A stretch of 64,000 bases of DNA, from positions 1 through 64,000 of the forward strand of contig JAKCPI010001790.1 in NCBI GenBank assembly GCA_023213315.1, given 5' to 3'. The stretch comes from Euborellia annulipes (Eukaryota; Arthropoda; Insecta; Dermaptera; Anisolabididae). Of the stretch, positions 1 through 64,000 are shown one piece after another. The notes beneath the pieces are model-generated. The model saw only the letters and a list, made by a program, of their open reading frames with translations, did not search any database and was not told the origin of the DNA. The position numbers and the translations under genes were made by a program. Every line of letters begins with the position of its first letter. Positions within the stretch are counted from its first letter, which is position 1.

Positions 1-241
1 TATATATATAGCGCTAGCGGCTAGCTTCAGTCTGTCCCGATCAGGACGCTGATTGGCTAGAGATACAGGAAGTGGAGTGGGAGCGGGAAATTTAAAATTT
101 AAGTCAGAGAGGGAAATTTGAAAATTTCCAAACAGCAAGAATAAATTTGATGCATTTGCTCGCCCAAGGCGAGCAAGAGTGTCCAGAGGGCGTAGCCCCA
201 GGCCAGTGGCAAAGCCCGTCGAAGGCGGGCTTTACCGCTGG
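1..241 (+). mobile_element. Non-autonomous Helitron (family F), 5' end just outside window
   Basis: Homologous to 29788-30415 and, inverted, to 35175-35390. The 3' end has a GC-rich hairpin at 214-230 (GCCCGTC loop GGCGGGC), 7 nt of spacer, then CTGG at 238-241 followed by T, which is Helitron 3' architecture. A second hairpin lies at about 162-178. The opening bases match the 5' part of the copy at 29.8 kb. It holds no reading frame. Confidence 0.7.
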
Positions 242-825
242 TGTTTTTAATATAAACCTCTGCATTTCCTAGTAAACAGAAAAGTCAATCCCGCGGCGAG
301 CAGCAAAGATCAAGGGAAGGGAATATATAATTTTTTTTTTTTAATTAACCTCTTATATTAAAAGTTCTAAAAATGATGTTAAATAAATTAAAAATTTAAT
401 ATATATTTTTAATATCTTCTTTTTTTATTTTTTAAATTAATAAATACGTAGGCCTATCTATAGTGTACTACGCATATTAACTCGAGCAAAATAACGAGGG
501 GATGTATAAAATTTAATTTAGAGAGCAATCTAATAAATAAAATGGGGATATCAAAATTTTATCTTATTTTATTAATATGCTATATAAAATTTCCGCCATC
601 TTTTTATTATTGGTATAAATGGGGTAAAAATAACGACATCTAAAGATTTATGTGAAATATCCCCAAAATAATATTATAAATAATAATTCAATTTCTTTTA
701 TTATTAAAATAAAAAATTTTTGTACTTTTTTTATTGAATATCTCATAATTAAAAAAGATAAAATGATTTTTTTGATGTTAATATTTTAATAATTGTACAA
801 AAAGAGTGGACTACATATAGAAACA
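242..825. other. AT-rich, no recognisable feature
   Basis: Very AT-rich sequence with short A and T runs. I see no coding signal, inverted repeat or copy of the repeat families found elsewhere. Confidence 0.6.
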
Positions 826-1000
826 ATTTTTTACTTTCTCGTATACGAAGTATAATAATCCTTAAATTAAAATTCTACCTCGAGATTTTGATGATTTTCG
901 ACGTTTTAGACCTTAATGAGTTCAAAACATGGCGTAGCCCCCTCCCAGGGTTTGGGGGTTCAAACCCCCCATAGGACCTAAGCCATGACTAGATATTTAA
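826..1000 (-). repeat. Fragment of repeat C plus a small GC-rich palindromic fragment
   Basis: 826-930 matches (in reverse) the end of repeat C at 49.4-50.04 kb: a TTTACTTTCTCGTAT start followed by the region corresponding to 'AAAATCTCGAAGTCGAA'. 929-1000 is a short segment bounded by CATGGC and GCCATG, with a G-rich centre resembling a decayed hAT-type MITE. Confidence 0.5.
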
Positions 1001-1249
1001 TGTCTATAATACAAAAAATTAATAATTTGCGCTAGCTTAAAAAAAAAAATATTAGCCTAAATAAATTAATTTTATTAAATAAGAAGAAAATTGGAATTTC
1101 GATTGTAATAAAACTCTGCCGACCCCGCACCGCGGGAATAATCAGGTTTTTGAAATAATCAAAGAAGAAAAAGACATTTTTAGTTAATTTAGAAAGAAAA
1201 TCAAAACAAAATCGTGCATGTGTCATTAAAAAACATGTAAATATAAACA

Positions 1250-1432
1250 AATTCATCTCTTTAAAATATATATTCTCATTTTGTCCTTGAAGTGTTTTGA
1301 AGCACACTTTACTCTTGTACTTCATAGGAAAGATAGGAGAACTGCTGTGTCAAGCACAGAACTCATCTTTCGAATACCGAAGGCAAGAGAAAGTTGTGTG
1401 CTGAGCGACCAGTCCCACCAGATTTTTTGTAA
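1250..1432 (-). repeat. Repeat B, partial copy
   Basis: Shares with the fuller B copies the stretch around 'TTTACTCTTGTACTTCATAGG' and the terminal hairpin strand containing 'ACCGAAGG(C/T)AAGAGAAAG'. The middle of the element is deleted. Noncoding. Confidence 0.7.
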
Positions 1433-2076
1433 AATTAAATTGTTACTTGTTTCCAGATATTAATAGCATGCCTAAAGGTCCTAATAAATTTAATGATAAA
1501 ACGTATATTTCATTATAACAGCGTTATTAAAGGAATATTCTAAGTTTTATCTACATTTATTTCATCCCTTTTATTTCTTATTACAAAAGAAATGAATAAA
1601 TGAAAAAAAAAAAAAAAAAACTTAAGCTGTTTGTTGTCGTCATTTGTTGGTGATTATAATTCATCCGTGTTATGAGATCTAATTAGATTATATGACGAGT
1701 GTAAATGGAGATAGGACAGTATCAATGAATTAAAGGCTGGAGATAATAAACTTGGTTAATTTACATATGAGGTGCTGGAGGAGAGAAGAGGACGAGTGGG
1801 GGGGAGGGGGAGGGGGTGAAAACGACGAGAAGATAAACAATATCAAGATGTAAGTTGGAAGAAAATGTTACGATTAGTTTATAATTATTGAACATTAATT
1901 ATACTTTAACAACCAGTTAATATGGTACCTATATCGCACATTAAATTGTTAAAATGAAAATTTACGTCCTTTTGAATATTATTTTATTTTATGTGGGAAA
2001 TATTACGATCTTTAGGCCCCCCCTCCTCCTGTTTTTTTTTTTTAAATATTTTTGCATTTCAGGACAAAAAGTCCTT
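1433..2076. other. AT-rich, simple-sequence tracts only
   Basis: A poly-A run lies near 1603-1620 and a G-rich purine tract at about 1795-1816. Nothing else is recognisable. Confidence 0.6.
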
Positions 2077-2204
2077 AAAAATCTGGTGTGACTGGTCGCA
2101 CAGCACAACACTTTCTCTTAAAATTTATTTCAATTGAATTGGAAACCAATCATTTGGGATCTAAATTATCTAATATCGGAAATGTTTTGCAACTTCATAA
2201 CCTA

Positions 2205-2863
2205 TTTTTACTTTCTCTTACCTCTATATATATGTTAATATATAGAGAGAGAAAGTATTGGATTCATGTCAAAAATTCGATGTCGAGATTTTGATGGATA
2301 TACACGTTTTGAGGTCCCCTGAGTTCAAAAAGGTGGTTTTCGCAACATGGTCTGTGTGTGTGTGTGTGTGTGTGAACAAAATATCTCAATAACGGAAAGA
2401 GCTAGGAGGTTAAAATTTTATATTTAAGTTAGGCACTCCCATAGGACGTGACACGAAGCTTTTGAACAAAATCGGCCAAAGAGTACTAGTACTTTACTGA
2501 TGTACTTTTTCAGTTTTTTTCGATTTTCTCATAATTTGCTCCAACGATTCTTTTTAAAATTCATAAATCAATTATTTTTTAGATGCTCTTTAAAATGTAT
2601 ATTCCCATTTTGCCATTGAAATCTTCTGAAGACCACTTTACTCTTGTACTCCATAGAAAAGATAGGAGAAATGGTTGCCATGGTAACAAAATATAAATAT
2701 TTTCCCATAGGCCTACTTATAAATTTTACATCTGAATTCAAATATTTCATATTGTCGGGAACTAAATATATGTCGACACAAAAAATGGTGTGACAAGCAC
2801 AGAACACAACTTTCGATTACCGAAGGTAAGAAAAAGTTGTGTACAGTCACACCAGATTTTTTT
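2205..2863 (-). repeat. Repeat B, near full-length
   Basis: Begins with the TTTACTTTCTCTTACC hairpin end and runs through the TG microsatellite, the 'AGTACTAGTACTTTACTGA' block and the 'GGTTGCCATGGTAAC' block to the terminal hairpin ending ACCAGATTTTTT. A stub of the same terminal hairpin (2077-2122) precedes it. No coding capacity. Confidence 0.8.
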
Positions 2864-3335
2864 ATTTTAATTGAAAATTTATTTAAATGAAGTCTGACAG
2901 TTTCTTTAAGGTAATCTTAGTGAAATGCAATTTAATTAAAGATTCCCTTTATTTGATTGATGGCCTCAAAAAAAAAAAGAATATTAGTTTTCGAGTTTAT
3001 TGTCTGGGTGGCCATTCAAGAGTACTCTATCACAGAGGTCAAGGGTCGTCTCCAAACACTTTGCTGTGGATATATTATACATTCAATATGACACCATCCC
3101 TCCCTCTCTCTCACCCCACACACACACACACACTCACACAGCTAATTTACCTTTCTACGCTAAAATCATATCAATATTACCTCCAACCTTTAAAAGGGAA
3201 GAATGTAAAAAGTGAAAATGAAATTTTATTAAATATTAAATATCAATTGGGATAAAAGAATTATGCTGGAAAGATCGAAAATTAGTTACGTCTATTAATT
3301 TTTTTTTTCTTTTAATTTTTTCACTGAAAATAATA
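2864..3335. other. No clear feature; CA microsatellite
   Basis: Contains a (CA)n run at about 3116-3140. Reading frames here are short and unlike any protein I recognise. Confidence 0.5.
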
Positions 3336-3342
3336 TTGTAGG

Positions 3343-3962
3343 TTTGGTGTGACTGATCGCACAACACACAACTCTCTCTTACCTTCGGTAATCGAAAATT
3401 GTGATCTGTGCTTGTCACGCAGATTTTTCGTGTCGATATATTTATATTTAGTTTCCGACAGTAGAGTTAATTTGAGTTTTTTTTTTTTTTAAACACACTT
3501 TTTCCGATTCGCACTCACACTCACACACACATACACGCAGTCTTTTAGGTAACTTAGGCCATATAAGACTTTTACGATAACCTTTATTAATTAATATATC
3601 TATTGGGGGCCCAGGAATTCTTATTTGGTATCCAAATGGCTTAAATAAAATCATCGGACTGCCTGGGATCCAAGCAGGCGACCCTTGGTATAGAAGGCCA
3701 GCACGCTAGTCACTACACCAAGTCCGAGGGCTGCATTTGAGTTCAAGATATAAAATTTATAAACATGGGAAAATATTTATATTTTGTTACCATGACAACC
3801 ATTTCGCCTATCTTTCCCATGAAGTACAAAAGTAAAGTGGTCTTCATAAGATTTCAAGAGCAAAATGAGAATATACATTTTAAGGAGCATCTAAAAAATA
3901 ATTAAAAATACCGAAGGTAAGGGAAAGTTGTGTGCTGTGCGACAGTCATACCAGATTTTTTA
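3343..3962 (+). repeat. Repeat B copy interrupted by a SINE
   Basis: B sequence stops near 3460 and resumes at about 3733 after a minus-strand SINE-A. The duplicated target looks like ATTTGAGTT on both sides. Hairpin-end sequence is present at both extremities of this copy. Confidence 0.75.
3479..3732 (-). mobile_element. tRNA-derived SINE-A, inside repeat B
   Basis: On the minus strand it has a tRNA-like head with A-box (GTGACTAGCGTGCTGG-like) and a degenerate B-box, then the 'AAGCCATTTGG' body, a GTGTGAGTG-type tail and a terminal A-run (T-run on plus). Confidence 0.8.
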
Positions 3963-3999
3963 TTTTAATTTAATGCCATTTTTAGCTGATTATTCACTA

Positions 4000-4190
4000 G
4001 AGTATACATTGTGTTAAGAAAAATCGAAGTGTCGTTGAGGGGGGGACATAGAGCCTTCTTCAACTTGTGACACGCATCCAAATGTTGAGCAATGCTTGTT
4101 AATAACGATCTTGGTGTTCTTTCTTCAGGCCAAGCTCGCTGACATTTTTCATTAAAAAGCTCACTCGTGAAATTTTGTATTGTTTTCTTT
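4000..4190 (-). other. Open stretch of unknown origin (possible coding relic)
   Basis: One minus-strand frame stays open for about 60 codons, with a balanced residue mix (it includes AWPEERTPRSLLTS and HLDACHKLKKAL) unlike the AT-rich surroundings. It has no ATG, and the stop is at 3997-3999. I do not recognise the family. It could be an exon relic or a transposon fragment, or chance. Confidence 0.25.
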
Positions 4191-4229
4191 TATCATTTTA
4201 TTAAATTATGAAATTTCAAAGGATATGCA

Positions 4230-4500
4230 CCGGGTGTGGCATAGTAGGTAGCGTGCCTACCTCATATGCCAAACGTCGCGGGTTCGGACCCAGGCAGTCC
4301 GATGATTTTATTTAAGCCATTTGGATACCAGATGGCTTAAATAGAAATGCCTGAACCCACATATAGATAATATATATTACAACGGTTATCGTCTAAAGTC
4401 TTAAATGGCCTGAGTTGCCGAAAAGACTGTGTGAATGTGTGTGTGAGTGTGAGTGCGAATGAGAAAAAAGTGTGAATGTTTTTTTTATAAATAAAAATAA
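4230..4500 (+). mobile_element. tRNA-derived SINE-A
   Basis: A-box at about 4237-4255 (TGGCATAGTAGGTAGCG), B-box GGTTCGGACCC at about 4281-4291, conserved body with 'AAGCCATTTGGATACC', then a GTGTGAGTG microsatellite tail and T/A-rich end. This is one of the better-preserved copies. Confidence 0.85.
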
Positions 4501-4526
4501 AATAAAAAAAAGATTTTTAAAAAAAT

Positions 4527-4763
4527 GCTTTTATTTAAATTGAACTAAAAAGAGAGAAATAAGAAAGAAATAATTTAATTGTTCTTGTTAAAATTTTTTA
4601 ATATTTATGACTTAAAATAAAAGCTTGGGGCGCTTCGAAGTGATTCCGAGGCTCGCGCCCCACGCTTTTATTTTAAGTCATAAATATTAAAAAATTTTAA
4701 CAAGAACAATTAAATTATTTCTTTCTTATTTCTCTCTTTTTAGTTCAATTTAAATAAAAGCAT
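4527..4763. repeat. Palindrome at the left end of element D
   Basis: Arms of about 105 bp surround a GC-rich centre (GGGGCGC pairing GCGCCCC at about 4628-4660). The arms are nearly perfect, so the RNA or single-stranded DNA would fold into one long hairpin. Confidence 0.9.
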
Positions 4764-4846
4764 TTTTTTAAAATCTTTTTTTTTTATTTTATTTTTATTT
4801 TAAGCTTTTTAGTCTTTTAGTCTTATCAAAAATCATCAATATGATA

Positions 4847-6130
4847 AAGTACCACATTAGTTTGGCCTGTATTGATTTGGTTCAATTGAAAAATTATTCA
4901 TTATCATAAAAAAATGACTCGTAAATATCAAAATTCAAAACTATAGTTAATAGGGCCTTATTTGCGCGAGGCTTCAAATAAAGTACCACATTAGTTTGGT
5001 CTATTTTGATCAAAACCACCATATAGTGGCGTCATCAAAAATGACTCTTAAGTGTTACATTTCACACCTTTAGCCCATCGGGAAGTCTTTTGAAATTACA
5101 TTAATTCGCGAAGGGTTTCAAATAAAGTACCATATTCGTTTGGTCTATTTTGATCAAAACCACCATATAGTGGCGTCATCAAAAATGACTCTTAAGTATT
5201 ACATTTCACACCTTTAGCCCATCAGGAAGTCTTTTGAAATTACATTAATTCGCGAAGGTTTTCAAATAAAGTACCACATTAGTTTGGTCTATTTTGATCA
5301 AAACCACCATATAGTGGCGTCATCAAAAATGACCCTTAAGTATTACATTTCACACCTCTAGCCCATCGGGAAGTCTTTGGAAATTACATTAATTCGCGAA
5401 GGGTTTCAAATAAAGTACCACATTAGTTTGGTCTATTTTAATCAAAACCACCATATAGTGGCGTCATCAAAAATGACTCTTAAGTATTACATTTCACACC
5501 TCTAGCCCATCGGGAAGTCTTTTGAAATTACATTAATTTGCGAAGGGTTTCAAATAAAGTACCACATTAGTTTGGTCTATTTTGATCAAAACCACCATAT
5601 AGTGGCGTCATCAAAAATGACTCTTAAGTATTACATTTCACACCTCTAGCCCATCGGGAAGTCTTTTGAAATTACATTAATTTGCGAAGGGTTTCAAATA
5701 AAGTACCACATTAGTTTGGTCTATTTTGATCAAAACCACCATATAGTGGCGTCATCAAAAATGACTCTTAAGTATTACATTTCACACCTCTAGCCCATCG
5801 GGAAGTCTTTTGAAATTACATTAATTCGCGAAGGGTTTCAAATAAAGTACCACATTAGTTTGGTCTATTTTGATCAAAACCACCATATAGTGGCGTCATC
5901 AAAAATGACTCTTAAGTATTACATTTCACACCTCTAGCCCATCGGGAAGTCTTTTGAAATTACATTAATTCACGAAGGGTTTCAAATAAAGTACCACATT
6001 AGTTTGGTCCATTTTGGTAAAACCAAACTCACAATTTGCGTCATCAAAAATGACTCTTAAATATCAAATTTCACACCTCTAGCTCATCGGGAAGTGTCCT
6101 TAACAAAGCCATAAAGTTGGTGACCTTGAA
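4847..6130 (+). repeat. 144-bp tandem satellite, about 8 units
   Basis: The motif AAGTACCACATTAG recurs at 4847, 4981, 5125, 5269, 5413, 5557, 5701, 5845 and 5989. The first interval is 134 bp and the rest are exactly 144 bp. Inner units differ by only a few bases; the first and last are the most diverged, which suggests expansion from the middle. Confidence 0.95.
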
Positions 6131-6154
6131 AGAGTAAGTTAAATAAAAGCATTT

Positions 6155-6784
6155 AAAAAAAAAAAAAAGGATATGCAATTTTATTTATTTTGTTCTTTAT
6201 AATTTTCATTTAATTATGTACGAAATCCCAAAATGAGACAAAAGCAAATATTTTAAACCATAATAAATAAATACCGAAATATAATATATAGAAATAATTA
6301 AAATGAAAAAATCATTTCATTAGAATGAAATTAAATAATGTTAAAAAATAAATAATGAATGTTGAAAAAAATTGAAAAGCAAATAGATAATGAATGTATT
6401 ATTAAAAGTTCAATTTGCTTTTAGAGCGAGGGTGAAAGTACGAGAGAAAAATGTTTTTGAGGGCAACAAGAGAATATACACAGGTATATTTTTAAAGAAT
6501 AGTCTATCTAAAAAATCATTGATTTATGAATATTAATCAAAATCGTTTTTGCGAAATCTAAAAAAATCAAAAAGAAGAGACCTTTCGGCTTTAATTTGCT
6601 ATCATATCAGTCCCTATAAGCCGAAATGTAAAAAATATATAAAAAAGAATATTTATATAGACAATCTTAAAGCATTATATAACTTAATGCTGTAAGATCT
6701 ATTTTTATTATAAATTTTTGTTAATTTCATTCGATTATTCTAAATCCGAAACGTTTCTTATATTGGGAGTTTTTTTTTTTCGCC
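6155..6784. other. AT-rich, no recognisable feature
   Basis: Mostly A/T with short runs. No repeat family or coding signal was recognised. Confidence 0.5.
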
Positions 6785-6799
6785 GGTAGAACTCAATAA

Positions 6800-6990
6800 T
6801 TTGTCGTTTTTTTTTTTTTTTTTTTTAATTCATTGAAGTTATTTTTCGACAACGGAGACCCCTTTTAGACCCCGTTCCTATTTATTTCCAATTCAAATGA
6901 AATAAATTTTGTCTCCTGAGACGGGATGCGACCACGCGACCCTTGGTACAAATGGCCAGCACGCTAACCACTACACCAAGGCCCGAGGGT
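6800..6990 (-). mobile_element. tRNA-headed SINE (family 2)
   Basis: A T-run at about 6807-6826 (A-tail on minus), a body with 'CCTATTTATTTC' and 'TTCAAATGAAATAAATTT', then a tRNA-like head on the minus strand ending at CCCTCGGGCC. The body matches 15215-15390, so the two define a second SINE family. Confidence 0.65.
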
Positions 6991-7674
6991 TTATTGAAAA
7001 TAGTTTTATTCGATAGAGGCTAGCTTACTTTCCTATCACCTATTAAAAAATATTGTGGTCAACATATTACTAACTGGTAAGTTAATAAAATTTTCTGAAC
7101 CATTTATATACCATCTTTATGTACAAATTTTTAAACAATCCCGAATAAAATAAAATTTAACTAATTGAAATAAATAAATTTCTCTGCATACCGTCATTAA
7201 CTTGTTGCTTTAAGAAAAGAGCGCCCCTTAGGATGATGAAACCCTTCTGACTAAAGTGAGTGACCCCTTTCAAAGCAAAGCTGACCCTTAAAAATGCTTA
7301 ATTTTTTAGGCCGTTTAGTAAGTAATCTCCCCCACTCTCTCACTCTCTCAATTCAACTACGGCAGAGGCAACGAACCATGTGACCTAACGTTTCGAGAAT
7401 GCTATTTGACACTTAATTAAGGCAGAGATAAAGACAAAGGGTTTCCAGTTCTCTATTTAACCTTTAGTTAGATAGAGATAAAGAGCAAATTGGGGAAATC
7501 TTCGCAATTTTTTTTTTTGGAGCTTTAATCAAGTGATTAGTATACAAAGAAACTTCAATTATCAATAGAATTGAATTTTTAAAGGGTTCTCACTGAATTC
7601 AACAAATTATTTTGCCAACAATTTCTGCTAGAGTATGCAAGTTGGTTCCATTTTATATCTTTTTAGTTATCAGA

Positions 7675-7900
7675 GGCAGGGGCGCCGAAACAAATTTGAA
7701 TCAGGGGGAGGGGGCAAAAAATTTTTTTAGAAAATTAAAATAATTTAATATGTTCAAATAGTATAAAACAAATCTACTATAAAGCTTTGAAAATTTAAAA
7801 TAAAATCACAATTTTAATAAAATTAAACTTTTAAAAAATTTGCTAGTGATTTTATCAAAAATTTTTTTAGGTTATATAGCAGATTTGTTTTATACTAATT
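7675..7900. repeat. Inverted repeat next to a GC-rich MITE-like fragment
   Basis: 'GTATAAAACAAATCTACTATA' near 7760 pairs with 'TATATAGCAGATTTGTTTTA' near 7870-7890. A G-rich fragment resembling the ends of hAT-like MITEs precedes it. Otherwise AT-rich. Confidence 0.5.
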
Positions 7901-8141
7901 GGAAGGAAATAAATATTTTTAATTTTCTTCTTTTAATTCAATATAAAATGTTTTTAGAAATTAGAAATACAGTAGGGTCTATATAAAATATTTTGGAAAA
8001 AAATGAATTTCTTACTCTTTTAGTTTTTACTTTCTCTTTTTTTAATTTAAAATATTTTATTTTTATTAGGCTATTTTAAGAATTTATCATTTTAAAAAAT
8101 AAATGAAATAAAAGAAGACATATTTCCCCCTCTGCTCCAGT

Positions 8142-8291
8142 CTTTTCGGCAACTTAGGCCATATAAGACCAGGCATTTCTATTTAAGCTATTTGATATCC
8201 AAAATGGCTTAAATAAAATCATCAGACTGCCTGGGGCCGCGACATTCGGTATAGAAGGTAGGCACGCTACCAACTACACTAAGCCCGAGGG
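8142..8291 (-). mobile_element. tRNA-derived SINE-A, truncated
   Basis: Has the 'CTTTTCGGCAACTTAGGCC' block, 'AAATGGCTTAAATAAAATC' body and tRNA-like head ending AAGCCCGAGGGC. The microsatellite tail is missing. Confidence 0.75.
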
Positions 8292-9359
8292 CCTTCTTTT
8301 TTTTTTTAATTTGCTTATTTTTGCTTCCTTAATTCGACCCACGATATACCTAGACACCTTACTCTGATCAAAGGATTAGAATTATTATTTTTTTTATTTT
8401 TAGTAAAAAAATTACATAAATATAAAATCCTCTTACAAATGTTTGGTCATTTCACGCCTAATTTATGATATATGCTCGCACATAAATTCACCTTAGTATA
8501 GAACAAATGAATCTTTCGGAATTATAATTAATCGAATGTTATATTTTAAATAAAAAAAAAAAAAGTTTTATTTACTTTACTCTTTCGACAATAAAAACCA
8601 CCACAAAAGAAAAACAAGTAATAAGATTCCCTCCGAGTTTAATTGTACTTATTTTATATTTTCGTTGCTGACTTTCTTTCATCACTCAGGCTAAATTATT
8701 ATCTTAAATTTTATATCTTGCCAGAGACTATGAATCTACTAAAATTTATGATAAATATTTAGAGCAAAGGACCAATAGACCTATTAATGGTTTTTCAAAT
8801 CAACCTATGTTAATTTTTATGCAGAAAGTATATCAACCAGGGACGAATTAAAGGGGGGTGAAGGGGGCATATAACATATATAGAGATAAGAGAAAGTAAA
8901 AATTAAATGCCTATTTTGAAATTTCTTTAAGTCATGGTAGAGATTTTGTTTCATGAGCTGGGAGTCATTTGTTTACAATGTAAGAGAAAAAGTACTGTCA
9001 AAATACGTACATTGTCATTCGTAAATAAAAGGTTAGAAAAGATTTTAAAATAAATTTGGCTGGATTTCCAATGAGAAATAGGCATTCTAATACTCTTAAA
9101 CATCCAAGAAAATGGTTGTCAATTTCATCCTAGGGAGGTTTACAAGAAAAAAAAAAAAAAGGATCGATAGCTTTCTTTCCATCTCATGGAAGCTAATAAA
9201 CAAAAGGCCTTTGGCCGCCCTTCTTCACGAAGTGTTAAAATAAGAAAAAGAAGAAAAAGCTCGTCTTTGAGAAAGATATTACAAATTATGAGATAAGAAT
9301 GGGTTTGAAATTTATTTAATCTTTCACAACTGGGATCCAAGGATGAGATCTGAAATGTA
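8292..9359. other. AT-rich, no recognisable feature
   Basis: Simple-sequence runs only. No family or coding signal was recognised. Confidence 0.5.
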
Positions 9360-9569
9360 CAGTGAGGGGCAATATTAAATCCCACCCATGCCTTTTCTAC
9401 TTGTGATTATATTATTGTTTTTATAAAAGAAAATTAAAATCTTTATTGGAAATTTTCTAGGTTTGAACCATGAGAGTTTCCATTAAAAAATATATATTAT
9501 TTTTTTAAAAACAATGAAATAATCACAAGTAGAAAACGCCTGGGTGGGACTTAATATTGTCCCTCACTG
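9360..9569. mobile_element. Tc1-like MITE
   Basis: A 210-bp element with long inverted ends (CAGTGAGGGGCAATATTAA at 9360 onward and its complement to 9569), flanked by TA on both sides (9358-9359, 9570-9571). CAGTGAGGG ends with a TA duplication are typical of Tc1-group elements. It has no transposase. Confidence 0.85.
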
Positions 9570-10084
9570 TACTTTGTAAAAGATAGAAAAATGGTTCATC
9601 TAGATTTACAAGTGTCTTTTATAATTAAAATTAAGTGTTTTAATGATAAGAATACACAGTTTGACATTTATTTATTTTTTTTTATTTGTTTTAAGTATTT
9701 TTTTGGCATCTGAGGCGGACCTCACTCTCTACCTCCAACCCTATCATACGTTTTTAAGACCGGAAGAAATAGGACAGGCCGGCTCGTCGCAGGGTCTGAC
9801 TCCTGTTGAAAAGAGGAAGCAATAGACAGACATTTAAAGAACTGCCTGTCTCAGCTCGGGCAGCTCGTGGTCGCCATCCACTTAGGGTACCCTCAAGATG
9901 TGGGCCCCTGAGCAAAGAATTTAAATCTATATGAAACTTATTTGTCAGATCAATATCAACAACATATCAAAATTTTATGTGTTGAAATTTTGTCATTATT
10001 AATCCATAGACCTAACTTCATTAACCGTAAAGTTGGAAATCCTAAAATACCTTCTTGAATGATGAATTCTATTAAATACTGTAT
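9570..10084. other. Mostly AT-rich with a GC-rich patch of unknown origin
   Basis: 9715-9915 is markedly more GC-rich than its surroundings, but the frames there are short and unrecognised. It may be a transposon fragment. Confidence 0.4.
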
Positions 10085-10089
10085 AGACT

Positions 10090-10335
10090 ATTAGTCGAAT
10101 AGCCGAAGGAATAAAGCAGTTAAGCTTATAATCCTGAGTTTGAAGACAACTCGAGTTCAAATCCAACTCACGGCAAAAAATTATCCAACTCTATTTGAGA
10201 TGCTCCCTCCTGAGGAAGGAAGTGAGAGCCCATCTCAGTATTATTCCATGAAAGTTACCCCTCAGAGTAACCACAACGTGTCAGATCTGACACTAATGAC
10301 TGAAGAGAGATAGATTAGAAAGAGGGTGAAACAAC
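10090..10335 (+). mobile_element. Probable tRNA-derived SINE (family 3)
   Basis: A tRNA-like head (A-box-like region at about 10098-10115, B-box-like GAGTTCAAATCC at 10152-10163) is followed by a core containing 'GTTACCCCTCAGAGTAACC', a small palindrome, and a T-rich end. Only one copy is seen here, so this rests on promoter-box resemblance. Confidence 0.45.
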
Positions 10336-10394
10336 CATTTATTTTCTCCCTAATTTTTTTTTATTTGTAAGTTTATGTTTAAGATATATAGCCA

Positions 10395-10545
10395 TCTCCC
10401 TCGTGACCGAGGAAGTGATGAAATGATTAAATTAAAAGTCACGGGATGTGGGTTCGGATCCAAGGCAATTCGTTGAATTGCAAACAAATGTTATAAATAA
10501 AAGAGCCTGGATCACGTAATTAATAATTAATTATTATCTCCTATG
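10395..10545 (+). mobile_element. Possible SINE fragment with B-box
   Basis: B-box-like GGGTTCGGATCC at about 10449-10460, preceded by a tRNA-like 5' part, then 'AATAAAAGAGCCTGG', which resembles SINE-A's body. Decayed. Confidence 0.4.
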
Positions 10546-10550
10546 TGGCC

Positions 10551-11537
10551 AAAGATGCCGAAATACAATTTAAAAAAAAAAAAGTATTTTTTTTTTTAAG
10601 ATTTCTCAAAGTACAAGGATATATTTTATTTATTTTATTTTTATTTTATTTATTTACTTGAACCCCATACAGACGGTAGCGTCCAATTACATGGGTTTTT
10701 TACAACAAAAACAAAAAAAAAAATCCCACAAACAACAGCAACAACAACAAAATAATTGTATACACAAAACTCTATAATATGATAAACTCTATAAAATAAA
10801 CAATAAAAAATGTATAAATAAAACTCTATAATTCAATTAAATATAATAAATAATAAATTCCACATATAGCAAGAATAAACTCTAACAGTCCCCTCCAACG
10901 AAGTTAAGTCCATACTGGGAGCACAAACCTAACAAACTTTATTTGTTATTTTGATTACTCACGTTTCATTTGATATACAAACAGTATTTTAAGAAAACAA
11001 GAACATATCGGATTTAAAATGTTATTAAATTTAATTATAAGTCTCAATTTCTAATTAAGAAAGCCTCTCCAGGGATGAAATGTGATATTGGCAAATGAAT
11101 TCCTCCGGCTAAAGAACGAATTATCGTTCGACGTTGATGGAAAATATTTTGAATTATAATCAGGGATTAAAAAAGTAGAAAAAAAAAGTTATTTTAAACG
11201 GGGTATTTTGATTTTATTTATCAGAGAGAGAAGGAATGGATTTGTTTGTTTTTTTACCCTCAGGGTTATTTTTCTGGCCTTGAACTTCTAACAGGGCAAT
11301 CAAAGAAATTACTTTCTTGATTTTATTTTCCGATATTCCTACGATTCCATTCGTTTAATCAAGAAATATTTTATTTGAGTAATTTCAACTTTTTTTTTTT
11401 TTTGAAAACTTAATTATCAAATAGTCATATTAACGTCTCTCAATCTGTGAATTTATCTAGTTAAAATTCAGATGCAAATCACAAAAGCTATAAAATCAGT
11501 GATCGTATATGAATATGATTTTATTAATAATTTAATT
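10551..11537. other. AT-rich; no gene recognised
   Basis: Contains A-rich simple sequence (about 10700-10760) after 'CCCCATACAGACGG', possibly the 3' end of a non-LTR element on the minus strand. Nothing else is recognisable. Confidence 0.4.
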
Positions 11538-11592
11538 AATGCTGAATATACCAAGGCTAATAGATGACAAGGTTGTCTCATACGGCTCGACC
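11538..11592. repeat. Left member of a distant inverted repeat pair
   Basis: 'GACAAGGTTGTCTCATACGG' at about 11567-11586 with its upstream 'CCAAGG(C)TAATAGAT' is the approximate reverse complement of 15033-15076. The pair brackets the THAP relic. Confidence 0.6.
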
Positions 11593-11949
11593 AATCAGAG
11601 CGAAGGAGGGAAATCGTCATCAAGAAGCCCAAATTTGAATTCTTATTTAACATATCGTATTTATCTCTCTCTGGCTTTTTACGATTTATATTTAAAAGTT
11701 GTTCATTTTAATTTTCTTTCATCATTTTTGATAGTTGAATATAAATTTTAAATTAAAATATTTAATTTTTCCTTTTACTTTCTCTTACCTATATAACAAT
11801 ATTATATAAGTATATATAAGTAGAAAGTATTTTTTTCCGAATTGTCTTCATTTTTGTTTTATTTTCTATTATTTAATTAATATATTTAAAAAAAAATTAT
11901 TATTTTCTCTAGTGCTGAAAAAAACATTAAATATTTCAAAAAAAATAAA

Positions 11950-12190
11950 AATGGAACATATTTTAAATAAAATAAATAAATTTATTATGACCCGCTTAGA
12001 GGCACCAATCCTCGGTGGCTAGGTCCAACAAACACAATACAAATTTAAATATAATAACAAATATAACAAAACAAAAGGGAAAAAAATAGAAATGTATAGT
12101 AAACGTATCATTAGCCGTCCCGACATTCGCCTTAAGTTGTTAAGGAAAACCTGGCCAAAAACCTTAACAAGGATGGTATGACCTCTCTAC
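11950..12190 (-). repeat. Possible 3' end of a non-LTR element
   Basis: A GC-richer block ('GACCCGCTTAGAGGCACC') sits next to an A-rich stretch. It resembles a LINE 3' end by composition only, and no protein signature is visible. Confidence 0.3.
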
Positions 12191-12294
12191 CTAAACTATT
12201 TCATAAGAAATAAATATTAATAGAATAATAGACAGGAAGAAAGGATGTCAGCCAAAAGGAGAGCCCCTATCGAATAAAAATCTCAATCCAGAAG

Positions 12295-12329
12295 GCGTTT
12301 CGGTTTTAATTAAATAAAGCCATCATCAG
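12295..12329 (-). ncRNA. Hammerhead-like core (left arm)
   Basis: On the minus strand it reads CTGATGA, then a GG...CC hairpin with an A/T-rich loop, then GAAACGCC. The CTGANGA and GAAA elements are intact. GCC replaces the usual GUH cleavage triplet, so it may be inactive. Confidence 0.5.
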
Positions 12330-12442
12330 TTCTCAAGAGATTATTGGCTGTGCAAATGTTATATTTTTATATAATTTTGTATATGTTTATATAAAACAAC
12401 ACTCTGTGCATCCCAACCTTGGAGCCAATAATCTCTTGAGAA

Positions 12443-12476
12443 CTGATGATGGCTTTATTTAATTAAAACCGAAACG
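12443..12476 (+). ncRNA. Hammerhead-like core (right arm)
   Basis: Same module as the left arm on the opposite strand: CTGATGA at 12443-12449, GAAACG from 12471. It also has GCC in place of a GUC or GUU triplet. Confidence 0.5.
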
Positions 12477-12590
12477 CCTTCTGGATTGAGATCTTTATTC
12501 GATAGGGGCTGTCCTGTTTGGCTGACATCCTCTCTTCCTGTCTATTATTCTATTAGTATTTATTTCTTATGAAATAGTTTTCTTCTTTTT

Positions 12591-14653
12591 TTAAGATTTT
12601 TTTCTTCCCTCGTCAGAAAGTTTTCTTTTCATTAAAGAAATTCTATTGGTAACTACTCTTTGAGAATTAAAAAATTTTATTCTAAGTAAAACTCTTAATT
12701 TAACGAATGATTTTTCTAAAATTATAGGAATTTCTGGGCATTTTTTAAATACATATTTAGTTATTTTATTTACTATGTTTTTTTAAACTGCCTTTTAGAC
12801 CAGGCGCTGGAGGTAGTTGAGTATGCAAAATTTGAGGACCGAATTCTGACAATGGATTTGGGCTAAGAATAGCTCCCAGAATAAGGATCCGGATCTTGCC
12901 GGGCCAATTTTTGGTCCAATTTTTTTTTACCCCCCACCCCTCTAATCTCCATAGGAAATCAATGGAATGCATGCTAAGATGATGTGAAGACTTGCAATTA
13001 TGGTCAAATTCGAGTACTTAAAACTTCAAACAATGAAAAAACTGTCTTGTCAGCAACTGAGGGGATCCTCTATAGTCCCCTGAGAAGTACTATCTTGCCA
13101 CCAGTTGTGGTGGTCCCCTCTAACCCCTTCAACTCTTTTCTCTCCCTTTATTATACATTTAAATATACGGCCTAAACACCACGCCAAATTGTGGGGACCG
13201 GCAATTATGCTCATAATCCACTACCTGGTACCCCAATCAATGAAAAATACTATCTTGCCGCCAGCTGCGGTGGTCCCCTTTAACCCCTTCAACTCTTTTC
13301 TCTCCCTTTATTATACTTTTAAATATACGGCCTAAACACCATGCCAAATTGTGGGGACCGGCAATTATGTTCATAATCCACTACCCGGTACTCCAATAAA
13401 TGAAAAATACTATCTTGCCGCCAGCTGCGGTGGTCCCCTCTAACCCCTTCACCTCTTTTCTCTCCCTTTATTATAAATACACCAGGTAGTGGATTATGAG
13501 CATAATTGCCGGTCCCCACAATTTGGCATGGTGTTTAGGCCGTATATTTAAATTTATAACAGAGAGAGAGAAAAGATGTGAAGGGGTTAGAGGGGACCAC
13601 CGCAGCTGGCGGCAAGATAGTATTTTTCATTGATTGGGGTACCAGGTAGTGGATTATGAACTTAATTGCCGGTCCCCACAATTTGGAATGGTGTTTAGGC
13701 CGTATATTTAAATTTTTAATAAAGGGAGAGAAAAGAGGCGAAGGGGTTAGAGGGGACCACCACAACTGGTGGCAAGATAGTACTTCTCAGGGGACTATAG
13801 AGGATCCCCTCAGTTGCTGACAAGACAGTTTTTTCATTATTTGAAGTTTTAAGTACTCGAATTTGACCATAATTGCAAGTCTTCACATCATCTTAGCATG
13901 CATTCCATTGATTTCCTATGGAGATTAGAGGGGTGGGGGTAAAAAAATTGGACCAAAAATTGGCCCGGCAAGATCCGGATCCTTATTCTGGGGGCTATTC
14001 TTAGCCCAAATCCATTGTCAGAATTCGGTCCTCAAATTTTGCATACTCAACTACCTCCAGCGCCCGCTCTATTTGTTATATTTTTTTCTTCATCTAATTT
14101 ATCTTCTTCATCTTTTTCTGTCTGTGAACTATTTGTTTGTAGACTTGAAGTTTCAGAAACCTTCTTCATTAAATCTTCCAATATTTCTTTTTCTTCCTTT
14201 CTTTTATCTCGGGCCAATCGGGCTGATTCCTCAGGAATTGGTACATCACTTGGTTTTAAAAATAACGATGGAACAGCTGAAAAAATTGATATATTAATAA
14301 TATAAAATAAAAAGTAAAATTAGAATCTTAGTGGACATTGGTATAGCCTATAGTGAAAAAAGCCTTGTATATATATATATAGAGTATTTTTTACCTACCT
14401 GTTGGCTTTAATCGAATTTTGGGAGGTAAATTCATAATTTTCGCTCGCATGTCTTCTTGAAAATCAGATTTTGCACGTTGCAAATTCTTCCCGTTTTTGG
14501 ATTTACACTATCTTTTCGAAAACATCTTCTAATCCATTCTTTTCGTAGGCTATCATCTTTTGGAAATGGAAAAAACATTAATTTTTCTTCTCCTTCCTTT
14601 TGTTTATAAAAAGAATTTTTACAAATTGCAACTGAGCAAATTATTCCAGGCAT
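12591..14653 (-). pseudogene. THAP zinc-finger gene relic, broken by indel and palindrome insertion
   Basis: Minus strand. Exon 1 (14653-14399) starts MPGIICSVAIC and has THAP hallmarks: Cys6 and Cys11 (C-x4-C as in THAP1), an FPFPKD proline motif, the EWIRRC tryptophan and a third Cys in GRICNV. The expected C-x2-H-F is missing: the frame runs into a stop at 14432, and a second frame resumes with DFQEDMRAK. The frame change and the lost His fit a small deletion. A GT-AG intron (14398-14277, donor GTAGGT, acceptor TTTTTTCAG) joins to AVPSLF, the AVPxxF motif that ends THAP domains. A charged, coiled-coil-like stretch follows (residues like RLARDKRKEEKEILEDLMKKV). The 1.26-kb palindrome (12803-14064) then interrupts. 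Beyond it, 12783-12594 is open (CPEIPIILEKSFVKLRVLLR), with a stop at 12591-12593, and looks like a C-terminal tail. THAP proteins bind DNA and include transposase-derived genes. This copy cannot make an intact finger. Confidence 0.75.
12803..14064. mobile_element. Element E: 1.26-kb palindrome with internal 160-bp repeats
   Basis: Ends are inverted (GGCGCTGGAGGTAGTTGAG and its complement). Left arm: a unique outer part, then units starting ACTATCTTGCC at 13089, 13249 and 13409 (exact 160-bp period). Right arm: inverted units and the mirrored outer part. The centre is near 13480-13490. Arm identity is very high, including the unusual GGATCCGGATCTTGCC area, implying a recent origin or arm homogenisation. 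No clear target duplication or transposase. Confidence 0.85.
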
Positions 14654-14904
14654 CTAAAAGAATGATTAGAATCAAATATATATTTTAAATAATTGATTTA
14701 GTATTTCATTAATTACCTTGAATCCATGTAAAGAAAGCGCCACAAACACACAAATGAAAAGTTGATTGAAAAACAGCCTAAATCGAATATTTTGAAAAAG
14801 GTTATGATTAGAATAATATATATATTTTTTAACTATTTGATTTAACACTCAATTAATTACCTCCAATATAAGCAAATTTATAAAACAATGTCCAAATCGA
14901 TTTA

Positions 14905-15076
14905 TTAAAGCATGTGTAATGTGAAGCACAAATTATCAAATAGCTATGGGCGCTCAGAGCGTTTGTCACTAGGGGAATCTTGGACTCGAGTGACGTCATC
15001 TGCCAAAACCCCCCACCATTTTCCACTCCGTATGAGACAACCTTGTCTTTCTACTAACCTTGGAATATACAGTATA
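14905..15076. repeat. Right member of the distant inverted repeat pair and upstream flank
   Basis: 15033-15076 (CGTATGAGACAACCTTGTC and 'CTAACCTTGGAATATAC') mirrors 11540-11586. CRE-like GTGACGTCA lies at 14991-14999. It could be a promoter-proximal region of the THAP relic or the end of a 3.5-kb unit. Confidence 0.5.
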
Positions 15077-15078
15077 TA

Positions 15079-15171
15079 TCATGGGGGTGCCCCCCCCAAG
15101 AAGGCTTGTGGCCCCCCAGAGGATAGCTGGTCCCATGCCATCCCCCAGCCAAATTCTCTAGTTACGCCCAT
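15079..15171. repeat. hAT-like MITE fragment
   Basis: Begins CATGGGGGTGCC and ends TTACGCCCATG, resembling the inverted ends of the elements at 49.35 and 61.78 kb. No target duplication is visible. Confidence 0.45.
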
Positions 15172-15204
15172 GATAGGCCTATACATAATAGGGAGGCGCA
15201 AAAA

Positions 15205-15392
15205 AAGACTATTTTTTTTTTTTAATTTATATAATATCTTTTTCGGCATCTAAGGCCATCTAGACCCCATCCCTATTTATTTCAAATGATTTATAGTCAA
15301 TTCAAATGAAATAAATTTTTCTCGCTGGGAACGGGAAGCGAACTCGGGACTCCGGCACGAGAAGCTTCTCTCTGAGCCACGGGTCTCGAGTA
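15205..15392 (-). mobile_element. tRNA-headed SINE (family 2)
   Basis: T-run at about 15210-15223, a body shared with 6800-6990 ('TTCAAATGAAATAAATTT'), and a tRNA-like head on the minus strand with A-box GTGGCTCAGAGAG and a B-box-like GAGTTCGCTTCCC. Confidence 0.65.
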
Positions 15393-15747
15393 AAATATAT
15401 ATTTGAATGATATAATTAAATAACTGATAGAAGGAATTTATAAAAGCTGCTTTTAGCTCACTTCCATATGAAATTTTTTTCTAACGATATAAATTTCCCA
15501 GCGTTATGTTGCGAAAGTGGCTCCCAAACTTTTATCCAAGTGTCAGAGAAGGTGCGAAAATATTTTGTAAATCGTAGTTTTGTTAAAGTTTTATCATTAA
15601 AATTTAAAGAGTATCTATATTATCTAGTCTAGAAAATCAAAATAAAGAGTGAAAGTAATAGCATAAAGGTTGGAAAGCACTCTTCTAAATAATCAAGAAT
15701 TTCTCCAGGTACTATTATCTGTTTCAAAAATAAGAAAGAGCCACTAA

Positions 15748-15977
15748 TGCCCAGTTGCACCAACTAGTCTTATATCTTATCTTGGGGATGGCCGTCTAGA
15801 ACTTGAGATTTAAGGTGTTGCACCAATGAATTTTCAAATGATCTTACTCAAGCTGGCTTTGAGAAAAAACAACATCTGACAACCTCGTATTTTTGTTAAA
15901 AAATTAGCTAACAAGTAAGTTCAATTGTAAGGTGTAAGACGAGCTTGAGACCTGAGATATGTTGGTGCAACTGGGCA
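15748..15977. mobile_element. PIF/Harbinger-type MITE
   Basis: 230 bp, with terminal inverted repeats TGCCCAGTTGCACCAAC (15748-15764) and the complement (15961-15977). The flanking TAA (15745-15747 and 15978-15980) is the 3-bp duplication expected of PIF/Harbinger elements. Noncoding. Confidence 0.85.
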
Positions 15978-15980
15978 TAA

Positions 15981-17459
15981 GGATATTAATTCTCTTTATC
16001 AAAGGAGGGAAAAAGTGCACTCTAAAAACCGTTTCCATATTTTTGAAACAGAAAATATAAGCAAAAAAAATATATAGATATTTGTATATATGCAGGTATT
16101 AAAAATGATTTTTTTTTTTAGAAAATAGGTATAGATATAGCATTTAGAAAATAGAAAAAAGAACGCGATGAACAGTATATCAAATTGATGAGAAATTTTT
16201 ATCTAATTTTCTAATAAAAGTAAAAATCAATTTAAGGGGGTTCAGGAGCGACGTCTAAACGTACTTAAAAAAAAAAACAGACTATTATAAGGAATTTTTC
16301 AATGGGTTTTTTTTTAAATGAATTAAATTCATAAGAGATTATTGGGATATCGAGCTATAATTTCTTATTAAAAAATTATCGTAATTAATTTTTTTGTTAT
16401 CAAGCAAATACAAAAAAACAATCTGTCCCAATAATCTTTAATTTTTTTTTAATTTAAAAATGAATTTATTGTTATTATATTGTTATTAATCACATATTAA
16501 TTAAGAAATTTTTAAAATAAGCTTAGATGATTTATTTAAAAACCAACTGTCAAATTAGTTCAGCATTCTTGCAATAGATGGCAGGCTAGTCTAACAGCTG
16601 ATCCCTAATAGTATATATCTGGCCTATATTTATATATTTTTATGCTTTTATAAAAGATACATAATATAAAATAACATTTATAAAGTATTTATTGTTAAAA
16701 GATCAATGAAAATCAACCAAATGCATTAAATATTATTAGCTACCATTCTGACATCTCTTGGCAAATTTTTCAATTACTTGATTTTTTGGGCATACTTTTT
16801 ATGACACACAACGCCATCTTAGCGGGAAGAACATGAATAACACCTTCGCTCCCGTTCCCCCTTAATAAATTTTGATTTATTATTATTTTCTAAAATGCAG
16901 AAGATGAAAATGAAATATAATATGTTTGATCATATTTTGGTGAAAATATGTTATATTAAAATTTCAAAACAAAAAGTATACTAATAATATTTTTATAGGA
17001 TTCTTTACTAACTTTTTTTTTACCCAAGATACACAAAGACACACATACACAGCCATGAATAAGGCAAACAATTGATGGACCGTTTAAAAAAAATAGAGTA
17101 GAGGATGCATTTATTTGTCTTATATGTCATTCCATTTATAAACGAGGAAGCCATTAAATATGATAAGAAGATGCATAAATATAAATTTAAACACTTTTCT
17201 TTTCTCTTTCCCACTGTCTATAAGAGCAATAGAAATATAAATACAAAAGAAAGCAAATAAAAATCATTTTTTATTATAATTTTTATTAAAAAAAATATAT
17301 ATTCCTTAAATGCCTATCTAGATTCTAGACTATTAAAAAAAAAAGCATTGCAGTAGTAACTAAGCTGTCACAAACTATTTGGTTAGAGCGTATTTTTTTT
17401 TTCAAAATGGATTACTCATTCCCTCCTTTTAGCCGATATTATGGAAACCCCCACGATAT
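15981..17459. other. AT-rich, no recognisable feature
   Basis: Long A/T runs and short frames only. A palindromic A/T stretch lies around 16330-16480. I recognise no gene or repeat family. Confidence 0.45.
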
Positions 17460-17903
17460 CTAGCTCGGGCCCGCCTGCGGAATTTCCTTTTCTATTATTG
17501 AATGAAATTCCTCTTTAAATTTTTGTTTCAAAATTTGTACAGGTTGCGGAGACAATCTTCAAGCAGGTACTGGATTGGAATAGTAAATAATCATTTTTTT
17601 TTCATAATAAAGAAAAGGCGTGGGACCGCCTCAGGCGGGCTCGAGCCTGCTGAGGAGGGTCCGAGGGGGGGGGGCAAAGCCTCCCAGTCTTGACGCTTAA
17701 GCCTACGCTTGTTTACATTCATAGAATACACAAATGCAATGAATACTTAAAATTTTTCTATACATTTCCTATGGGAGAAATCGTAACTTTAGGAATTAAT
17801 AACTCAAAAAGTTATAGGAATTTCGGGATGAAAATAATTTTCCTGTAATCCCTAGAAGGTCCTCTTTAAAAATCAAAAATTTCATTTCAAAATTCGAACT
17901 GTA
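17460..17903 (-). mobile_element. Helitron fragment (same family as 37706-38680)
   Basis: 17705-17903 is the inverted match of 37770-37965 (a block around 'TCCCATAGGAAATGTATA'). The likely 3' end on the minus strand is a GC-rich hairpin followed by CTAG at 17460-17463. The 5' end is missing. Confidence 0.6.
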
Positions 17904-18021
17904 TCTTCTTCAGAACTCTGAAATTACTTTTAAAGATGACACAAGAAGGTCAAAATCCCTACCAAGTGTGTTTTAAATTTAAACTTATAACCTGCAATTT
18001 GTACTATAGCCTATACATAAT

Positions 18022-18263
18022 CAGGGCCGGCGCAAGCTATTCTGCCGCCCTAGGCAAGATATTTTTTGCGCCCCCCCCAAAAAAAACTTTAAAAATTTAA
18101 TTTGCCGCCTCCTCCTTAAAATTTTTCCCCGATCCCAAAAATTTTTCTGCGAAATTTTTTTTTTTTTCGCGGAACCAAATTTTTTTTATTTTTCCCTTTT
18201 TGCCGCCCTCTCCAGGTTGCCGCCCTAGGCGGCGCCTAGTTTGCCTAGTGGAGCCCGCCACTG
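18022..18263. mobile_element. hAT-like MITE with perfect 8-bp target duplication
   Basis: 242 bp, begins CAGGGCCGGCG and ends AGCCCGCCACTG. TACATAAT flanks both sides (18014-18021, 18264-18271). It contains a C-run and 'GCCGCCCTAGGC'-type inverted blocks. No transposase. Confidence 0.85.
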
Positions 18264-18544
18264 TACATAATGCTTCAACAACGGCATAGGGTTGACAGTT
18301 TAAATCTCATTTTTCTTAGCTTAGAGAACTCAAGATATTTTTACGATTACATTACTTTCTAAATTTATAGAAAAGAGAAAGAAAAAAATGTTTCTGTTCA
18401 AATACATTTTGAGAAAACATTGTATTTAATTAATATTATGACGTTTTGATTTGGAAAAGATAAAGCGTGTCCTGATTGACCTTCTCTCCCATTTTCCGAT
18501 GTAAACAAAAATAGCTATTCTGACCTCCGCCTTTCTTATGCGTC

Positions 18545-18705
18545 CTACGTTTCGGTCATTAATCATCTCTTTCTTGAAGACTGACAAATTTGTTACAAGT
18601 TTTTATTATACATATCATTAACTTTACTACTAGGCCCCTATATTGTGTAACTTTTTATCATTCCTGAAAAAGAGTATGATTAATGACCGAAAGATAATTT
18701 TTTTT
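18545..18705. repeat. Decayed fold-back with hammerhead-like remnants
   Basis: 'CGGTCATTAATCATCTC' near 18553-18569 is mirrored by 'GAGTATGATTAATGACCG' near 18672-18690. On the minus strand the left arm reads ATGA, a short stem and GAAACGTA, so GAAACG survives but CTGANGA is degraded. Probably an old member of the ribozyme fold-back family. Confidence 0.4.
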
Positions 18706-20188
18706 TTTAAATTTCCTGGTTAAATAATAATCTATTGGTTCTTCTCTTGGCAAATTTCTTCACTACAATGGCTCTCATTAAATTCAAATTTAGATCATCT
18801 TTTTTTTAAAGGAGAAAAAAAGACAATTCCTCCAATTATTTTATTAACTCTACAGTACTCAAAGTTAATAAAATATTTATGTAGGAAGTTTAAAATTCGA
18901 ATTTTATCCTAAATATTCTTTATAAATTATATTGGGTGCCAAATAATTTAGAAAAATAAGAATATGGCCTCAAAAGAGCTTTAAAAAATTCAAAAGGAAT
19001 AGAAAATATAAAAAATCATTGTGTGGTTTTATGAAACCACGATGCAAGTGAAACTTTTTTTCGGATCGTAGGCGTTTAACTGAAAATTTCCAGAAAATTA
19101 TTCGATTAGGGGTATTAAAATCGCGTTTTTAATCTTAACTTAATAATTGAAAAATGAGGATTGATAATTGGAAAGACGCATGTTAAAAACTGAGAACAAT
19201 ATTTATTTAGCAATTGAAGATTTGAATCATTTTAAATTATTTTAAAAATTATATTTTATCAATTTAAAACTTGAGTAATTAAATCTCACAATTATTTTTT
19301 TTATAATTCGTCATATATATTAAATTTCAACTTTCCTATTTTTGTCGTCACAGCTTGTGACGTCATGGCTTGTAACGTCACTCACTGCCTTTGACGTTGA
19401 CGGCTTGTAACGCGACATGCTGATAGAAGAGCGAAAAAATTTGAGGCCATCAAATAAAAGTTTCAACCGGGAAATAAAAGCCAGCATTTGATAGACTCCT
19501 CTCACATCATCTTTAATTGATAGATATTTCGACCGACATATAAAAAAATATAGAGATACGTTGAAAAACTTTCCCTCTTTGAATACTCGTCATTAAAGCC
19601 TATTAAATAGGCAATCATTTATCTTTTTTGGAAAGCTTTTGCATAGCTAACAGGCACTCTTGATTATAGCTCCTCTCGTGGTTATCAGGTGAACTTTCAA
19701 GCATTTTATAACTTAACTCTAAGGTGCTGTTGGTCCTCTCGTGGACAAATAAAGATATATATCAAGATATTTAAGTTTATCTCCATTATCAATTTGATTG
19801 CAGGGGGCATTAAATAAAGCACACCCGGGAACAAATTTATACCAAAATCTAATTACGTATTTAATATTCTAAGTAATAAAGATATAACCAAGACTGCTCA
19901 TTGTACAAGCGTTTTTACTTTTTTGAAAGTATGTAGGCCTGTTTCGAGATAAGACAAAATAAATAACACAATTAATAAATAAAATCATTAAGCAAAAGTA
20001 AACTTTAAGACGAACTAGAGGTAGAGGAAACTTAAATATCTATGCAAGAAGTCTAAAATTAAGATCAATTCTCTTCAATTTATTCAATACACAATTGAAT
20101 AATATTCTTTGAGAAGCAACCATAGGGTGTTCAATATTTTAAATATTATTAAAAAATATCTTTTTGATACTTGTTCTGTTATAAAAAA
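18706..20188. other. AT-rich; small cluster of CRE-like sites
   Basis: No repeat family or gene recognised. 19345-19412 holds a degenerate tandem series of 'GCTTGT(G/A)ACGTCA'-type motifs, including TGACGTCA at 19358-19365 and TAACGTCA at 19373-19380. Confidence 0.45.
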
Positions 20189-21019
<831 letters not shown>

Positions 21020-21179
21020 GCATAGTTAATTGTTTTAAAATATTTTTTTTTTTTTTTGTTGTTTTTCCATTTTTACTTTCCCCTTTATATATAATTTAAT
21101 ATATAAAGAAAGGAGTTAATTTATGAAAAAAATTGGGGGGGGGGGGGGGGGGAAAAAAACTTTTTTTTTCCTCCTCAAA

Positions 21180-21652
21180 AAGTGGTTTTCGCGACATGGT
21201 CTGTCTGTGTGTCTGTGAACAAAATATCTCAAGGACGAAAAGACCTAGGAGGTTGAAATTTTATATTTAAGTTAGACACCCTCAAGGGACGTGACAGGTA
21301 GCTTTTGGACAAAATCGGCCAAACAGTACTAGTACTTTACTGATGCATTTTTCAGTTTTTTTCGATTTTCTCAAAATTCGCTTGAACGATTTGGATTAAA
21401 ATTCAAAAATCAATTATTTTTTAGATTCTATTTAAAATGTATATTCTCATTTTGTCATTGAAATCTTCTGAAGACCTCTTTACTCTTGTACTTCATAGGA
21501 AAGATAGGAGAAATGGTTGCCATGGTAACAAAATATAAATATTTTTCTCTTTATATATTTTACATTTTGAAAGTCGAATGTACACTTTACTGTCGGAATA
21601 CATGTCGACACAAAAAATCTGCTGTGCGACCAGTCACACCAAATTTTTATCT
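21180..21652 (-). repeat. Repeat B, truncated
   Basis: Follows a G-run (about 21136-21152) and an A/T-rich junction. Carries the 'GTGGTTTTCGCGACATGGTC' to hairpin-end portion. The palindromic hairpin is shortened. Confidence 0.75.
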
Positions 21653-22482
21653 CATCTATCCCTCCCTCTTGTAAGACCAAAAAGTTAACATACAAATTGA
21701 TTTTGTTTGCCTAACTGAGGACCCTCCCCATTCTGATTAACCCCAATATTAATTTGAGTTTTTATTGAATTCCCAAACACTGACTATTAATAATATGAAC
21801 ATGAAAATGGCAAAAATTTTAATAGATAAATGTATATTCCCTTTGAGTATATGAAATTCGAAACGAAATGTATTTGATTGGTAGAATTAATAAAAAGAAA
21901 ATAGCCTGTACATGAATGTAATTATGAAAATATCCAATATCGAATTTTTTTCTAAATATATTGATATTAATAATAATAATAATAATTTTATAATAATAAC
22001 ATTCCTCATGATGATGATGATGATGAAAATATGTATGCAAATTATGGAGGGACTGACTTATTATTAAACTTGTCGTCTTTCCCTCGTTAATCAAAGTCAA
22101 AATCGAGTCAATGTTAATATCCTCATTAGTGGGATTCTTGATTAAGTAACTCAAGTGGATGCATGTTTAACTAAAAGGGCACTTTCACTCCCACCCCCTT
22201 CATGCTCCCATAAGGGAAGAAAGGGAGCGGAATAAAAAAAAAAAAGCTCTGAGGAAATCAAATTAAATGAACATGGATGCCCTCCCCCCACCCTTCCTCT
22301 CTTCTCCCTCGTCTAACAACTAAATCACAAATTGTATTTTGTTTTTATCTGGAGGGAATTACAGGCAGAAATGTATCCACCTCAAACACAATCAAAATTT
22401 ACATTTTATTATCTTGTCTTATCAATTTATTTCGTCATCTATTAGATGCTCTTGTTTAGTGGAAATTTTTACAACAATTAAT
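21653..22482. other. No gene; trinucleotide microsatellites
   Basis: Contains (AAT)n at about 21966-21986 and (ATG)n at about 22009-22026. Otherwise AT-rich and unrecognised. Confidence 0.5.
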
Positions 22483-22709
22483 AGTTTTTTTTTTAACACT
22501 CACACAGTCTTTTCGACAACTCAGGCTTTATAAGACTTTGACGATATCCGTTATTGATTAATAAACATATTGGGGGTCCAGGCATTCTTATTTAAGCCAT
22601 TTGGTATCCAAATGGCTTAAATAAAATCATCGGATTGCCTGGGGTCCGAAACCTCGACTTTTGGAATACGAGGTTAGCACGCTAACCCCTACACCAAGCC
22701 CGAGGGCCA
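22483..22709 (-). mobile_element. tRNA-derived SINE-A
   Basis: T-run, CA-rich tail, 'CTTTTCGACAACTCAGGC' block, 'AAGCCATTTGGTATCC' palindrome, then a tRNA-like head with a decayed B-box, ending AAGCCCGAGGGC. Confidence 0.8.
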
Positions 22710-22761
22710 ATTAATAGTTAGTTTCTAACTTTTTGTTTAGGCCTAAGCCGTGTCAAAGGGT

Positions 22762-22903
22762 AGACACACACATACACGCAGACTTTTCAGCAACTTATAA
22801 GACTTTTTGGATTAAATAAAATCATCAGACTGCCTAGGATTCGAACCCTCGACCCTTGGTATACAAGGTAGGTGCGCTACCAACTACACCAAGCCCGAGG
22901 GCG
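22762..22903 (-). mobile_element. tRNA-derived SINE-A, internally deleted
   Basis: Has the tail, 'TAAATAAAATCATCAGACTG' and a well-kept B-box (GGGTTCGAATCC on minus) and A-box. The middle palindrome is deleted. Confidence 0.75.
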
Positions 22904-23039
22904 CCTAGAAACTTAAAAAGAAAAAAATATCAACAATGGGATACCCTTTTTTTGAAGTAACACACTTTATGGGAATTTTTACATTACTGCCATTATTAGA
23001 AACAATATTACTTACTAAATTAAAAAAAAAAGTTTTCTA

Positions 23040-23431
23040 TTATATTTTTTATTTTAAACTTTTTAGTATTTTTAATTATAGATAGAGTATTAAAAAAAAG
23101 GAAGACAGGAAGCGTGAGGCATCAAATAAAGTACCACATTTGTTTGGTCTATTTTGATCAAAATAGCCATATCATTGTTGTCATCAAAAATGACCCTTAA
23201 GTATTAAATTTCACACCCCTCGGAAGTCTTTTGAAATTAAATTAATTCGCGTAAGGTTTCAAATAAAATACCACATTAGTTTGGTCTATTTTGGTAAAAA
23301 CCGACCGACAATTTGCGTCATCAAAAATGACTCTTAAATAACAAATTTCACACCTATAGCTCATCGAGAAGTGTCCTAAACAAAGAATAAAAGTTAATGA
23401 CCTTGAAAGAGCAAGTTAAATAAAAGCATTT
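23040..23431 (+). mobile_element. Element D, short copy with two satellite units
   Basis: Has the same AAGTACCACAT satellite motif (two units) and the right terminal repeat TTAAATAAAAGCATTT at 23416-23431, but no left palindrome. Directly abuts a repeat B copy. Confidence 0.8.
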
Positions 23432-23434
23432 AAA

Positions 23435-24114
23435 AAAATCTGGTGTGACTGGCGCACAGAACACAACTTTCTCTTACCTTCGGTAATCGAAAGTTGTGTT
23501 CTGTGCTTGTCACACCAGATTTTTTGTGTCGACATATATTTAGTTCCCGACAGTACGGAACATTTGAATTCAGATGTAAAATTTATAAGTATGGGAAAAT
23601 ATTTATATTTTGTTACCATGGCAACCATTTCTCCTATCTTCCCTATGAAATACAAGAGTAAAGTGGTCTTCAGAAGATTTCAATTGCAAAATGAGAATAT
23701 ACATTTTATTGAGAATCTAAAAATTAATTGATTTTTGAATTAAAAAAAAAATCGTTGGAGCAAATTTTGAGAAAATCGAAAAAAACTGAAAAAATACATC
23801 AGTAAAGTACTAGTACTCTTTGGCCGATTTTGATTAAAAGCTTATTTTTCCGGTCCCGGGGGGTGTTTAACTTAAATATAAAATTTCAACCTCGTAGCTC
23901 AATTCCTTCATCCTTAAAATTGAACACACACCCACCCACCCACCCACCCACACACCCACAGACAGACCATGTCGCGAAAACCACTTTTTTGGATTCAGGG
24001 GACCTCAAAACGTGAAGATCCATCAAAATCTCGACATCGAATTTTTGACATGAATCCAATACTTTCTCTCTATATATATATTACATATATACATAGGTAA
24101 GAGAAAGTAAAAAT
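23435..24114 (+). repeat. Repeat B, full-length
   Basis: Both terminal hairpins intact (CTGGTGTGAC...GTCACACCAG at the 5' end, ACTTTCTCTC...AAGAGAAAGT at the 3' end). A CCCA microsatellite occupies the poly-C position of the sister copy. No reading frame of note. Confidence 0.85.
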
Positions 24115-24380
24115 AAAAAATTGAAGCGTAGCATCAATCACAAAATAGAGAAATAAAAATTAATCTTCAAACATAGTTTAAATACAATTACAATTCATTT
24201 CTTTTCCAATAATAAAAAGAAGATGTTTTCATTATTATCAAATATAATCTCGTGTCCAACACATCCCTCTAATGTCCATGTCAGTTGATATTAAAATAAA
24301 TAACACATGATCGAATAATTGTCTCAAAGTTAATTATATATAGCATTAAATAGAGTGTGTGGTTAATGCGAGTGACTCAC

Positions 24381-24474
24381 CCTGTTTGCCGAGATGATGT
24401 CCATGATGGTTCTGGTCAGGATGGACCTGGTCAACAGCCGCGACTGCCGCTGCCGCAGGTGCCATCGCCACCGC
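24381..24474 (-). CDS. Candidate internal exon of an unidentified gene
   Basis: On the minus strand a GC-rich 94-nt block sits between an acceptor (TTGTTGCAG at 24483-24475) and a strong donor (CAGG|GTGAGT, intron from 24380). Two frames are open throughout. One reads as an alanine-rich then His/Gln-rich segment (AVAMAPAAAAVAAVDQ, then HPDQNHHGHH), typical of low-complexity parts of animal regulatory or neuronal proteins. The other gives RLLTRSILTRTIMDIISANR. Its composition differs sharply from the surrounding AT-rich DNA, and it matches no repeat in the window. If real, much of the flanking repeat-rich DNA would be its introns. I do not recognise the gene, and the frame is undecided. Confidence 0.5.
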
Positions 24475-24802
24475 CTGCAACAATCACATTTGTTAATTAA
24501 ATATTTTTTAAAGAGTTTAAATTAAAGTGAAAACATGCACTAAATAAATAATTGTTTGAAAAATTTTAATTTAAATTCACTTCATTCATTTGCACACACC
24601 TGCAACTCCTTAATCAAATTTATTTTTCAATTAAAAATAAATTTACTGAAAAAAAAAAAAAAAAAAAATTTACCCTGGAAAGTTTCTATTCAATACATTT
24701 TATAATTACAAAAAAAAATACACAGGAAATTTACATTACATATTGGAGAAGTGAAATTTCGGATTCTCAATAGAAAAAGGTCAGATTTGTTCAAATAATT
24801 TT

Positions 24803-25190
24803 TTACTTTCTCTTACCTATGTATATATGTAATATATTTATAGAGAGAAAGTATTGGATTCATGTCAAAAATTAGATTGTGAGTTTTTTGGAGGTTCACC
24901 ATTTTTGGGGGCCCCCTGAATCCAAAAAAGTGGTTTTCGCGACATGGTCTGTCTGTGGGTGGGTGGGTGTGTGTTCAATTTTAAGCATGAAGGAATTGAG
25001 CTATGGGGCTGAAATTTTATATTTAAGTTAAACACCCCCGGGATTTTACATCTGAATTCAAATATTCCCTACTGCCGGGAACTAAATATATATCGACACA
25101 AAAATCTGGTGTGACAAGCACAGTACACATCTTTCGATTACCGAAGGTAAGAGAAAGTTGTGTGCTGTGCGCCAGTCACACCAGATTTTT
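24803..25190 (-). repeat. Repeat B, internally deleted
   Basis: Retains both hairpin ends and the CCCA/TGGG microsatellite. The central 'AGTACTAGTACT' and 'GGTTGCCATGG' blocks are absent, the deletion joining near 25040. Confidence 0.75.
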
Positions 25191-25671
25191 TAATTTATTA
25201 ACGCGGTATAAACGTGTTAAGTCTAGTCAACAACAGGCGTTTTTTTATTGTTTCCTTCCCACATGAGCGAATTCTCCATCACTAGCTCAACCCAAGTGGA
25301 TGCAGGGGTCCGTTACGCTTTGAGGAGCATGAATCAAAATTGCTCTAACGTTTGTAAAAAAGTTTCACTTCAAACATTTTGTGTGTCCAGGTATGCACCC
25401 CGAGAGGTATAAACAATGTCAAATAAATTCATTTTTCATTTCTAATTTCATGTTTAGACGTAAAAACAATTAATTTCTTAATAAAGAAACAAAGCAAATT
25501 AATTTAAAATATTTAAAATATTTGCCAGGTGAAAGTAAACAGCATCATTAATTTCTCTTTTCTAACTTAATATTATCAAAATCTTGTTAGACAAATTTGA
25601 GATATTTTTTTAATAATAATTTTAATTAACATTTTTATATAGAATATATAGAATAGTTGCAACTTTACTGA
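25191..25671. other. No recognisable feature
   Basis: AT-rich with one moderately GC-rich patch (25260-25400) lacking a convincing frame. Confidence 0.4.
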
Positions 25672-25829
25672 TATATGTACTTTTTCAGTTTTTTCGATTG
25701 AATGCATGTCAAAAATAAGATGTCAAAATTTTGATGAAAATACACGTTTTAGACTCCCTGGGTCGGTGTCTGTGTTCAAAATGAAGCATAAAGGAAATGG
25801 GCTATGAGGTTGACAATTTAAATAGGCCT

Positions 25830-26157
25830 CAGGGGCGTATATAGAAATTTTTTTTCGGGGAGGACCTGATCTCAAAAATTTTTTCCCGTTCGAAAAAATA
25901 TTTTACCTTTTTTTAGAGACGCTAAATTTTTGCCGCCCGCGGCACCATCCGTGGAACCAAAATTTTTTTCATGTGCCGTTCGCAGAACATTTCCTTTTTC
26001 AAAAAAGCCTACATTTTTGCGCTACGGGGCCGCGCAAACATTTCGGGAGGGAGGGGGGCCGAGACCCATTATTGGCTCTATATTCCTATATATGTATATG
26101 CATTTAGGAAATTTCGGGGGAGGGGGCCCTCGGCCGCCCCCCTTATATACGCCCCTG
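25830..26157. mobile_element. hAT-like MITE (family G) with 8-bp target duplication
   Basis: Inverted ends CAGGGGCGTATATA and TATATACGCCCCTG. ATAGGCCT flanks both sides (25822-25829, 26158-26165). GC-rich interior. Related copies are at 56006 and 58641. Confidence 0.85.
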
Positions 26158-26433
26158 ATAGGCCTATAAGTTAGGTAAAAGTACAAGTAGGGGTTACTTT
26201 ACTTATGTATGTACTTTTTCACTTTTTTTCGATTTTCTCAAAATCTCCTCTGACGATTTTGATTAAAATTCATAAATCAATTATTTTTAGATGCGTTTTA
26301 AAATGTATATTCTCATTTTGCCCTCCTAATTGTTTGAAGCACACTTTACTCTTGTACTTCATTGGAAGGAAATGAGAAATAGTTGCTAATGGTAAAAAAA
26401 TATATTTTTCTAAGTTTTTAAATTTTATATCTT

Positions 26434-28201
26434 CCCAGGTAGAAATTCAACCTTAAAATTAGCTAATATTAAGCTAATTTTCTAAGTTTAAGCTTAAAAT
26501 TAGCTAACAAAATTAGCTTAGTTTAAGCTTATTTTGTAACGCTTTTCTAAGCTAGCAGCAAGCTTACCGAATTAGCTTAAAATTAGCTAAAAAAACTAGC
26601 TAAAAATAAGGTTGTTTTGTTAGCTTAAAATAAGCTTGAAATTAGCTTAAAATAAGCTTAAAATTAGCTAACAAAACTAGCTAAGGGCAAGGTTGTTTTG
26701 TTAGCTTAAAATAAGCTTGAAATTAGCTTAAAATAAGCTTAAAATTAGCTAACAAAACTAGCTAAGGGCAAGGTTGTTTTGTTAGCTTAAAATAAGCTTG
26801 GAATTAGCTTAAAATAAGCTTAAAATTAGCTAACAAAACTAGCTAAAAATAAGGTTGTTTTGTTAGCTTAAAATAAGCTTGGAATTAGCTAACAAAACTA
26901 GCTAAGGGCAAGGTATGGTATTTTGAGTTAAAAAAAAGTATTTGCAAAAAATAAAATTTTTATTTAAAATATTTTTCCAACACAAACAAAAGATATAAAA
27001 TACATATATATGGACCATTTATTTTGAAAGTGGTGTAAGTCCACTTTTTACAAAAAATGAGAAATCACATAATTTATCAATATATATTTATTTTTAAAAC
27101 ATGCAGTTAATAAATCACCATGTTATATTCTTTATGAAACCAAGCACTTAGCACTGGACCTAAAAATCTAAAAAAAAATATTTAATCATTTAACCTTATT
27201 TCTTATTTATTTTATATGTAATAAATATACTTACATAAATGATGAATAGCGTCTTTCAGGGGGGGGGGCAAAAGAGATATTTAAAAAATTAGTTTGCACC
27301 CCTCGAATTTTTAAAACACAAATTTAAATTCTAAAAAAAAAATTCACGATCCTATCAGGCCTAAAGTTTAGAGTAGACTAACCTGACCAAAGCTGCCTGT
27401 GTCCACTCTAACTGTAAATTCTTTTGTTTACAAATGCTTCCTTTTTGGGTTTTTCCAGGTAGGCAGGAGGTCTTTTTTTTTTAAATTATAAATAAAAGAG
27501 TTAAAATTCAAGAATAATATTAGGTTACTATTTACACTCATTCTAAGTAATTAAAAAATTCATTATTTAAATTTTATTTCATATACTGATACTCTGCCAA
27601 ATTTATATTTATTAAGAATAATTATTCAAAATGATTTTTCTCAAATTAAAATTTTTTTTATATACATTTGATAGAAGAGCAGGTGCTATGGAGGGGGGGG
27701 GGGAGGGGGTTTGCCTGCGGCCCTGGTCAGTACCTTAAGATAAAAGTAATTACTTATTCGAATACAATACAACCTTATAGTATCAATGGAATGCTTTAAG
27801 CTAGATATCCAAGATAAAAACGAACCTTGAAATTAGCTTAGAAAACTAGCTAAAAACAAGCTAATAATAAGCTAAAAACAAGCTAAAAATAAGCTAAAAA
27901 CAAGCTAATAATAAGCTAAAAACAAGCTAATAATAAGCTAAAAACAAGCTAATAATAAGCTAGAAATAAGATAGCAGCAACCTAAGGAAACTAGCTAATA
28001 ACAAGCTAATAATAAGCTAATAATAAGCTAATAACAAGCTAATAATAAGCTAATAATAAGCTAATAATAAGCTAATAATAAGCTAATAATAAGCTAATAA
28101 TAAGCTAGAAATAAGCTTAAAAAACTATCTTAGACTCTAAGCTTAAATAAAGCTAATTCTAAGCTAATAACTTGTCCGACTAAGATAAATTTCTACCTGG
28201 G
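26434..28201. mobile_element. AGCTA-repeat element with inverted ends
   Basis: Ends CCCAGGTAGAAATT and AATTTCTACCTGGG are inverted. The left part holds an 81-bp tandem array (26611-26920; GTTGTTTTGTTAGC at 26611, 26692, 26773, 26854). The right part (about 27830-28130) is an array of about 11 bp (AAGCTAATAAT). The middle is AT-rich with G-runs at 27261-27269 and 27693-27714. No coding capacity and no known family recognised. Confidence 0.7.
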
Positions 28202-28517
28202 TTGGATTCAAATGTACCGTACTGTCAGAAACAAAAAATTGTATATGTCGACGCCAAAAATGTAGTGTAACAAGCACAGTAATGGAATTCATATTTTATG
28301 AATGAATTAACTATTAATAATTAATTAATAAATTTAATCAGTTTATTTTTTAAAACAAAATTTGAAGTTGGGAACACAAAGCTTTTATTAAATAGCAAAC
28401 TTCATTAAATATTCCTTGCCGTTGAGAGAGATGAAAAAATCTGGTGTGACAGACAAAACTTTCAATTACGGAAGGTAAAAGAAAGTCATGTGCTGTGCGA
28501 CAAACAACACCAGGTAT

Positions 28518-29653
28518 TTGATATTTTGTTTGTCTCAGTTTATTTTTCGATATTTTATTTCTCTTTGTTTTTTTGTATCTTAAGCGTAGTCACACATCAA
28601 ATGATATATTCTTCAAAAAAAAAAAAAAAAAATTGGTATTTGTTTCTGGCTAAGGCATATATAAATAAAAATAAATAAATAGCAAAATCGATGAAAGGTT
28701 TACTGGCTTCTTGTTTAGCAAAAAAAAAAAATAAAGTCCTCAATTCATTTTTTTTTTTTTTTTTGTTATATCAGGTGAATACGAGAGACCCACAAAGCTA
28801 ATCTTGATTTCTCTCTTATTGAACTGTTTGAGTAACGCATGCATTTTCTACAAGACAGCTTGATAAGAATGCAATTTTTCCAAGGCACCCAAGAAACTCA
28901 ATGAATCAAATGCAAATCGCTGTTGAATTCTCTCCCATTCGAAAATAAGAGAACAAAGCAGATGACCCATAAAAATGCTTAAAGATGAGAGGAATATAAG
29001 AATATGTTTATTAAAGCTTTAGTAGTAATACCTACAATATAAGAATATTTTAAATTTTCTAAACCAAGTGATACATGAGTGGACAACCCTAATAGCCTTT
29101 AAGTAATAATTTTTATAATATAATAATTTTAATTTTATAGTTGAATAAAAATGTAAATTAATCTATTAAAAGGGGAATTTTTGCCCTTTTAATTTCTATC
29201 TGTCAAATAAATGCCAAAAGGGCGTTAATTGAGATTTTCCAGGTCGACAATTTAACACCTACGTTCTCATTTATCTATTATATAAATATTAATTTAATGT
29301 TTTTAAAGCTATTCATGAATAAAAATTTAAGTAAAAATAAATAGGCCTACATAGGCGAACAACGCCATGTTTTATATAAATAATAAAAATAATATATTCG
29401 ATGATATTTGTAAGTGGGTGAACATGAATCAATTAGACTGATCAAGAATATTGTTGAAATTACATTATTAATTGAAGTGCTCAGTGGAACATAGTCATAA
29501 GCCACAATACGTTAGTTTCGAGATATTGACAAATTAGGCTAAAGTTTGACTCGAATTTGTAAATCAGCCACTTAATTTATAATAACTTTCTTTATAAAAA
29601 TGGACACTTGTATGTCTTATAAAGCATATAGTAGAAAATGAAACATTCAATCG
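28518..29653. other. AT-rich, no recognisable feature
   Basis: A-runs (28613-28632, 28720-28731), T-run (28749-28764) and short frames. No gene or repeat recognised. Confidence 0.45.
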
Positions 29654-29787
29654 CAGTGGCGTAGAGAGAGGGGGGGGGGCATCATACCTCGGGCGCTACT
29701 CACAAAGGGGCGCCAAATGGTCCCCAAAACAAAAAAAATTGACAAAATGGTGGCTTAGGACCATTTCCCATTAAGCCCTTCAATTAT
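29654..29787. repeat. hAT-like MITE left-end fragment
   Basis: Starts CAGTGGCGTAGAGAG and runs into a G-run and GC-rich sequence. No matching right end is seen. Confidence 0.4.
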
Positions 29788-30048
29788 CATTATCATTATG
29801 ATATATAAAGCGCTATAGCGGCTAGCTCCCGTCTGTGCCGATCAGGACGCTGATTGGCTAGAGTTACAGGAATTGAAGCGGGAGCGGAAAATTTAAAATT
29901 TAAGTCAGAGAGGGAAATTTGAAAATTTCCAAACAGTCTGCAAGAATAAATTTATTTGAAGGCGGTATAAAGCCGAGTGTTGATAATCAAATAGGAAGAA
30001 TAAATGAGCAGGCAGCTAGTTAATTCAATTTATTAGTAAACCAGGGCC

Positions 30049-30080
30049 GACGTTTCGGTCACATATGGGACCATCCTTAG
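30049..30080 (-). ncRNA. Hammerhead-like core (left arm)
   Basis: Minus strand: CTAAGGA (one change from CTGANGA), a GGTC...GACC stem, then GAAACGTC. Helix I is convincing: GGCC and AACC 5' of the core pair with GGCC and GGTT 3' of it, across a small internal loop. Confidence 0.6.
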
Positions 30081-30274
30081 GGCCAGGTTAATGTCTGAAA
30101 ATATAAATAATCCTCGCCAAGTTATATTGGGCATACAAAATTGTAAGTAGCTTAATCATGATAATGTCTCAAATTTTATTATTATCGTACCATGGACAGA
30201 GAGTGAGTCATTCACTGTGTAAGCCCAATATAACTTGGCGAGGATTATTTATATTTTCAGACATTAACCTAGGC

Positions 30275-30306
30275 CTGAGGATAGTCCCATATGTGACCGA
30301 AACGTC
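30275..30306 (+). ncRNA. Hammerhead-like core (right arm)
   Basis: CTGAGGA at 30275-30281, a GTC...GAC stem, GAAACGTC at 30299-30306 with a GUC triplet. Outer AACC and GGTT can still pair as helix I. Confidence 0.65.
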
Positions 30307-30415
30307 GGCCCTGGTTTACTAATAAATTGAAATATAACTAGCTGCTTGTTCATTTATTATTCCTATAAGAATAAATTTGATGCATTTGCCCGCGAAACGC
30401 GGGCTTTACAACTGG

Positions 30416-31659
30416 TTTAATATAATGCTTTACAATTTTACTTTTTTAAGCTAAAATATAAACATCTTTTTTGTCCTTTGAATTGAATTCAAATTGTGAT
30501 GAGAGTGATTTGGTCAGTTCCAATATAAATGATCTGGACCATGTTGAATCTCATTTTTTTTTTTTTAACTAAATATCAGTTAGCATTATTCTGGTCACAT
30601 ATCGCAAACGTGCTCTTTCTAATCTATGTTGCTTACTGTTTATCGCAAATTATTACTTTCCAGTAAGTGAATCAAAAAACTTTATCCGACTAAAAAAAAA
30701 TAAATAAATAAATAAATTTCAAATTAACTTCAAAATGATAAACACACAAATGAATAAATAAATATTTTATTAAAAAATGTAAAAAGTATTTGCGAATATA
30801 AAAATTTAATAATAAATATTTATACATATACATATTCTATTTTTTGGCTTTTTATTTACGTACATAAAAATTCTGAATCGTTTTTCACTTCGTAGTCGTA
30901 AAAAAAAGAAAGAGAGAAGAAAAAAAAAAAGAAATATCGCAACATAAAAATTGAGATTCTATATTTACATAAAAACATATCAATGGAATTTATATTTTCT
31001 TCTTTCTTTCTTGTTTTTCAATATAGTAGGTGTATAAAATGAAAGTTTATTTTTTTAAACACACCCCCACCTTCCCATTATAAGGAATATATAAAAATAA
31101 TTCTTTTGTTGTAAACCAAATAAAAAGAAAAACAATATTATAGATTTTATTAAAAAATGATAGGAAAAAAATTCTGCTCGGCATAAATGCAGACAAAAAA
31201 GGTATTGAATTCAAAAAATCTTTATATTTAGATAAAACCCTCTTTTGGTGAAATAAATAATGCAAAGTTTCAGTAGTTTTAGAGAAATACAGCTGAGAGG
31301 GATTTTTAGAATTTGAGATGCTTTAACTCCACTCTAAAGTGCGCAGCAAGTTTGTCCTGTCCCTTCAAGAAACTTTTGCCCAATCACAAGTTCAAACTTT
31401 ACAAGGGTCGTTTTTCCATTCTATACTACGCCAGCTGGATACTTTAGAGGGGACTATCTCCATTTGAACCTTGTTGAGATATAAAAATTATTAGTAGTAG
31501 TAGTTAGGGTTAGGAACGTCTCATGAAGTACTTTGTGATTATTCAACATATAACATTTCCATTCCATTTCATGACGTCGCAGAACGCATGAAAGTGTAAG
31601 GTTAAGAATATTGTAAACTAAAACAATCGAAAATTACGACGATGGATTGATTTGACAGA
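30416..31659. other. AT-rich, no recognisable feature
   Basis: A/T runs and an A-rich purine tract (30900-30935). No gene recognised. Confidence 0.45.
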
Positions 31660-32207
31660 TTTTTACTTTCTCTTACTTATTTAATTATGTAATATTTATA
31701 GGGAGAAAGTATTGGATTCATGTCAAAAATTCGATGTCGAGATTTTGATGGATATACACGTTTTAAAGTCCCCTGAATCCAAAAAATTGGTTTTCGCAAA
31801 ATGGTTTGTCTGTCTATGAACAAAATAAATCTACTTTTCTCAAAATATCTTTGTTTGTTTTAGAGCGCTTCAACAGCGGGGGTTATTAACGCTACATGTA
31901 CACAAATATCAGAAAAGTTTATAGATACATAAATCACAAAATATCAAAAAAGTTTATATATACAATATTTAAAATGTTCAGTTTCTTTTAAAAATAAAAG
32001 GTGTTTTCCTTCAATTTTGTGCTTTTCTTTTAGTTTCTTGTATTTCTTGCACAGGAACATAATGTGGCGTATGGCCATGCATCTTGAATTCTAATACTAG
32101 GCCTATATCGGTGAAAACTAAATATATCTCGACACAAAAAAATCAGGTGTGACAAACACAAAGGTAAGAGAATGTTGTGTGCTGTGCGACCAGTGACATC
32201 AGATTTT
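31660..32207 (-). repeat. Repeat B with foreign or diverged middle
   Basis: 31660-31835 is the 3' hairpin side, and 32100-32207 is the 5' hairpin side. The 31840-32095 interior does not match other B copies. Confidence 0.65.
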
Positions 32208-32746
32208 TAACTTAATTTTCACTTGTATATATAATATTTTCCAATTAACATACAATATTTTTTTTTGCTCTTAAAAAAAAAGCCTCAAAGTGAAAGCTTA
32301 TGTAAAGAAACATTTTAAAAAACCAGAGTTTTAATCGCCCTGTTTGCTAATTAGTAGTTACTCTGTATAATAAATTATGTTTATAATTAGACTAGCGTAA
32401 AAAAAATAGAAGACAAAAATAATAAAAATGAACGAGAGAAGAAACGAACGAAATAAAAATTTATCTATTACTTATTTTAGGATTCAAAATGAATTTTTAC
32501 CATCATTTATCAATAAAATGCAGCGTATAATTTCTATTTCGACTCCATGGCGTTAATTAAAATTCAAATATTCTCAAAATTATAGAAAAAAAATTTAAAT
32601 AAATAGACCTCTGATTTTGGTGATATTTGTAAGTAGTGAAAGGGGGCTTATGTCAGGGGGTCGAAGGACCAAATCCCGAAATTCATAAGAAAATAAACTA
32701 GGATCCTTAGGTAATGTTATGTTGAAAATTTCGTTGTCCATAGGTC
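32208..32746. other. AT-rich, no recognisable feature
   Basis: No repeat family or coding signal seen. Confidence 0.4.
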
Positions 32747-32779
32747 CTGAAGATGGGTGCGAATTAATCCCGAAACGTC
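32747..32779 (+). ncRNA. Solo hammerhead-like core
   Basis: CTGAAGA at 32747-32753, a GGG...CCC stem with an A/T-rich loop, GAAACGTC at 32772-32779. No obvious mirrored arm. Helix I pairing is weak. Confidence 0.5.
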
Positions 32780-33479
32780 AACAAAAATATATAAATATTA
32801 ATTTAATGCTTGCATATTTTCATATTTAGTTAGTATATATTTATGAAAGAAAAGGAGAGATCTTCCCCCCTTCCCCCACTCCCTTTATGTTCAAACTACG
32901 AGTTGTTGTTTTTTTGCAGCTGTTGACAAATCAGAAACTCTCGTTATTACATATGATCAGGATCATCCTGCTATCCATAAAATAAAAATAAAAATTGCTT
33001 GATGAATTATTAAGATATTCATCCATAAAAACGATCATCTATTTTTTAGCATATTGTAGGCTTCATTTTTTTATGGATCATTTGTGAATGAGAAAATGGA
33101 AATGCATTGTTTTTTATTCAACCCCCCCCCCCCCGCCTTCAAACAAACGTTAATTTATTATTGATTGCTTCCTATATCCCAAATGGAATAATCCTATCAA
33201 AATTATTACTATTATTTTAGGAATCGGACAGAGAAAAGAAAAAAAGAGAATCAAGATCCTAATAATTTTAATTTCAATTGTAAATTTAAAAAAAATAATA
33301 ATAAAAATGTAATTCGTTTCAAGCTTTTTTTGCCTGTTACACTTTCCTCGCCTTCTAATAAGAGAATAACTAATGAAAATGGATCATATCAGTGAAGACA
33401 TTGTACACCCCTTCACCTGGCCTTTTACTTTTCCGTACTATTATTCATGTGATACGTAATTATGAACACGGATATTTTA
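32780..33479. other. AT-rich with a short C-run
   Basis: C-run at about 33122-33134. Nothing else recognised. Confidence 0.45.
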
Positions 33480-34212
33480 AAAGCAGTTCTAATTTTGAAC
33501 TATCTAGATTTTCTTAAGGCGTTATCTCTTTAAATTATGGAGATAGATGAATTACATAGAAATATAAAGTTTCAGTCCAATCGGAGCTGATTTAGTGGTG
33601 CAGAACACGGCTAAAAGTTTAATCGTTTTTTTCCGTTTTTTTTTTTTTAACTTTGACACCTCTAATACAATTTTTCCCATACCTGAATTCAAAAAACATA
33701 TTTTTACGATATTCTATAGTTCCTTAGCTTTCCAAAAATCATTAATTGGTGAATATCTATTAATTATCAGCGAAATTATGAATAAAATAGTTAAATATAT
33801 CCAAATAGTTCTAAGTTTATTCCTTTGACCTCTACTCTACTGTCGAAGAGAGCAAAGCGCCTAAAAGATAGGCAGCCAAATTGTTTTTTTTATATCAGAC
33901 TTTGATAACTGTTTTGTTTATAATTCCGTTAATTATTAAAAGATTTTCACAAATGAATAATTTTTGGAAAAACTAAAGAACTTTAGAATATCGTAAAAAT
34001 ATGTTTTTTGGATTCAGGGATGTAAAAAATTGTGTTAAGGGTGTCCAAAATTAAAAAAAAAAAATTCGATTTTTCAAAACTTAGCCGTGTTCTGCACCAT
34101 TAGCTCCGATTGGACTGAAACTTTATATTTCTATGTAATTCATCTATCTGTATAATTTAAAGGGGTAACGCCTTAAGAAAATCTAGATAGTCCAAAATTA
34201 GAAGAGCTTTAG
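33480..34212. repeat. Large fold-back, about 730 bp
   Basis: Left and right arms pair through 'TCTAGATTTTCTTAAGGCGT', 'TCCAATCGGAGCT', 'GCAGAACACGGCTAA' and 'CATATTTTTACGATATTCTA', in mirrored order. Imperfect, so older than the ribozyme fold-backs. No core motif seen. Confidence 0.8.
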
Positions 34213-34990
34213 AGCACATTTTTTTTTATTAAAATTTAATTTTCTCTATAGCTCTAAAAGTAGAATTGATGGGGCAAAACTTGATGGCATTTTTGGAATT
34301 AGCGCTACCCAAATACCCACAAATAGCTTCAAATACCCCGGTAACAAAATCACTGATCCCCTGTGTTATCATCACAATTTTTTTTAAATCCATTTAATGT
34401 TGTTTTCTAAAAAAATAAAAGTAGGCTTTACGTGATCTGAATTTATCTAAAAAAATAAATAAAAAATGGCAAATTGATAATCCCCCATTGGTCCAAATAG
34501 AGACAGTGGATTCATCAAAATGATTAATTTAATTATCAAATAACATGTTCATTAGCATAGATCCCACTGAATTAATAAAAGCTAATAATAATTGAGAGAG
34601 AGAAATCAGAGAATATAGAAATGTATTTATTTGTATAATGATTCAGAGAAATGTATTTATTAGTTGGCATTTTATTGAACAGGTACAATAAGTACACAAG
34701 GTGGGAACTACCTGGTAAATGCATAACATATAGATACAAAAAGGAAATTTCTTACAAATAAATATTCAAATTACGATATACCAAGTAGAAATTACTCAGG
34801 GCAACTCTGATTTTGCGGCATGGGATTTATTAAACACAATTTTAAGTAATTTTGGTCTTCTGAATACGAAAATAATAATATTTTTGTTGAATTGACTCTA
34901 CTTTTTGAGATAAAGGCAATTCAATTTATACTGGAAATTATATTATAGAAGGAGAAGAATATTTTTAAAACGTTTATCTTAAAACAAATG
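34213..34990. other. AT-rich, no recognisable feature
   Basis: No gene, SINE or paired repeat recognised. Confidence 0.4.
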
Positions 34991-34993
34991 GGA

Positions 34994-35174
34994 AGCCCTG
35001 GGTAGTTGGTAGCGCGCCTGCCTAGTATACCAAGGGTCGAGGGTTCGGATCCCAGGCAGTCCGATGATTTTATTTAAGCCATTTGGATACCAAATGGCTT
35101 AAATAAAAATGCCTGGACCCCAAATATATATATATAATGGGAAAAAAGTGTGAGTGTTAAAAAAAAAAAAAAAA
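34994..35174 (+). mobile_element. tRNA-derived SINE-A
   Basis: A-box-like 'GGTAGTTGGTAGCGCGCCTG', B-box GGTTCGGATCC, 'AAGCCATTTGGATACC' palindrome, short tail and A-run. The TG-rich tail is shortened. Confidence 0.8.
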
Positions 35175-35390
35175 AGTGGGAAAGCTCGCCTTCGGCGAGC
35201 AATTGCAAAATTTTAAAGTTTTCAATTTCTTTCACTGACTTAAGGTTTTAAATTTCCCTCCCTGACTCAACCTCCTCTGTCTCTGGCCAATCAGCGAGGG
35301 AGAGAGTGGTAAACAGGAGCATAACGGAAGCCCGTGGTTAGCGCTTTATATTATAGTATGATGATAATATGATTATCATATGATTTCAAA
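35175..35390 (-). mobile_element. Helitron (family F), inverted copy
   Basis: Hairpin GCTCGCC/GGCGAGC at 35184-35200, and body blocks shared with 1-241 ('AATTTCCCTC', 'GGCCAATCAGCG', 'AGCGCTTTATAT'). The terminal CTRR is not intact (CTTT), at the junction with the SINE's A-run. Confidence 0.65.
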
Positions 35391-37705
35391 GTGCTATAAA
35401 TGATTCAAAGCATAAAATTAATTATAAAAAAAAACATATCAATAAGAGTTGGGAACGTTTTCTATGGGATTTCCTTAGGTGTTTTTGGTCCGGGTTATCA
35501 TGAAAACCAGGGTCAATCCAAACAAAATAATTATGGGCTGAGCACTTCGTCATCATAGCTATCTAAATTGACTTCATAAGCCTATGCGGCAGAATAAAAA
35601 AAATTTTTTTTTGATCCCCTGTGTTGTTTGTAATATTTTCGCCAAAAAAATTATGTATGGTCGCTGAAAAGGTTGGGAACCATTGATCTAGAAAGCAAGA
35701 GCTTATTTCTTTTTCACTTTATAAAACGAATTTATAGGATCAAGTGTCCCTGGGAATTAAGGGCACAGAGAGATTTTTATTTATTCTCGAATCTCTTAAA
35801 AAAAAAAAAAAAAAATTCCATTTTTCCATTTGACGTGACGTAGAAATCAATTTCAATTCATTGAATCAAAACGTGGATTTCTTTTTATTTGCCCGAGGCA
35901 CTCTGAGCATCAAGTCACAGACCTCAAGCTTGGTCATCTGTAAAGTTAGTATTTCTTATTTCCCACTTGTCCTGTGCCGATGCTAAGAACAAAGTCTAAC
36001 CTCAACAGGCATCTTCTCAGTTCCCGCAGTTGAGTTCCCCTTTTATGCTTCTCCTTTTGTTTTTATTTTCTTCCTGGCTGCATGTGACCACTGGTCATTA
36101 TTGGTCTTCGGACCTTATGCACCCATTCCAAAAAAAAAAAAAAAAATGTCCTAAATGAGGAGGGATCTTCTCATTTCATATTTTCCATAAGTCAAATAGT
36201 CGAAATTTTTCTATAATCTCAACGTGAGTAAAAACCCAAGATCATAATTTTATTTAATCTAATGAAATATTAGCCTATTCATTTTTTTAACATCTGAGCT
36301 GCTCATTTATGGAATTTAATTTATCTAATGTAGCAGAGAGAGAGAGGGGGATTTACACCAATTAGACATTTTTTATTTTTAAGCTTTTTAAGGTAATATT
36401 TCATACAAGGTTTTCCACAGTTTTTTTTTTTTTTTTTTATCTCTCACTTTCTGATATTTTATTATTGGGCATTATTCAGTATTTTGGGGTCGGCATATCA
36501 ACTATTGACGCGACTGAAAGAAATAAGTCCCCCTTCACCCGCCCTGACGCTTAATGGGGTAGAGCTATCAGTTCTGTACCTAGAACTTTTGCCGCCCTTT
36601 CTAAGTCAATCAAAGGGTGGTTTTTATAAATTAACAAAAATAATAATTGAGACAATCTATAGCTAGGGAACTTTCTACATATATAGGCCTACTGTATATT
36701 CGAAATCATATAGTAATTCATAATTCGTGGAAATCGGATAGTAAACTTATAAAGTGAACAAGTTGTTTTTTTATAACTATAACTAAATATAAAAAATGGC
36801 GCCCCGAAATTTGTGCCGCACGGTGTGGACCGAATCCACCCCCCCTCCCTCCCTAGATACGCCACTGACTAGCATATAGAAATTAGATCAATCAATGAAG
36901 TAAGTGGCTGTTTTTCTATAGAGAGGAGAAGGAGCAAGAGCAGCCAAAAATTAAATCGGAGGCTTTTGTTTTTTGGCTGCACCTGCTCCTTCTCTTGTAC
37001 ATAGAAATTAGAATAAAAATGTATTTTTTGAATTAACGGCCGATCATTAATAAAAAAAGAAGCCACCTATAGGCCTATCATTAAATTGTAATTTTATTTT
37101 ATTTAACTTAAAAATGGAGATCAATCACAAAAATAAAGCGTCCAAGAATTCGCAACAATTTTGGAGAGCTGATAAGGATTAATAAATATCAAAAATATGT
37201 AACTTATATGAATTTTATGCGTTAGAGAAAATTTTGTAACTTAGCTATTCTCTAATTTGCGCCCTATAGTTACGATCTTCTGGCAAAATCAGTTTACTGT
37301 TACCTTCAATATTTGAATAGAATTTTTTTTTTTCTCTCTTTGGTAAGTAAGCCTAAAGGAAATGTAAACACACATGAGCTAATAAAGACAAAGACCAAAG
37401 GGGAAATGGAATATTTGGATTTAGCCCTTGACTGCTGTTGGCTCTCGATAGCTGGCTAAACTCTAACTCCCTCCCCCCCCACCCTTCTGGTCTGTCAATA
37501 ATCAATTATGAATCACTGTCCCTAATAGACACATGGAATTTATAATTGTTCCAATCACGTTAATGCCATCTTATTAGCTATGGGCAAATATTAAATCCGG
37601 ATTATTACTTAATTAAAATAATGTAGGCCTACTAGGGAATAAAAAGTGGGATAGATAGTCAATAGTGACGGATTTAGAATTTCCATTATAAATTTAGAGA
37701 AAACA
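35391..37705. other. Mostly AT-rich; two MITE right-end fragments
   Basis: 'GGTTGGGAACCATTG' near 35675-35690 and 'GATACGCCACTG' near 36856-36867 resemble hAT right ends without visible partners. A CT-rich patch lies at 35880-36110, and a short inverted repeat around 36920-36990 (GAGAAGGAGCA and its complement). No gene recognised. Confidence 0.4.
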
Positions 37706-38007
37706 TCTATATATATAATTCACTAATGTCTGTCTGTCTGTCATGCTCTATTTAGGCAACTTCCCGTTGGAATTTTGAAATGAAATTTTTTATGCATAAG
37801 GAGGACCTTCTCGGGATTACAGGAAAATTATTTTCTTTCCGAAATTCTTATAACTTTTTGAGTTATTAATTCTTAAAGTTACGATTTCTCCCATAGGAAA
37901 TGTATAAAGAAATATTTAAGTATTCTTTTCATTTGTGTATTCTATGAATGTAAACAAATCCAAGTGGCACTGAATTGGAATATAATAATAATAATTCTCT
38001 ATTGCCG

Positions 38008-38276
38008 CCCTCGGGGCATGGTGTAGAGGTTAGCGTGCTAACCTCATATACCGAACGTCGCGGGTTCGGACCCCAGGCAGTCCGATGATTTTACATAAGG
38101 CATTTGGATACCAAATGGCTTATATAAGAATGCCTGGACCCCAATATGTATAATTATAAATAACGGATATCGTTTAAAGTCTTAAATGGCCTAAGTTGCC
38201 GAAAAGACTGTGTGAATGCGTGTGTGATTGTGAGTGTGAATGAGAAAAAGTGTGAATGTTTTTAAAAAAAAAAAAT
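38008..38276 (+). mobile_element. tRNA-derived SINE-A (first of pair)
   Basis: Complete: A-box GGTGTAGAGGTTAGCGTG, B-box GGTTCGGACCC, palindromic body, TG-rich tail and A-run. Flanked by AATTCTCTATTGCC on both sides, a likely 14-bp target duplication. Confidence 0.85.
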
Positions 38277-38284
38277 TCTCTATT

Positions 38285-38551
38285 GCCCTCGGGGTTTGGT
38301 GTAGAGGTTAGCGTGCTAATCTCGTATACCAAACGTCACGGGTTCGGACTCCAGGCAGTCCGATAATTTTATTTAAGCCATTTGGATTCCAAATGGTTTA
38401 AATAAGAATGCCTGGACCTCTAATATGTGTATATTATCAATAACGGATATCGTCTTATATGGCCTGAGTTGCCGAAAAGACTGTATGAATGTGTGTGTGA
38501 GTGTCAGTGTGAATGAGAAAAAAAGTGTGAGTGTTGTTTAAAAAAAAAAAA
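38285..38551 (+). mobile_element. tRNA-derived SINE-A (second of pair)
   Basis: Head-to-tail with the first copy and complete. The 5' head starts in the first copy's duplicated target, so insertion was at or next to the same site. Confidence 0.85.
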
Positions 38552-38680
38552 TTTTCTTTTCATAATTAAAAAGAAAAGACGAGGGTCCGCCGCAGGCCCG
38601 AGCCAGCTGGGGGGGGGGTTCAGGAGGGCGAAGCCCCCTGGCTAGGCGCGAAGCCCGCCAAAGGTGGGCGACGCGGCTAG

Positions 38681-39378
38681 TTAATTAAAATGTCACAATT
38701 AAAACTTTACAAAAGTTGCAGAACTTTCCAATTATTTTCTTCTTAAGCCAGACACACACAGAAATCGACAGTCTGTATTTGTGTGCAGGTGTATAGCCAA
38801 AATCACATAGGAACTGACAATTTATCTAAGAGGAATCTGCACATCCGAAGTTTAACCATAGACCTATTATTTGAGTAAATAAATCTTCGCATAGAGCATA
38901 TTTTAAGAGGCTTTATTTTTGCATTTTATGAGCCATATTCTCAGGGATGTGAAATTTAAAGAAAATTCTTTATCACTTGTATAGAAACGTCATCATTAAT
39001 TTAATAATTACCCAGACTTTGCTTCTCAAATATGACAGGAATATTCTCTCTGTTTTAATAAAATTATTTATGACGTTGGCTATCCAATTTCCTCTTGTAT
39101 TAAATATTTAGGATAATCCGATCGTCAAAGCACTAAAACCACCACACACCACAAAAAATTTTATTGGAAAAGTTTTTCAATAAAAATACAAAATAATATT
39201 TCAGCTTTTGTATTATTTTTATACTATCAGTGAGAGTGAGGTCGCGATATGCCCAAGGGAGGAGACACAAGAAAAGAAAGTTTTGGGTACAAAATACCAT
39301 CAATTCAAGATCGGGTCGATAATCAAAAACAAGAAAATAAGAAATTCTAACTGAAAGAGGTAACATTCGTAAGAGAAA
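38681..39378. other. AT-rich, no recognisable feature
   Basis: No gene or repeat family recognised. Confidence 0.4.
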
Positions 39379-40268
39379 AATCTGGTGTGACTGTCGGACA
39401 GCACACAACTTCCTCTTACCTTCTGTAAATCGAAAGTTGTGTTCTGTGCTTGTCACACAAGATTTTTTGTGTCGGAATATATTATAATTTTTTTTTTTTT
39501 TTTTTTTAGAAAAAAAACATTCACACTTTTTTCTCATTCACACTCACACTCACACACACATTCACACTGTCTTTTCGGCAACTCAGGCCATATAAGACAT
39601 TTACGATAACCGTTATTGATTTAATATACATATATTAGGGTCCAGGCATTCTTATTTAAGCCATTTGGTATCCAATTGGCTTAAATAAAATCATCGGACT
39701 GCCTGGGGTCCGAACCCGCGACGTTTGGTATACGAGGTTAGCACGCTAACCTCTACACCACGCCCCGAGAGCTATATTAGAATTCAAGATGTAAAATTTG
39801 TATGGGAAAATATTTATATTTTGTTACCATGGCAACCATTTCTCCTATCTTTCCTATGAAGTACAAGAGTAAAGTGGTGTTCAGAAGATTTCAATGGCAA
39901 AATGAGAATATACATTTTAAAGAGCATCTAATAAATAATTGATTTTTTTAATTTTAATCAAAATCTTTGAAGCAAATTTTTTGGGAAAATCAAAAAACTA
40001 CATCAGTAAAGTACTAGTACTTTTTGGCCGATTTTGTTTAAAAGCTTCGTGTCACGTCCCAGGAAGTACCTAACTTAAATATAAAATTTCAACCTCATAG
40101 ATCACACACACACACACACAGACTGACCATGTCGCTAAAACCACTTTTTGGATTCACGGGACCTCAAAACGTTCATCAAAATCTCTACATCGAATTTTTG
40201 ACATGAATTCAATACTGACTCTATAGGCCTATATATATTACATATATACATAGGTAAGAGAAAGAAAA
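39379..40268 (+). repeat. Repeat B, interrupted by SINE-A
   Basis: 5' hairpin at about 39382-39465, SINE at 39490-39772, then B resumes at 'GAATTCAAGATG' and runs to the 3' hairpin end (AAGAGAAAG). Shares the extra A in 'TTCAAGAT' with the SINE-bearing copy at 3.7 kb. Confidence 0.8.
39490..39772 (-). mobile_element. tRNA-derived SINE-A, inside repeat B
   Basis: Full structure on minus: head with A-box (GTAGAGGTTAGCGTGC), B-box GGTTCGGACCC, body, TG tail, A-run. Confidence 0.85.
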
Positions 40269-41399
40269 AAACGAACTATTTTTAAAAAGGAAAATTTTTT
40301 CAAAGAGAAAACAAAATTTTTAAACGGCATCTCCATATATATATATACTTGTTGAGCCGCATGTTGGGTAATTTTGTTAATTACCCCTCTCGCTTATCTC
40401 TCTATCAATATTATGATAAATAAAAAGATATCTTTTATTATTTTCATCTGATGGATTATTTAGTAATTAAAAAAAAAAAATAGACCTTTTTAAATCGAGA
40501 TTGCTTTTTATAATGGAGCCTTTGCTTTTGTGACAATCGATGGACGACAAATACCCCTTCCATTTACACCTACGGAATTTTTCCGTTCTATTTATTTAGC
40601 ATAGGTGTTTTTTTTTTTTTTTTATTAATGAACGGCTGCTGAAAGGGATTAAAAACCGCATGGGTGATCGCAAAAGGCTGTCTGTCCGTCCGTGGTTTAT
40701 TGATCTACGAAAAGCGGAGGATGAGGAGTCTAAACTCCCGTCGTTTGTTTTGAAAAGCGTCAATCATCCAAAAAGATTATTCGAGTTTTTTTTTTATTTT
40801 TTTTTTTTTTAATGCTAATTATAATGCACCGATAAAAGCATTAATCATAATAATAAACTCGAGAGCAGTGAGGAAGAAAAATAAAATCGCTTTAAATATT
40901 ACAAATCAATATGGATTATAGGCCTAATTCTAGCAACGAGAATTTCAGCAACTATTGAAGAAAAAGTCTGACATCATGATTTGCAAGAAAGGATAGTCTT
41001 TAGTCTTCCCTATGAATTTATATTTTTTTGATTATGCCATTTGATAAAAATTTCAACTTGTTAGTAGCTATAGAATAAAAAAAGAAAGTTCTCGTCTAGT
41101 TAAAATCGTCATGATTACCCTTTACTAGAATGCAAGGGATAAAAAATATATCCTAGAGAGAGAGAGAGAGAGAGGTTGGATGATAAATGTATCCATAAAT
41201 TGAATTGGTGATAATTAAATCCGAGCATAAGCGTGAATGGTCTTAAAGTCGATTTACCGAGAATTTAGTAATTGCCAATTGACTACAAATGTATATATGT
41301 ATAATTAATAACCAAATCAGATGAATGAATATGATGGAATATTAATAATATCACGGATGCTTAACAAGCCAGCGTTAAGGTTATATTTATATTCTAAAT
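40269..41399. other. AT-rich; short AG microsatellite
   Basis: (AG)n at about 41156-41174. No gene recognised. Confidence 0.45.
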
Positions 41400-41674
41400 C
41401 AGTGGTTTCCAAACTTTATGTTACCACGCCTCCCTTAAAAATATTTAATCCTATGACGCCCCCCCCCCCCCCCCCCTCCGCAATTTTATAAAATAATACA
41501 AACACAAAAATTTGTATTGCTAAAAAATTTATTAATACAAACTATTATTTATCTTTATTTATAAAACTTTAGCAATCATTTAGAAAATTGTTCGTTCTGG
41601 CTAATATTCGCGCCTCCCCTTAGACTAGTCCGCGCCTCCCTAGGGAGGCGTGCCTCACAGTTTGGAAAACGCTG
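41400..41674. mobile_element. hAT-like MITE
   Basis: Begins CAGTGGTTTCCAAACT and ends AGTTTGGAAAACGCTG. Flanks TTCTAAAT and TCCTAAAT match at 7 of 8 bases. A C-run interior at 41459-41476 and GCGCCTCCC blocks follow the usual pattern of this MITE type. Confidence 0.8.
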
Positions 41675-41758
41675 TCCTAAATATTAATCTTCTTTAGATA
41701 TGTAAGTGAGGCAGAGCCAGCAAATGAAAATTTTCAAGAGTAATTATAATTTAAAAAA

Positions 41759-43310
41759 AATGCTTTTATTTAAATTGAACTAAAAAGAGAGAAATATTGA
41801 ATTTAATTTAATTTAATAGTTCTTGTTCAAATTGTTGAATATTTATGACTTAAAAGAAAAGCGTGGAGCACTCATTGATAGCATAAGGAATTGTCTATAA
41901 CCTCTGAATCCCCTCGAAGCGTCTACGCTTTTATTTTAAGTCATAAATATTCAACAATTTTAACAAGAACAATTAAATTAAATTAAATTATTTCTCTATT
42001 TTTAGTTCAATTTAAATATAATAAATTATATTTTTATTCTAAACTTTTTACACTTATTTATTATATTGATAGATACAGTACACTGTAAAAAAAAATTTTA
42101 ATTTTAGTATGTTTTAGTATAGTAAATTTACAAATTTTCCTTGTAAATGATAACTATCATACATTTGTATACTAAATTTACAAATATATGCATTCAAAAA
42201 ATTTTTACAACCAAAAAACATTTTAAAATTACAATTCTCTTGGAAAATCAGAGTAAATATTGTAATTTTACCATACGATTTCTAATTTTACAATACAACG
42301 GCATTGTAATTTTAGAACACGGTTTGTAATTTTAGAAAAGGGTTTGTAATTTTACAAAAAGGTTTCTAATTTTACAATACAAGGGTATAGTAATTTTCCT
42401 TTTAAGGCTGTCTTCGACGGCCAACATGGTCGACTTCGTTTCGACTGCTTTTTAGCTTTCTTAATAAAGACATTTTTGGCACTATAAGGATTTATTTAAG
42501 TTATAATAATACAAAAAATAATAATATTATGATAACTTTAAGTTTATTTTTTATTTTATTATTTAGTAAAAATAGTTGACAATGAGGTCATACTTGAATG
42601 CTAAATAGCAGAGATAGAGCATTAGTTAACAGGTGATGCGATGGTCAAATGGGCTAGGCAGCAAGACTTCTACAAAAAAGGTCAGTGTTCAAATCCGGGA
42701 GGAATTTTTCATTAAATAAAAATATTTATTTCACTCCATTCAGGTAGAGACGTCCCCTAAAGGTCAATAACCTATGGGTCCAGTCGTTAAATTTTTTTTC
42801 TTTTTTTCTAAATATTAGTAAAATTACAAACATTTGGATTGTAAAATTGCTAAATATTTGTAAAATTACCAGACATTTGGATTGTAAAATTGCTAAATAT
42901 TAGTAAAATTACCAAATTTGGACTCGAAATTGCTAAATATTGGTAAAATTACCAGACATTTGGACTCGAAAATTGCTAAATATTAGTAAAATTACCACAC
43001 ATTTGTAAACGATTTTTGCAAAGAGTTTTGTAAAAATATAATTCAACTGTATAGTAAATTTAGTATCTATTGGTCTTGGAAATTTGCTTACAACAAAAAA
43101 ATTGTAAAATCATCGAAATTTTTTTTACAGTGTATTAAAAAAAGAAAGAGAGGAAACGTGAGGCTTCAAATAAAGTACCACATTAATTCGGCCTATTTTG
43201 GTCCAGTTAAAAATTATCGAATGTCATAAAAAAAGACTAGTAAATATCAAATTTTACACCTCTAGCTCATCTAGAAAATAGTCTTGAAAATAGATTAATT
43301 CGCATAGAGT
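41759..43310. mobile_element. Element D, copy split by a CACTG-ended element
   Basis: Left palindrome (about 41762-42020) as in the first D copy, then an insertion, then one satellite unit (AAGTACCACATTAA at about 43175). The right terminal repeat is lost. Confidence 0.75.
42081..43132. mobile_element. TIR element with CACTGTAAAAAA ends, inserted in D
   Basis: Ends CACTGTAAAAAA and TTTTTTTACAGTG, with TA on both sides (42079-42080, 43133-43134). The interior carries many 'TTTGTAATTTTA' and 'ATTAGTAAAATTACCA' repeats. A tRNA-like segment (about 42630-42790, B-box-like GTGTTCAAATCC) sits in the middle. No transposase; superfamily uncertain. Confidence 0.7.
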
Positions 43311-43340
43311 AAAATTTTTTTAACATTTAGAGTTGGAGCA

Positions 43341-44107
43341 ATATTTTAAAAATAATTGAATTTTTTATTGAAATTTAAAGGGTCCGGGCACCCGACCCCT
43401 TCTTTCTGCCGCACCGTCGGTACCCCAGAGAAAAGGAAAATAGAAAAGACAATGACTCCAAAAAAAAGTTAAGAATTGAAATGAGACCTTGCACACGAAA
43501 ATACCTGATGCTCTGCCTGGCCCAATGAATTTAATTAAGACTTAAAATATATAATAAAAAAAAATAAGATTTTTTTTACAACTTTAAAATAAGAAAACTT
43601 TTTAACACCTTGTGGGAGTTTTTGTTTTTCTTAAGTGCTAACAATAAAATGAGAAGATAAAGATGAGAGAGAGAGAGAAGAGTGTATTAACCAAATTTTA
43701 TCCTATTATCGATAAAAGAGATAAATAAATTTATCAATTATTCATTTGTTCATTCATTTATAAAATAAAACTTTCTTATACCTTCTATTTAAATTGAAAC
43801 TTCTCTCTCTCTCTCCCACTTGTTTCGTTAAATTTAATGCCCTTTGCAAAAGTTAACACCCAAGAGAAATAAATATGCAAAAGACGATAGAAAATATATA
43901 TAATATATATAAATTCGTAGAAACTAAACGACATTCTAATCGATGAATGAAATAATAAAACAACTTGGGATTGAATTTCTCTGCAATGGAATTTTAATCG
44001 ACTTATAAATAATTGTAATTGTTAGTTGCCTTTGATAAAGTAGACTATGTTCAAGAATTAATAAAAACGTTAAAAAAGCGCTCTCAATTGAGCCAAAAAA
44101 TTAGAAT
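43341..44107. other. AT-rich, no recognisable feature
   Basis: Short AG and CT runs near 43662-43680 and 43803-43816. No gene recognised. Confidence 0.4.
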
Positions 44108-44236
44108 TGGGATACCAAATGGATTAAATAAAAATGCCCGGTCCCCAATAGATGATTACTTAAATCCTGAGTATTTGAGTGTGTGAGAGTGTGAATGGGA
44201 AAAAAGTGCGAGTCCTAAAAAAAAAAAAAAAAAAAA
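44108..44236 (+). mobile_element. SINE-A, 5'-truncated
   Basis: Only the 'ATACCAAATGG' body, tail with GTGTGAGAGTG and A-run remain. The tRNA head is gone. Confidence 0.65.
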
Positions 44237-44294
44237 CTTCAAAATATTTTGTCAATATAAATTTACGTATTGGAAAACTGAGAGTAGACGAGAT

Positions 44295-44548
44295 TATATT
44301 ATTTTATTTTAATTTAATTTTGATTGATTACTCCTCGTGTTGTAGGAAAACTATTTTTAGTATCAAGATGGGGATGATGAAATAATCCAACTACTGGAGT
44401 TGAAATGTTTTATTACTGGCGAACTCACTTTCGCCAAAAGCTATCAACTCCAGTAATTGGATTATTTCATCATCTCCATCTTGATACTAAAAAAGTATTT
44501 TACACGAAGAGTAACCACTAAAAATTGAATTAAAATAAAATAAATTTA
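44295..44548. repeat. Fold-back, about 254 bp
   Basis: 'AGTATCAAGATGG' and 'GATGATGAAATAATCCAA' near 44358-44390 are mirrored at 44455-44492, around a centre near 44422. Outer arms also pair (TTATTTTAATT...AATTAAAATAA). No GAAACG core seen. Confidence 0.8.
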
Positions 44549-44647
44549 GGTAGTTAATGAAAAAATCCAAGAAATAAACTCTTAAATATAGACTATATCT
44601 CCAAATAATATGGTATAAAATTGACTCAGCCTATACCACTTTCAAAG

Positions 44648-45015
44648 AAAACAATTTTTCGGCATCTTAGGCCATATAGACTTTAGACGATACTCAAAAT
44701 TTAAAATAGGATATCTATAGGGGTCCAGGTATATGTATTTATAGCATTTGGTCCAAATGATGACTCTACTGCGGAGACTCGGGTTCGATTCCCCGGCCCG
44801 CAAAAAATGTTTTCTCATTGGGGTCTGGTACGTGATTAAAATTGGCGAGCTACTAGAATTAAGAAGTAGCGGCCTCTCCGATCTATAAAATCAAGATAAA
44901 GGTTGAGAGAAGCCGTTGTACTGACCATACAACACCTCAATACCGACTTGGATGGCCTTGTCCTTTCAGGATGTTTTTGGCTAGAGGAGGTATCCAAATA
45001 ATATAAACAAATATT
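44648..45015. repeat. Chimeric SINE remnants
   Basis: 44648-44755 matches SINE-A tail and body in reverse. 44770-44805 contains a plus-strand B-box GGGTTCGATTCC within GC-rich tRNA-like sequence. 45005-45030 returns to 'ATTCATCGGACTGCCT' of SINE-A, so an unrelated block of about 230 bp is inserted. Confidence 0.5.
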
Positions 45016-45019
45016 CATC

Positions 45020-45545
45020 GGACTGCCTATCTATCTAAAACCAACCCCACGAACGTACAAATAGCACAATACGCAGATGACAGCCCTATTCTGCAGTCAC
45101 CGAAGCCTAAAATCCGGAATAGAGGAATACTCAAAGAAAATAAACTGCTACTTAAAAGTACTGGAAACTAGCCATGGCTAGATAGGAGACTAATTAGGAC
45201 ACCCCACTGCAAAGCGTCAGCAAATACAGGAAGAACTGCAATAAGAATGTTCTGGCTTCTAATAAAAGGCATAAGCCAGCTAGACAATGACTCAAAGCTC
45301 CTGCTCTACAAATCAAACATTAGGACCAAGAATCACATATGGCATTCCACTCTTCCTCAATAGCACCTGCTCAACAAATCTTAAACTGCTCTTGCTGGAA
45401 TCCTAAACAAAGCATTACGAATTATAGCCTTCCACCTCTTGAAATAAACAACCCAATCATCCGTCAGGCACTCGAAATGGACGAACTCGGCGAATATATG
45501 GATCGACTGAAAGAAAACTACAAATGACCACTTGTCAGACATCCC
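45020..45545 (+). pseudogene. Relic of a Jockey-like reverse transcriptase (RT)
   Basis: Plus-strand translation gives IAQYADD at about 45061-45081 (the RT catalytic YADD motif). After a frame change follows ALFCSHRSLKSGIEEYSKKI, the sequence usually found just after YADD in Jockey-clade non-LTR elements. Further on, 'RITYGIPLF' around 45330-45350 matches the segment near the end of the RT/thumb region. Several stops and frame changes make it non-functional. The endonuclease domain and 3' end are absent. Clade assignment is from motif resemblance. Confidence 0.65.
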
Positions 45546-45804
45546 AAACCAATAATGATGGAAAGTTAGTAATAATACTCAAATTATATGGTACACTATT
45601 TTAGAAAGATTTTTTTTGATTTAAAATGAATATGATTTTTTATTAACTTTTTTCTCAAATATAGTCAAGAATTCAGATTTCTATTTTTTTTAAACATTCA
45701 CACTTTTTCTCATTCACACTCACACTCACACACACATACACACAGTCTTTTCGGCAATTCAGGTCATATAAGACTTTGACGATAACCGTTATTAGGTAAT
45801 AGGA

Positions 45805-46083
45805 GACTTTGCAGCCAAGGAATTAAATAAAAAAACTTTTATTTAATTGTTAATCGTCGACGTTTCGGTCGCAACGACCTTCCTCAGGACGATTAATTGT
45901 TAGAATACAAGATTACCAGTATTATATTTAATTATCATTGTAAAATATACAATATTTATTTAAGCTATAGGTATTAAGAGCAAGTCACTCACTCTTAATA
46001 CATATAGCATAAATAAATATTGTATAATTTACAATGATAATTAAATGTAATACTGGTAATCTTGTATTCTAACAATTAATCGT
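45805..46083. mobile_element. Fold-back with one hammerhead-like core, inserted in a SINE
   Basis: Starts near TAATAGGAGACTTTGCAGCC, as does the copy at 59.69 kb. Inverted arms carry AACAATTAATCGTC and 'GATTACCAGTATTA' blocks. The right arm lacks the core and ends in AATTAATCGTCC. Confidence 0.8.
45859..45887 (-). ncRNA. Hammerhead-like core with strong helix I
   Basis: Minus strand: TTAATCGTC, then CTGAGGA, a GGTCG-TTG-CGACC hairpin, GAAACGTC, then GACGATTAA. The flanks pair over 9 bp as helix I and helix II has 5 bp. The GUC triplet is present. Confidence 0.75.
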
Positions 46084-46206
46084 CCAGACATTCTTATTTA
46101 AGCCATTTGGTATCCATTAAATAAAATCATCGTGCTACCTGGGATTCGAACCCCCGACCCTAGGTATACAAGGAAGGCGCGCTACCCACTAGGCCAAGCC
46201 CGACGG

Positions 46207-46967
46207 CATATATAAAATTAATAAATAAATAACATAATATTTCTTATTTTAATTCATCTGACTGCCTGGGATCCGAACCTGCGCCCCGTGGCTTTACGAC
46301 TATCAGTATTGACATTTGTCGTGTTGACTTCTAACCTCTCTACACCTGAGGTGCGGAGGGGGAGAAAACAGCTTTTATGTTTCCTTAATTTTATCCGCTT
46401 CGAGTAAGGTACGTGGGTATTATCTTGGATTTATTTTTTCTGTATGTTTGTAATTGAATACGATCAATTTATTATTAAAATCAAATCAGATGAAAGAAAA
46501 ACTCCATTAAATATTTTATAATAACGAGAGATTGTTTGCGGATAGTTCCTCACAAGCACGTGAATAGAGTTTTGCTCCAGGCAACCCGGCAATACATCCG
46601 TTTGGATGAATTTTAGTTCCCATTATGCTGATTACTTCGCTCTCTCTCTCTCTTTGAGTTTGAATATTTATCGAGGAAGAGTAATTTTTTTTTCCCCATT
46701 TAAAAAAAAATCTGCACATTTGTTTCTCTCTCAAGTTGATAAAATCGCTTGCCACTAAAAAACTTTTTTTAACAAAAAAAAAATTGCAACTTTAATTCCT
46801 TTTAGTACGTGTATAAAAAATTAACATGCAAATAAATGCATATATAAATATTGTGCTTTAAACTGCTAATAATCAGCCAGTCATGAAAATACAAGGGAAA
46901 TTGTTTATTTATATTAATGGGGTCTAATAATTTATTTTCGCTAAACATTCATTAAAGAAAAACTTGC
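46207..46967. other. No gene recognised
   Basis: A GC-richer patch at 46255-46340 with 'CTGCCTGGGATCCGAACC' is a SINE-A head fragment on the minus strand. The rest is AT-rich. Confidence 0.4.
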
Positions 46968-47082
46968 CTCCGGGTTTGGCGTAGTAGGTAGCGTGCCTAC
47001 CTCGTATACCAAACGTCGCGGGTTCGGACCCCAGGCAGTCCGATTATTTTAGAAAAAGTGTGAATGTTTAAAAAAAAAAATA
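46968..47082 (+). mobile_element. SINE-A, large internal deletion
   Basis: Excellent A-box (TTTGGCGTAGTAGGTAGCG) and B-box (GGTTCGGACCC), then a jump from 'CAGTCCGATTATTTTAG' to the tail and A-run. Confidence 0.8.
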
Positions 47083-48106
47083 CTCAGATCGTATAATCCC
47101 GACCTTCGCTACTAAATGGAAATTTTATTAACTCTTTATTTATTAAAAAAAAAAAAAAAAAAACACACACATAATAAATGTACTTTTGATTTTCTTCTGA
47201 TTTATTTTTTAAGAGAGGAAATTTTTTTTTCATTATAATGATTTATAGGTCATAGACAAATTTCGATTTAGAAAAAAAAAAAAAAAGATTTTTCTCAATT
47301 AGGTTTTATAATTGGAAAAGATTTATAGGTATTTTTTTGAAAAGAAAAGAAAACATGTTGTATGTTATCCTAAGATTTATGTCTGGAACTAACGAGATAT
47401 TTTTTTTTTTGTTTTTAGTTCAAAACAATAGGGGTGTTCAAGAAGAGAGAGAAAGAGTATTATGACATTCCCATTTTATTTTATAAAACGAATAGAATAG
47501 GAAACCAATAGTGAGTGAGTGAGCGAGTGGTTCACTTCACATATGAACGACGAACCAGACACACACACACACACACACACATTCTCTGACGTTCGCATTC
47601 AGAAATTTTCTACAGATGACAAATGATAAAACGGATAATCAATTTTGTTTTTATCGCATTATTTCACTCATGCAAAAAAAAAAAGTTTAATTGATATTTC
47701 GTTTCCCACAAAAAAAAAAATTAATATTGTTTAAATCTAACCTTCCGCCGTCCTCTACGACACAACCCTAGTTCTTCTCTTTAAAGCCAGAATGAATTTA
47801 ATTTTAATTATTCAAAAGAGAATTAAGATTTATAAAAATAATCTAGTCTAAAGCGGGAAGTCTTGGTTCAACTCCAGGGGAGTCGAATTTCCCAACCAAA
47901 ACACAAATTCATCGTCTTTTATCATTAACGGATTTATTGACTGGCTAATTTCCCGTCTATGGGTGTTTTTTTTTGGAAAAATTCCAACTTTTTTAAACAA
48001 AGGTCTTCCTAGTTAATTAGATTAAAAAAATTTTTTTTTTCTTAAAGATAAAGGCCTTATCTAAAACCATCTGAAAACTAGACATTGAATGTGAAGGTGA
48101 GTCAAA
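47083..48106. other. AT-rich; CA microsatellite
   Basis: A-runs at 47144-47163 and 47273-47286, (CA)n at 47561-47580. No gene recognised. Confidence 0.45.
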
Positions 48107-48346
48107 GTACCGTGCAGAGAAAAGATATTGGACAAGCTCGCGTCTGCCTGGCTTTTGAGCCTTACGCATGGGCAACCATTTACAACAGTCTGTATAGTTA
48201 GTTGCTTCCAAATGGACATGTCCCCTGCAGGGTTCTCTTAACAACAACTCAATATACAGACTTTTGTAAATGGTTGCCTGTGCGTGGGGCTCAAAAGTCA
48301 GGTGGACGCCAGCTTGTCCAATATCTTTTCTCTGTACGGTACATGG
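48107..48346. repeat. Fold-back, about 240 bp
   Basis: 'GAGAAAAGATATTGGACAAG', 'CTTTTGAGCC' and 'GGGCAACCATTTACAA' in the left arm are mirrored in the right arm to 'CTTTTCTCTGTACGGTAC'. The centre is near 48225. No hammerhead core seen. Confidence 0.8.
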
Positions 48347-48548
48347 GTTACAAATAGGAAAATAAAATAATTATTTTCAAGGTCCTCGCGGAGTAACGTG
48401 AGAACTAGTTGCAACTTTGACGAGTATCCTCCGGAGTTACTCCGCGAGACTCTGGAGGGACTTAATATACTGTATATTATTAAGGAGTCAAAAAAAAATT
48501 CAAGACATAGACAGCCAAAATTGTTTCTTTTTATTGCCGTTCCAGGCT

Positions 48549-48581
48549 GACGTTTCGGCCACTGGTCTAGGCCATCTTCAG
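48549..48581 (-). ncRNA. Hammerhead-like core (left arm)
   Basis: Minus strand: GCC, loop, GGCT, CTGAAGA, a GGCC...GGCC stem, GAAACGTC, AGCC, loop, GGC. Helix I has an inner 4 bp and outer 3 bp around an internal loop. Confidence 0.75.
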
Positions 48582-48742
48582 AGCCGGAGGCGAGAATAAT
48601 TGAAAATTACAATTTCAGCGACACACATTCGCATGAACGGAGCGCTCATAGGACAACGAAAGTTTCGTTGTCCTATGAGCGCTCCGTTCATGCGAATGTG
48701 TGTCGCTGAAATTGCAATTTTCAATTATTCTCGCCTCCGGCT

Positions 48743-48775
48743 CTGAAGATGGCCTAGACCAGTGGCCGAAACGTC
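48743..48775 (+). ncRNA. Hammerhead-like core (right arm)
   Basis: Identical organisation on the plus strand: CTGAAGA 48743-48749, GAAACGTC 48768-48775, with GGCT before and AGCC after forming helix I. Confidence 0.75.
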
Positions 48776-48920
48776 AGCCTGGAACGGCAATAAAAAAGAA
48801 ACAATTTTGGCTGTCTATGTCTTGAATTTTTTTTGACTCCTTAATAATAATACTTCCAGCCACAAAGACATACCTCACAATACTGTATATTACTTTCAAT
48901 TTGTCATGTAGCCTAAAGGA

Positions 48921-48956
48921 CTGAAGATGGTAAAATAAAATTTTCGCCGAAACGTC
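48921..48956 (+). ncRNA. Solo hammerhead-like core
   Basis: CTGAAGA, a GG...CC stem with a long A/T loop, GAAACGTC. It lies 80 bp beyond the previous fold-back and belongs to a different sequence family. Helix I is weak. Confidence 0.5.
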
Positions 48957-49352
48957 TCATATTGGAATTGGTGATTTCTTTGGGCAAATCCTCCGTGGCT
49001 GTATCCTCGCAACTCCAACATTACAATATCTACAGACACTAAGTCACTCCCTCTCTTTTATTTTAGTTCAAGATTTCTGGTTTTTTTAACCATAAATCGA
49101 ATTTATATTTTTAAAAAATTCTTGTTTGTATTTATTTTTTTTCTTTCGTTGGTTATATCCTTCGTTGAATTTTAATTCCAATATTGAAATCAATAAGCAA
49201 TAAATCAGAAAGATTTATGCGTGAGGATTTAAAATAAAAAAAAAAATTAAAAAAAAAAAAAACGTTGAATAAATAAATAAATAATGAATTATTTATTTTA
49301 AAATATTTGTATAATAAATAATAATAATATATAATAATAATAATAAAGTCAA

Positions 49353-50211
49353 CATGGGCGTAGCCAGGGGGAGGCAGGGAGGGGCCATTGCCCCCCCCTG
49401 GCTTGTCCTAAAAATTAAAAAAGAAAATATGGGGATTGACTTCCCCGAGACTTTCTCGTATATTCTTTTGGAATTACGTCTGGGTGTGTGTGTAAACACG
49501 ATTGCTTAAAAACCAAAGCAGCTAGATCGATGAAATTTGTTTCACAAATTCATTTGTTTATATTTACCCTTTTTTTAATGACACCTGTATGATTTTGTTT
49601 TGATTTTTTATCAAAATTAACGAATATTTTCTATTTCTTCTTTGATTATTTCAAAAACTATTCAGTTTTCGAAAAAATGTCAAAGAATAAAAACTTTTTA
49701 AAATAGAGTATTTTATCATAATATAACAAAAAAATTGAAAATTTCAAAATTTTGGAAAAAACTTTTTAAGTAAAGTACTACTTCCAAGTGACGTATTTAC
49801 TCCAAAAGTTGATAGAAATCTACAATTTTAGTGTAAGGAGCATATACCAAATTTCATTGATCTAGCTGCTTTGGTTTTTAAGCAATCGTGTTTACATACA
49901 CACAGACACACACACACACACCGACATAATGCCAAAAATGGTTTTTTTGGACTCAGGGAGGTCTAAAACGTGGAGAAACATCAAAATCTCGAAGTCGAAT
50001 TTTTTTACGATTACATAACTTTCTCTATACGAGAAAGTAAAAACAAACAAATATATATTTTTCCCATTGGGAATTTTTTTAACTCCCCCAATCCACTTAA
50101 TTTACTTTATTTAAATAAATAATTAATAATCTATGTATATATTAATTGCAAACCCCCCTCTCGCCCTAACGAGGGGTTGCCCCCCTAACAAGATGTCTGG
50201 CTACGCCCATG
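49353..50211. mobile_element. hAT-like MITE with 8-bp duplication and nested repeat C
   Basis: Ends CATGGGCGTAGCCAG and TGGCTACGCCCATG. AAAGTCAA on both sides (49345-49352, 50212-50219). Repeat C occupies the interior from about 49440 to 50044. Confidence 0.85.
49440..50044. repeat. Repeat C (related to B), with internal inverted repeat
   Basis: 'GATTGCTTAAAAACCAAAGC' near 49500 is mirrored by 'GCTTTGGTTTTTAAGCAATC' near 49870. It ends with 'AACTTTCTCTATACGAGAAAG', a hairpin analogous to the 3' hairpin of B. It also shares B's 'ATCAAAATCTCGA' block. Confidence 0.7.
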
Positions 50212-50496
50212 AAAGTCAACACTAATTAGACGAAATAATGTAATAATAATATTAGAGAATGAAATCATTGGACTGTTTGGTAGAATTATTATACATTTAC
50301 ACCAAATGGATTATTTTGTTTTGTAAAACTCTCAATTATTTAATTCAATTTAATTGTGTTAATGAAAAATTTTAAAAGGCTCTAGACTTTGAGAAGCCAT
50401 CCATATATCCTTTTTGAAAAAATGTGAATCGGAATTTTTTTTAACTTTCTTTATAGTAGATTATAAAGATCAAAATCTGGCTATTTTAATTCTTAC

Positions 50497-50765
50497 CCTG
50501 GTAGGAATTGCCAATGCTGACAATTGGCCGAACCTTGGGCCAGTTGTCATCAGTTGTCATTTGCCAAGCCTTGGGTAGTGACCAATGGGCCAAGGCTCGG
50601 ACCAGGCTTGGTCTATTCGTCTTCCCAGGGCTCGGTTTAATAATATAATACCTGCCTGGTCCGAGGCTTGTCCCAATGGTCATTACCCAAGGCTTGGCAA
50701 ATGACGACTGATGACAATTGGCCCAAGGTTCGGCCAATTGTCAGCATTGGCAATTCCTACCAGGG
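50497..50765. repeat. Fold-back inserted at the end of a B copy
   Basis: CCTGGTAGGAATTGCCAATG and its complement bound the element. Arms contain repeated CCAAGGCTTGG/CCTTGGGCC blocks. The right edge joins directly to B sequence (GACAGACCATGTC). Confidence 0.8.
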
Positions 50766-50904
50766 GACAGACCATGTCACGAAAACCACATTTTTTTATT
50801 CAGGGGACCTCAAAACGTGTATATCCGTCAAAATCTCGACATCGAATTTTTTGACATGAATTCAATACTTTCTCTCTCTATATTGGTTAGAGAAAGTAAA
50901 AATG
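50766..50904 (+). repeat. Repeat B, 3' end only
   Basis: From 'GACAGACCATGTCACG' to the 3' hairpin (ACTTTCTCTCTC...AGAGAAAGT). Confidence 0.75.
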
Positions 50905-51868
50905 GGAGATCCAACATCCTCATTAACAATGTAGAAGGCTATTATGTTAAAACCTCAAAGAATTTAGAATCTTTTAAAAATGTAAGCTGAAATACAATAT
51001 TTATCATAAAAATATTAAAATAATACTGAAAAATAGGTTGTGGTCCCATATGTTTGGGAATAAGATTTGACCCCGAAATGGCAATCTCTCTTTTTCTGCT
51101 TAAAACGCAACAGCTGAAATGGATCGATTTCCCTATATGGGTTTAAAGTGTATTTAAATTTTTGTTTCAATTGAAAATTTTCTCTCGATGGTACTGAGAG
51201 GTTGGTTTAATTTACTTTTAATAGATGTCTCTTGTCTGCACGCGCACCTTTGGATAGCCCTTCTCTTGTTGAGCCTCTTTCAACTTCAATTGAAATTAAA
51301 TACTCGTGAAACGGTTTCGTTTAAACGACACCGACGACAGTTTAATTTCTTTTGAAGAAGAGAAAGAGAAGGGAAATCCAAGTCAAAATTGCAATTTATA
51401 AACAATGTCATTCCTTTTTATTTTCCCAACGATATATGAACATCTATATATATTATGATAAAGAAAACAGAAAGTGATATTGTTTAGGAAAAATATAATA
51501 AATATAAATCAATTTGTCAGCCTTTCTTGTTCTCGTTATTATGCGGATAGAAAAGAAAATGGCTGAGACTTGGAAATGATTCTGAGAGAGATGTTGACGA
51601 GACATTTATTAAATTTTTATATATATTTATGTTTCTTTTTATTCAAATGTAAATTATTCGAATAAATTTTAAAATTAAAATGAATTAAGAGGCAAAGAAT
51701 ATGAGCACGTTATTAATTGTCAAAAACAAAAAGAAAAAGATGAAAATAAATTTAAAAAAAGACCAAAGGGCCCAGTAACTACAAAAAATCAGCCTCCACC
51801 ACTTAGGGGTTTTGTAAATTATGTAGAATCACGATCGAAGATTAAGCGATGCGTTAAAATAGGAACCG
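50905..51868. other. AT-rich, no recognisable feature
   Basis: No gene or repeat family recognised. Confidence 0.4.
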
Positions 51869-51953
51869 ACCGAAGTTTCGGTTTCGGCCGAAACCCAAGA
51901 TTGAGGCCGAAATTCGGTTTCGGTTGAAAATCCTGTTTCGGTCGGACCCTAGT
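51869..51953. repeat. Small MITE with CGGTTTCGG blocks
   Basis: Begins 'GGAACCGACCGAAG' and ends 'TTTCGGTCGGACCC'. The interior has CGGTTTCGG repeated in both orientations. Short inverted-end element; duplication not resolved. Confidence 0.55.
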
Positions 51954-52002
51954 TTAAAGTACATGTTTGTTATCGAACAGTCGGTGCCACAAGTGCCTGA
52001 TA

Positions 52003-52540
52003 CGAAGGCAGGTCAATAAGTCCGTGACTTTTTGAATTTTCCGCCTCTTAACTGAAATGGCAACACTGCTCCTGTTAGCAGACAACTATCAGCTGACTCC
52101 TGTCGAAATTTGAACCAGCTGGGTCTTTTAGTTTTTGTTTGACATCCATTAGACCTAATACCTCGTGATTTGAGAACAAAATGGAAAAAAGTGAATTTCG
52201 TGTGCTCCATGGCAAAAATCCATGAATTGGGATACGAATTGCTCCCTCATCCGCCCTATTCTCGGGATTTAGCCCAGAGTGACTATTTCTTGTTTCCAAA
52301 CCTGAAAAAATGGCTCTGCGGAAAGAGATTTGACTCCAACGATGAAATCATCTCACAAATAAATAAATACCTATTTTGATGCCCTCGACAAATCTTATTT
52401 TTTGGAAGGGATAAAAAAAATTGGAGAAACGTTGGACAAAGTGTAGAGCTCAAAGAAGACTACGTTGAAAAATAAAATAATTTTTTATCCAAAAACCTGT
52501 GTTTCATTCAAAAAGTCACGGACTTATTGACCTGCCCTCG
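52003..52540 (+). mobile_element. Internally deleted mariner element
   Basis: 538 bp between TA duplications (52001-52002, 52541-52542). Terminal repeats contain AGGTCAATAAGTCCGTGACT and complement, with one mismatch over about 34 bp. Full mariners are about 1.3 kb, so over half is missing, but both ends needed for mobilisation in trans look intact. Confidence 0.9.
52181..52482 (+). pseudogene. Mariner transposase remnant
   Basis: 52181 opens MEKSEFRVL, the N-terminus typical of mariner transposases. Within a few codons it runs into a deletion joint near 52207-52212. The other side (in another frame from 52209) reads MAKIHELGYELLPHPPYSRD then LAQSDYFLFPNLKKW, the C-terminal part around the third catalytic Asp of the DD34D triad. 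Two further frame changes occur before the DYVEK-type C-terminus near 52470-52482. The DNA-binding domain and first two catalytic Asp residues are gone. Non-functional. Confidence 0.85.
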
Positions 52541-52542
52541 TA

Positions 52543-54396
52543 TTCTCGAAAATAGTCTTGAGTTAGGCAACCAAAATGCTTAGCCGTCGGAATTGTGGTT
52601 TTAAAAGTAGCTTTCCCCTTCAGTTGCATTAAAAAAAGGTGATTTATTTTATTATTAAAAATGTTGATTGACTAAGTTCAAGGCTCCACTCCGAGCACAT
52701 CAGTCACTTGCAGCTTCGACTGTACTAACAGGAAACAGATAAATTAAAACAACCAAGTCTTTTTAGAACAAACCCTCTGTGTATTAATACGCAGTGGGAT
52801 GAAGGGTTAATAAAACAAATTGTCTTTAGAAAAATCTCTCTAAAAATCTTAAAAAGTTTAGTCTCTGATACTTAATAAGATTCATTATTGCTAATTAAAC
52901 TGAATCTTTTTACTAAATAAAAAATTTAATTTGTTTCTTTAATGTCTTTGAAAATTTAAAAATAAAAATAAAGTTTTTGTTTGTGAAAAAATCGTCAAGG
53001 CAAGTTTTTTTTTTTTTTCTTAAAGGAATATTTGTTAATCACCTGAATGAGAAAGTTAAAAAAAAATCAAATTAAAAAACAAATTAAAAACTTTAAAGAC
53101 CATCCTTAATTACATAAAAATAAAGTTTCGAAAAATGATCCATTCATTCAATGTTTATTATTTTAATTGATGAAATTTTTTTTATTTGATCAAGTAAATT
53201 TCAATATGATTACGATTCATTGCCAAACCCATGACCATGTTCACTGCTTTGACCAAAAATTGTTCACATTTTTATTCAAGTGTTTTAATTAAATGGAGGG
53301 GGAGTTCGCTGGTGTAACGGGCTAGGGTGTCTACTTTATACACAGGAGATCGATGTTCGCAAAAGGAACCGCGTGGAATTGGCTACAGGATTAGTTTATT
53401 AGCTAGAAATATGAACGCAGTTGGAAGAGTTAAAGATAGGAATTGATGTAACTTCACAGAATGCTAGCTAGTACCATAGATGGCTACGGTCAGGGACCAA
53501 CCAGTTGGGCTTGAGATATGTATCAACATGAACTTCCAGTAGGAATTTCAATTAATAATAATTAAGAAGTTCTAATCTGAATAGATAAACAAATACACCA
53601 ATCCATTAAAAAGATATCTAGAAATTAAACAAGGTGACTGACTATACATCCCATAATAATTTCCGCGGAGGGTGATGTTTCGAAGAACTTATTCAAGACC
53701 ATTGAAGAGCTTGCCTTAGACACCATAACTAGAATAGGCTAGACTAGAAAGCAATATTACTTTAAACCTCCGATATAGTCTGCAAGTTCTTCAATTAAAA
53801 AAATTATCCGATAACGTAATGCGGTTGAATTCTCTTTTCGCGACAAATGAGCCTAACCCTAGAGTTTCTGATGTTTCTGAGCTCAGAAAAGAACAGATGA
53901 AAGATTACCAGCACACAACTCGGATAATAATAAAATAGAGCTAACAATCATCGATCAGAAGAGGAATTTTTTCAGGAATACAGTAAATGTTAAAAAATAT
54001 TTATGCTATGAAATATTTTTTCCAAAAATGAATCAACGTTATGGATCTATAAATGAAGAATTCTTTAGGGCACCCGCAGTGTTGATAGATTTCAAAGACA
54101 ATGCGAATAGAGTTTGCGTGCTAGATAGAGGTAATGGGTTTGCAAGTGAGGAGATTTTTCTACATATCAATTTAGAGAAACGGAGACGGGTTTTAGATGG
54201 TCTCGAATTCAAAGAAAAAATAGTTAAAAAATTTAAATTTTAATGACGATTCAGTTAAGATTCGTGGAATTTTATTATCCCAGCAATAGTTGGACAAAGT
54301 CGGTATATACATTAACGCCAGGAGAAAGCATTCATGGAATATATTATATTTTACTGAATTAATGTAATTTGGGATAAATAATATGTTGAAGAATGA
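52543..54396. other. No confident gene; weak tRNA-like segment
   Basis: 53305-53372 has tRNA-like spacing ('TGGTGTAACGGGCTAGGG', then 'GATGTTCGCAAA'), probably a SINE head. A frame of 71 codons at 54028-54243 has mixed composition but no recognisable motif. The rest is AT-rich. Confidence 0.35.
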
Positions 54397-54507
54397 AAAA
54401 AAAAAAAAAAAAAAAAAACAAGAAATACACCCAATGTAGTTTCTTTATTGAGTCAAAAAAAGCATATATGGTATAAGTATATATGCCTTATTGACACAGC
54501 CCCAGGT

Positions 54508-54540
54508 CTGATGATGGTCCAAACCTAGGACCGAAACGTT
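54508..54540 (+). ncRNA. Hammerhead-like core, unit 1
   Basis: CTGATGA 54508-54514, GGTCC-loop-GGACC stem, GAAACGTT 54533-54540 (GUU triplet). CACA and CCC upstream can pair with GGG and TGTG downstream as an interrupted helix I. Confidence 0.75.
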
Positions 54541-54622
54541 GGCCGTGGGTTATTGTGATCAATTGAGTCAAAAAAGGCATATATGGTATAAGTATATATG
54601 CCTTATTGACACAGCCCCAGGT

Positions 54623-54655
54623 CTGATGATGGTCCAAACCTAGGACTGAAACGTT
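54623..54655 (+). ncRNA. Hammerhead-like core, unit 2
   Basis: 115 bp after unit 1. One change turns the inner stem C into T (GGACT), giving a G-U pair, so the stem is kept. Confidence 0.7.
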
Positions 54656-54737
54656 GGCCGTGGGTTATTGTGATCAATTGAGTCAAAAAAGGCATATATG
54701 GTATAAGTATATATGCCTTATTGACACAGCCCCAGGT

Positions 54738-54770
54738 CTGATGATGGTCCAAACCTAGGACTGAAACGTT
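54738..54770 (+). ncRNA. Hammerhead-like core, unit 3
   Basis: 115 bp after unit 2 and identical to it through the core. Confidence 0.7.
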
Positions 54771-54799
54771 GGCCGTGGGTTGGTCACAATAACCCCGCC

Positions 54800-54832
54800 A
54801 ACGTTTCAGTCCTAGGTTTGGACCATCATCAG
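54800..54832 (-). ncRNA. Hammerhead-like core, inverted unit 1
   Basis: Minus strand CTGATGA, stem, GAAACGTT. It carries the same GGACT variant as units 2 and 3, with a truncated downstream flank. Confidence 0.7.
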
Positions 54833-54875
54833 ACCTGGGGCTGTGTGGGGCTGTTATTGTGATCAACCCACGGCC

Positions 54876-54908
54876 AACGTTTCGGTCCTAGGTTTGGATC
54901 ATCATCAG
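54876..54908 (-). ncRNA. Hammerhead-like core, inverted unit 2
   Basis: Minus strand core with GGACC as in unit 1, but with GATCC opposite, which breaks one stem pair. Confidence 0.65.
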
Positions 54909-55008
54909 ACCTGGGGCTGTGTCAATAAGGCATATATACTTATACCATATATGCCTTTTTTGACTCAATAAAGAAACTACATTGGGTGTATTTCTTGTTT
55001 TTTTTTTC

Positions 55009-55864
55009 CTCCTTCAACATCTACCATCTACTCTACAGCCATACTTCCCCCTGTCAAATCTTTAATTTGTTAAATGGATCCTAATTATAAAAAAGAAAAA
55101 AAACTTTAAAAGACATTAAAAAAATTTTATATTCTGATAGTATTAATATATACGTTTTATAAATATGAAAAAAAAATGAATGTTATTTAATGAGATTAAA
55201 TAAAGAACGTATTTATTGGAAATAATAAAATTCCATTAATTTTTTCCCCATTTTAATAATACATGTAATATGAGAGGCACATCAGTTGTTAATTATACAC
55301 TATAGTTAGATATAAATAAAACAGACATAAATTTCGTATCTCTGCCCTTCGCTATCAATTAAAAATGTTTATTATTTGATTAGCATTATCTCTTATCCCT
55401 TTTTACTGAAAAATAATCTCATTAAAGCTCTTTTAATTAACAAGACTAATTTCGTATGCTAATTTATGCTAATATTTACACACTAATACTATTACAACAA
55501 CATGGTTGTTGCTTGTTTTTTTTTCTTTTTAGTTTTCATAAATTATGTTAATAGCCTCAAAGTGGAATATTAGATTAAAATTTAGAAAAAAATTTCTCGA
55601 CATTAGTTAGAAAAAAAATTTAATTAAATTCTCTTAAAAGAAAAAAAAATTACATGTATATTCTTTTATTTTAATCTATAAAAAGTGGAATAGCTGGACT
55701 AGCAGTATTTTTTTAATTGTTTCACCTAATTAGAAAAAAAATCTCAAGATTTTCTGTTGCCTTTTCTAACGAGTAAAAATCCTAGCACTTTGCGCTGGTA
55801 TACTGCACATAAAAAAAAATATAAAATTTCAACCTTGTAGCTGATTTTGTTTTTGATTTATTTT
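55009..55864. other. AT-rich, no recognisable feature
   Basis: No gene or repeat family recognised. Confidence 0.45.
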
Positions 55865-56505
55865 TATCACGCGCAGTCAGACAGACCATAATTGCGGGAC
55901 CTACTTTTTTTGAACTCAAAACGTACAGGCAGGTCTACCCATCAAAATTTCGACATCGAATTTTTGACATTGCAATACTTTCCCTCTATCGGCTTATATT
56001 AACACCAGAGGCGTATATAAGGGGGGGGCGAGGGCCCTCGCCCCCGAAATTTTCCAAATGCATATAGACATATAGGGATAAGGAGGCAATAATGGGCCTC
56101 GCCCCCCCCTCCCCGAAATGTTTGCTCGGCCCCGAGAACGAAAATTTCAATTTTGGTTCCGCAAGAGGAAAAAAATTTCGGTTCCGCAAAAGAGGAAATG
56201 TTCCGCGGGCGGCACATGGGAAAAAATTTGGTTCCGCGGGTGGCAAAAATTTTAAGTCTCTAAAAAAAGGTAAAATATTTTAGCTTTTTGCGCGTCTCTA
56301 AAAAAAAAAAAGGTAAAATATTTTTACGGACGGGAAATAATTTTTTTCGGAAAAATTTGGTTCTGGTTCCACGAAAGTAAAATTTTTCGCAGGGCGGAAA
56401 ACTTTGGTTCCTCGAAAAAAAATTTTTTTTGATATCAGACCCCCCCTCCCGAAAAATTTCTATATACGCTCCTGATTAACACATATAGGTAAGAGAAAGT
56501 AAAAT
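55865..56505 (+). repeat. Repeat B 3' end split by a hAT-like MITE
   Basis: B from 'CAGACAGACCATAATTGCGG' to 'CAATACTTTCCCTCTAT', then the MITE, then 'ATAGGTAAGAGAAAGT'. The insertion falls in the loop of the 3' hairpin. Confidence 0.75.
56006..56474. mobile_element. hAT-like MITE (family G), 8-bp duplication
   Basis: Ends CAGAGGCGTATATA and TATATACGCTCCTG. ATTAACAC on both sides (55998-56005, 56475-56482). GC-rich interior with many AAATTTTT...GGTTCCGC blocks. Confidence 0.85.
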
Positions 56506-56894
56506 GCTTCATTTACCATTGCAAAGATAATTCTCGATTCAAAAATTAATTGATTGTTGAATATGAACGAGCAGACGTCTTAGAAATGCGGGAAGGTAAA
56601 ATTTTATAAGCTTTTGTTATTATCTATTGTCTTAATTAATCAATAAATCCAATATAGCAAAGATTGTCAAACAGAAACGGAAAAGTTTAGGGCTACATAA
56701 TTTGTTTTAAAAAAATAAATAAATAACTGGCCTCGATACATATAGTAATTTTCATAGTAAAGGATCAATTTGCTTTAGCAAAATTTGGTATTTTACAAGT
56801 TGATCGAGTGATTTTGATGATGAAATTTTATATGACATAGGTGGCTAAACGGCGGCTCGGGAGCCAAATGAGGCTCTTTTTGAGTTTTATTGCG

Positions 56895-57150
56895 ACTCAA
56901 AATTTAAAAAATTTTTCCGCAGGGTGGAAAACTTTGGTTCGGCAAAAAATTTTTCGCAGGACGGGAAAAATTTCGTGTATCTAAAAAAAAAAAAGGTAAA
57001 ATTATTTTCATGGACGGGAAATAAATTTCCGGACGGAAAAAAGTTTTAAATTTGAAATTTTGGTTCCGCAAAAATAAAAATTTTTCGCAGGGCGGGAAAA
57101 TTTAGTTTAAAAAAAAAATTTCCGCAGAAAAATTTTTGAGTTCTTTGAAT
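56895..57150. repeat. Family G interior fragment
   Basis: Shares 'TTTTTCGCAGGGCGG' and 'GGTTCCGCAAAA' blocks with the MITE at 56006-56474, without ends. Confidence 0.5.
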
Positions 57151-57566
57151 TCAGGCTCTTAAAAGATTTTTCAATATGGCTCTGAGTATAACCATGTGTG
57201 GCCACTCCTGTTATATAATAATGAAATTTTTTTCTCAATTTTCCAACATAAAAACAAAATTATGCCCTATAAATTAAAAAAAAAATTTATCTTTTAGAGC
57301 GGGTGCTCTTTAAATCGTGAATAAAATTGAAATTAGCTTCCATATTTTTTTTATTTTCAATTTACTTTTTTTTTATAAATATGAAAATAAAAAAAGGTAT
57401 TTCGCTTAACTAGCAAATTATAAACAAAACGAGAACACTATTACTTTTTTTTTATTGCTTTTCATGATAAAATTGGATGTTCAATTCGTGGTGGAGTTAT
57501 TCTTTTTTATAATTATAAAAAATAGGCAACTAAATTGCAAAACTTTCCCGGTTATAAACTAAGTCT

Positions 57567-57702
57567 TTTTTTAACACTCACACTTTTTTCTAATTCCCAC
57601 TCACACTCACACACTGTCTTTTCGGCAACTTAGGCCATATAAGACATTTACGATATCCGTTATTGATTAATATACATATTGGCCGTCCAGGCATTCTTAT
57701 TT
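57567..57702 (-). mobile_element. SINE-A, tail half, cut by a MITE
   Basis: Tail, 'CTTTTCGGCAACTTAGGCC' and 'CCAGGCATTCTTATTT', then the MITE starts. The tRNA-head half is not found beyond it. Confidence 0.7.
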
Positions 57703-57957
57703 GGACCCTGTTATGCAATGGTGTGTCAAAGACCAAACATCGAGTTTTGAGAAAATCAACATTAAAGTTTTTTTGTTTTCATTGGATTATATATAATTTT
57801 TTTGTCAATTGTGCAAGTAACATTAAATATAAATTTTTTTAGGACATATTTAATAAAAAATACTATTAATTAAAGAAAGCAATTTTAAAACAATATTCCG
57901 TGCTTAACTCAATTTTGAATTTTTTGACGCTTGACACACCATTGCATAACAGGGTCC
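57703..57957. mobile_element. 255-bp MITE with perfect 27-bp inverted ends
   Basis: Begins GGACCCTGTTATGCAATGG; 57931-57957 is the exact complement of 57703-57729. Flanks share ATTT (57699-57702, 57958-57961). AT-rich interior. Superfamily not recognised. Confidence 0.85.
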
Positions 57958-57961
57958 ATTT

Positions 57962-58640
57962 AATAAACTAAGCCTTAAAAACATGGCACAAGTTTTTCAA
58001 TTTGAAAATAATTTTTTAGTGTCGCAAATTAAAATATTTTCCATTAGGTTTAAATTGGTTTATTGAATAATGTCTATTTTAATTTCTCTTGTTTAGAGAG
58101 ATCGAATATAAATTCTCAAATGACCATTTCTAAGTTTAGTGTTATGGAATTTTGAATTAGTGCATATATTAATAGTTTCCATCTAGAAATTCCCTTTAGG
58201 GAGAGAAAGGGTGGAAATTAATTATTGAAAATACAAATTATAATTATGAGCAATAATAATAACAACGTATTATTACGTAATTATACATGCATGTTTATTA
58301 TAATAACAAAATAATGTCGATTTTTATGAAATATGAGCTGCCTTCGATCGGCTCTCTCATATTTTGGTGGATTTATATTTTTTTTTTTTTAGCCTGTTAA
58401 AATCTAAATTGCTAATTTATTTTGGGATTTTTGTGATGAAATTTTAAACAAAAGAACTGAATAATGGAATTTAGTTGTCCAAAATTCGGAATCTAATATT
58501 CCAATTCTATTTGATTGAGAGTTATTTCAGTTTTAGTGAAAAAATAACGGCTAGGATAATTTCAGAGGTGGATCAAATTAAATATATGGACATGTATTGG
58601 TAGTCATTTCAATTTAAATAATTTTTTCTTGCTCGCGAAC
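57962..58640. other. AT-rich, no recognisable feature
   Basis: No gene or repeat family recognised. Confidence 0.4.
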
Positions 58641-58899
58641 CAGGGGCGTAGATAGAAATTTTTTTTCAGGGTGGGGCCTGAACTCAAAAATTTTTCTGCG
58701 GAAAATTTTTTTTTTTTAAGAAACTAAATTTTTTTTCACACGAAATTTTTTGCGGAACATTTTTTCTTTTGTGAAACCAAATATTTCCATCCTGCGGAAA
58801 AATGTGTTGCGCTGATGTCTGTATATCCCTATATATGTATATGTGTTTGGGAAATTTCGGGGGGGGGGCCTCTCGCCCCCCCCCTTATATACGCCCCTG
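58641..58899. mobile_element. hAT-like MITE (family G)
   Basis: Ends CAGGGGCGTAGATA and TATATACGCCCCTG. Flanks TCGCGAAC and TGGCGAAC match at 7 of 8 bases. G-run near 58859-58868. Confidence 0.8.
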
Positions 58900-59689
58900 T
58901 GGCGAACCCAAGGCCCCAAGCACGAGAAGCTAAAGTCTTTTCCGTGAATCACGAGTCGAGGGCTTTTCTGATATATCAGTTAAAAAATATTAATTAAATC
59001 GTTCTATCTAGAGAGACTAAATAGATTCTAATGGATTTATTATTTATTAATGAGATATTTTAAAATCAATATTCAAATAATTTAAAATCGACAGATTTGT
59101 AAACGCAAATTTACAATTGAGTCTCATCTATCCTTTAAGTTTTGATATTTTTGTGGTGTTCTTTTTTTTATTTAAGAGGTGATATAAATTGATTAAATAA
59201 AGTATCCATTTGACCTGAGTGTTTTGCTGATCCCATTCTTTTTCTCTCTCTCCCTTTTGGAGACAAATATATAGTTACTTTTACTTAGCCTCAAATCAAT
59301 TTTTTTCTAATAAATAAATTTCCAGTCTGCCAAAAATTCAACAGATCGAAATCTCGATCGCGACATCGAATTTGGGACATGAATCTAATACTTTCTCTCT
59401 CTATTTATTAAAATTTATAGAGGTAAGAGAAAGTAAAAAAAATCAATGGAAACATATTTCTAAAAAATCTTTAGTTCTCTCTAAAATTGTTTTCCTGGTT
59501 GTACTACTGGTTAAAAGTATTATTTTTGGGAAATAAGTAACTTTAATTAATTCGTAAAATTTGGTATTTGGGGAGGGGGGGCAATGCTGAGGTCTTGCCC
59601 AGGGCCCCAAAAAAGCTAGTTACGGCCCTGTTAATATATATTATTTTAATTAACGTTGAACTAGTGATGAGAAGTGGCTGTAGACTTTG
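58900..59689. other. AT-rich with repeat B 3' end at 59335-59437
   Basis: 59335-59437 has 'GACATGAATCTAATACTTTC' and the AAGAGAAAGT hairpin end of B. 59565-59635 is a GC-rich MITE-like end (ACGGCCCTG). The rest is unrecognised. Confidence 0.5.
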
Positions 59690-59940
59690 AATTGGGTATA
59701 GGAGACTTTGCAGCCAAGGAAATTAAATAAAAAACTTATTTAATTATTAATCGTCGACGTTTCGGTCGCAAGTCACGACCTTCCTCAGGACGATTAATTG
59801 TTAGAATACAAGGTTGACAGTATTATATTTAATTATCATTGTAAGTTATATAATTTTTAATTGGGCTGTATGTATTAAGAGTAACTTGTTCGCTTATGAC
59901 TTATTACAATCAAGTCCATTGAAGTCTCCTATACCCAATT
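59690..59940. mobile_element. Fold-back with one hammerhead-like core
   Basis: Ends AATTGGGTATAGGAGACTT and its complement. Same family as 45805-46083 (shared GGAGACTTTGCAGCCAAGG and TTAATCGTCGACGTTTCGG). Confidence 0.85.
59756..59788 (-). ncRNA. Hammerhead-like core with longer stem-II loop
   Basis: Minus strand: CTGAGGA, GGTCG, 7-nt loop, CGACC, GAAACGTC. The sister core at 45859 has a 3-nt loop; the 4-nt difference lies wholly in the loop. Helix I (AATCGTC with GACGATT) is intact. Confidence 0.75.
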
Positions 59941-60204
59941 TTAATTAACTTTTGACTTTATTTTTTTAATTTTATTTTAACTAGGACTGTGGCCAGTAGC
60001 TACCCAATTTTACAATAATTCTTTAGCATGTTTTATTTAAAGATTTGTTAAGAAAATGATTGGATAATTTTAATGAAACTATCATTATTAAGTGCTAGAG
60101 ATGTTAATTTTTATAAAACTTAAACATATAACCTAGTGTTTTTAATTTAATTTTTTTTTCATATATTAATAGTGGCCCGCGGGGGGGGGCGGGGGGGGGG
60201 GGAT

Positions 60205-60480
60205 TAATGTTTCAACTAGAGCCTACGCCCGATAATTTTTTTTTAAATCCTTTTCGGCTACAGAGGCCATTTAGGGATTATTTATTTATTCATATATTGT
60301 TAAATACAAGTACCGATGGCTACTGGGGGAGGGGGAAGTTCAGCACGCTGATTGCTTGGGGGGGGTCACCAATCCCGAGCTTCCGCCTCGCTTGGCATCA
60401 CTTAACCGCAACGATTGTGGTGACTCTTGTTCTTCTCCGTTGCCTGACCCCTGGAAGTTTACATTTTATAATTGTCTTTG
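60205..60480. repeat. GC-rich repeat paired with 62165-62370
   Basis: Contains 'TTTTCGGCTACAGAGGCCAT' and 'CTTGGCATCACTTAACCGCA', both matched in inverted orientation at 62165-62370. The 5' edge has a G-run (60181-60202). Possibly a third SINE family. Confidence 0.65.
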
Positions 60481-61779
60481 ATTTTTAATATATAATAATT
60501 CAATGCTTTCCAATAGGAAAATTCTGAATTTCAGGAATTTTCTGACCCTCTCCATTTGGGGATTTGTAGGCCAGAGTATATTTCCTGGAATTTCCATAAC
60601 GTCCTCTATAAGGGTGCAAAACATAATTTCAAAATTAAAAAGGAAACTTGATCAAACAGTGAGTGATAGACGAAGAATATTCCGCCATTATATAAAAGAT
60701 TTAGAAAAAATTCATGATAATTGAAATATAAGATTATGATTAGAACTCTTCTAGCGTGTCATAAAAAAGAAGCTCTAAAATACATACGTGGTGTGTAATT
60801 TCATAAGAGACATTATAAAGAAAATAAAATAATAGGAAACCCTTACTAAAGGGTAAAAAAGCGGAAAATAAAAGGGCATTTTATCTCAGGGAAAGAAATA
60901 AAATAAAATTTATTCTCTATATCAAGTGTTAAACATTTAATCTGATTAGAAAAAAAGGTAAATAAATAGCTATAACAACTGCATTTGTTAATAGCTGTCA
61001 AAATAAACATTCGTACGGGTGTATAACTAATTTGAATAGAGTTTATTATAATAGGCTATATTTAGAGAAACAAAATTGTAAGGACCCACTCGTCTTAAAG
61101 GATGAAAGGAGCGAGAAAACAAATCTATCTGAGAATAACGAGTTTTCAAATAAAGAGTTTATTTTATGATAATTAAAAGATTCAAGTTTTAAAATATCAT
61201 GGATGCATATATAATTATTTTTTTCCTTTAGGGGGCGGGGGTCTAGTGTGCATATATAGTTTAAAGGTAGAGAGGACGTTTCACACGCCAAATGACTAAC
61301 TAGTAATTAATTACTAGCTAATAATTCATGGTTCTATTGTTTTTATGACGATTTAACAATTACTCAAGCCTTTTACTAAAAAACTAATTGCATTCGTGGT
61401 TCCATCTAGTGAAATTAATTGGAAAGAAGATGGTCATTTGGGTTGCCTATCTTCCAGTAACTAAATATTTAAAAAATTTACAGTCCATGTGAGTATGTTA
61501 TGCAAAATTGGTTTTATATTGATCAATAATTATTTGACCAGTTATTTAATAATAAAAGGCCGTTTGACAGGATTTAAATGCAATAAAGAATAAAAATGTA
61601 TATTAAAAACTCAATAAATATGCAAAATATACAATATTTTGCTTAAATTTATAAAAATTGGCAAAAAAATGTATAAAAAAATTTTGTAGCCTACGCCCAA
61701 AATATAAAATTAAATTTAGGTCTGAAGACAGAGATCAGGTAAATTTCTTTTTAAATCATCAAATATAATCAAACATATC
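60481..61779. other. No gene recognised
   Basis: A 73-codon frame at 60503-60724 has mixed composition but no motif. Otherwise AT-rich. Confidence 0.35.
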
Positions 61780-62065
61780 CATGGGCGTACCCAGCGAGGG
61801 GCAGGGGGGGGGGCTGCTGCCCCCTAGAAGCAAAAAAAAAATTAAAGGTTTATAAAGTGATGAAACGAAACAAAATTGGTGGATGGCGACGGGGAATGAT
61901 TTTTTTGTTAGGACTCGAGGGTTTTTAGGCCTTTAATTCGAAGGCTTTTCCCCACTATATAAAAAATAGCTATGTCACAATGTGGACGACCATGATCTGC
62001 CCCCCCCTGGACGACCATGATCTGACCATGCCCCCCCCCTAGATTTGATCCTGGGTACGCCCATG
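61780..62065. mobile_element. hAT-like MITE with perfect 8-bp duplication
   Basis: Ends CATGGGCGTACCCAG and CTGGGTACGCCCATG. AACATATC on both sides (61772-61779, 62066-62073). Interior has a duplicated 'GACGACCATGATCTG'. Confidence 0.9.
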
Positions 62066-62164
62066 AACATATCTATTTTTACTGTAAATATATATATAGC
62101 CTATAAATTAAAAACACTAACAATTGTAAGTTATAAGTTTATAAAATTTCTTACAAATTAATCT

Positions 62165-62370
62165 TTTTAATGACCGGGGAGCCTGGCAACAGAAAAGAGG
62201 AACAGTCCCCACAATCGTTGCGGTTAAGTGATGCCAAGCGCGGCGAAAGGTCGGGATTGGTGACACCGAACAATCAGCGTGTGGAACGTCCCCCGGTAGC
62301 AATTGGTACTTATATTTAAAAATTATGTAAATAAAGAAAAAAATCCCTAAATGGTCTCTGTAGCAGAAAA
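62165..62370. repeat. Inverted copy of the 60205-60480 repeat
   Basis: 'TGCGGTTAAGTGATGCCAAG' and 'TCTGTAGCAGAAAAG' are reverse matches of the other copy. Confidence 0.65.
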
Positions 62371-62394
62371 GAAAAAAAAACCTTTTTAATGCAC

Positions 62395-62475
62395 ATTTCG
62401 ACACTCGAATGTAATCATCAAAAGTGATTTAACAACTTAATTAGTTTAGTCACTTATGATGACACAGGAGTGTCG
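62395..62475. repeat. Small palindrome with hammerhead-like remnants
   Basis: 'TTTCGACACTC' and 'GAGTGTCGAA' are mirrored about 62435. Each strand reads TGATGA, a short stem and CGAA(A), a degraded version of the core. Confidence 0.4.
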
Positions 62476-62595
62476 AATGCGCAAATTTGAAATTTATAAC
62501 TTAGTGTTTTTAATTTTTCAATGTTTCAACTATATGGAATGGTTTAAATTTAATTATATCTTTGTCATACATATTTTCAGAATGAACGAAACATT

Positions 62596-62621
62596 CTGAA
62601 GAGTTACGTCTACGAAACGTT
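62596..62621 (+). ncRNA. Solo hammerhead-like core, canonical length
   Basis: CTGAAGA 62596-62602, GT-7 nt-AC stem II directly closing, GAAACGTT 62614-62621. Unlike the other cores there is no extra base between CTGANGA and stem II. Confidence 0.6.
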
Positions 62622-63523
62622 GGCAATGAGAATAAATTAGTTAGTATTTACTTCCTATCTCAAGAATATGTTTATGTAGCCTACTATAAACAACTGGCCT
62701 CCACACACACCCCTACAGCCAGCCGGTCCACCCACTGATGTGGCGACATAGATCTATACAATAGACTATAAAAACCGAAATATAATTGAATGATAAATAA
62801 CGAAGCCATTATAATAAAATCTTGAAAAATTTAATATAACTCAAATTTATCCGTCCATATGTATAAAACCTGATGCATTTTAAAAATTAAAATGTATTGT
62901 GTGTAAATCAAATGATGAGCTTTCGTGATAGCGTACCAAGGTGGGTGGCTTGGGTCACATTCTAAAGCCACCCATAGGTTTGGTTATGAAGAATGTTTAA
63001 CGTTCTATTTGTGTTTTTTTTTTTTTGGGCAAAATATGCAATTCAGATTTTTTCTCTCTTTACGGGAACCCTTGCAATTAGAGTGGCCAATAAAATGATT
63101 CGAAACGATCCTATTTCGAGCTATTATGAAAATCAGTGTCAGAAATTATTAAAACCCCGAAGCTATAGTATCAATGTTAATTCCACATTAAAGAAATGTG
63201 TACAACTACGCTTTGATCACGAAAATTATTTTAGTTAGGGTCGTTATTAGCAATAGATTATTTCAAAATTTACCTGTTCAAAAAAACCAGGCATATGCAC
63301 AAGCAAAAAAAAGGCTTGGTAAAAAAAACCCGAAATGCATTATAAGATTAATCTTTATTCTAAATTTGTTATAAAAAAATATTATAAACGATCCTCTGGT
63401 CCATTTGAGCAGAGATTGAACTCTTGCTTCATGACCGACGAGTCAGAGGTTAGCTTTCAAATTTCAGTGATGAAATTTATCTAAATTATAAACGTATGGA
63501 GGAGGGCAGTCGAATTTACAGGA
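62622..63523. other. No gene recognised
   Basis: A frame at 62993-63238 has mixed residues in its second half but no known motif. Otherwise AT-rich. Confidence 0.35.
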
Positions 63524-63574
63524 AGGTGAAGAAAATAGACTTTATTCGGCCTAAAATTATTTATTTCCTATGTT

Positions 63575-63608
63575 AACGTTTCTGGGATTATACGTCTCCC
63601 ATCTTCAG
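63575..63608 (-). ncRNA. Hammerhead-like core (left arm)
   Basis: Minus strand CTGAAGA, TGGGA...TCCCA stem (5 bp, closing T-A), GAAACGTT. Confidence 0.65.
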
Positions 63609-63634
63609 GACCTGTTATGTTGTATTTTAAAGTG

Positions 63635-63668
63635 CTGAGGATGGGAGACGTATAGTCCTCGAAACGTT
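63635..63668 (+). ncRNA. Hammerhead-like core (right arm)
   Basis: CTGAGGA 63635-63641, GGGA with TCCT (one G-U), GAAACGTT 63661-63668. Confidence 0.6.
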
Positions 63669-63712
63669 GACATAGGAAATAAATAATTTTGGTAAAGTCT
63701 ATTTTCTTCACT

Positions 63713-64000
63713 TTATCTAAATTATTTTGGCCACTAATTAATTTAAATTAATCTAGATGATTAAAAAAACTCGACGAGACGTTAACAATAACATTACTGA
63801 TCGAAAATATTTTATAGTGAACATTAAAATCACATTATTCCCTAAGGTGGGATGAAGAACGAATTGGATCTTTAGTACAAGTGTTTTAAATAAAATAAAA
63901 AAAGGCCCTAAACGATTTGTCATTAAGCAAAATATTTATTGGTGATAAAAGACAGGATCAACCATGCGGAAGACATGAACGAAAAAAAAAAAAGTTTAAA
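63713..64000. other. AT-rich, no recognisable feature
   Basis: No gene or repeat recognised before the window ends. Confidence 0.5.

Follow-up and report, generated by a model that had tools for sequence, protein, structure and literature searches.

Minimal hammerhead modules in mirror-image pairs in Euborellia annulipes: a probable link to Penelope-like elements and a proposed insertion route

The stretch of Euborellia annulipes DNA analysed here (the window, 64,000 nt) contains dispersed modules resembling hammerhead ribozymes, which raises the question of what kind of element carries them and how their copies were inserted. An earlier note on the same DNA had counted 16 cores at 10 loci. 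The pattern CTGANGA-N4..30-GAAACG matched the window 17 times, at 10 loci, compared with a mean of 0.04 and a maximum of 1 in shuffled sequences, and allowing one mismatch added a mirror copy at 30051–30080. A covariance model built on 15 hammerheads from viral contigs, with the window sequence excluded from training, accepted 17 window cores, all scoring at least 18.0 bits (E ≤ 0.016, with a rough E calibration), including the mirror copy at 30050, and the next-best window match reached 10.4 bits (E = 1). CTGANGA is present in 16 of the 17 accepted cores; the copy at 30050 reads CTAAGGA. The dispersed family was thus found to be real, except that the core at 62596 (62596–62619, plus strand) was rejected, as it scored 9.2 bits (E = 2) and is without helix II.

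An Rfam search of the window reported no hammerhead. This negative carries no weight because Rfam also misses control contigs with three-helix hammerheads, and it was dropped as an uninformative motif test. It reported none in 14 extra-base loci (9 of them among 20 three-helix viral-contig loci), none at E ≤ 10 in five three-helix extra-base control loci, and none in eight contigs picked by the canonical pattern, six of which have three helices of at least 4 bp by a strict count. Also set aside was a pattern-based scan of contigs from bacterial genomes, the matches listed being mostly chance-like.

The modules had been proposed to follow the hammerhead consensus and to be under selection for RNA structure. 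The core, helix II, a minimal ACGU and a cleavage triplet that is mostly GUC or GUU agree with the consensus, with GCC replacing GUC in the 12-kb copies. Helix I is present at the 12-, 30-, 45-, 48-, 54- and 59-kb loci; judged by pairing with own and swapped flanks, it is weak at 48921 and was not seen at 32747, 62596 or 63 kb, which makes four of the ten loci. Own flanks paired better in helix I than swapped flanks (p = 0.0005) across 11 rows, of which F45 and F59 are kin and F63m and F63p represent one locus. Compensatory change was confirmed in an alignment of 12 rows (11 distinct), in which helices I and II covary with 20 double-change cells against 6.8 (SD 2.1) after shuffling, a value that none of 500 shuffles reached; the statistic of pairs changed on both sides was by itself not significant in these rows (73 of 500 shuffles).

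A closed helix III is absent, as GAAACGTH continues directly into helix I and the minimal ACGU stands in its place. The modules are not filed as canonical type I because this direct entry is the minimal form of Penelope-like elements (PLEs). By sequence, they are type I hammerheads of the minimal kind, in which helix III is not closed, and they are predicted to cleave themselves. The minimal hammerheads of PLEs (Cervera and de la Pena 2014; Lunse et al. 2017), as far as they are described in PMC7761336 and PMC7229834, likewise have a type I core without helix III, are associated with PLEs, are dispersed in thousands through animal genomes and are presumed to cleave as dimers.

One extra base between CTGANGA and helix II had been suggested to define a variant, an idea that did not hold. 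Of 84 viral-contig loci, selected by a pattern that itself demanded an extra base, 20 are complete hammerheads with all three helices and a single extra base, which is T in 18 of them. A count of exact matches across the 903-Mb host assembly gave 30,280 for the T form and none for its reversed control, versus 320 for CTGANGAGG, of which many, among the matches listed, are forms with an extra G. Since viral-contig loci and the host-wide T form have it, the extra base is not specific to the window and defines no new variant.

The cores are also arranged in a characteristic way (Table 1). Inverted repeats make up 10.7% of the window and hold 15 of the 17 cores at 7 of 9 loci (binomial 5e-6), according to a list of 19 repeats compiled by hand in which the core-bearing ones are included. 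Genome-wide, when the two opposite-strand orientations were compared at a spacing of 170–200 nt, 1,974 outward and 157 inward pairs were found. Neighbours within 2 kb among the first 100 motif places listed were oriented (−,+) in 18 cases, (+,+) in one and (+,−) in none. The complex locus at 54 kb has cores pointing inward, unlike the outward pairs. This inverted-repeat setting had been overlooked in the earlier note, and at least 11 further inverted repeats in the window are without a core.

Table 1. Core-bearing loci of the window and their flanking features
Feature	Position	Strand	Cores (strand)	Remarks
W12 inverted-repeat element	12193–12580		12295–12329 (−), 12443–12477 (+), outward	Target duplication not found (test on 64 loci)
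W30 target duplication, left copy	29942–29953	+		12 bp
W30 inverted-repeat element	29954–30366		30050–30080 (−, CTAAGGA), 30275–30305 (+), outward	Longer tail on left arm
W30 target duplication, right copy	30367–30378	+		12 bp
Solo core	32747–32778	+		Helix II present, helix I absent; outside inverted repeats
SINE halves flanking F45	45677–45790 and 46083–46207			
F45, inserted in SINE	45791–46082		45860–45887 (−)	Mirror arm stops at core start; about 20 bp of SINE gone; no target duplication
W48 target duplication, left copy	48467–48479	+		13 bp
W48 inverted-repeat element	48480–48879		48550–48581 (−), 48743–48774 (+), outward	Near-perfect palindrome 48472–48853; longer tail, with CAGCCA, on right arm
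W48 target duplication, right copy	48880–48892	+		13 bp
Solo core	48921–48955	+		Helix I weak; outside inverted repeats
Complex locus	54409–55007		54508, 54623, 54738 (+), then 54801–54832, 54877–54908 (−)	Tandem 115-bp units with the three + cores
F59 target duplication, left copy	59644–59654	+		11 bp
F59, kin of F45	59655–59938		59757–59788 (−)	Right arm retains only about 20 bp of outer end
F59 target duplication, right copy	59939–59949	+		11 bp
W63 target duplication, left copy	63476–63489	+		14 bp
W63 inverted-repeat element	63490–63711		63576–63608 (−), 63635–63667 (+), outward	Cores without helix I; longer tail on left arm
W63 target duplication, right copy	63712–63725	+		14 bp

A link to PLEs, which had been raised before, was supported by host-genome loci outside the window that carry the same module. 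RVT_1 and GIY-YIG were found above Pfam cut-offs in all four open reading frames (ORFs) tested from such loci, and the core lies 394–434 nt past the stop codon in 24 of 30 host loci, some of them overlapping. In the coding family, an ORF with RT and GIY-YIG is followed, in this order, by 3′ sequence of about 425 nt, the hammerhead, an AATAAA-like signal and a tail able to form a stem. Neighbours within 6 kb among 150 matches to the ORF end were again mostly (−,+), with 25 such cases, three on the same strand and none (+,−). A 64-residue ORF end matched neither a Pfam family above cut-off nor a PDB chain and was without homologue in the protein database, unlike the longer ORFs, which gave RT and GIY-YIG. 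Pfam analysis of five long window ORFs yielded one sub-threshold match only (PF19709, E = 0.08), and the window families appear to be tied to the coding PLEs through shared layout only. Several features by which PLEs are recognised were observed, namely RT and GIY-YIG in one ORF (in the host-genome loci), a hammerhead in the terminal region, a short target duplication and an optional tail of 30–40 bp. In PLEs, and likewise in short copies that lack an ORF, the 3′ end probably lies about 55–100 nt beyond the module.

Target duplications were detected at 27 of 64 loci; once the flanks were swapped, the figure was 2 of 192. When loci with flank words in common were collapsed, 14 of the 64 dropped out, including W12 and W63; this de-duplication may have been too strict, with simple repeats as the suspected cause. 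Thereafter, 23 of 50 short loci had a target duplication (5 of 500 with swapped flanks) and 27 had none at score 10, and among ORF-bearing pairs a duplication was present in eight of nine testable cases. Its length varies and is mostly 11–15 bp. The palindrome ends had initially suggested TTAA or AATT as a fixed target site, an idea that was dropped once these longer duplications had emerged.

The two ends of a pair are unequal. One end reaches further into the tail than its counterpart, by 19–39 nt in 22 of the 23 short duplication-bearing pairs, the remaining pair differing by 3 nt, and by 22–34 nt in all eight ORF-bearing ones, and hence the ends differ by at least 19 nt in 30 of 31 duplication-bearing pairs overall (the one-tail rule). 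A stem in the tail was favoured when own and swapped tails were compared (p = 0.019), a weak test because the motif is common to many families. TTGGCTG was rejected as a fixed tail sequence, since it occurs in three of nine tails compared, and was retained solely as one version of a pairing.

The unequal-ended mirror-image pairs hint at the route of insertion. In vitro, a PLE protein has been found to cut and extend each of the two target strands, with two adjacent start sites, and the stretch that separates these corresponds to the optional 30–40 bp tail (available text of PMC11167929). The best explanation, held here to be probable, is that the minimal hammerheads are terminal parts of PLEs and that the head-to-head pairs result from two-sided target-primed reverse transcription with two start sites. 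The PLE protein would cut both target strands and prime one cDNA from each, of which one would begin 3′ of the tail stem and the other in the stem loop, and the two cDNAs, terminated at different 5′ points, would become joined head to head. Counted against this proposal are the 27 of 50 loci without duplication, W12, where none was found either, the anomalies of F45, the inward 54-kb locus, the 157 inward pairs, the one pair differing by 3 nt, the palindrome of W48, the modest p value of the tail-stem comparison, and the in vitro result that top and bottom strand showed no difference in start site (PMC11167929). A stricter version, plausible but somewhat short of an even chance, makes asymmetric two-sided priming obligate: two subunits prime both strands and use the start sites complementarily, one each, with one-tailed pairs as the normal product. 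For a purified PLE protein, the one-tail rule predicts that the second strand begins at the start site unused by the first.

Self-priming is the strongest alternative and is considered rather unlikely. Here, the RT would use a transcript (antisense, as for rotifer Penelope) that folds back and extends itself, and the resulting head-to-head hairpin would then be inserted. This has been published for head-to-head Penelope copies with junction palindromes (PMC3846280), and it also accounts for W48, which is palindromic to within 1 nt of its centre, for other pairs palindromic almost to the centre, and for outer arms that are identical across the shared stretch in several pairs (L343, L350, L363 and L392). 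However, the unequal ends oppose it, because an arm made by copying back along the first one should carry the same tail. Inner arm ends cut at differing points in some pairs (e.g. L382) also speak against it, although a large loop could imitate these. The 1,974 outward pairs at one spacing suffice to weigh two-sided priming against self-priming from sequence alone.

Spread through circular RNAs from tandem hammerheads, in the manner of the retrozymes brought up in the earlier note, is improbable. A 115-bp tandem is present at 54447–54781, and short tandem repeats with type I hammerheads are known from animals (PMC7229834), but this is one locus only; no second core-bearing tandem was found in the window, where every other core locus is either solo or inverted. 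Even less probable is a foldback (MITE-like) DNA transposon with hammerheads in its terminal inverted repeats. Long inverted repeats without an ORF, including the core-less ones of the window, would suit it, but the same layout occurs in elements with an RT and GIY-YIG ORF, and instead of equal inverted ends with a duplication of fixed length, the short (22/23) and ORF-bearing (8/8) pairs have unequal ends and duplications of varying length. Two independent insertions of the same family side by side, or later rearrangements, are equally improbable: PLE proteins are able to target their own sequence (PMC11167929) and nested cases exist (L390, with a SINE in its centre), but one duplication brackets the whole pair, and the outward excess opposes separate landings because these would yield both orientations equally.

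Two-sided priming with two start sites is the route proposed here, and no earlier proposal of this kind for inverted PLE copies was found in the accessible parts of the open-access literature surveyed; inverted one-tailed Penelope copies as such are already published. In Adineta vaga (PMC3846280), Penelope likewise has an inverted pLTR, a head-to-head preference and junction palindromes, and a 31-bp tail is optional on one inverted pLTR, one being 37 bp shorter. Its target duplications measure 8–10 bp, in contrast to mostly 11–15 bp here, its copies are few rather than thousands of pairs, and they were attributed to self-priming in the 2013 genome work, whereas two-sided priming is favoured here. 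Animal non-LTR retrozymes (PMC7229834) share type I hammerheads and short low-GC repeats; they consist of direct tandem units of about 170–400 nt, whereas inverted pairs prevail here save for the one 115-bp tandem.

Acting as a dimer or with help from the protein, the hammerhead probably processes read-through or tandem transcripts. A transcript of a mirror-image copy would be expected to fold into a single long hairpin, and such copies are therefore probably poor sources of ribozyme. The insertion steps after priming are unvalidated in the 2024 in vitro work, as far as the available text of PMC11167929 goes. Poseidon PAc of Anolis carolinensis, described there, resembles the present elements in having RT and GIY-YIG, a hammerhead, and two start sites within an AC-rich stem-loop tail, but it is arranged in tandem with the hammerhead at the ORF start, whereas the elements here form head-to-head pairs and have their hammerhead about 425 nt past the stop codon. 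The ORF of L404 is 32% identical over 93% to the Anolis protein P0024 (836 aa), which may or may not be PAc itself.

The hammerhead-like motif described in the earlier note proved to be real. The core pattern (CTGANGA, hairpin, GAAACG) matched 17 times in the window (GC about 30%), where 0.04 matches were expected, and 17 cores were recovered, with a clear gap before the next match, by a covariance model built solely from 15 viral-contig hammerheads. This model gained a mirror copy at 30050 and rejected 62596, which had been counted among the cores. Helices I and II covary among the window cores and helix I pairs better with its own partner than with those of other cores. Helix III consists of ACGU only, the minimal form described for Penelope-like elements (PLEs) by reviews (PMC7761336, PMC7229834). 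Rfam gave no hammerhead match in the window, nor in control contigs holding complete hammerheads, among them L234, L236, L254, L260, L266 and L276 with clear three-helix hammerheads. The negative Rfam result on the window is without weight, because Rfam was equally silent on these controls.

The extra base before helix II had been suggested to define a variant of its own, which was not borne out. Among 84 viral loci, gathered with a pattern that itself demanded one extra base, 20 have a closing CGTH and 4 bp or more in each of helices I and II, and the extra base is T in 18 of them. A viroid hammerhead with an extra nucleotide has already been published, judging by a title cited in PMC6155905. 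In the host assembly (903,471,066 bases, 25,949 contigs), CTGANGATGG...CCGAAACGT had 15,238 + 15,042 exact matches and its reversed control none, and CTGANGAGG...CCGAAACGT had 160 + 160, with an extra G in many of the matches listed.

Self-comparison of the window placed 15 of 17 cores and seven of nine core loci in inverted repeats; 19 such repeats, listed by hand, make up 10.7% of the window. Outward-facing cores are the rule; the exception is the 54-kb locus, with inward-facing cores and tandem 115-bp units. The cleavage site lies 55–102 nt from the arm end (nine arms). Genome-wide, a comparison of these two orientations at a spacing of 170–200 nt yielded 1,974 outward versus 157 inward pairs, and none in reversed controls. 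Among the first 100 motif places listed, neighbours within 2 kb were (-,+) in 18 cases, (+,+) in one and (+,-) in none.

A coding partner was identified through outward pair L392, a genome locus with the end of an open reading frame at its centre. With the final 64 residues of this frame as query, 150 of 2,921 candidates were scored as matches; neighbouring matches within 6 kb of each other were (-,+) in 25 cases, (-,-) in two, (+,+) in one and (+,-) in none. All four longer pieces exceeded the Pfam cut-offs for RVT_1 and GIY-YIG, and 65 homologues were found, including proteins of Temnothorax, Megachile, Anolis and Hydra. The insect and Anolis matches, with a mariner-like relic in the window, suggest an animal host. 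A core lies 394–434 nt downstream of the stop in 24 of 30 genome loci (some overlapping), which supports the suspected link to PLEs. Short palindromes and coding copies, the latter known from genome loci, thus have one layout in common. No frame longer than 134 aa (stop to stop) occurs in the window; about 7.5 kb past it on the same contig, a PLE frame end lies at 71489–71674 (+), with 61% identity to the L392 piece and an open frame of 217 aa.

Ends were analysed at 64 loci, namely four of the window and 60 outward genome loci drawn from the first of the matches listed, not at random, in one assembly. A direct repeat (score at least 10, all offsets up to 75 nt), sought beyond the part common to both arms, was present at 27 of 64 loci versus 2 of 192 when flanks were exchanged among loci, and, after removal of 14 loci sharing flank words, at 23 of 50 versus 5 of 500. 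In 22 of these 23, one arm runs 19–39 nt (25–39 nt in 21) farther than the other before the repeat is reached; the remaining locus differs by 3 nt. Of 11 pairs bearing the reading frame, two lack a core on one side, where little sequence is left. Eight of the other nine have direct repeats of 12–15 bp (one of 18 bp with a mismatch) and end differences of 22–34 nt; no direct repeat was seen in the ninth, nor in W12, the window element at 12 kb. CAGCCA is frequent in the longer arm and can base-pair with a TGGCTG close to the end of the arm, and other families have CAGCTA/TAGCTG, CCAGC/GCTGG and CAGGC/GCCTG. These varied tail pairings read as covariation, but a formal comparison of own with swapped tails gave only p=0.019.

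Features of the window and of viral contigs
Feature	Location	Remark
Inverted repeats without core	4485-4803, 7729-7928, 9354-9575, 33480-34210, 36913-37007, 41723-42062, 44299-44543, 48107-48342, 50496-50765, 51250-51381, 57694-57966	
1.28-kb inverted repeat, 91%	12796-14071	160-bp tandem units in each half; no core
144-bp tandem repeat, 7.8 copies	4973-6095	diverged pieces near 23112-23438 and 43129-43303
Run of 136 C, then CA repeat	20688-20823	
SINE-type repeat family, ~280 bp	37993-38561, 39488-39784, 22496-22707, 3479-3741, 4232-4508	
Perfect target repeat	W30 (element at 30 kb)	12 bp
Perfect target repeat	W48 (element at 48 kb)	13 bp
Perfect target repeat	W63 (element at 63 kb)	14 bp
Perfect target repeat	F59 (element at 59 kb, kin of F45)	11 bp
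Three-helix hammerheads, complete, with an extra base before helix II	L003, L008, L027, L030, L035, L039, L074, L082 and others	viral contigs

According to PMC11167929, a PLE protein from Anolis cuts both target strands and extends each, with no difference in start site seen between the strands. It starts at two adjacent sites within an AC-rich stem-loop, and the sequence separating these sites is the optional 30–40 bp tail already known. PMC3846280 describes inverted pLTRs, one of them with a 31-bp tail, a preference for head-to-head order and target site duplications of 8–10 bp. Through the present loci, the findings of the two papers can be brought together by two-sided priming, in which each target strand would prime its own cDNA and two cDNAs, one per strand, would form a head-to-head pair. 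If the start site were chosen independently at each end, at most half of the pairs should be unequal; unequal ends in 30 of 31 duplication-bearing pairs argue that the two sites may be used once each, giving one-tailed pairs. Self-priming on an antisense template, the explanation given in PMC3846280, may apply instead, above all for perfect palindromes, of which W48 is one. At four separate loci of family A (L333, L335, L336 and L338), the shorter inner arm starts near the same GTTGCCAAGAG, which neither two-sided priming nor self-priming explains alone.

The W48 transcript is predicted to form a single hairpin (-343 kcal/mol for 382 nt), and mirror-image copies are probably poor ribozyme sources, because such a long hairpin would hide the hammerhead. 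For the Anolis element, PMC11167929 reports that insertion in vitro persists in ribozyme mutants and that ribozyme cleavage requires the protein. Tentatively, the likeliest role of the ribozyme would be the trimming of tandem or read-through RNA.

The 11 further inverted repeats, in which pattern, fuzzy scan and model found no core, are probably other foldback elements. The SINE-type family reads as tRNA-like, and one copy is split by F45, the core-bearing element at 45 kb. A 78-aa reading frame at 52143–52379 (+) resembles the end of a mariner transposase and is presumably a mariner-like relic.
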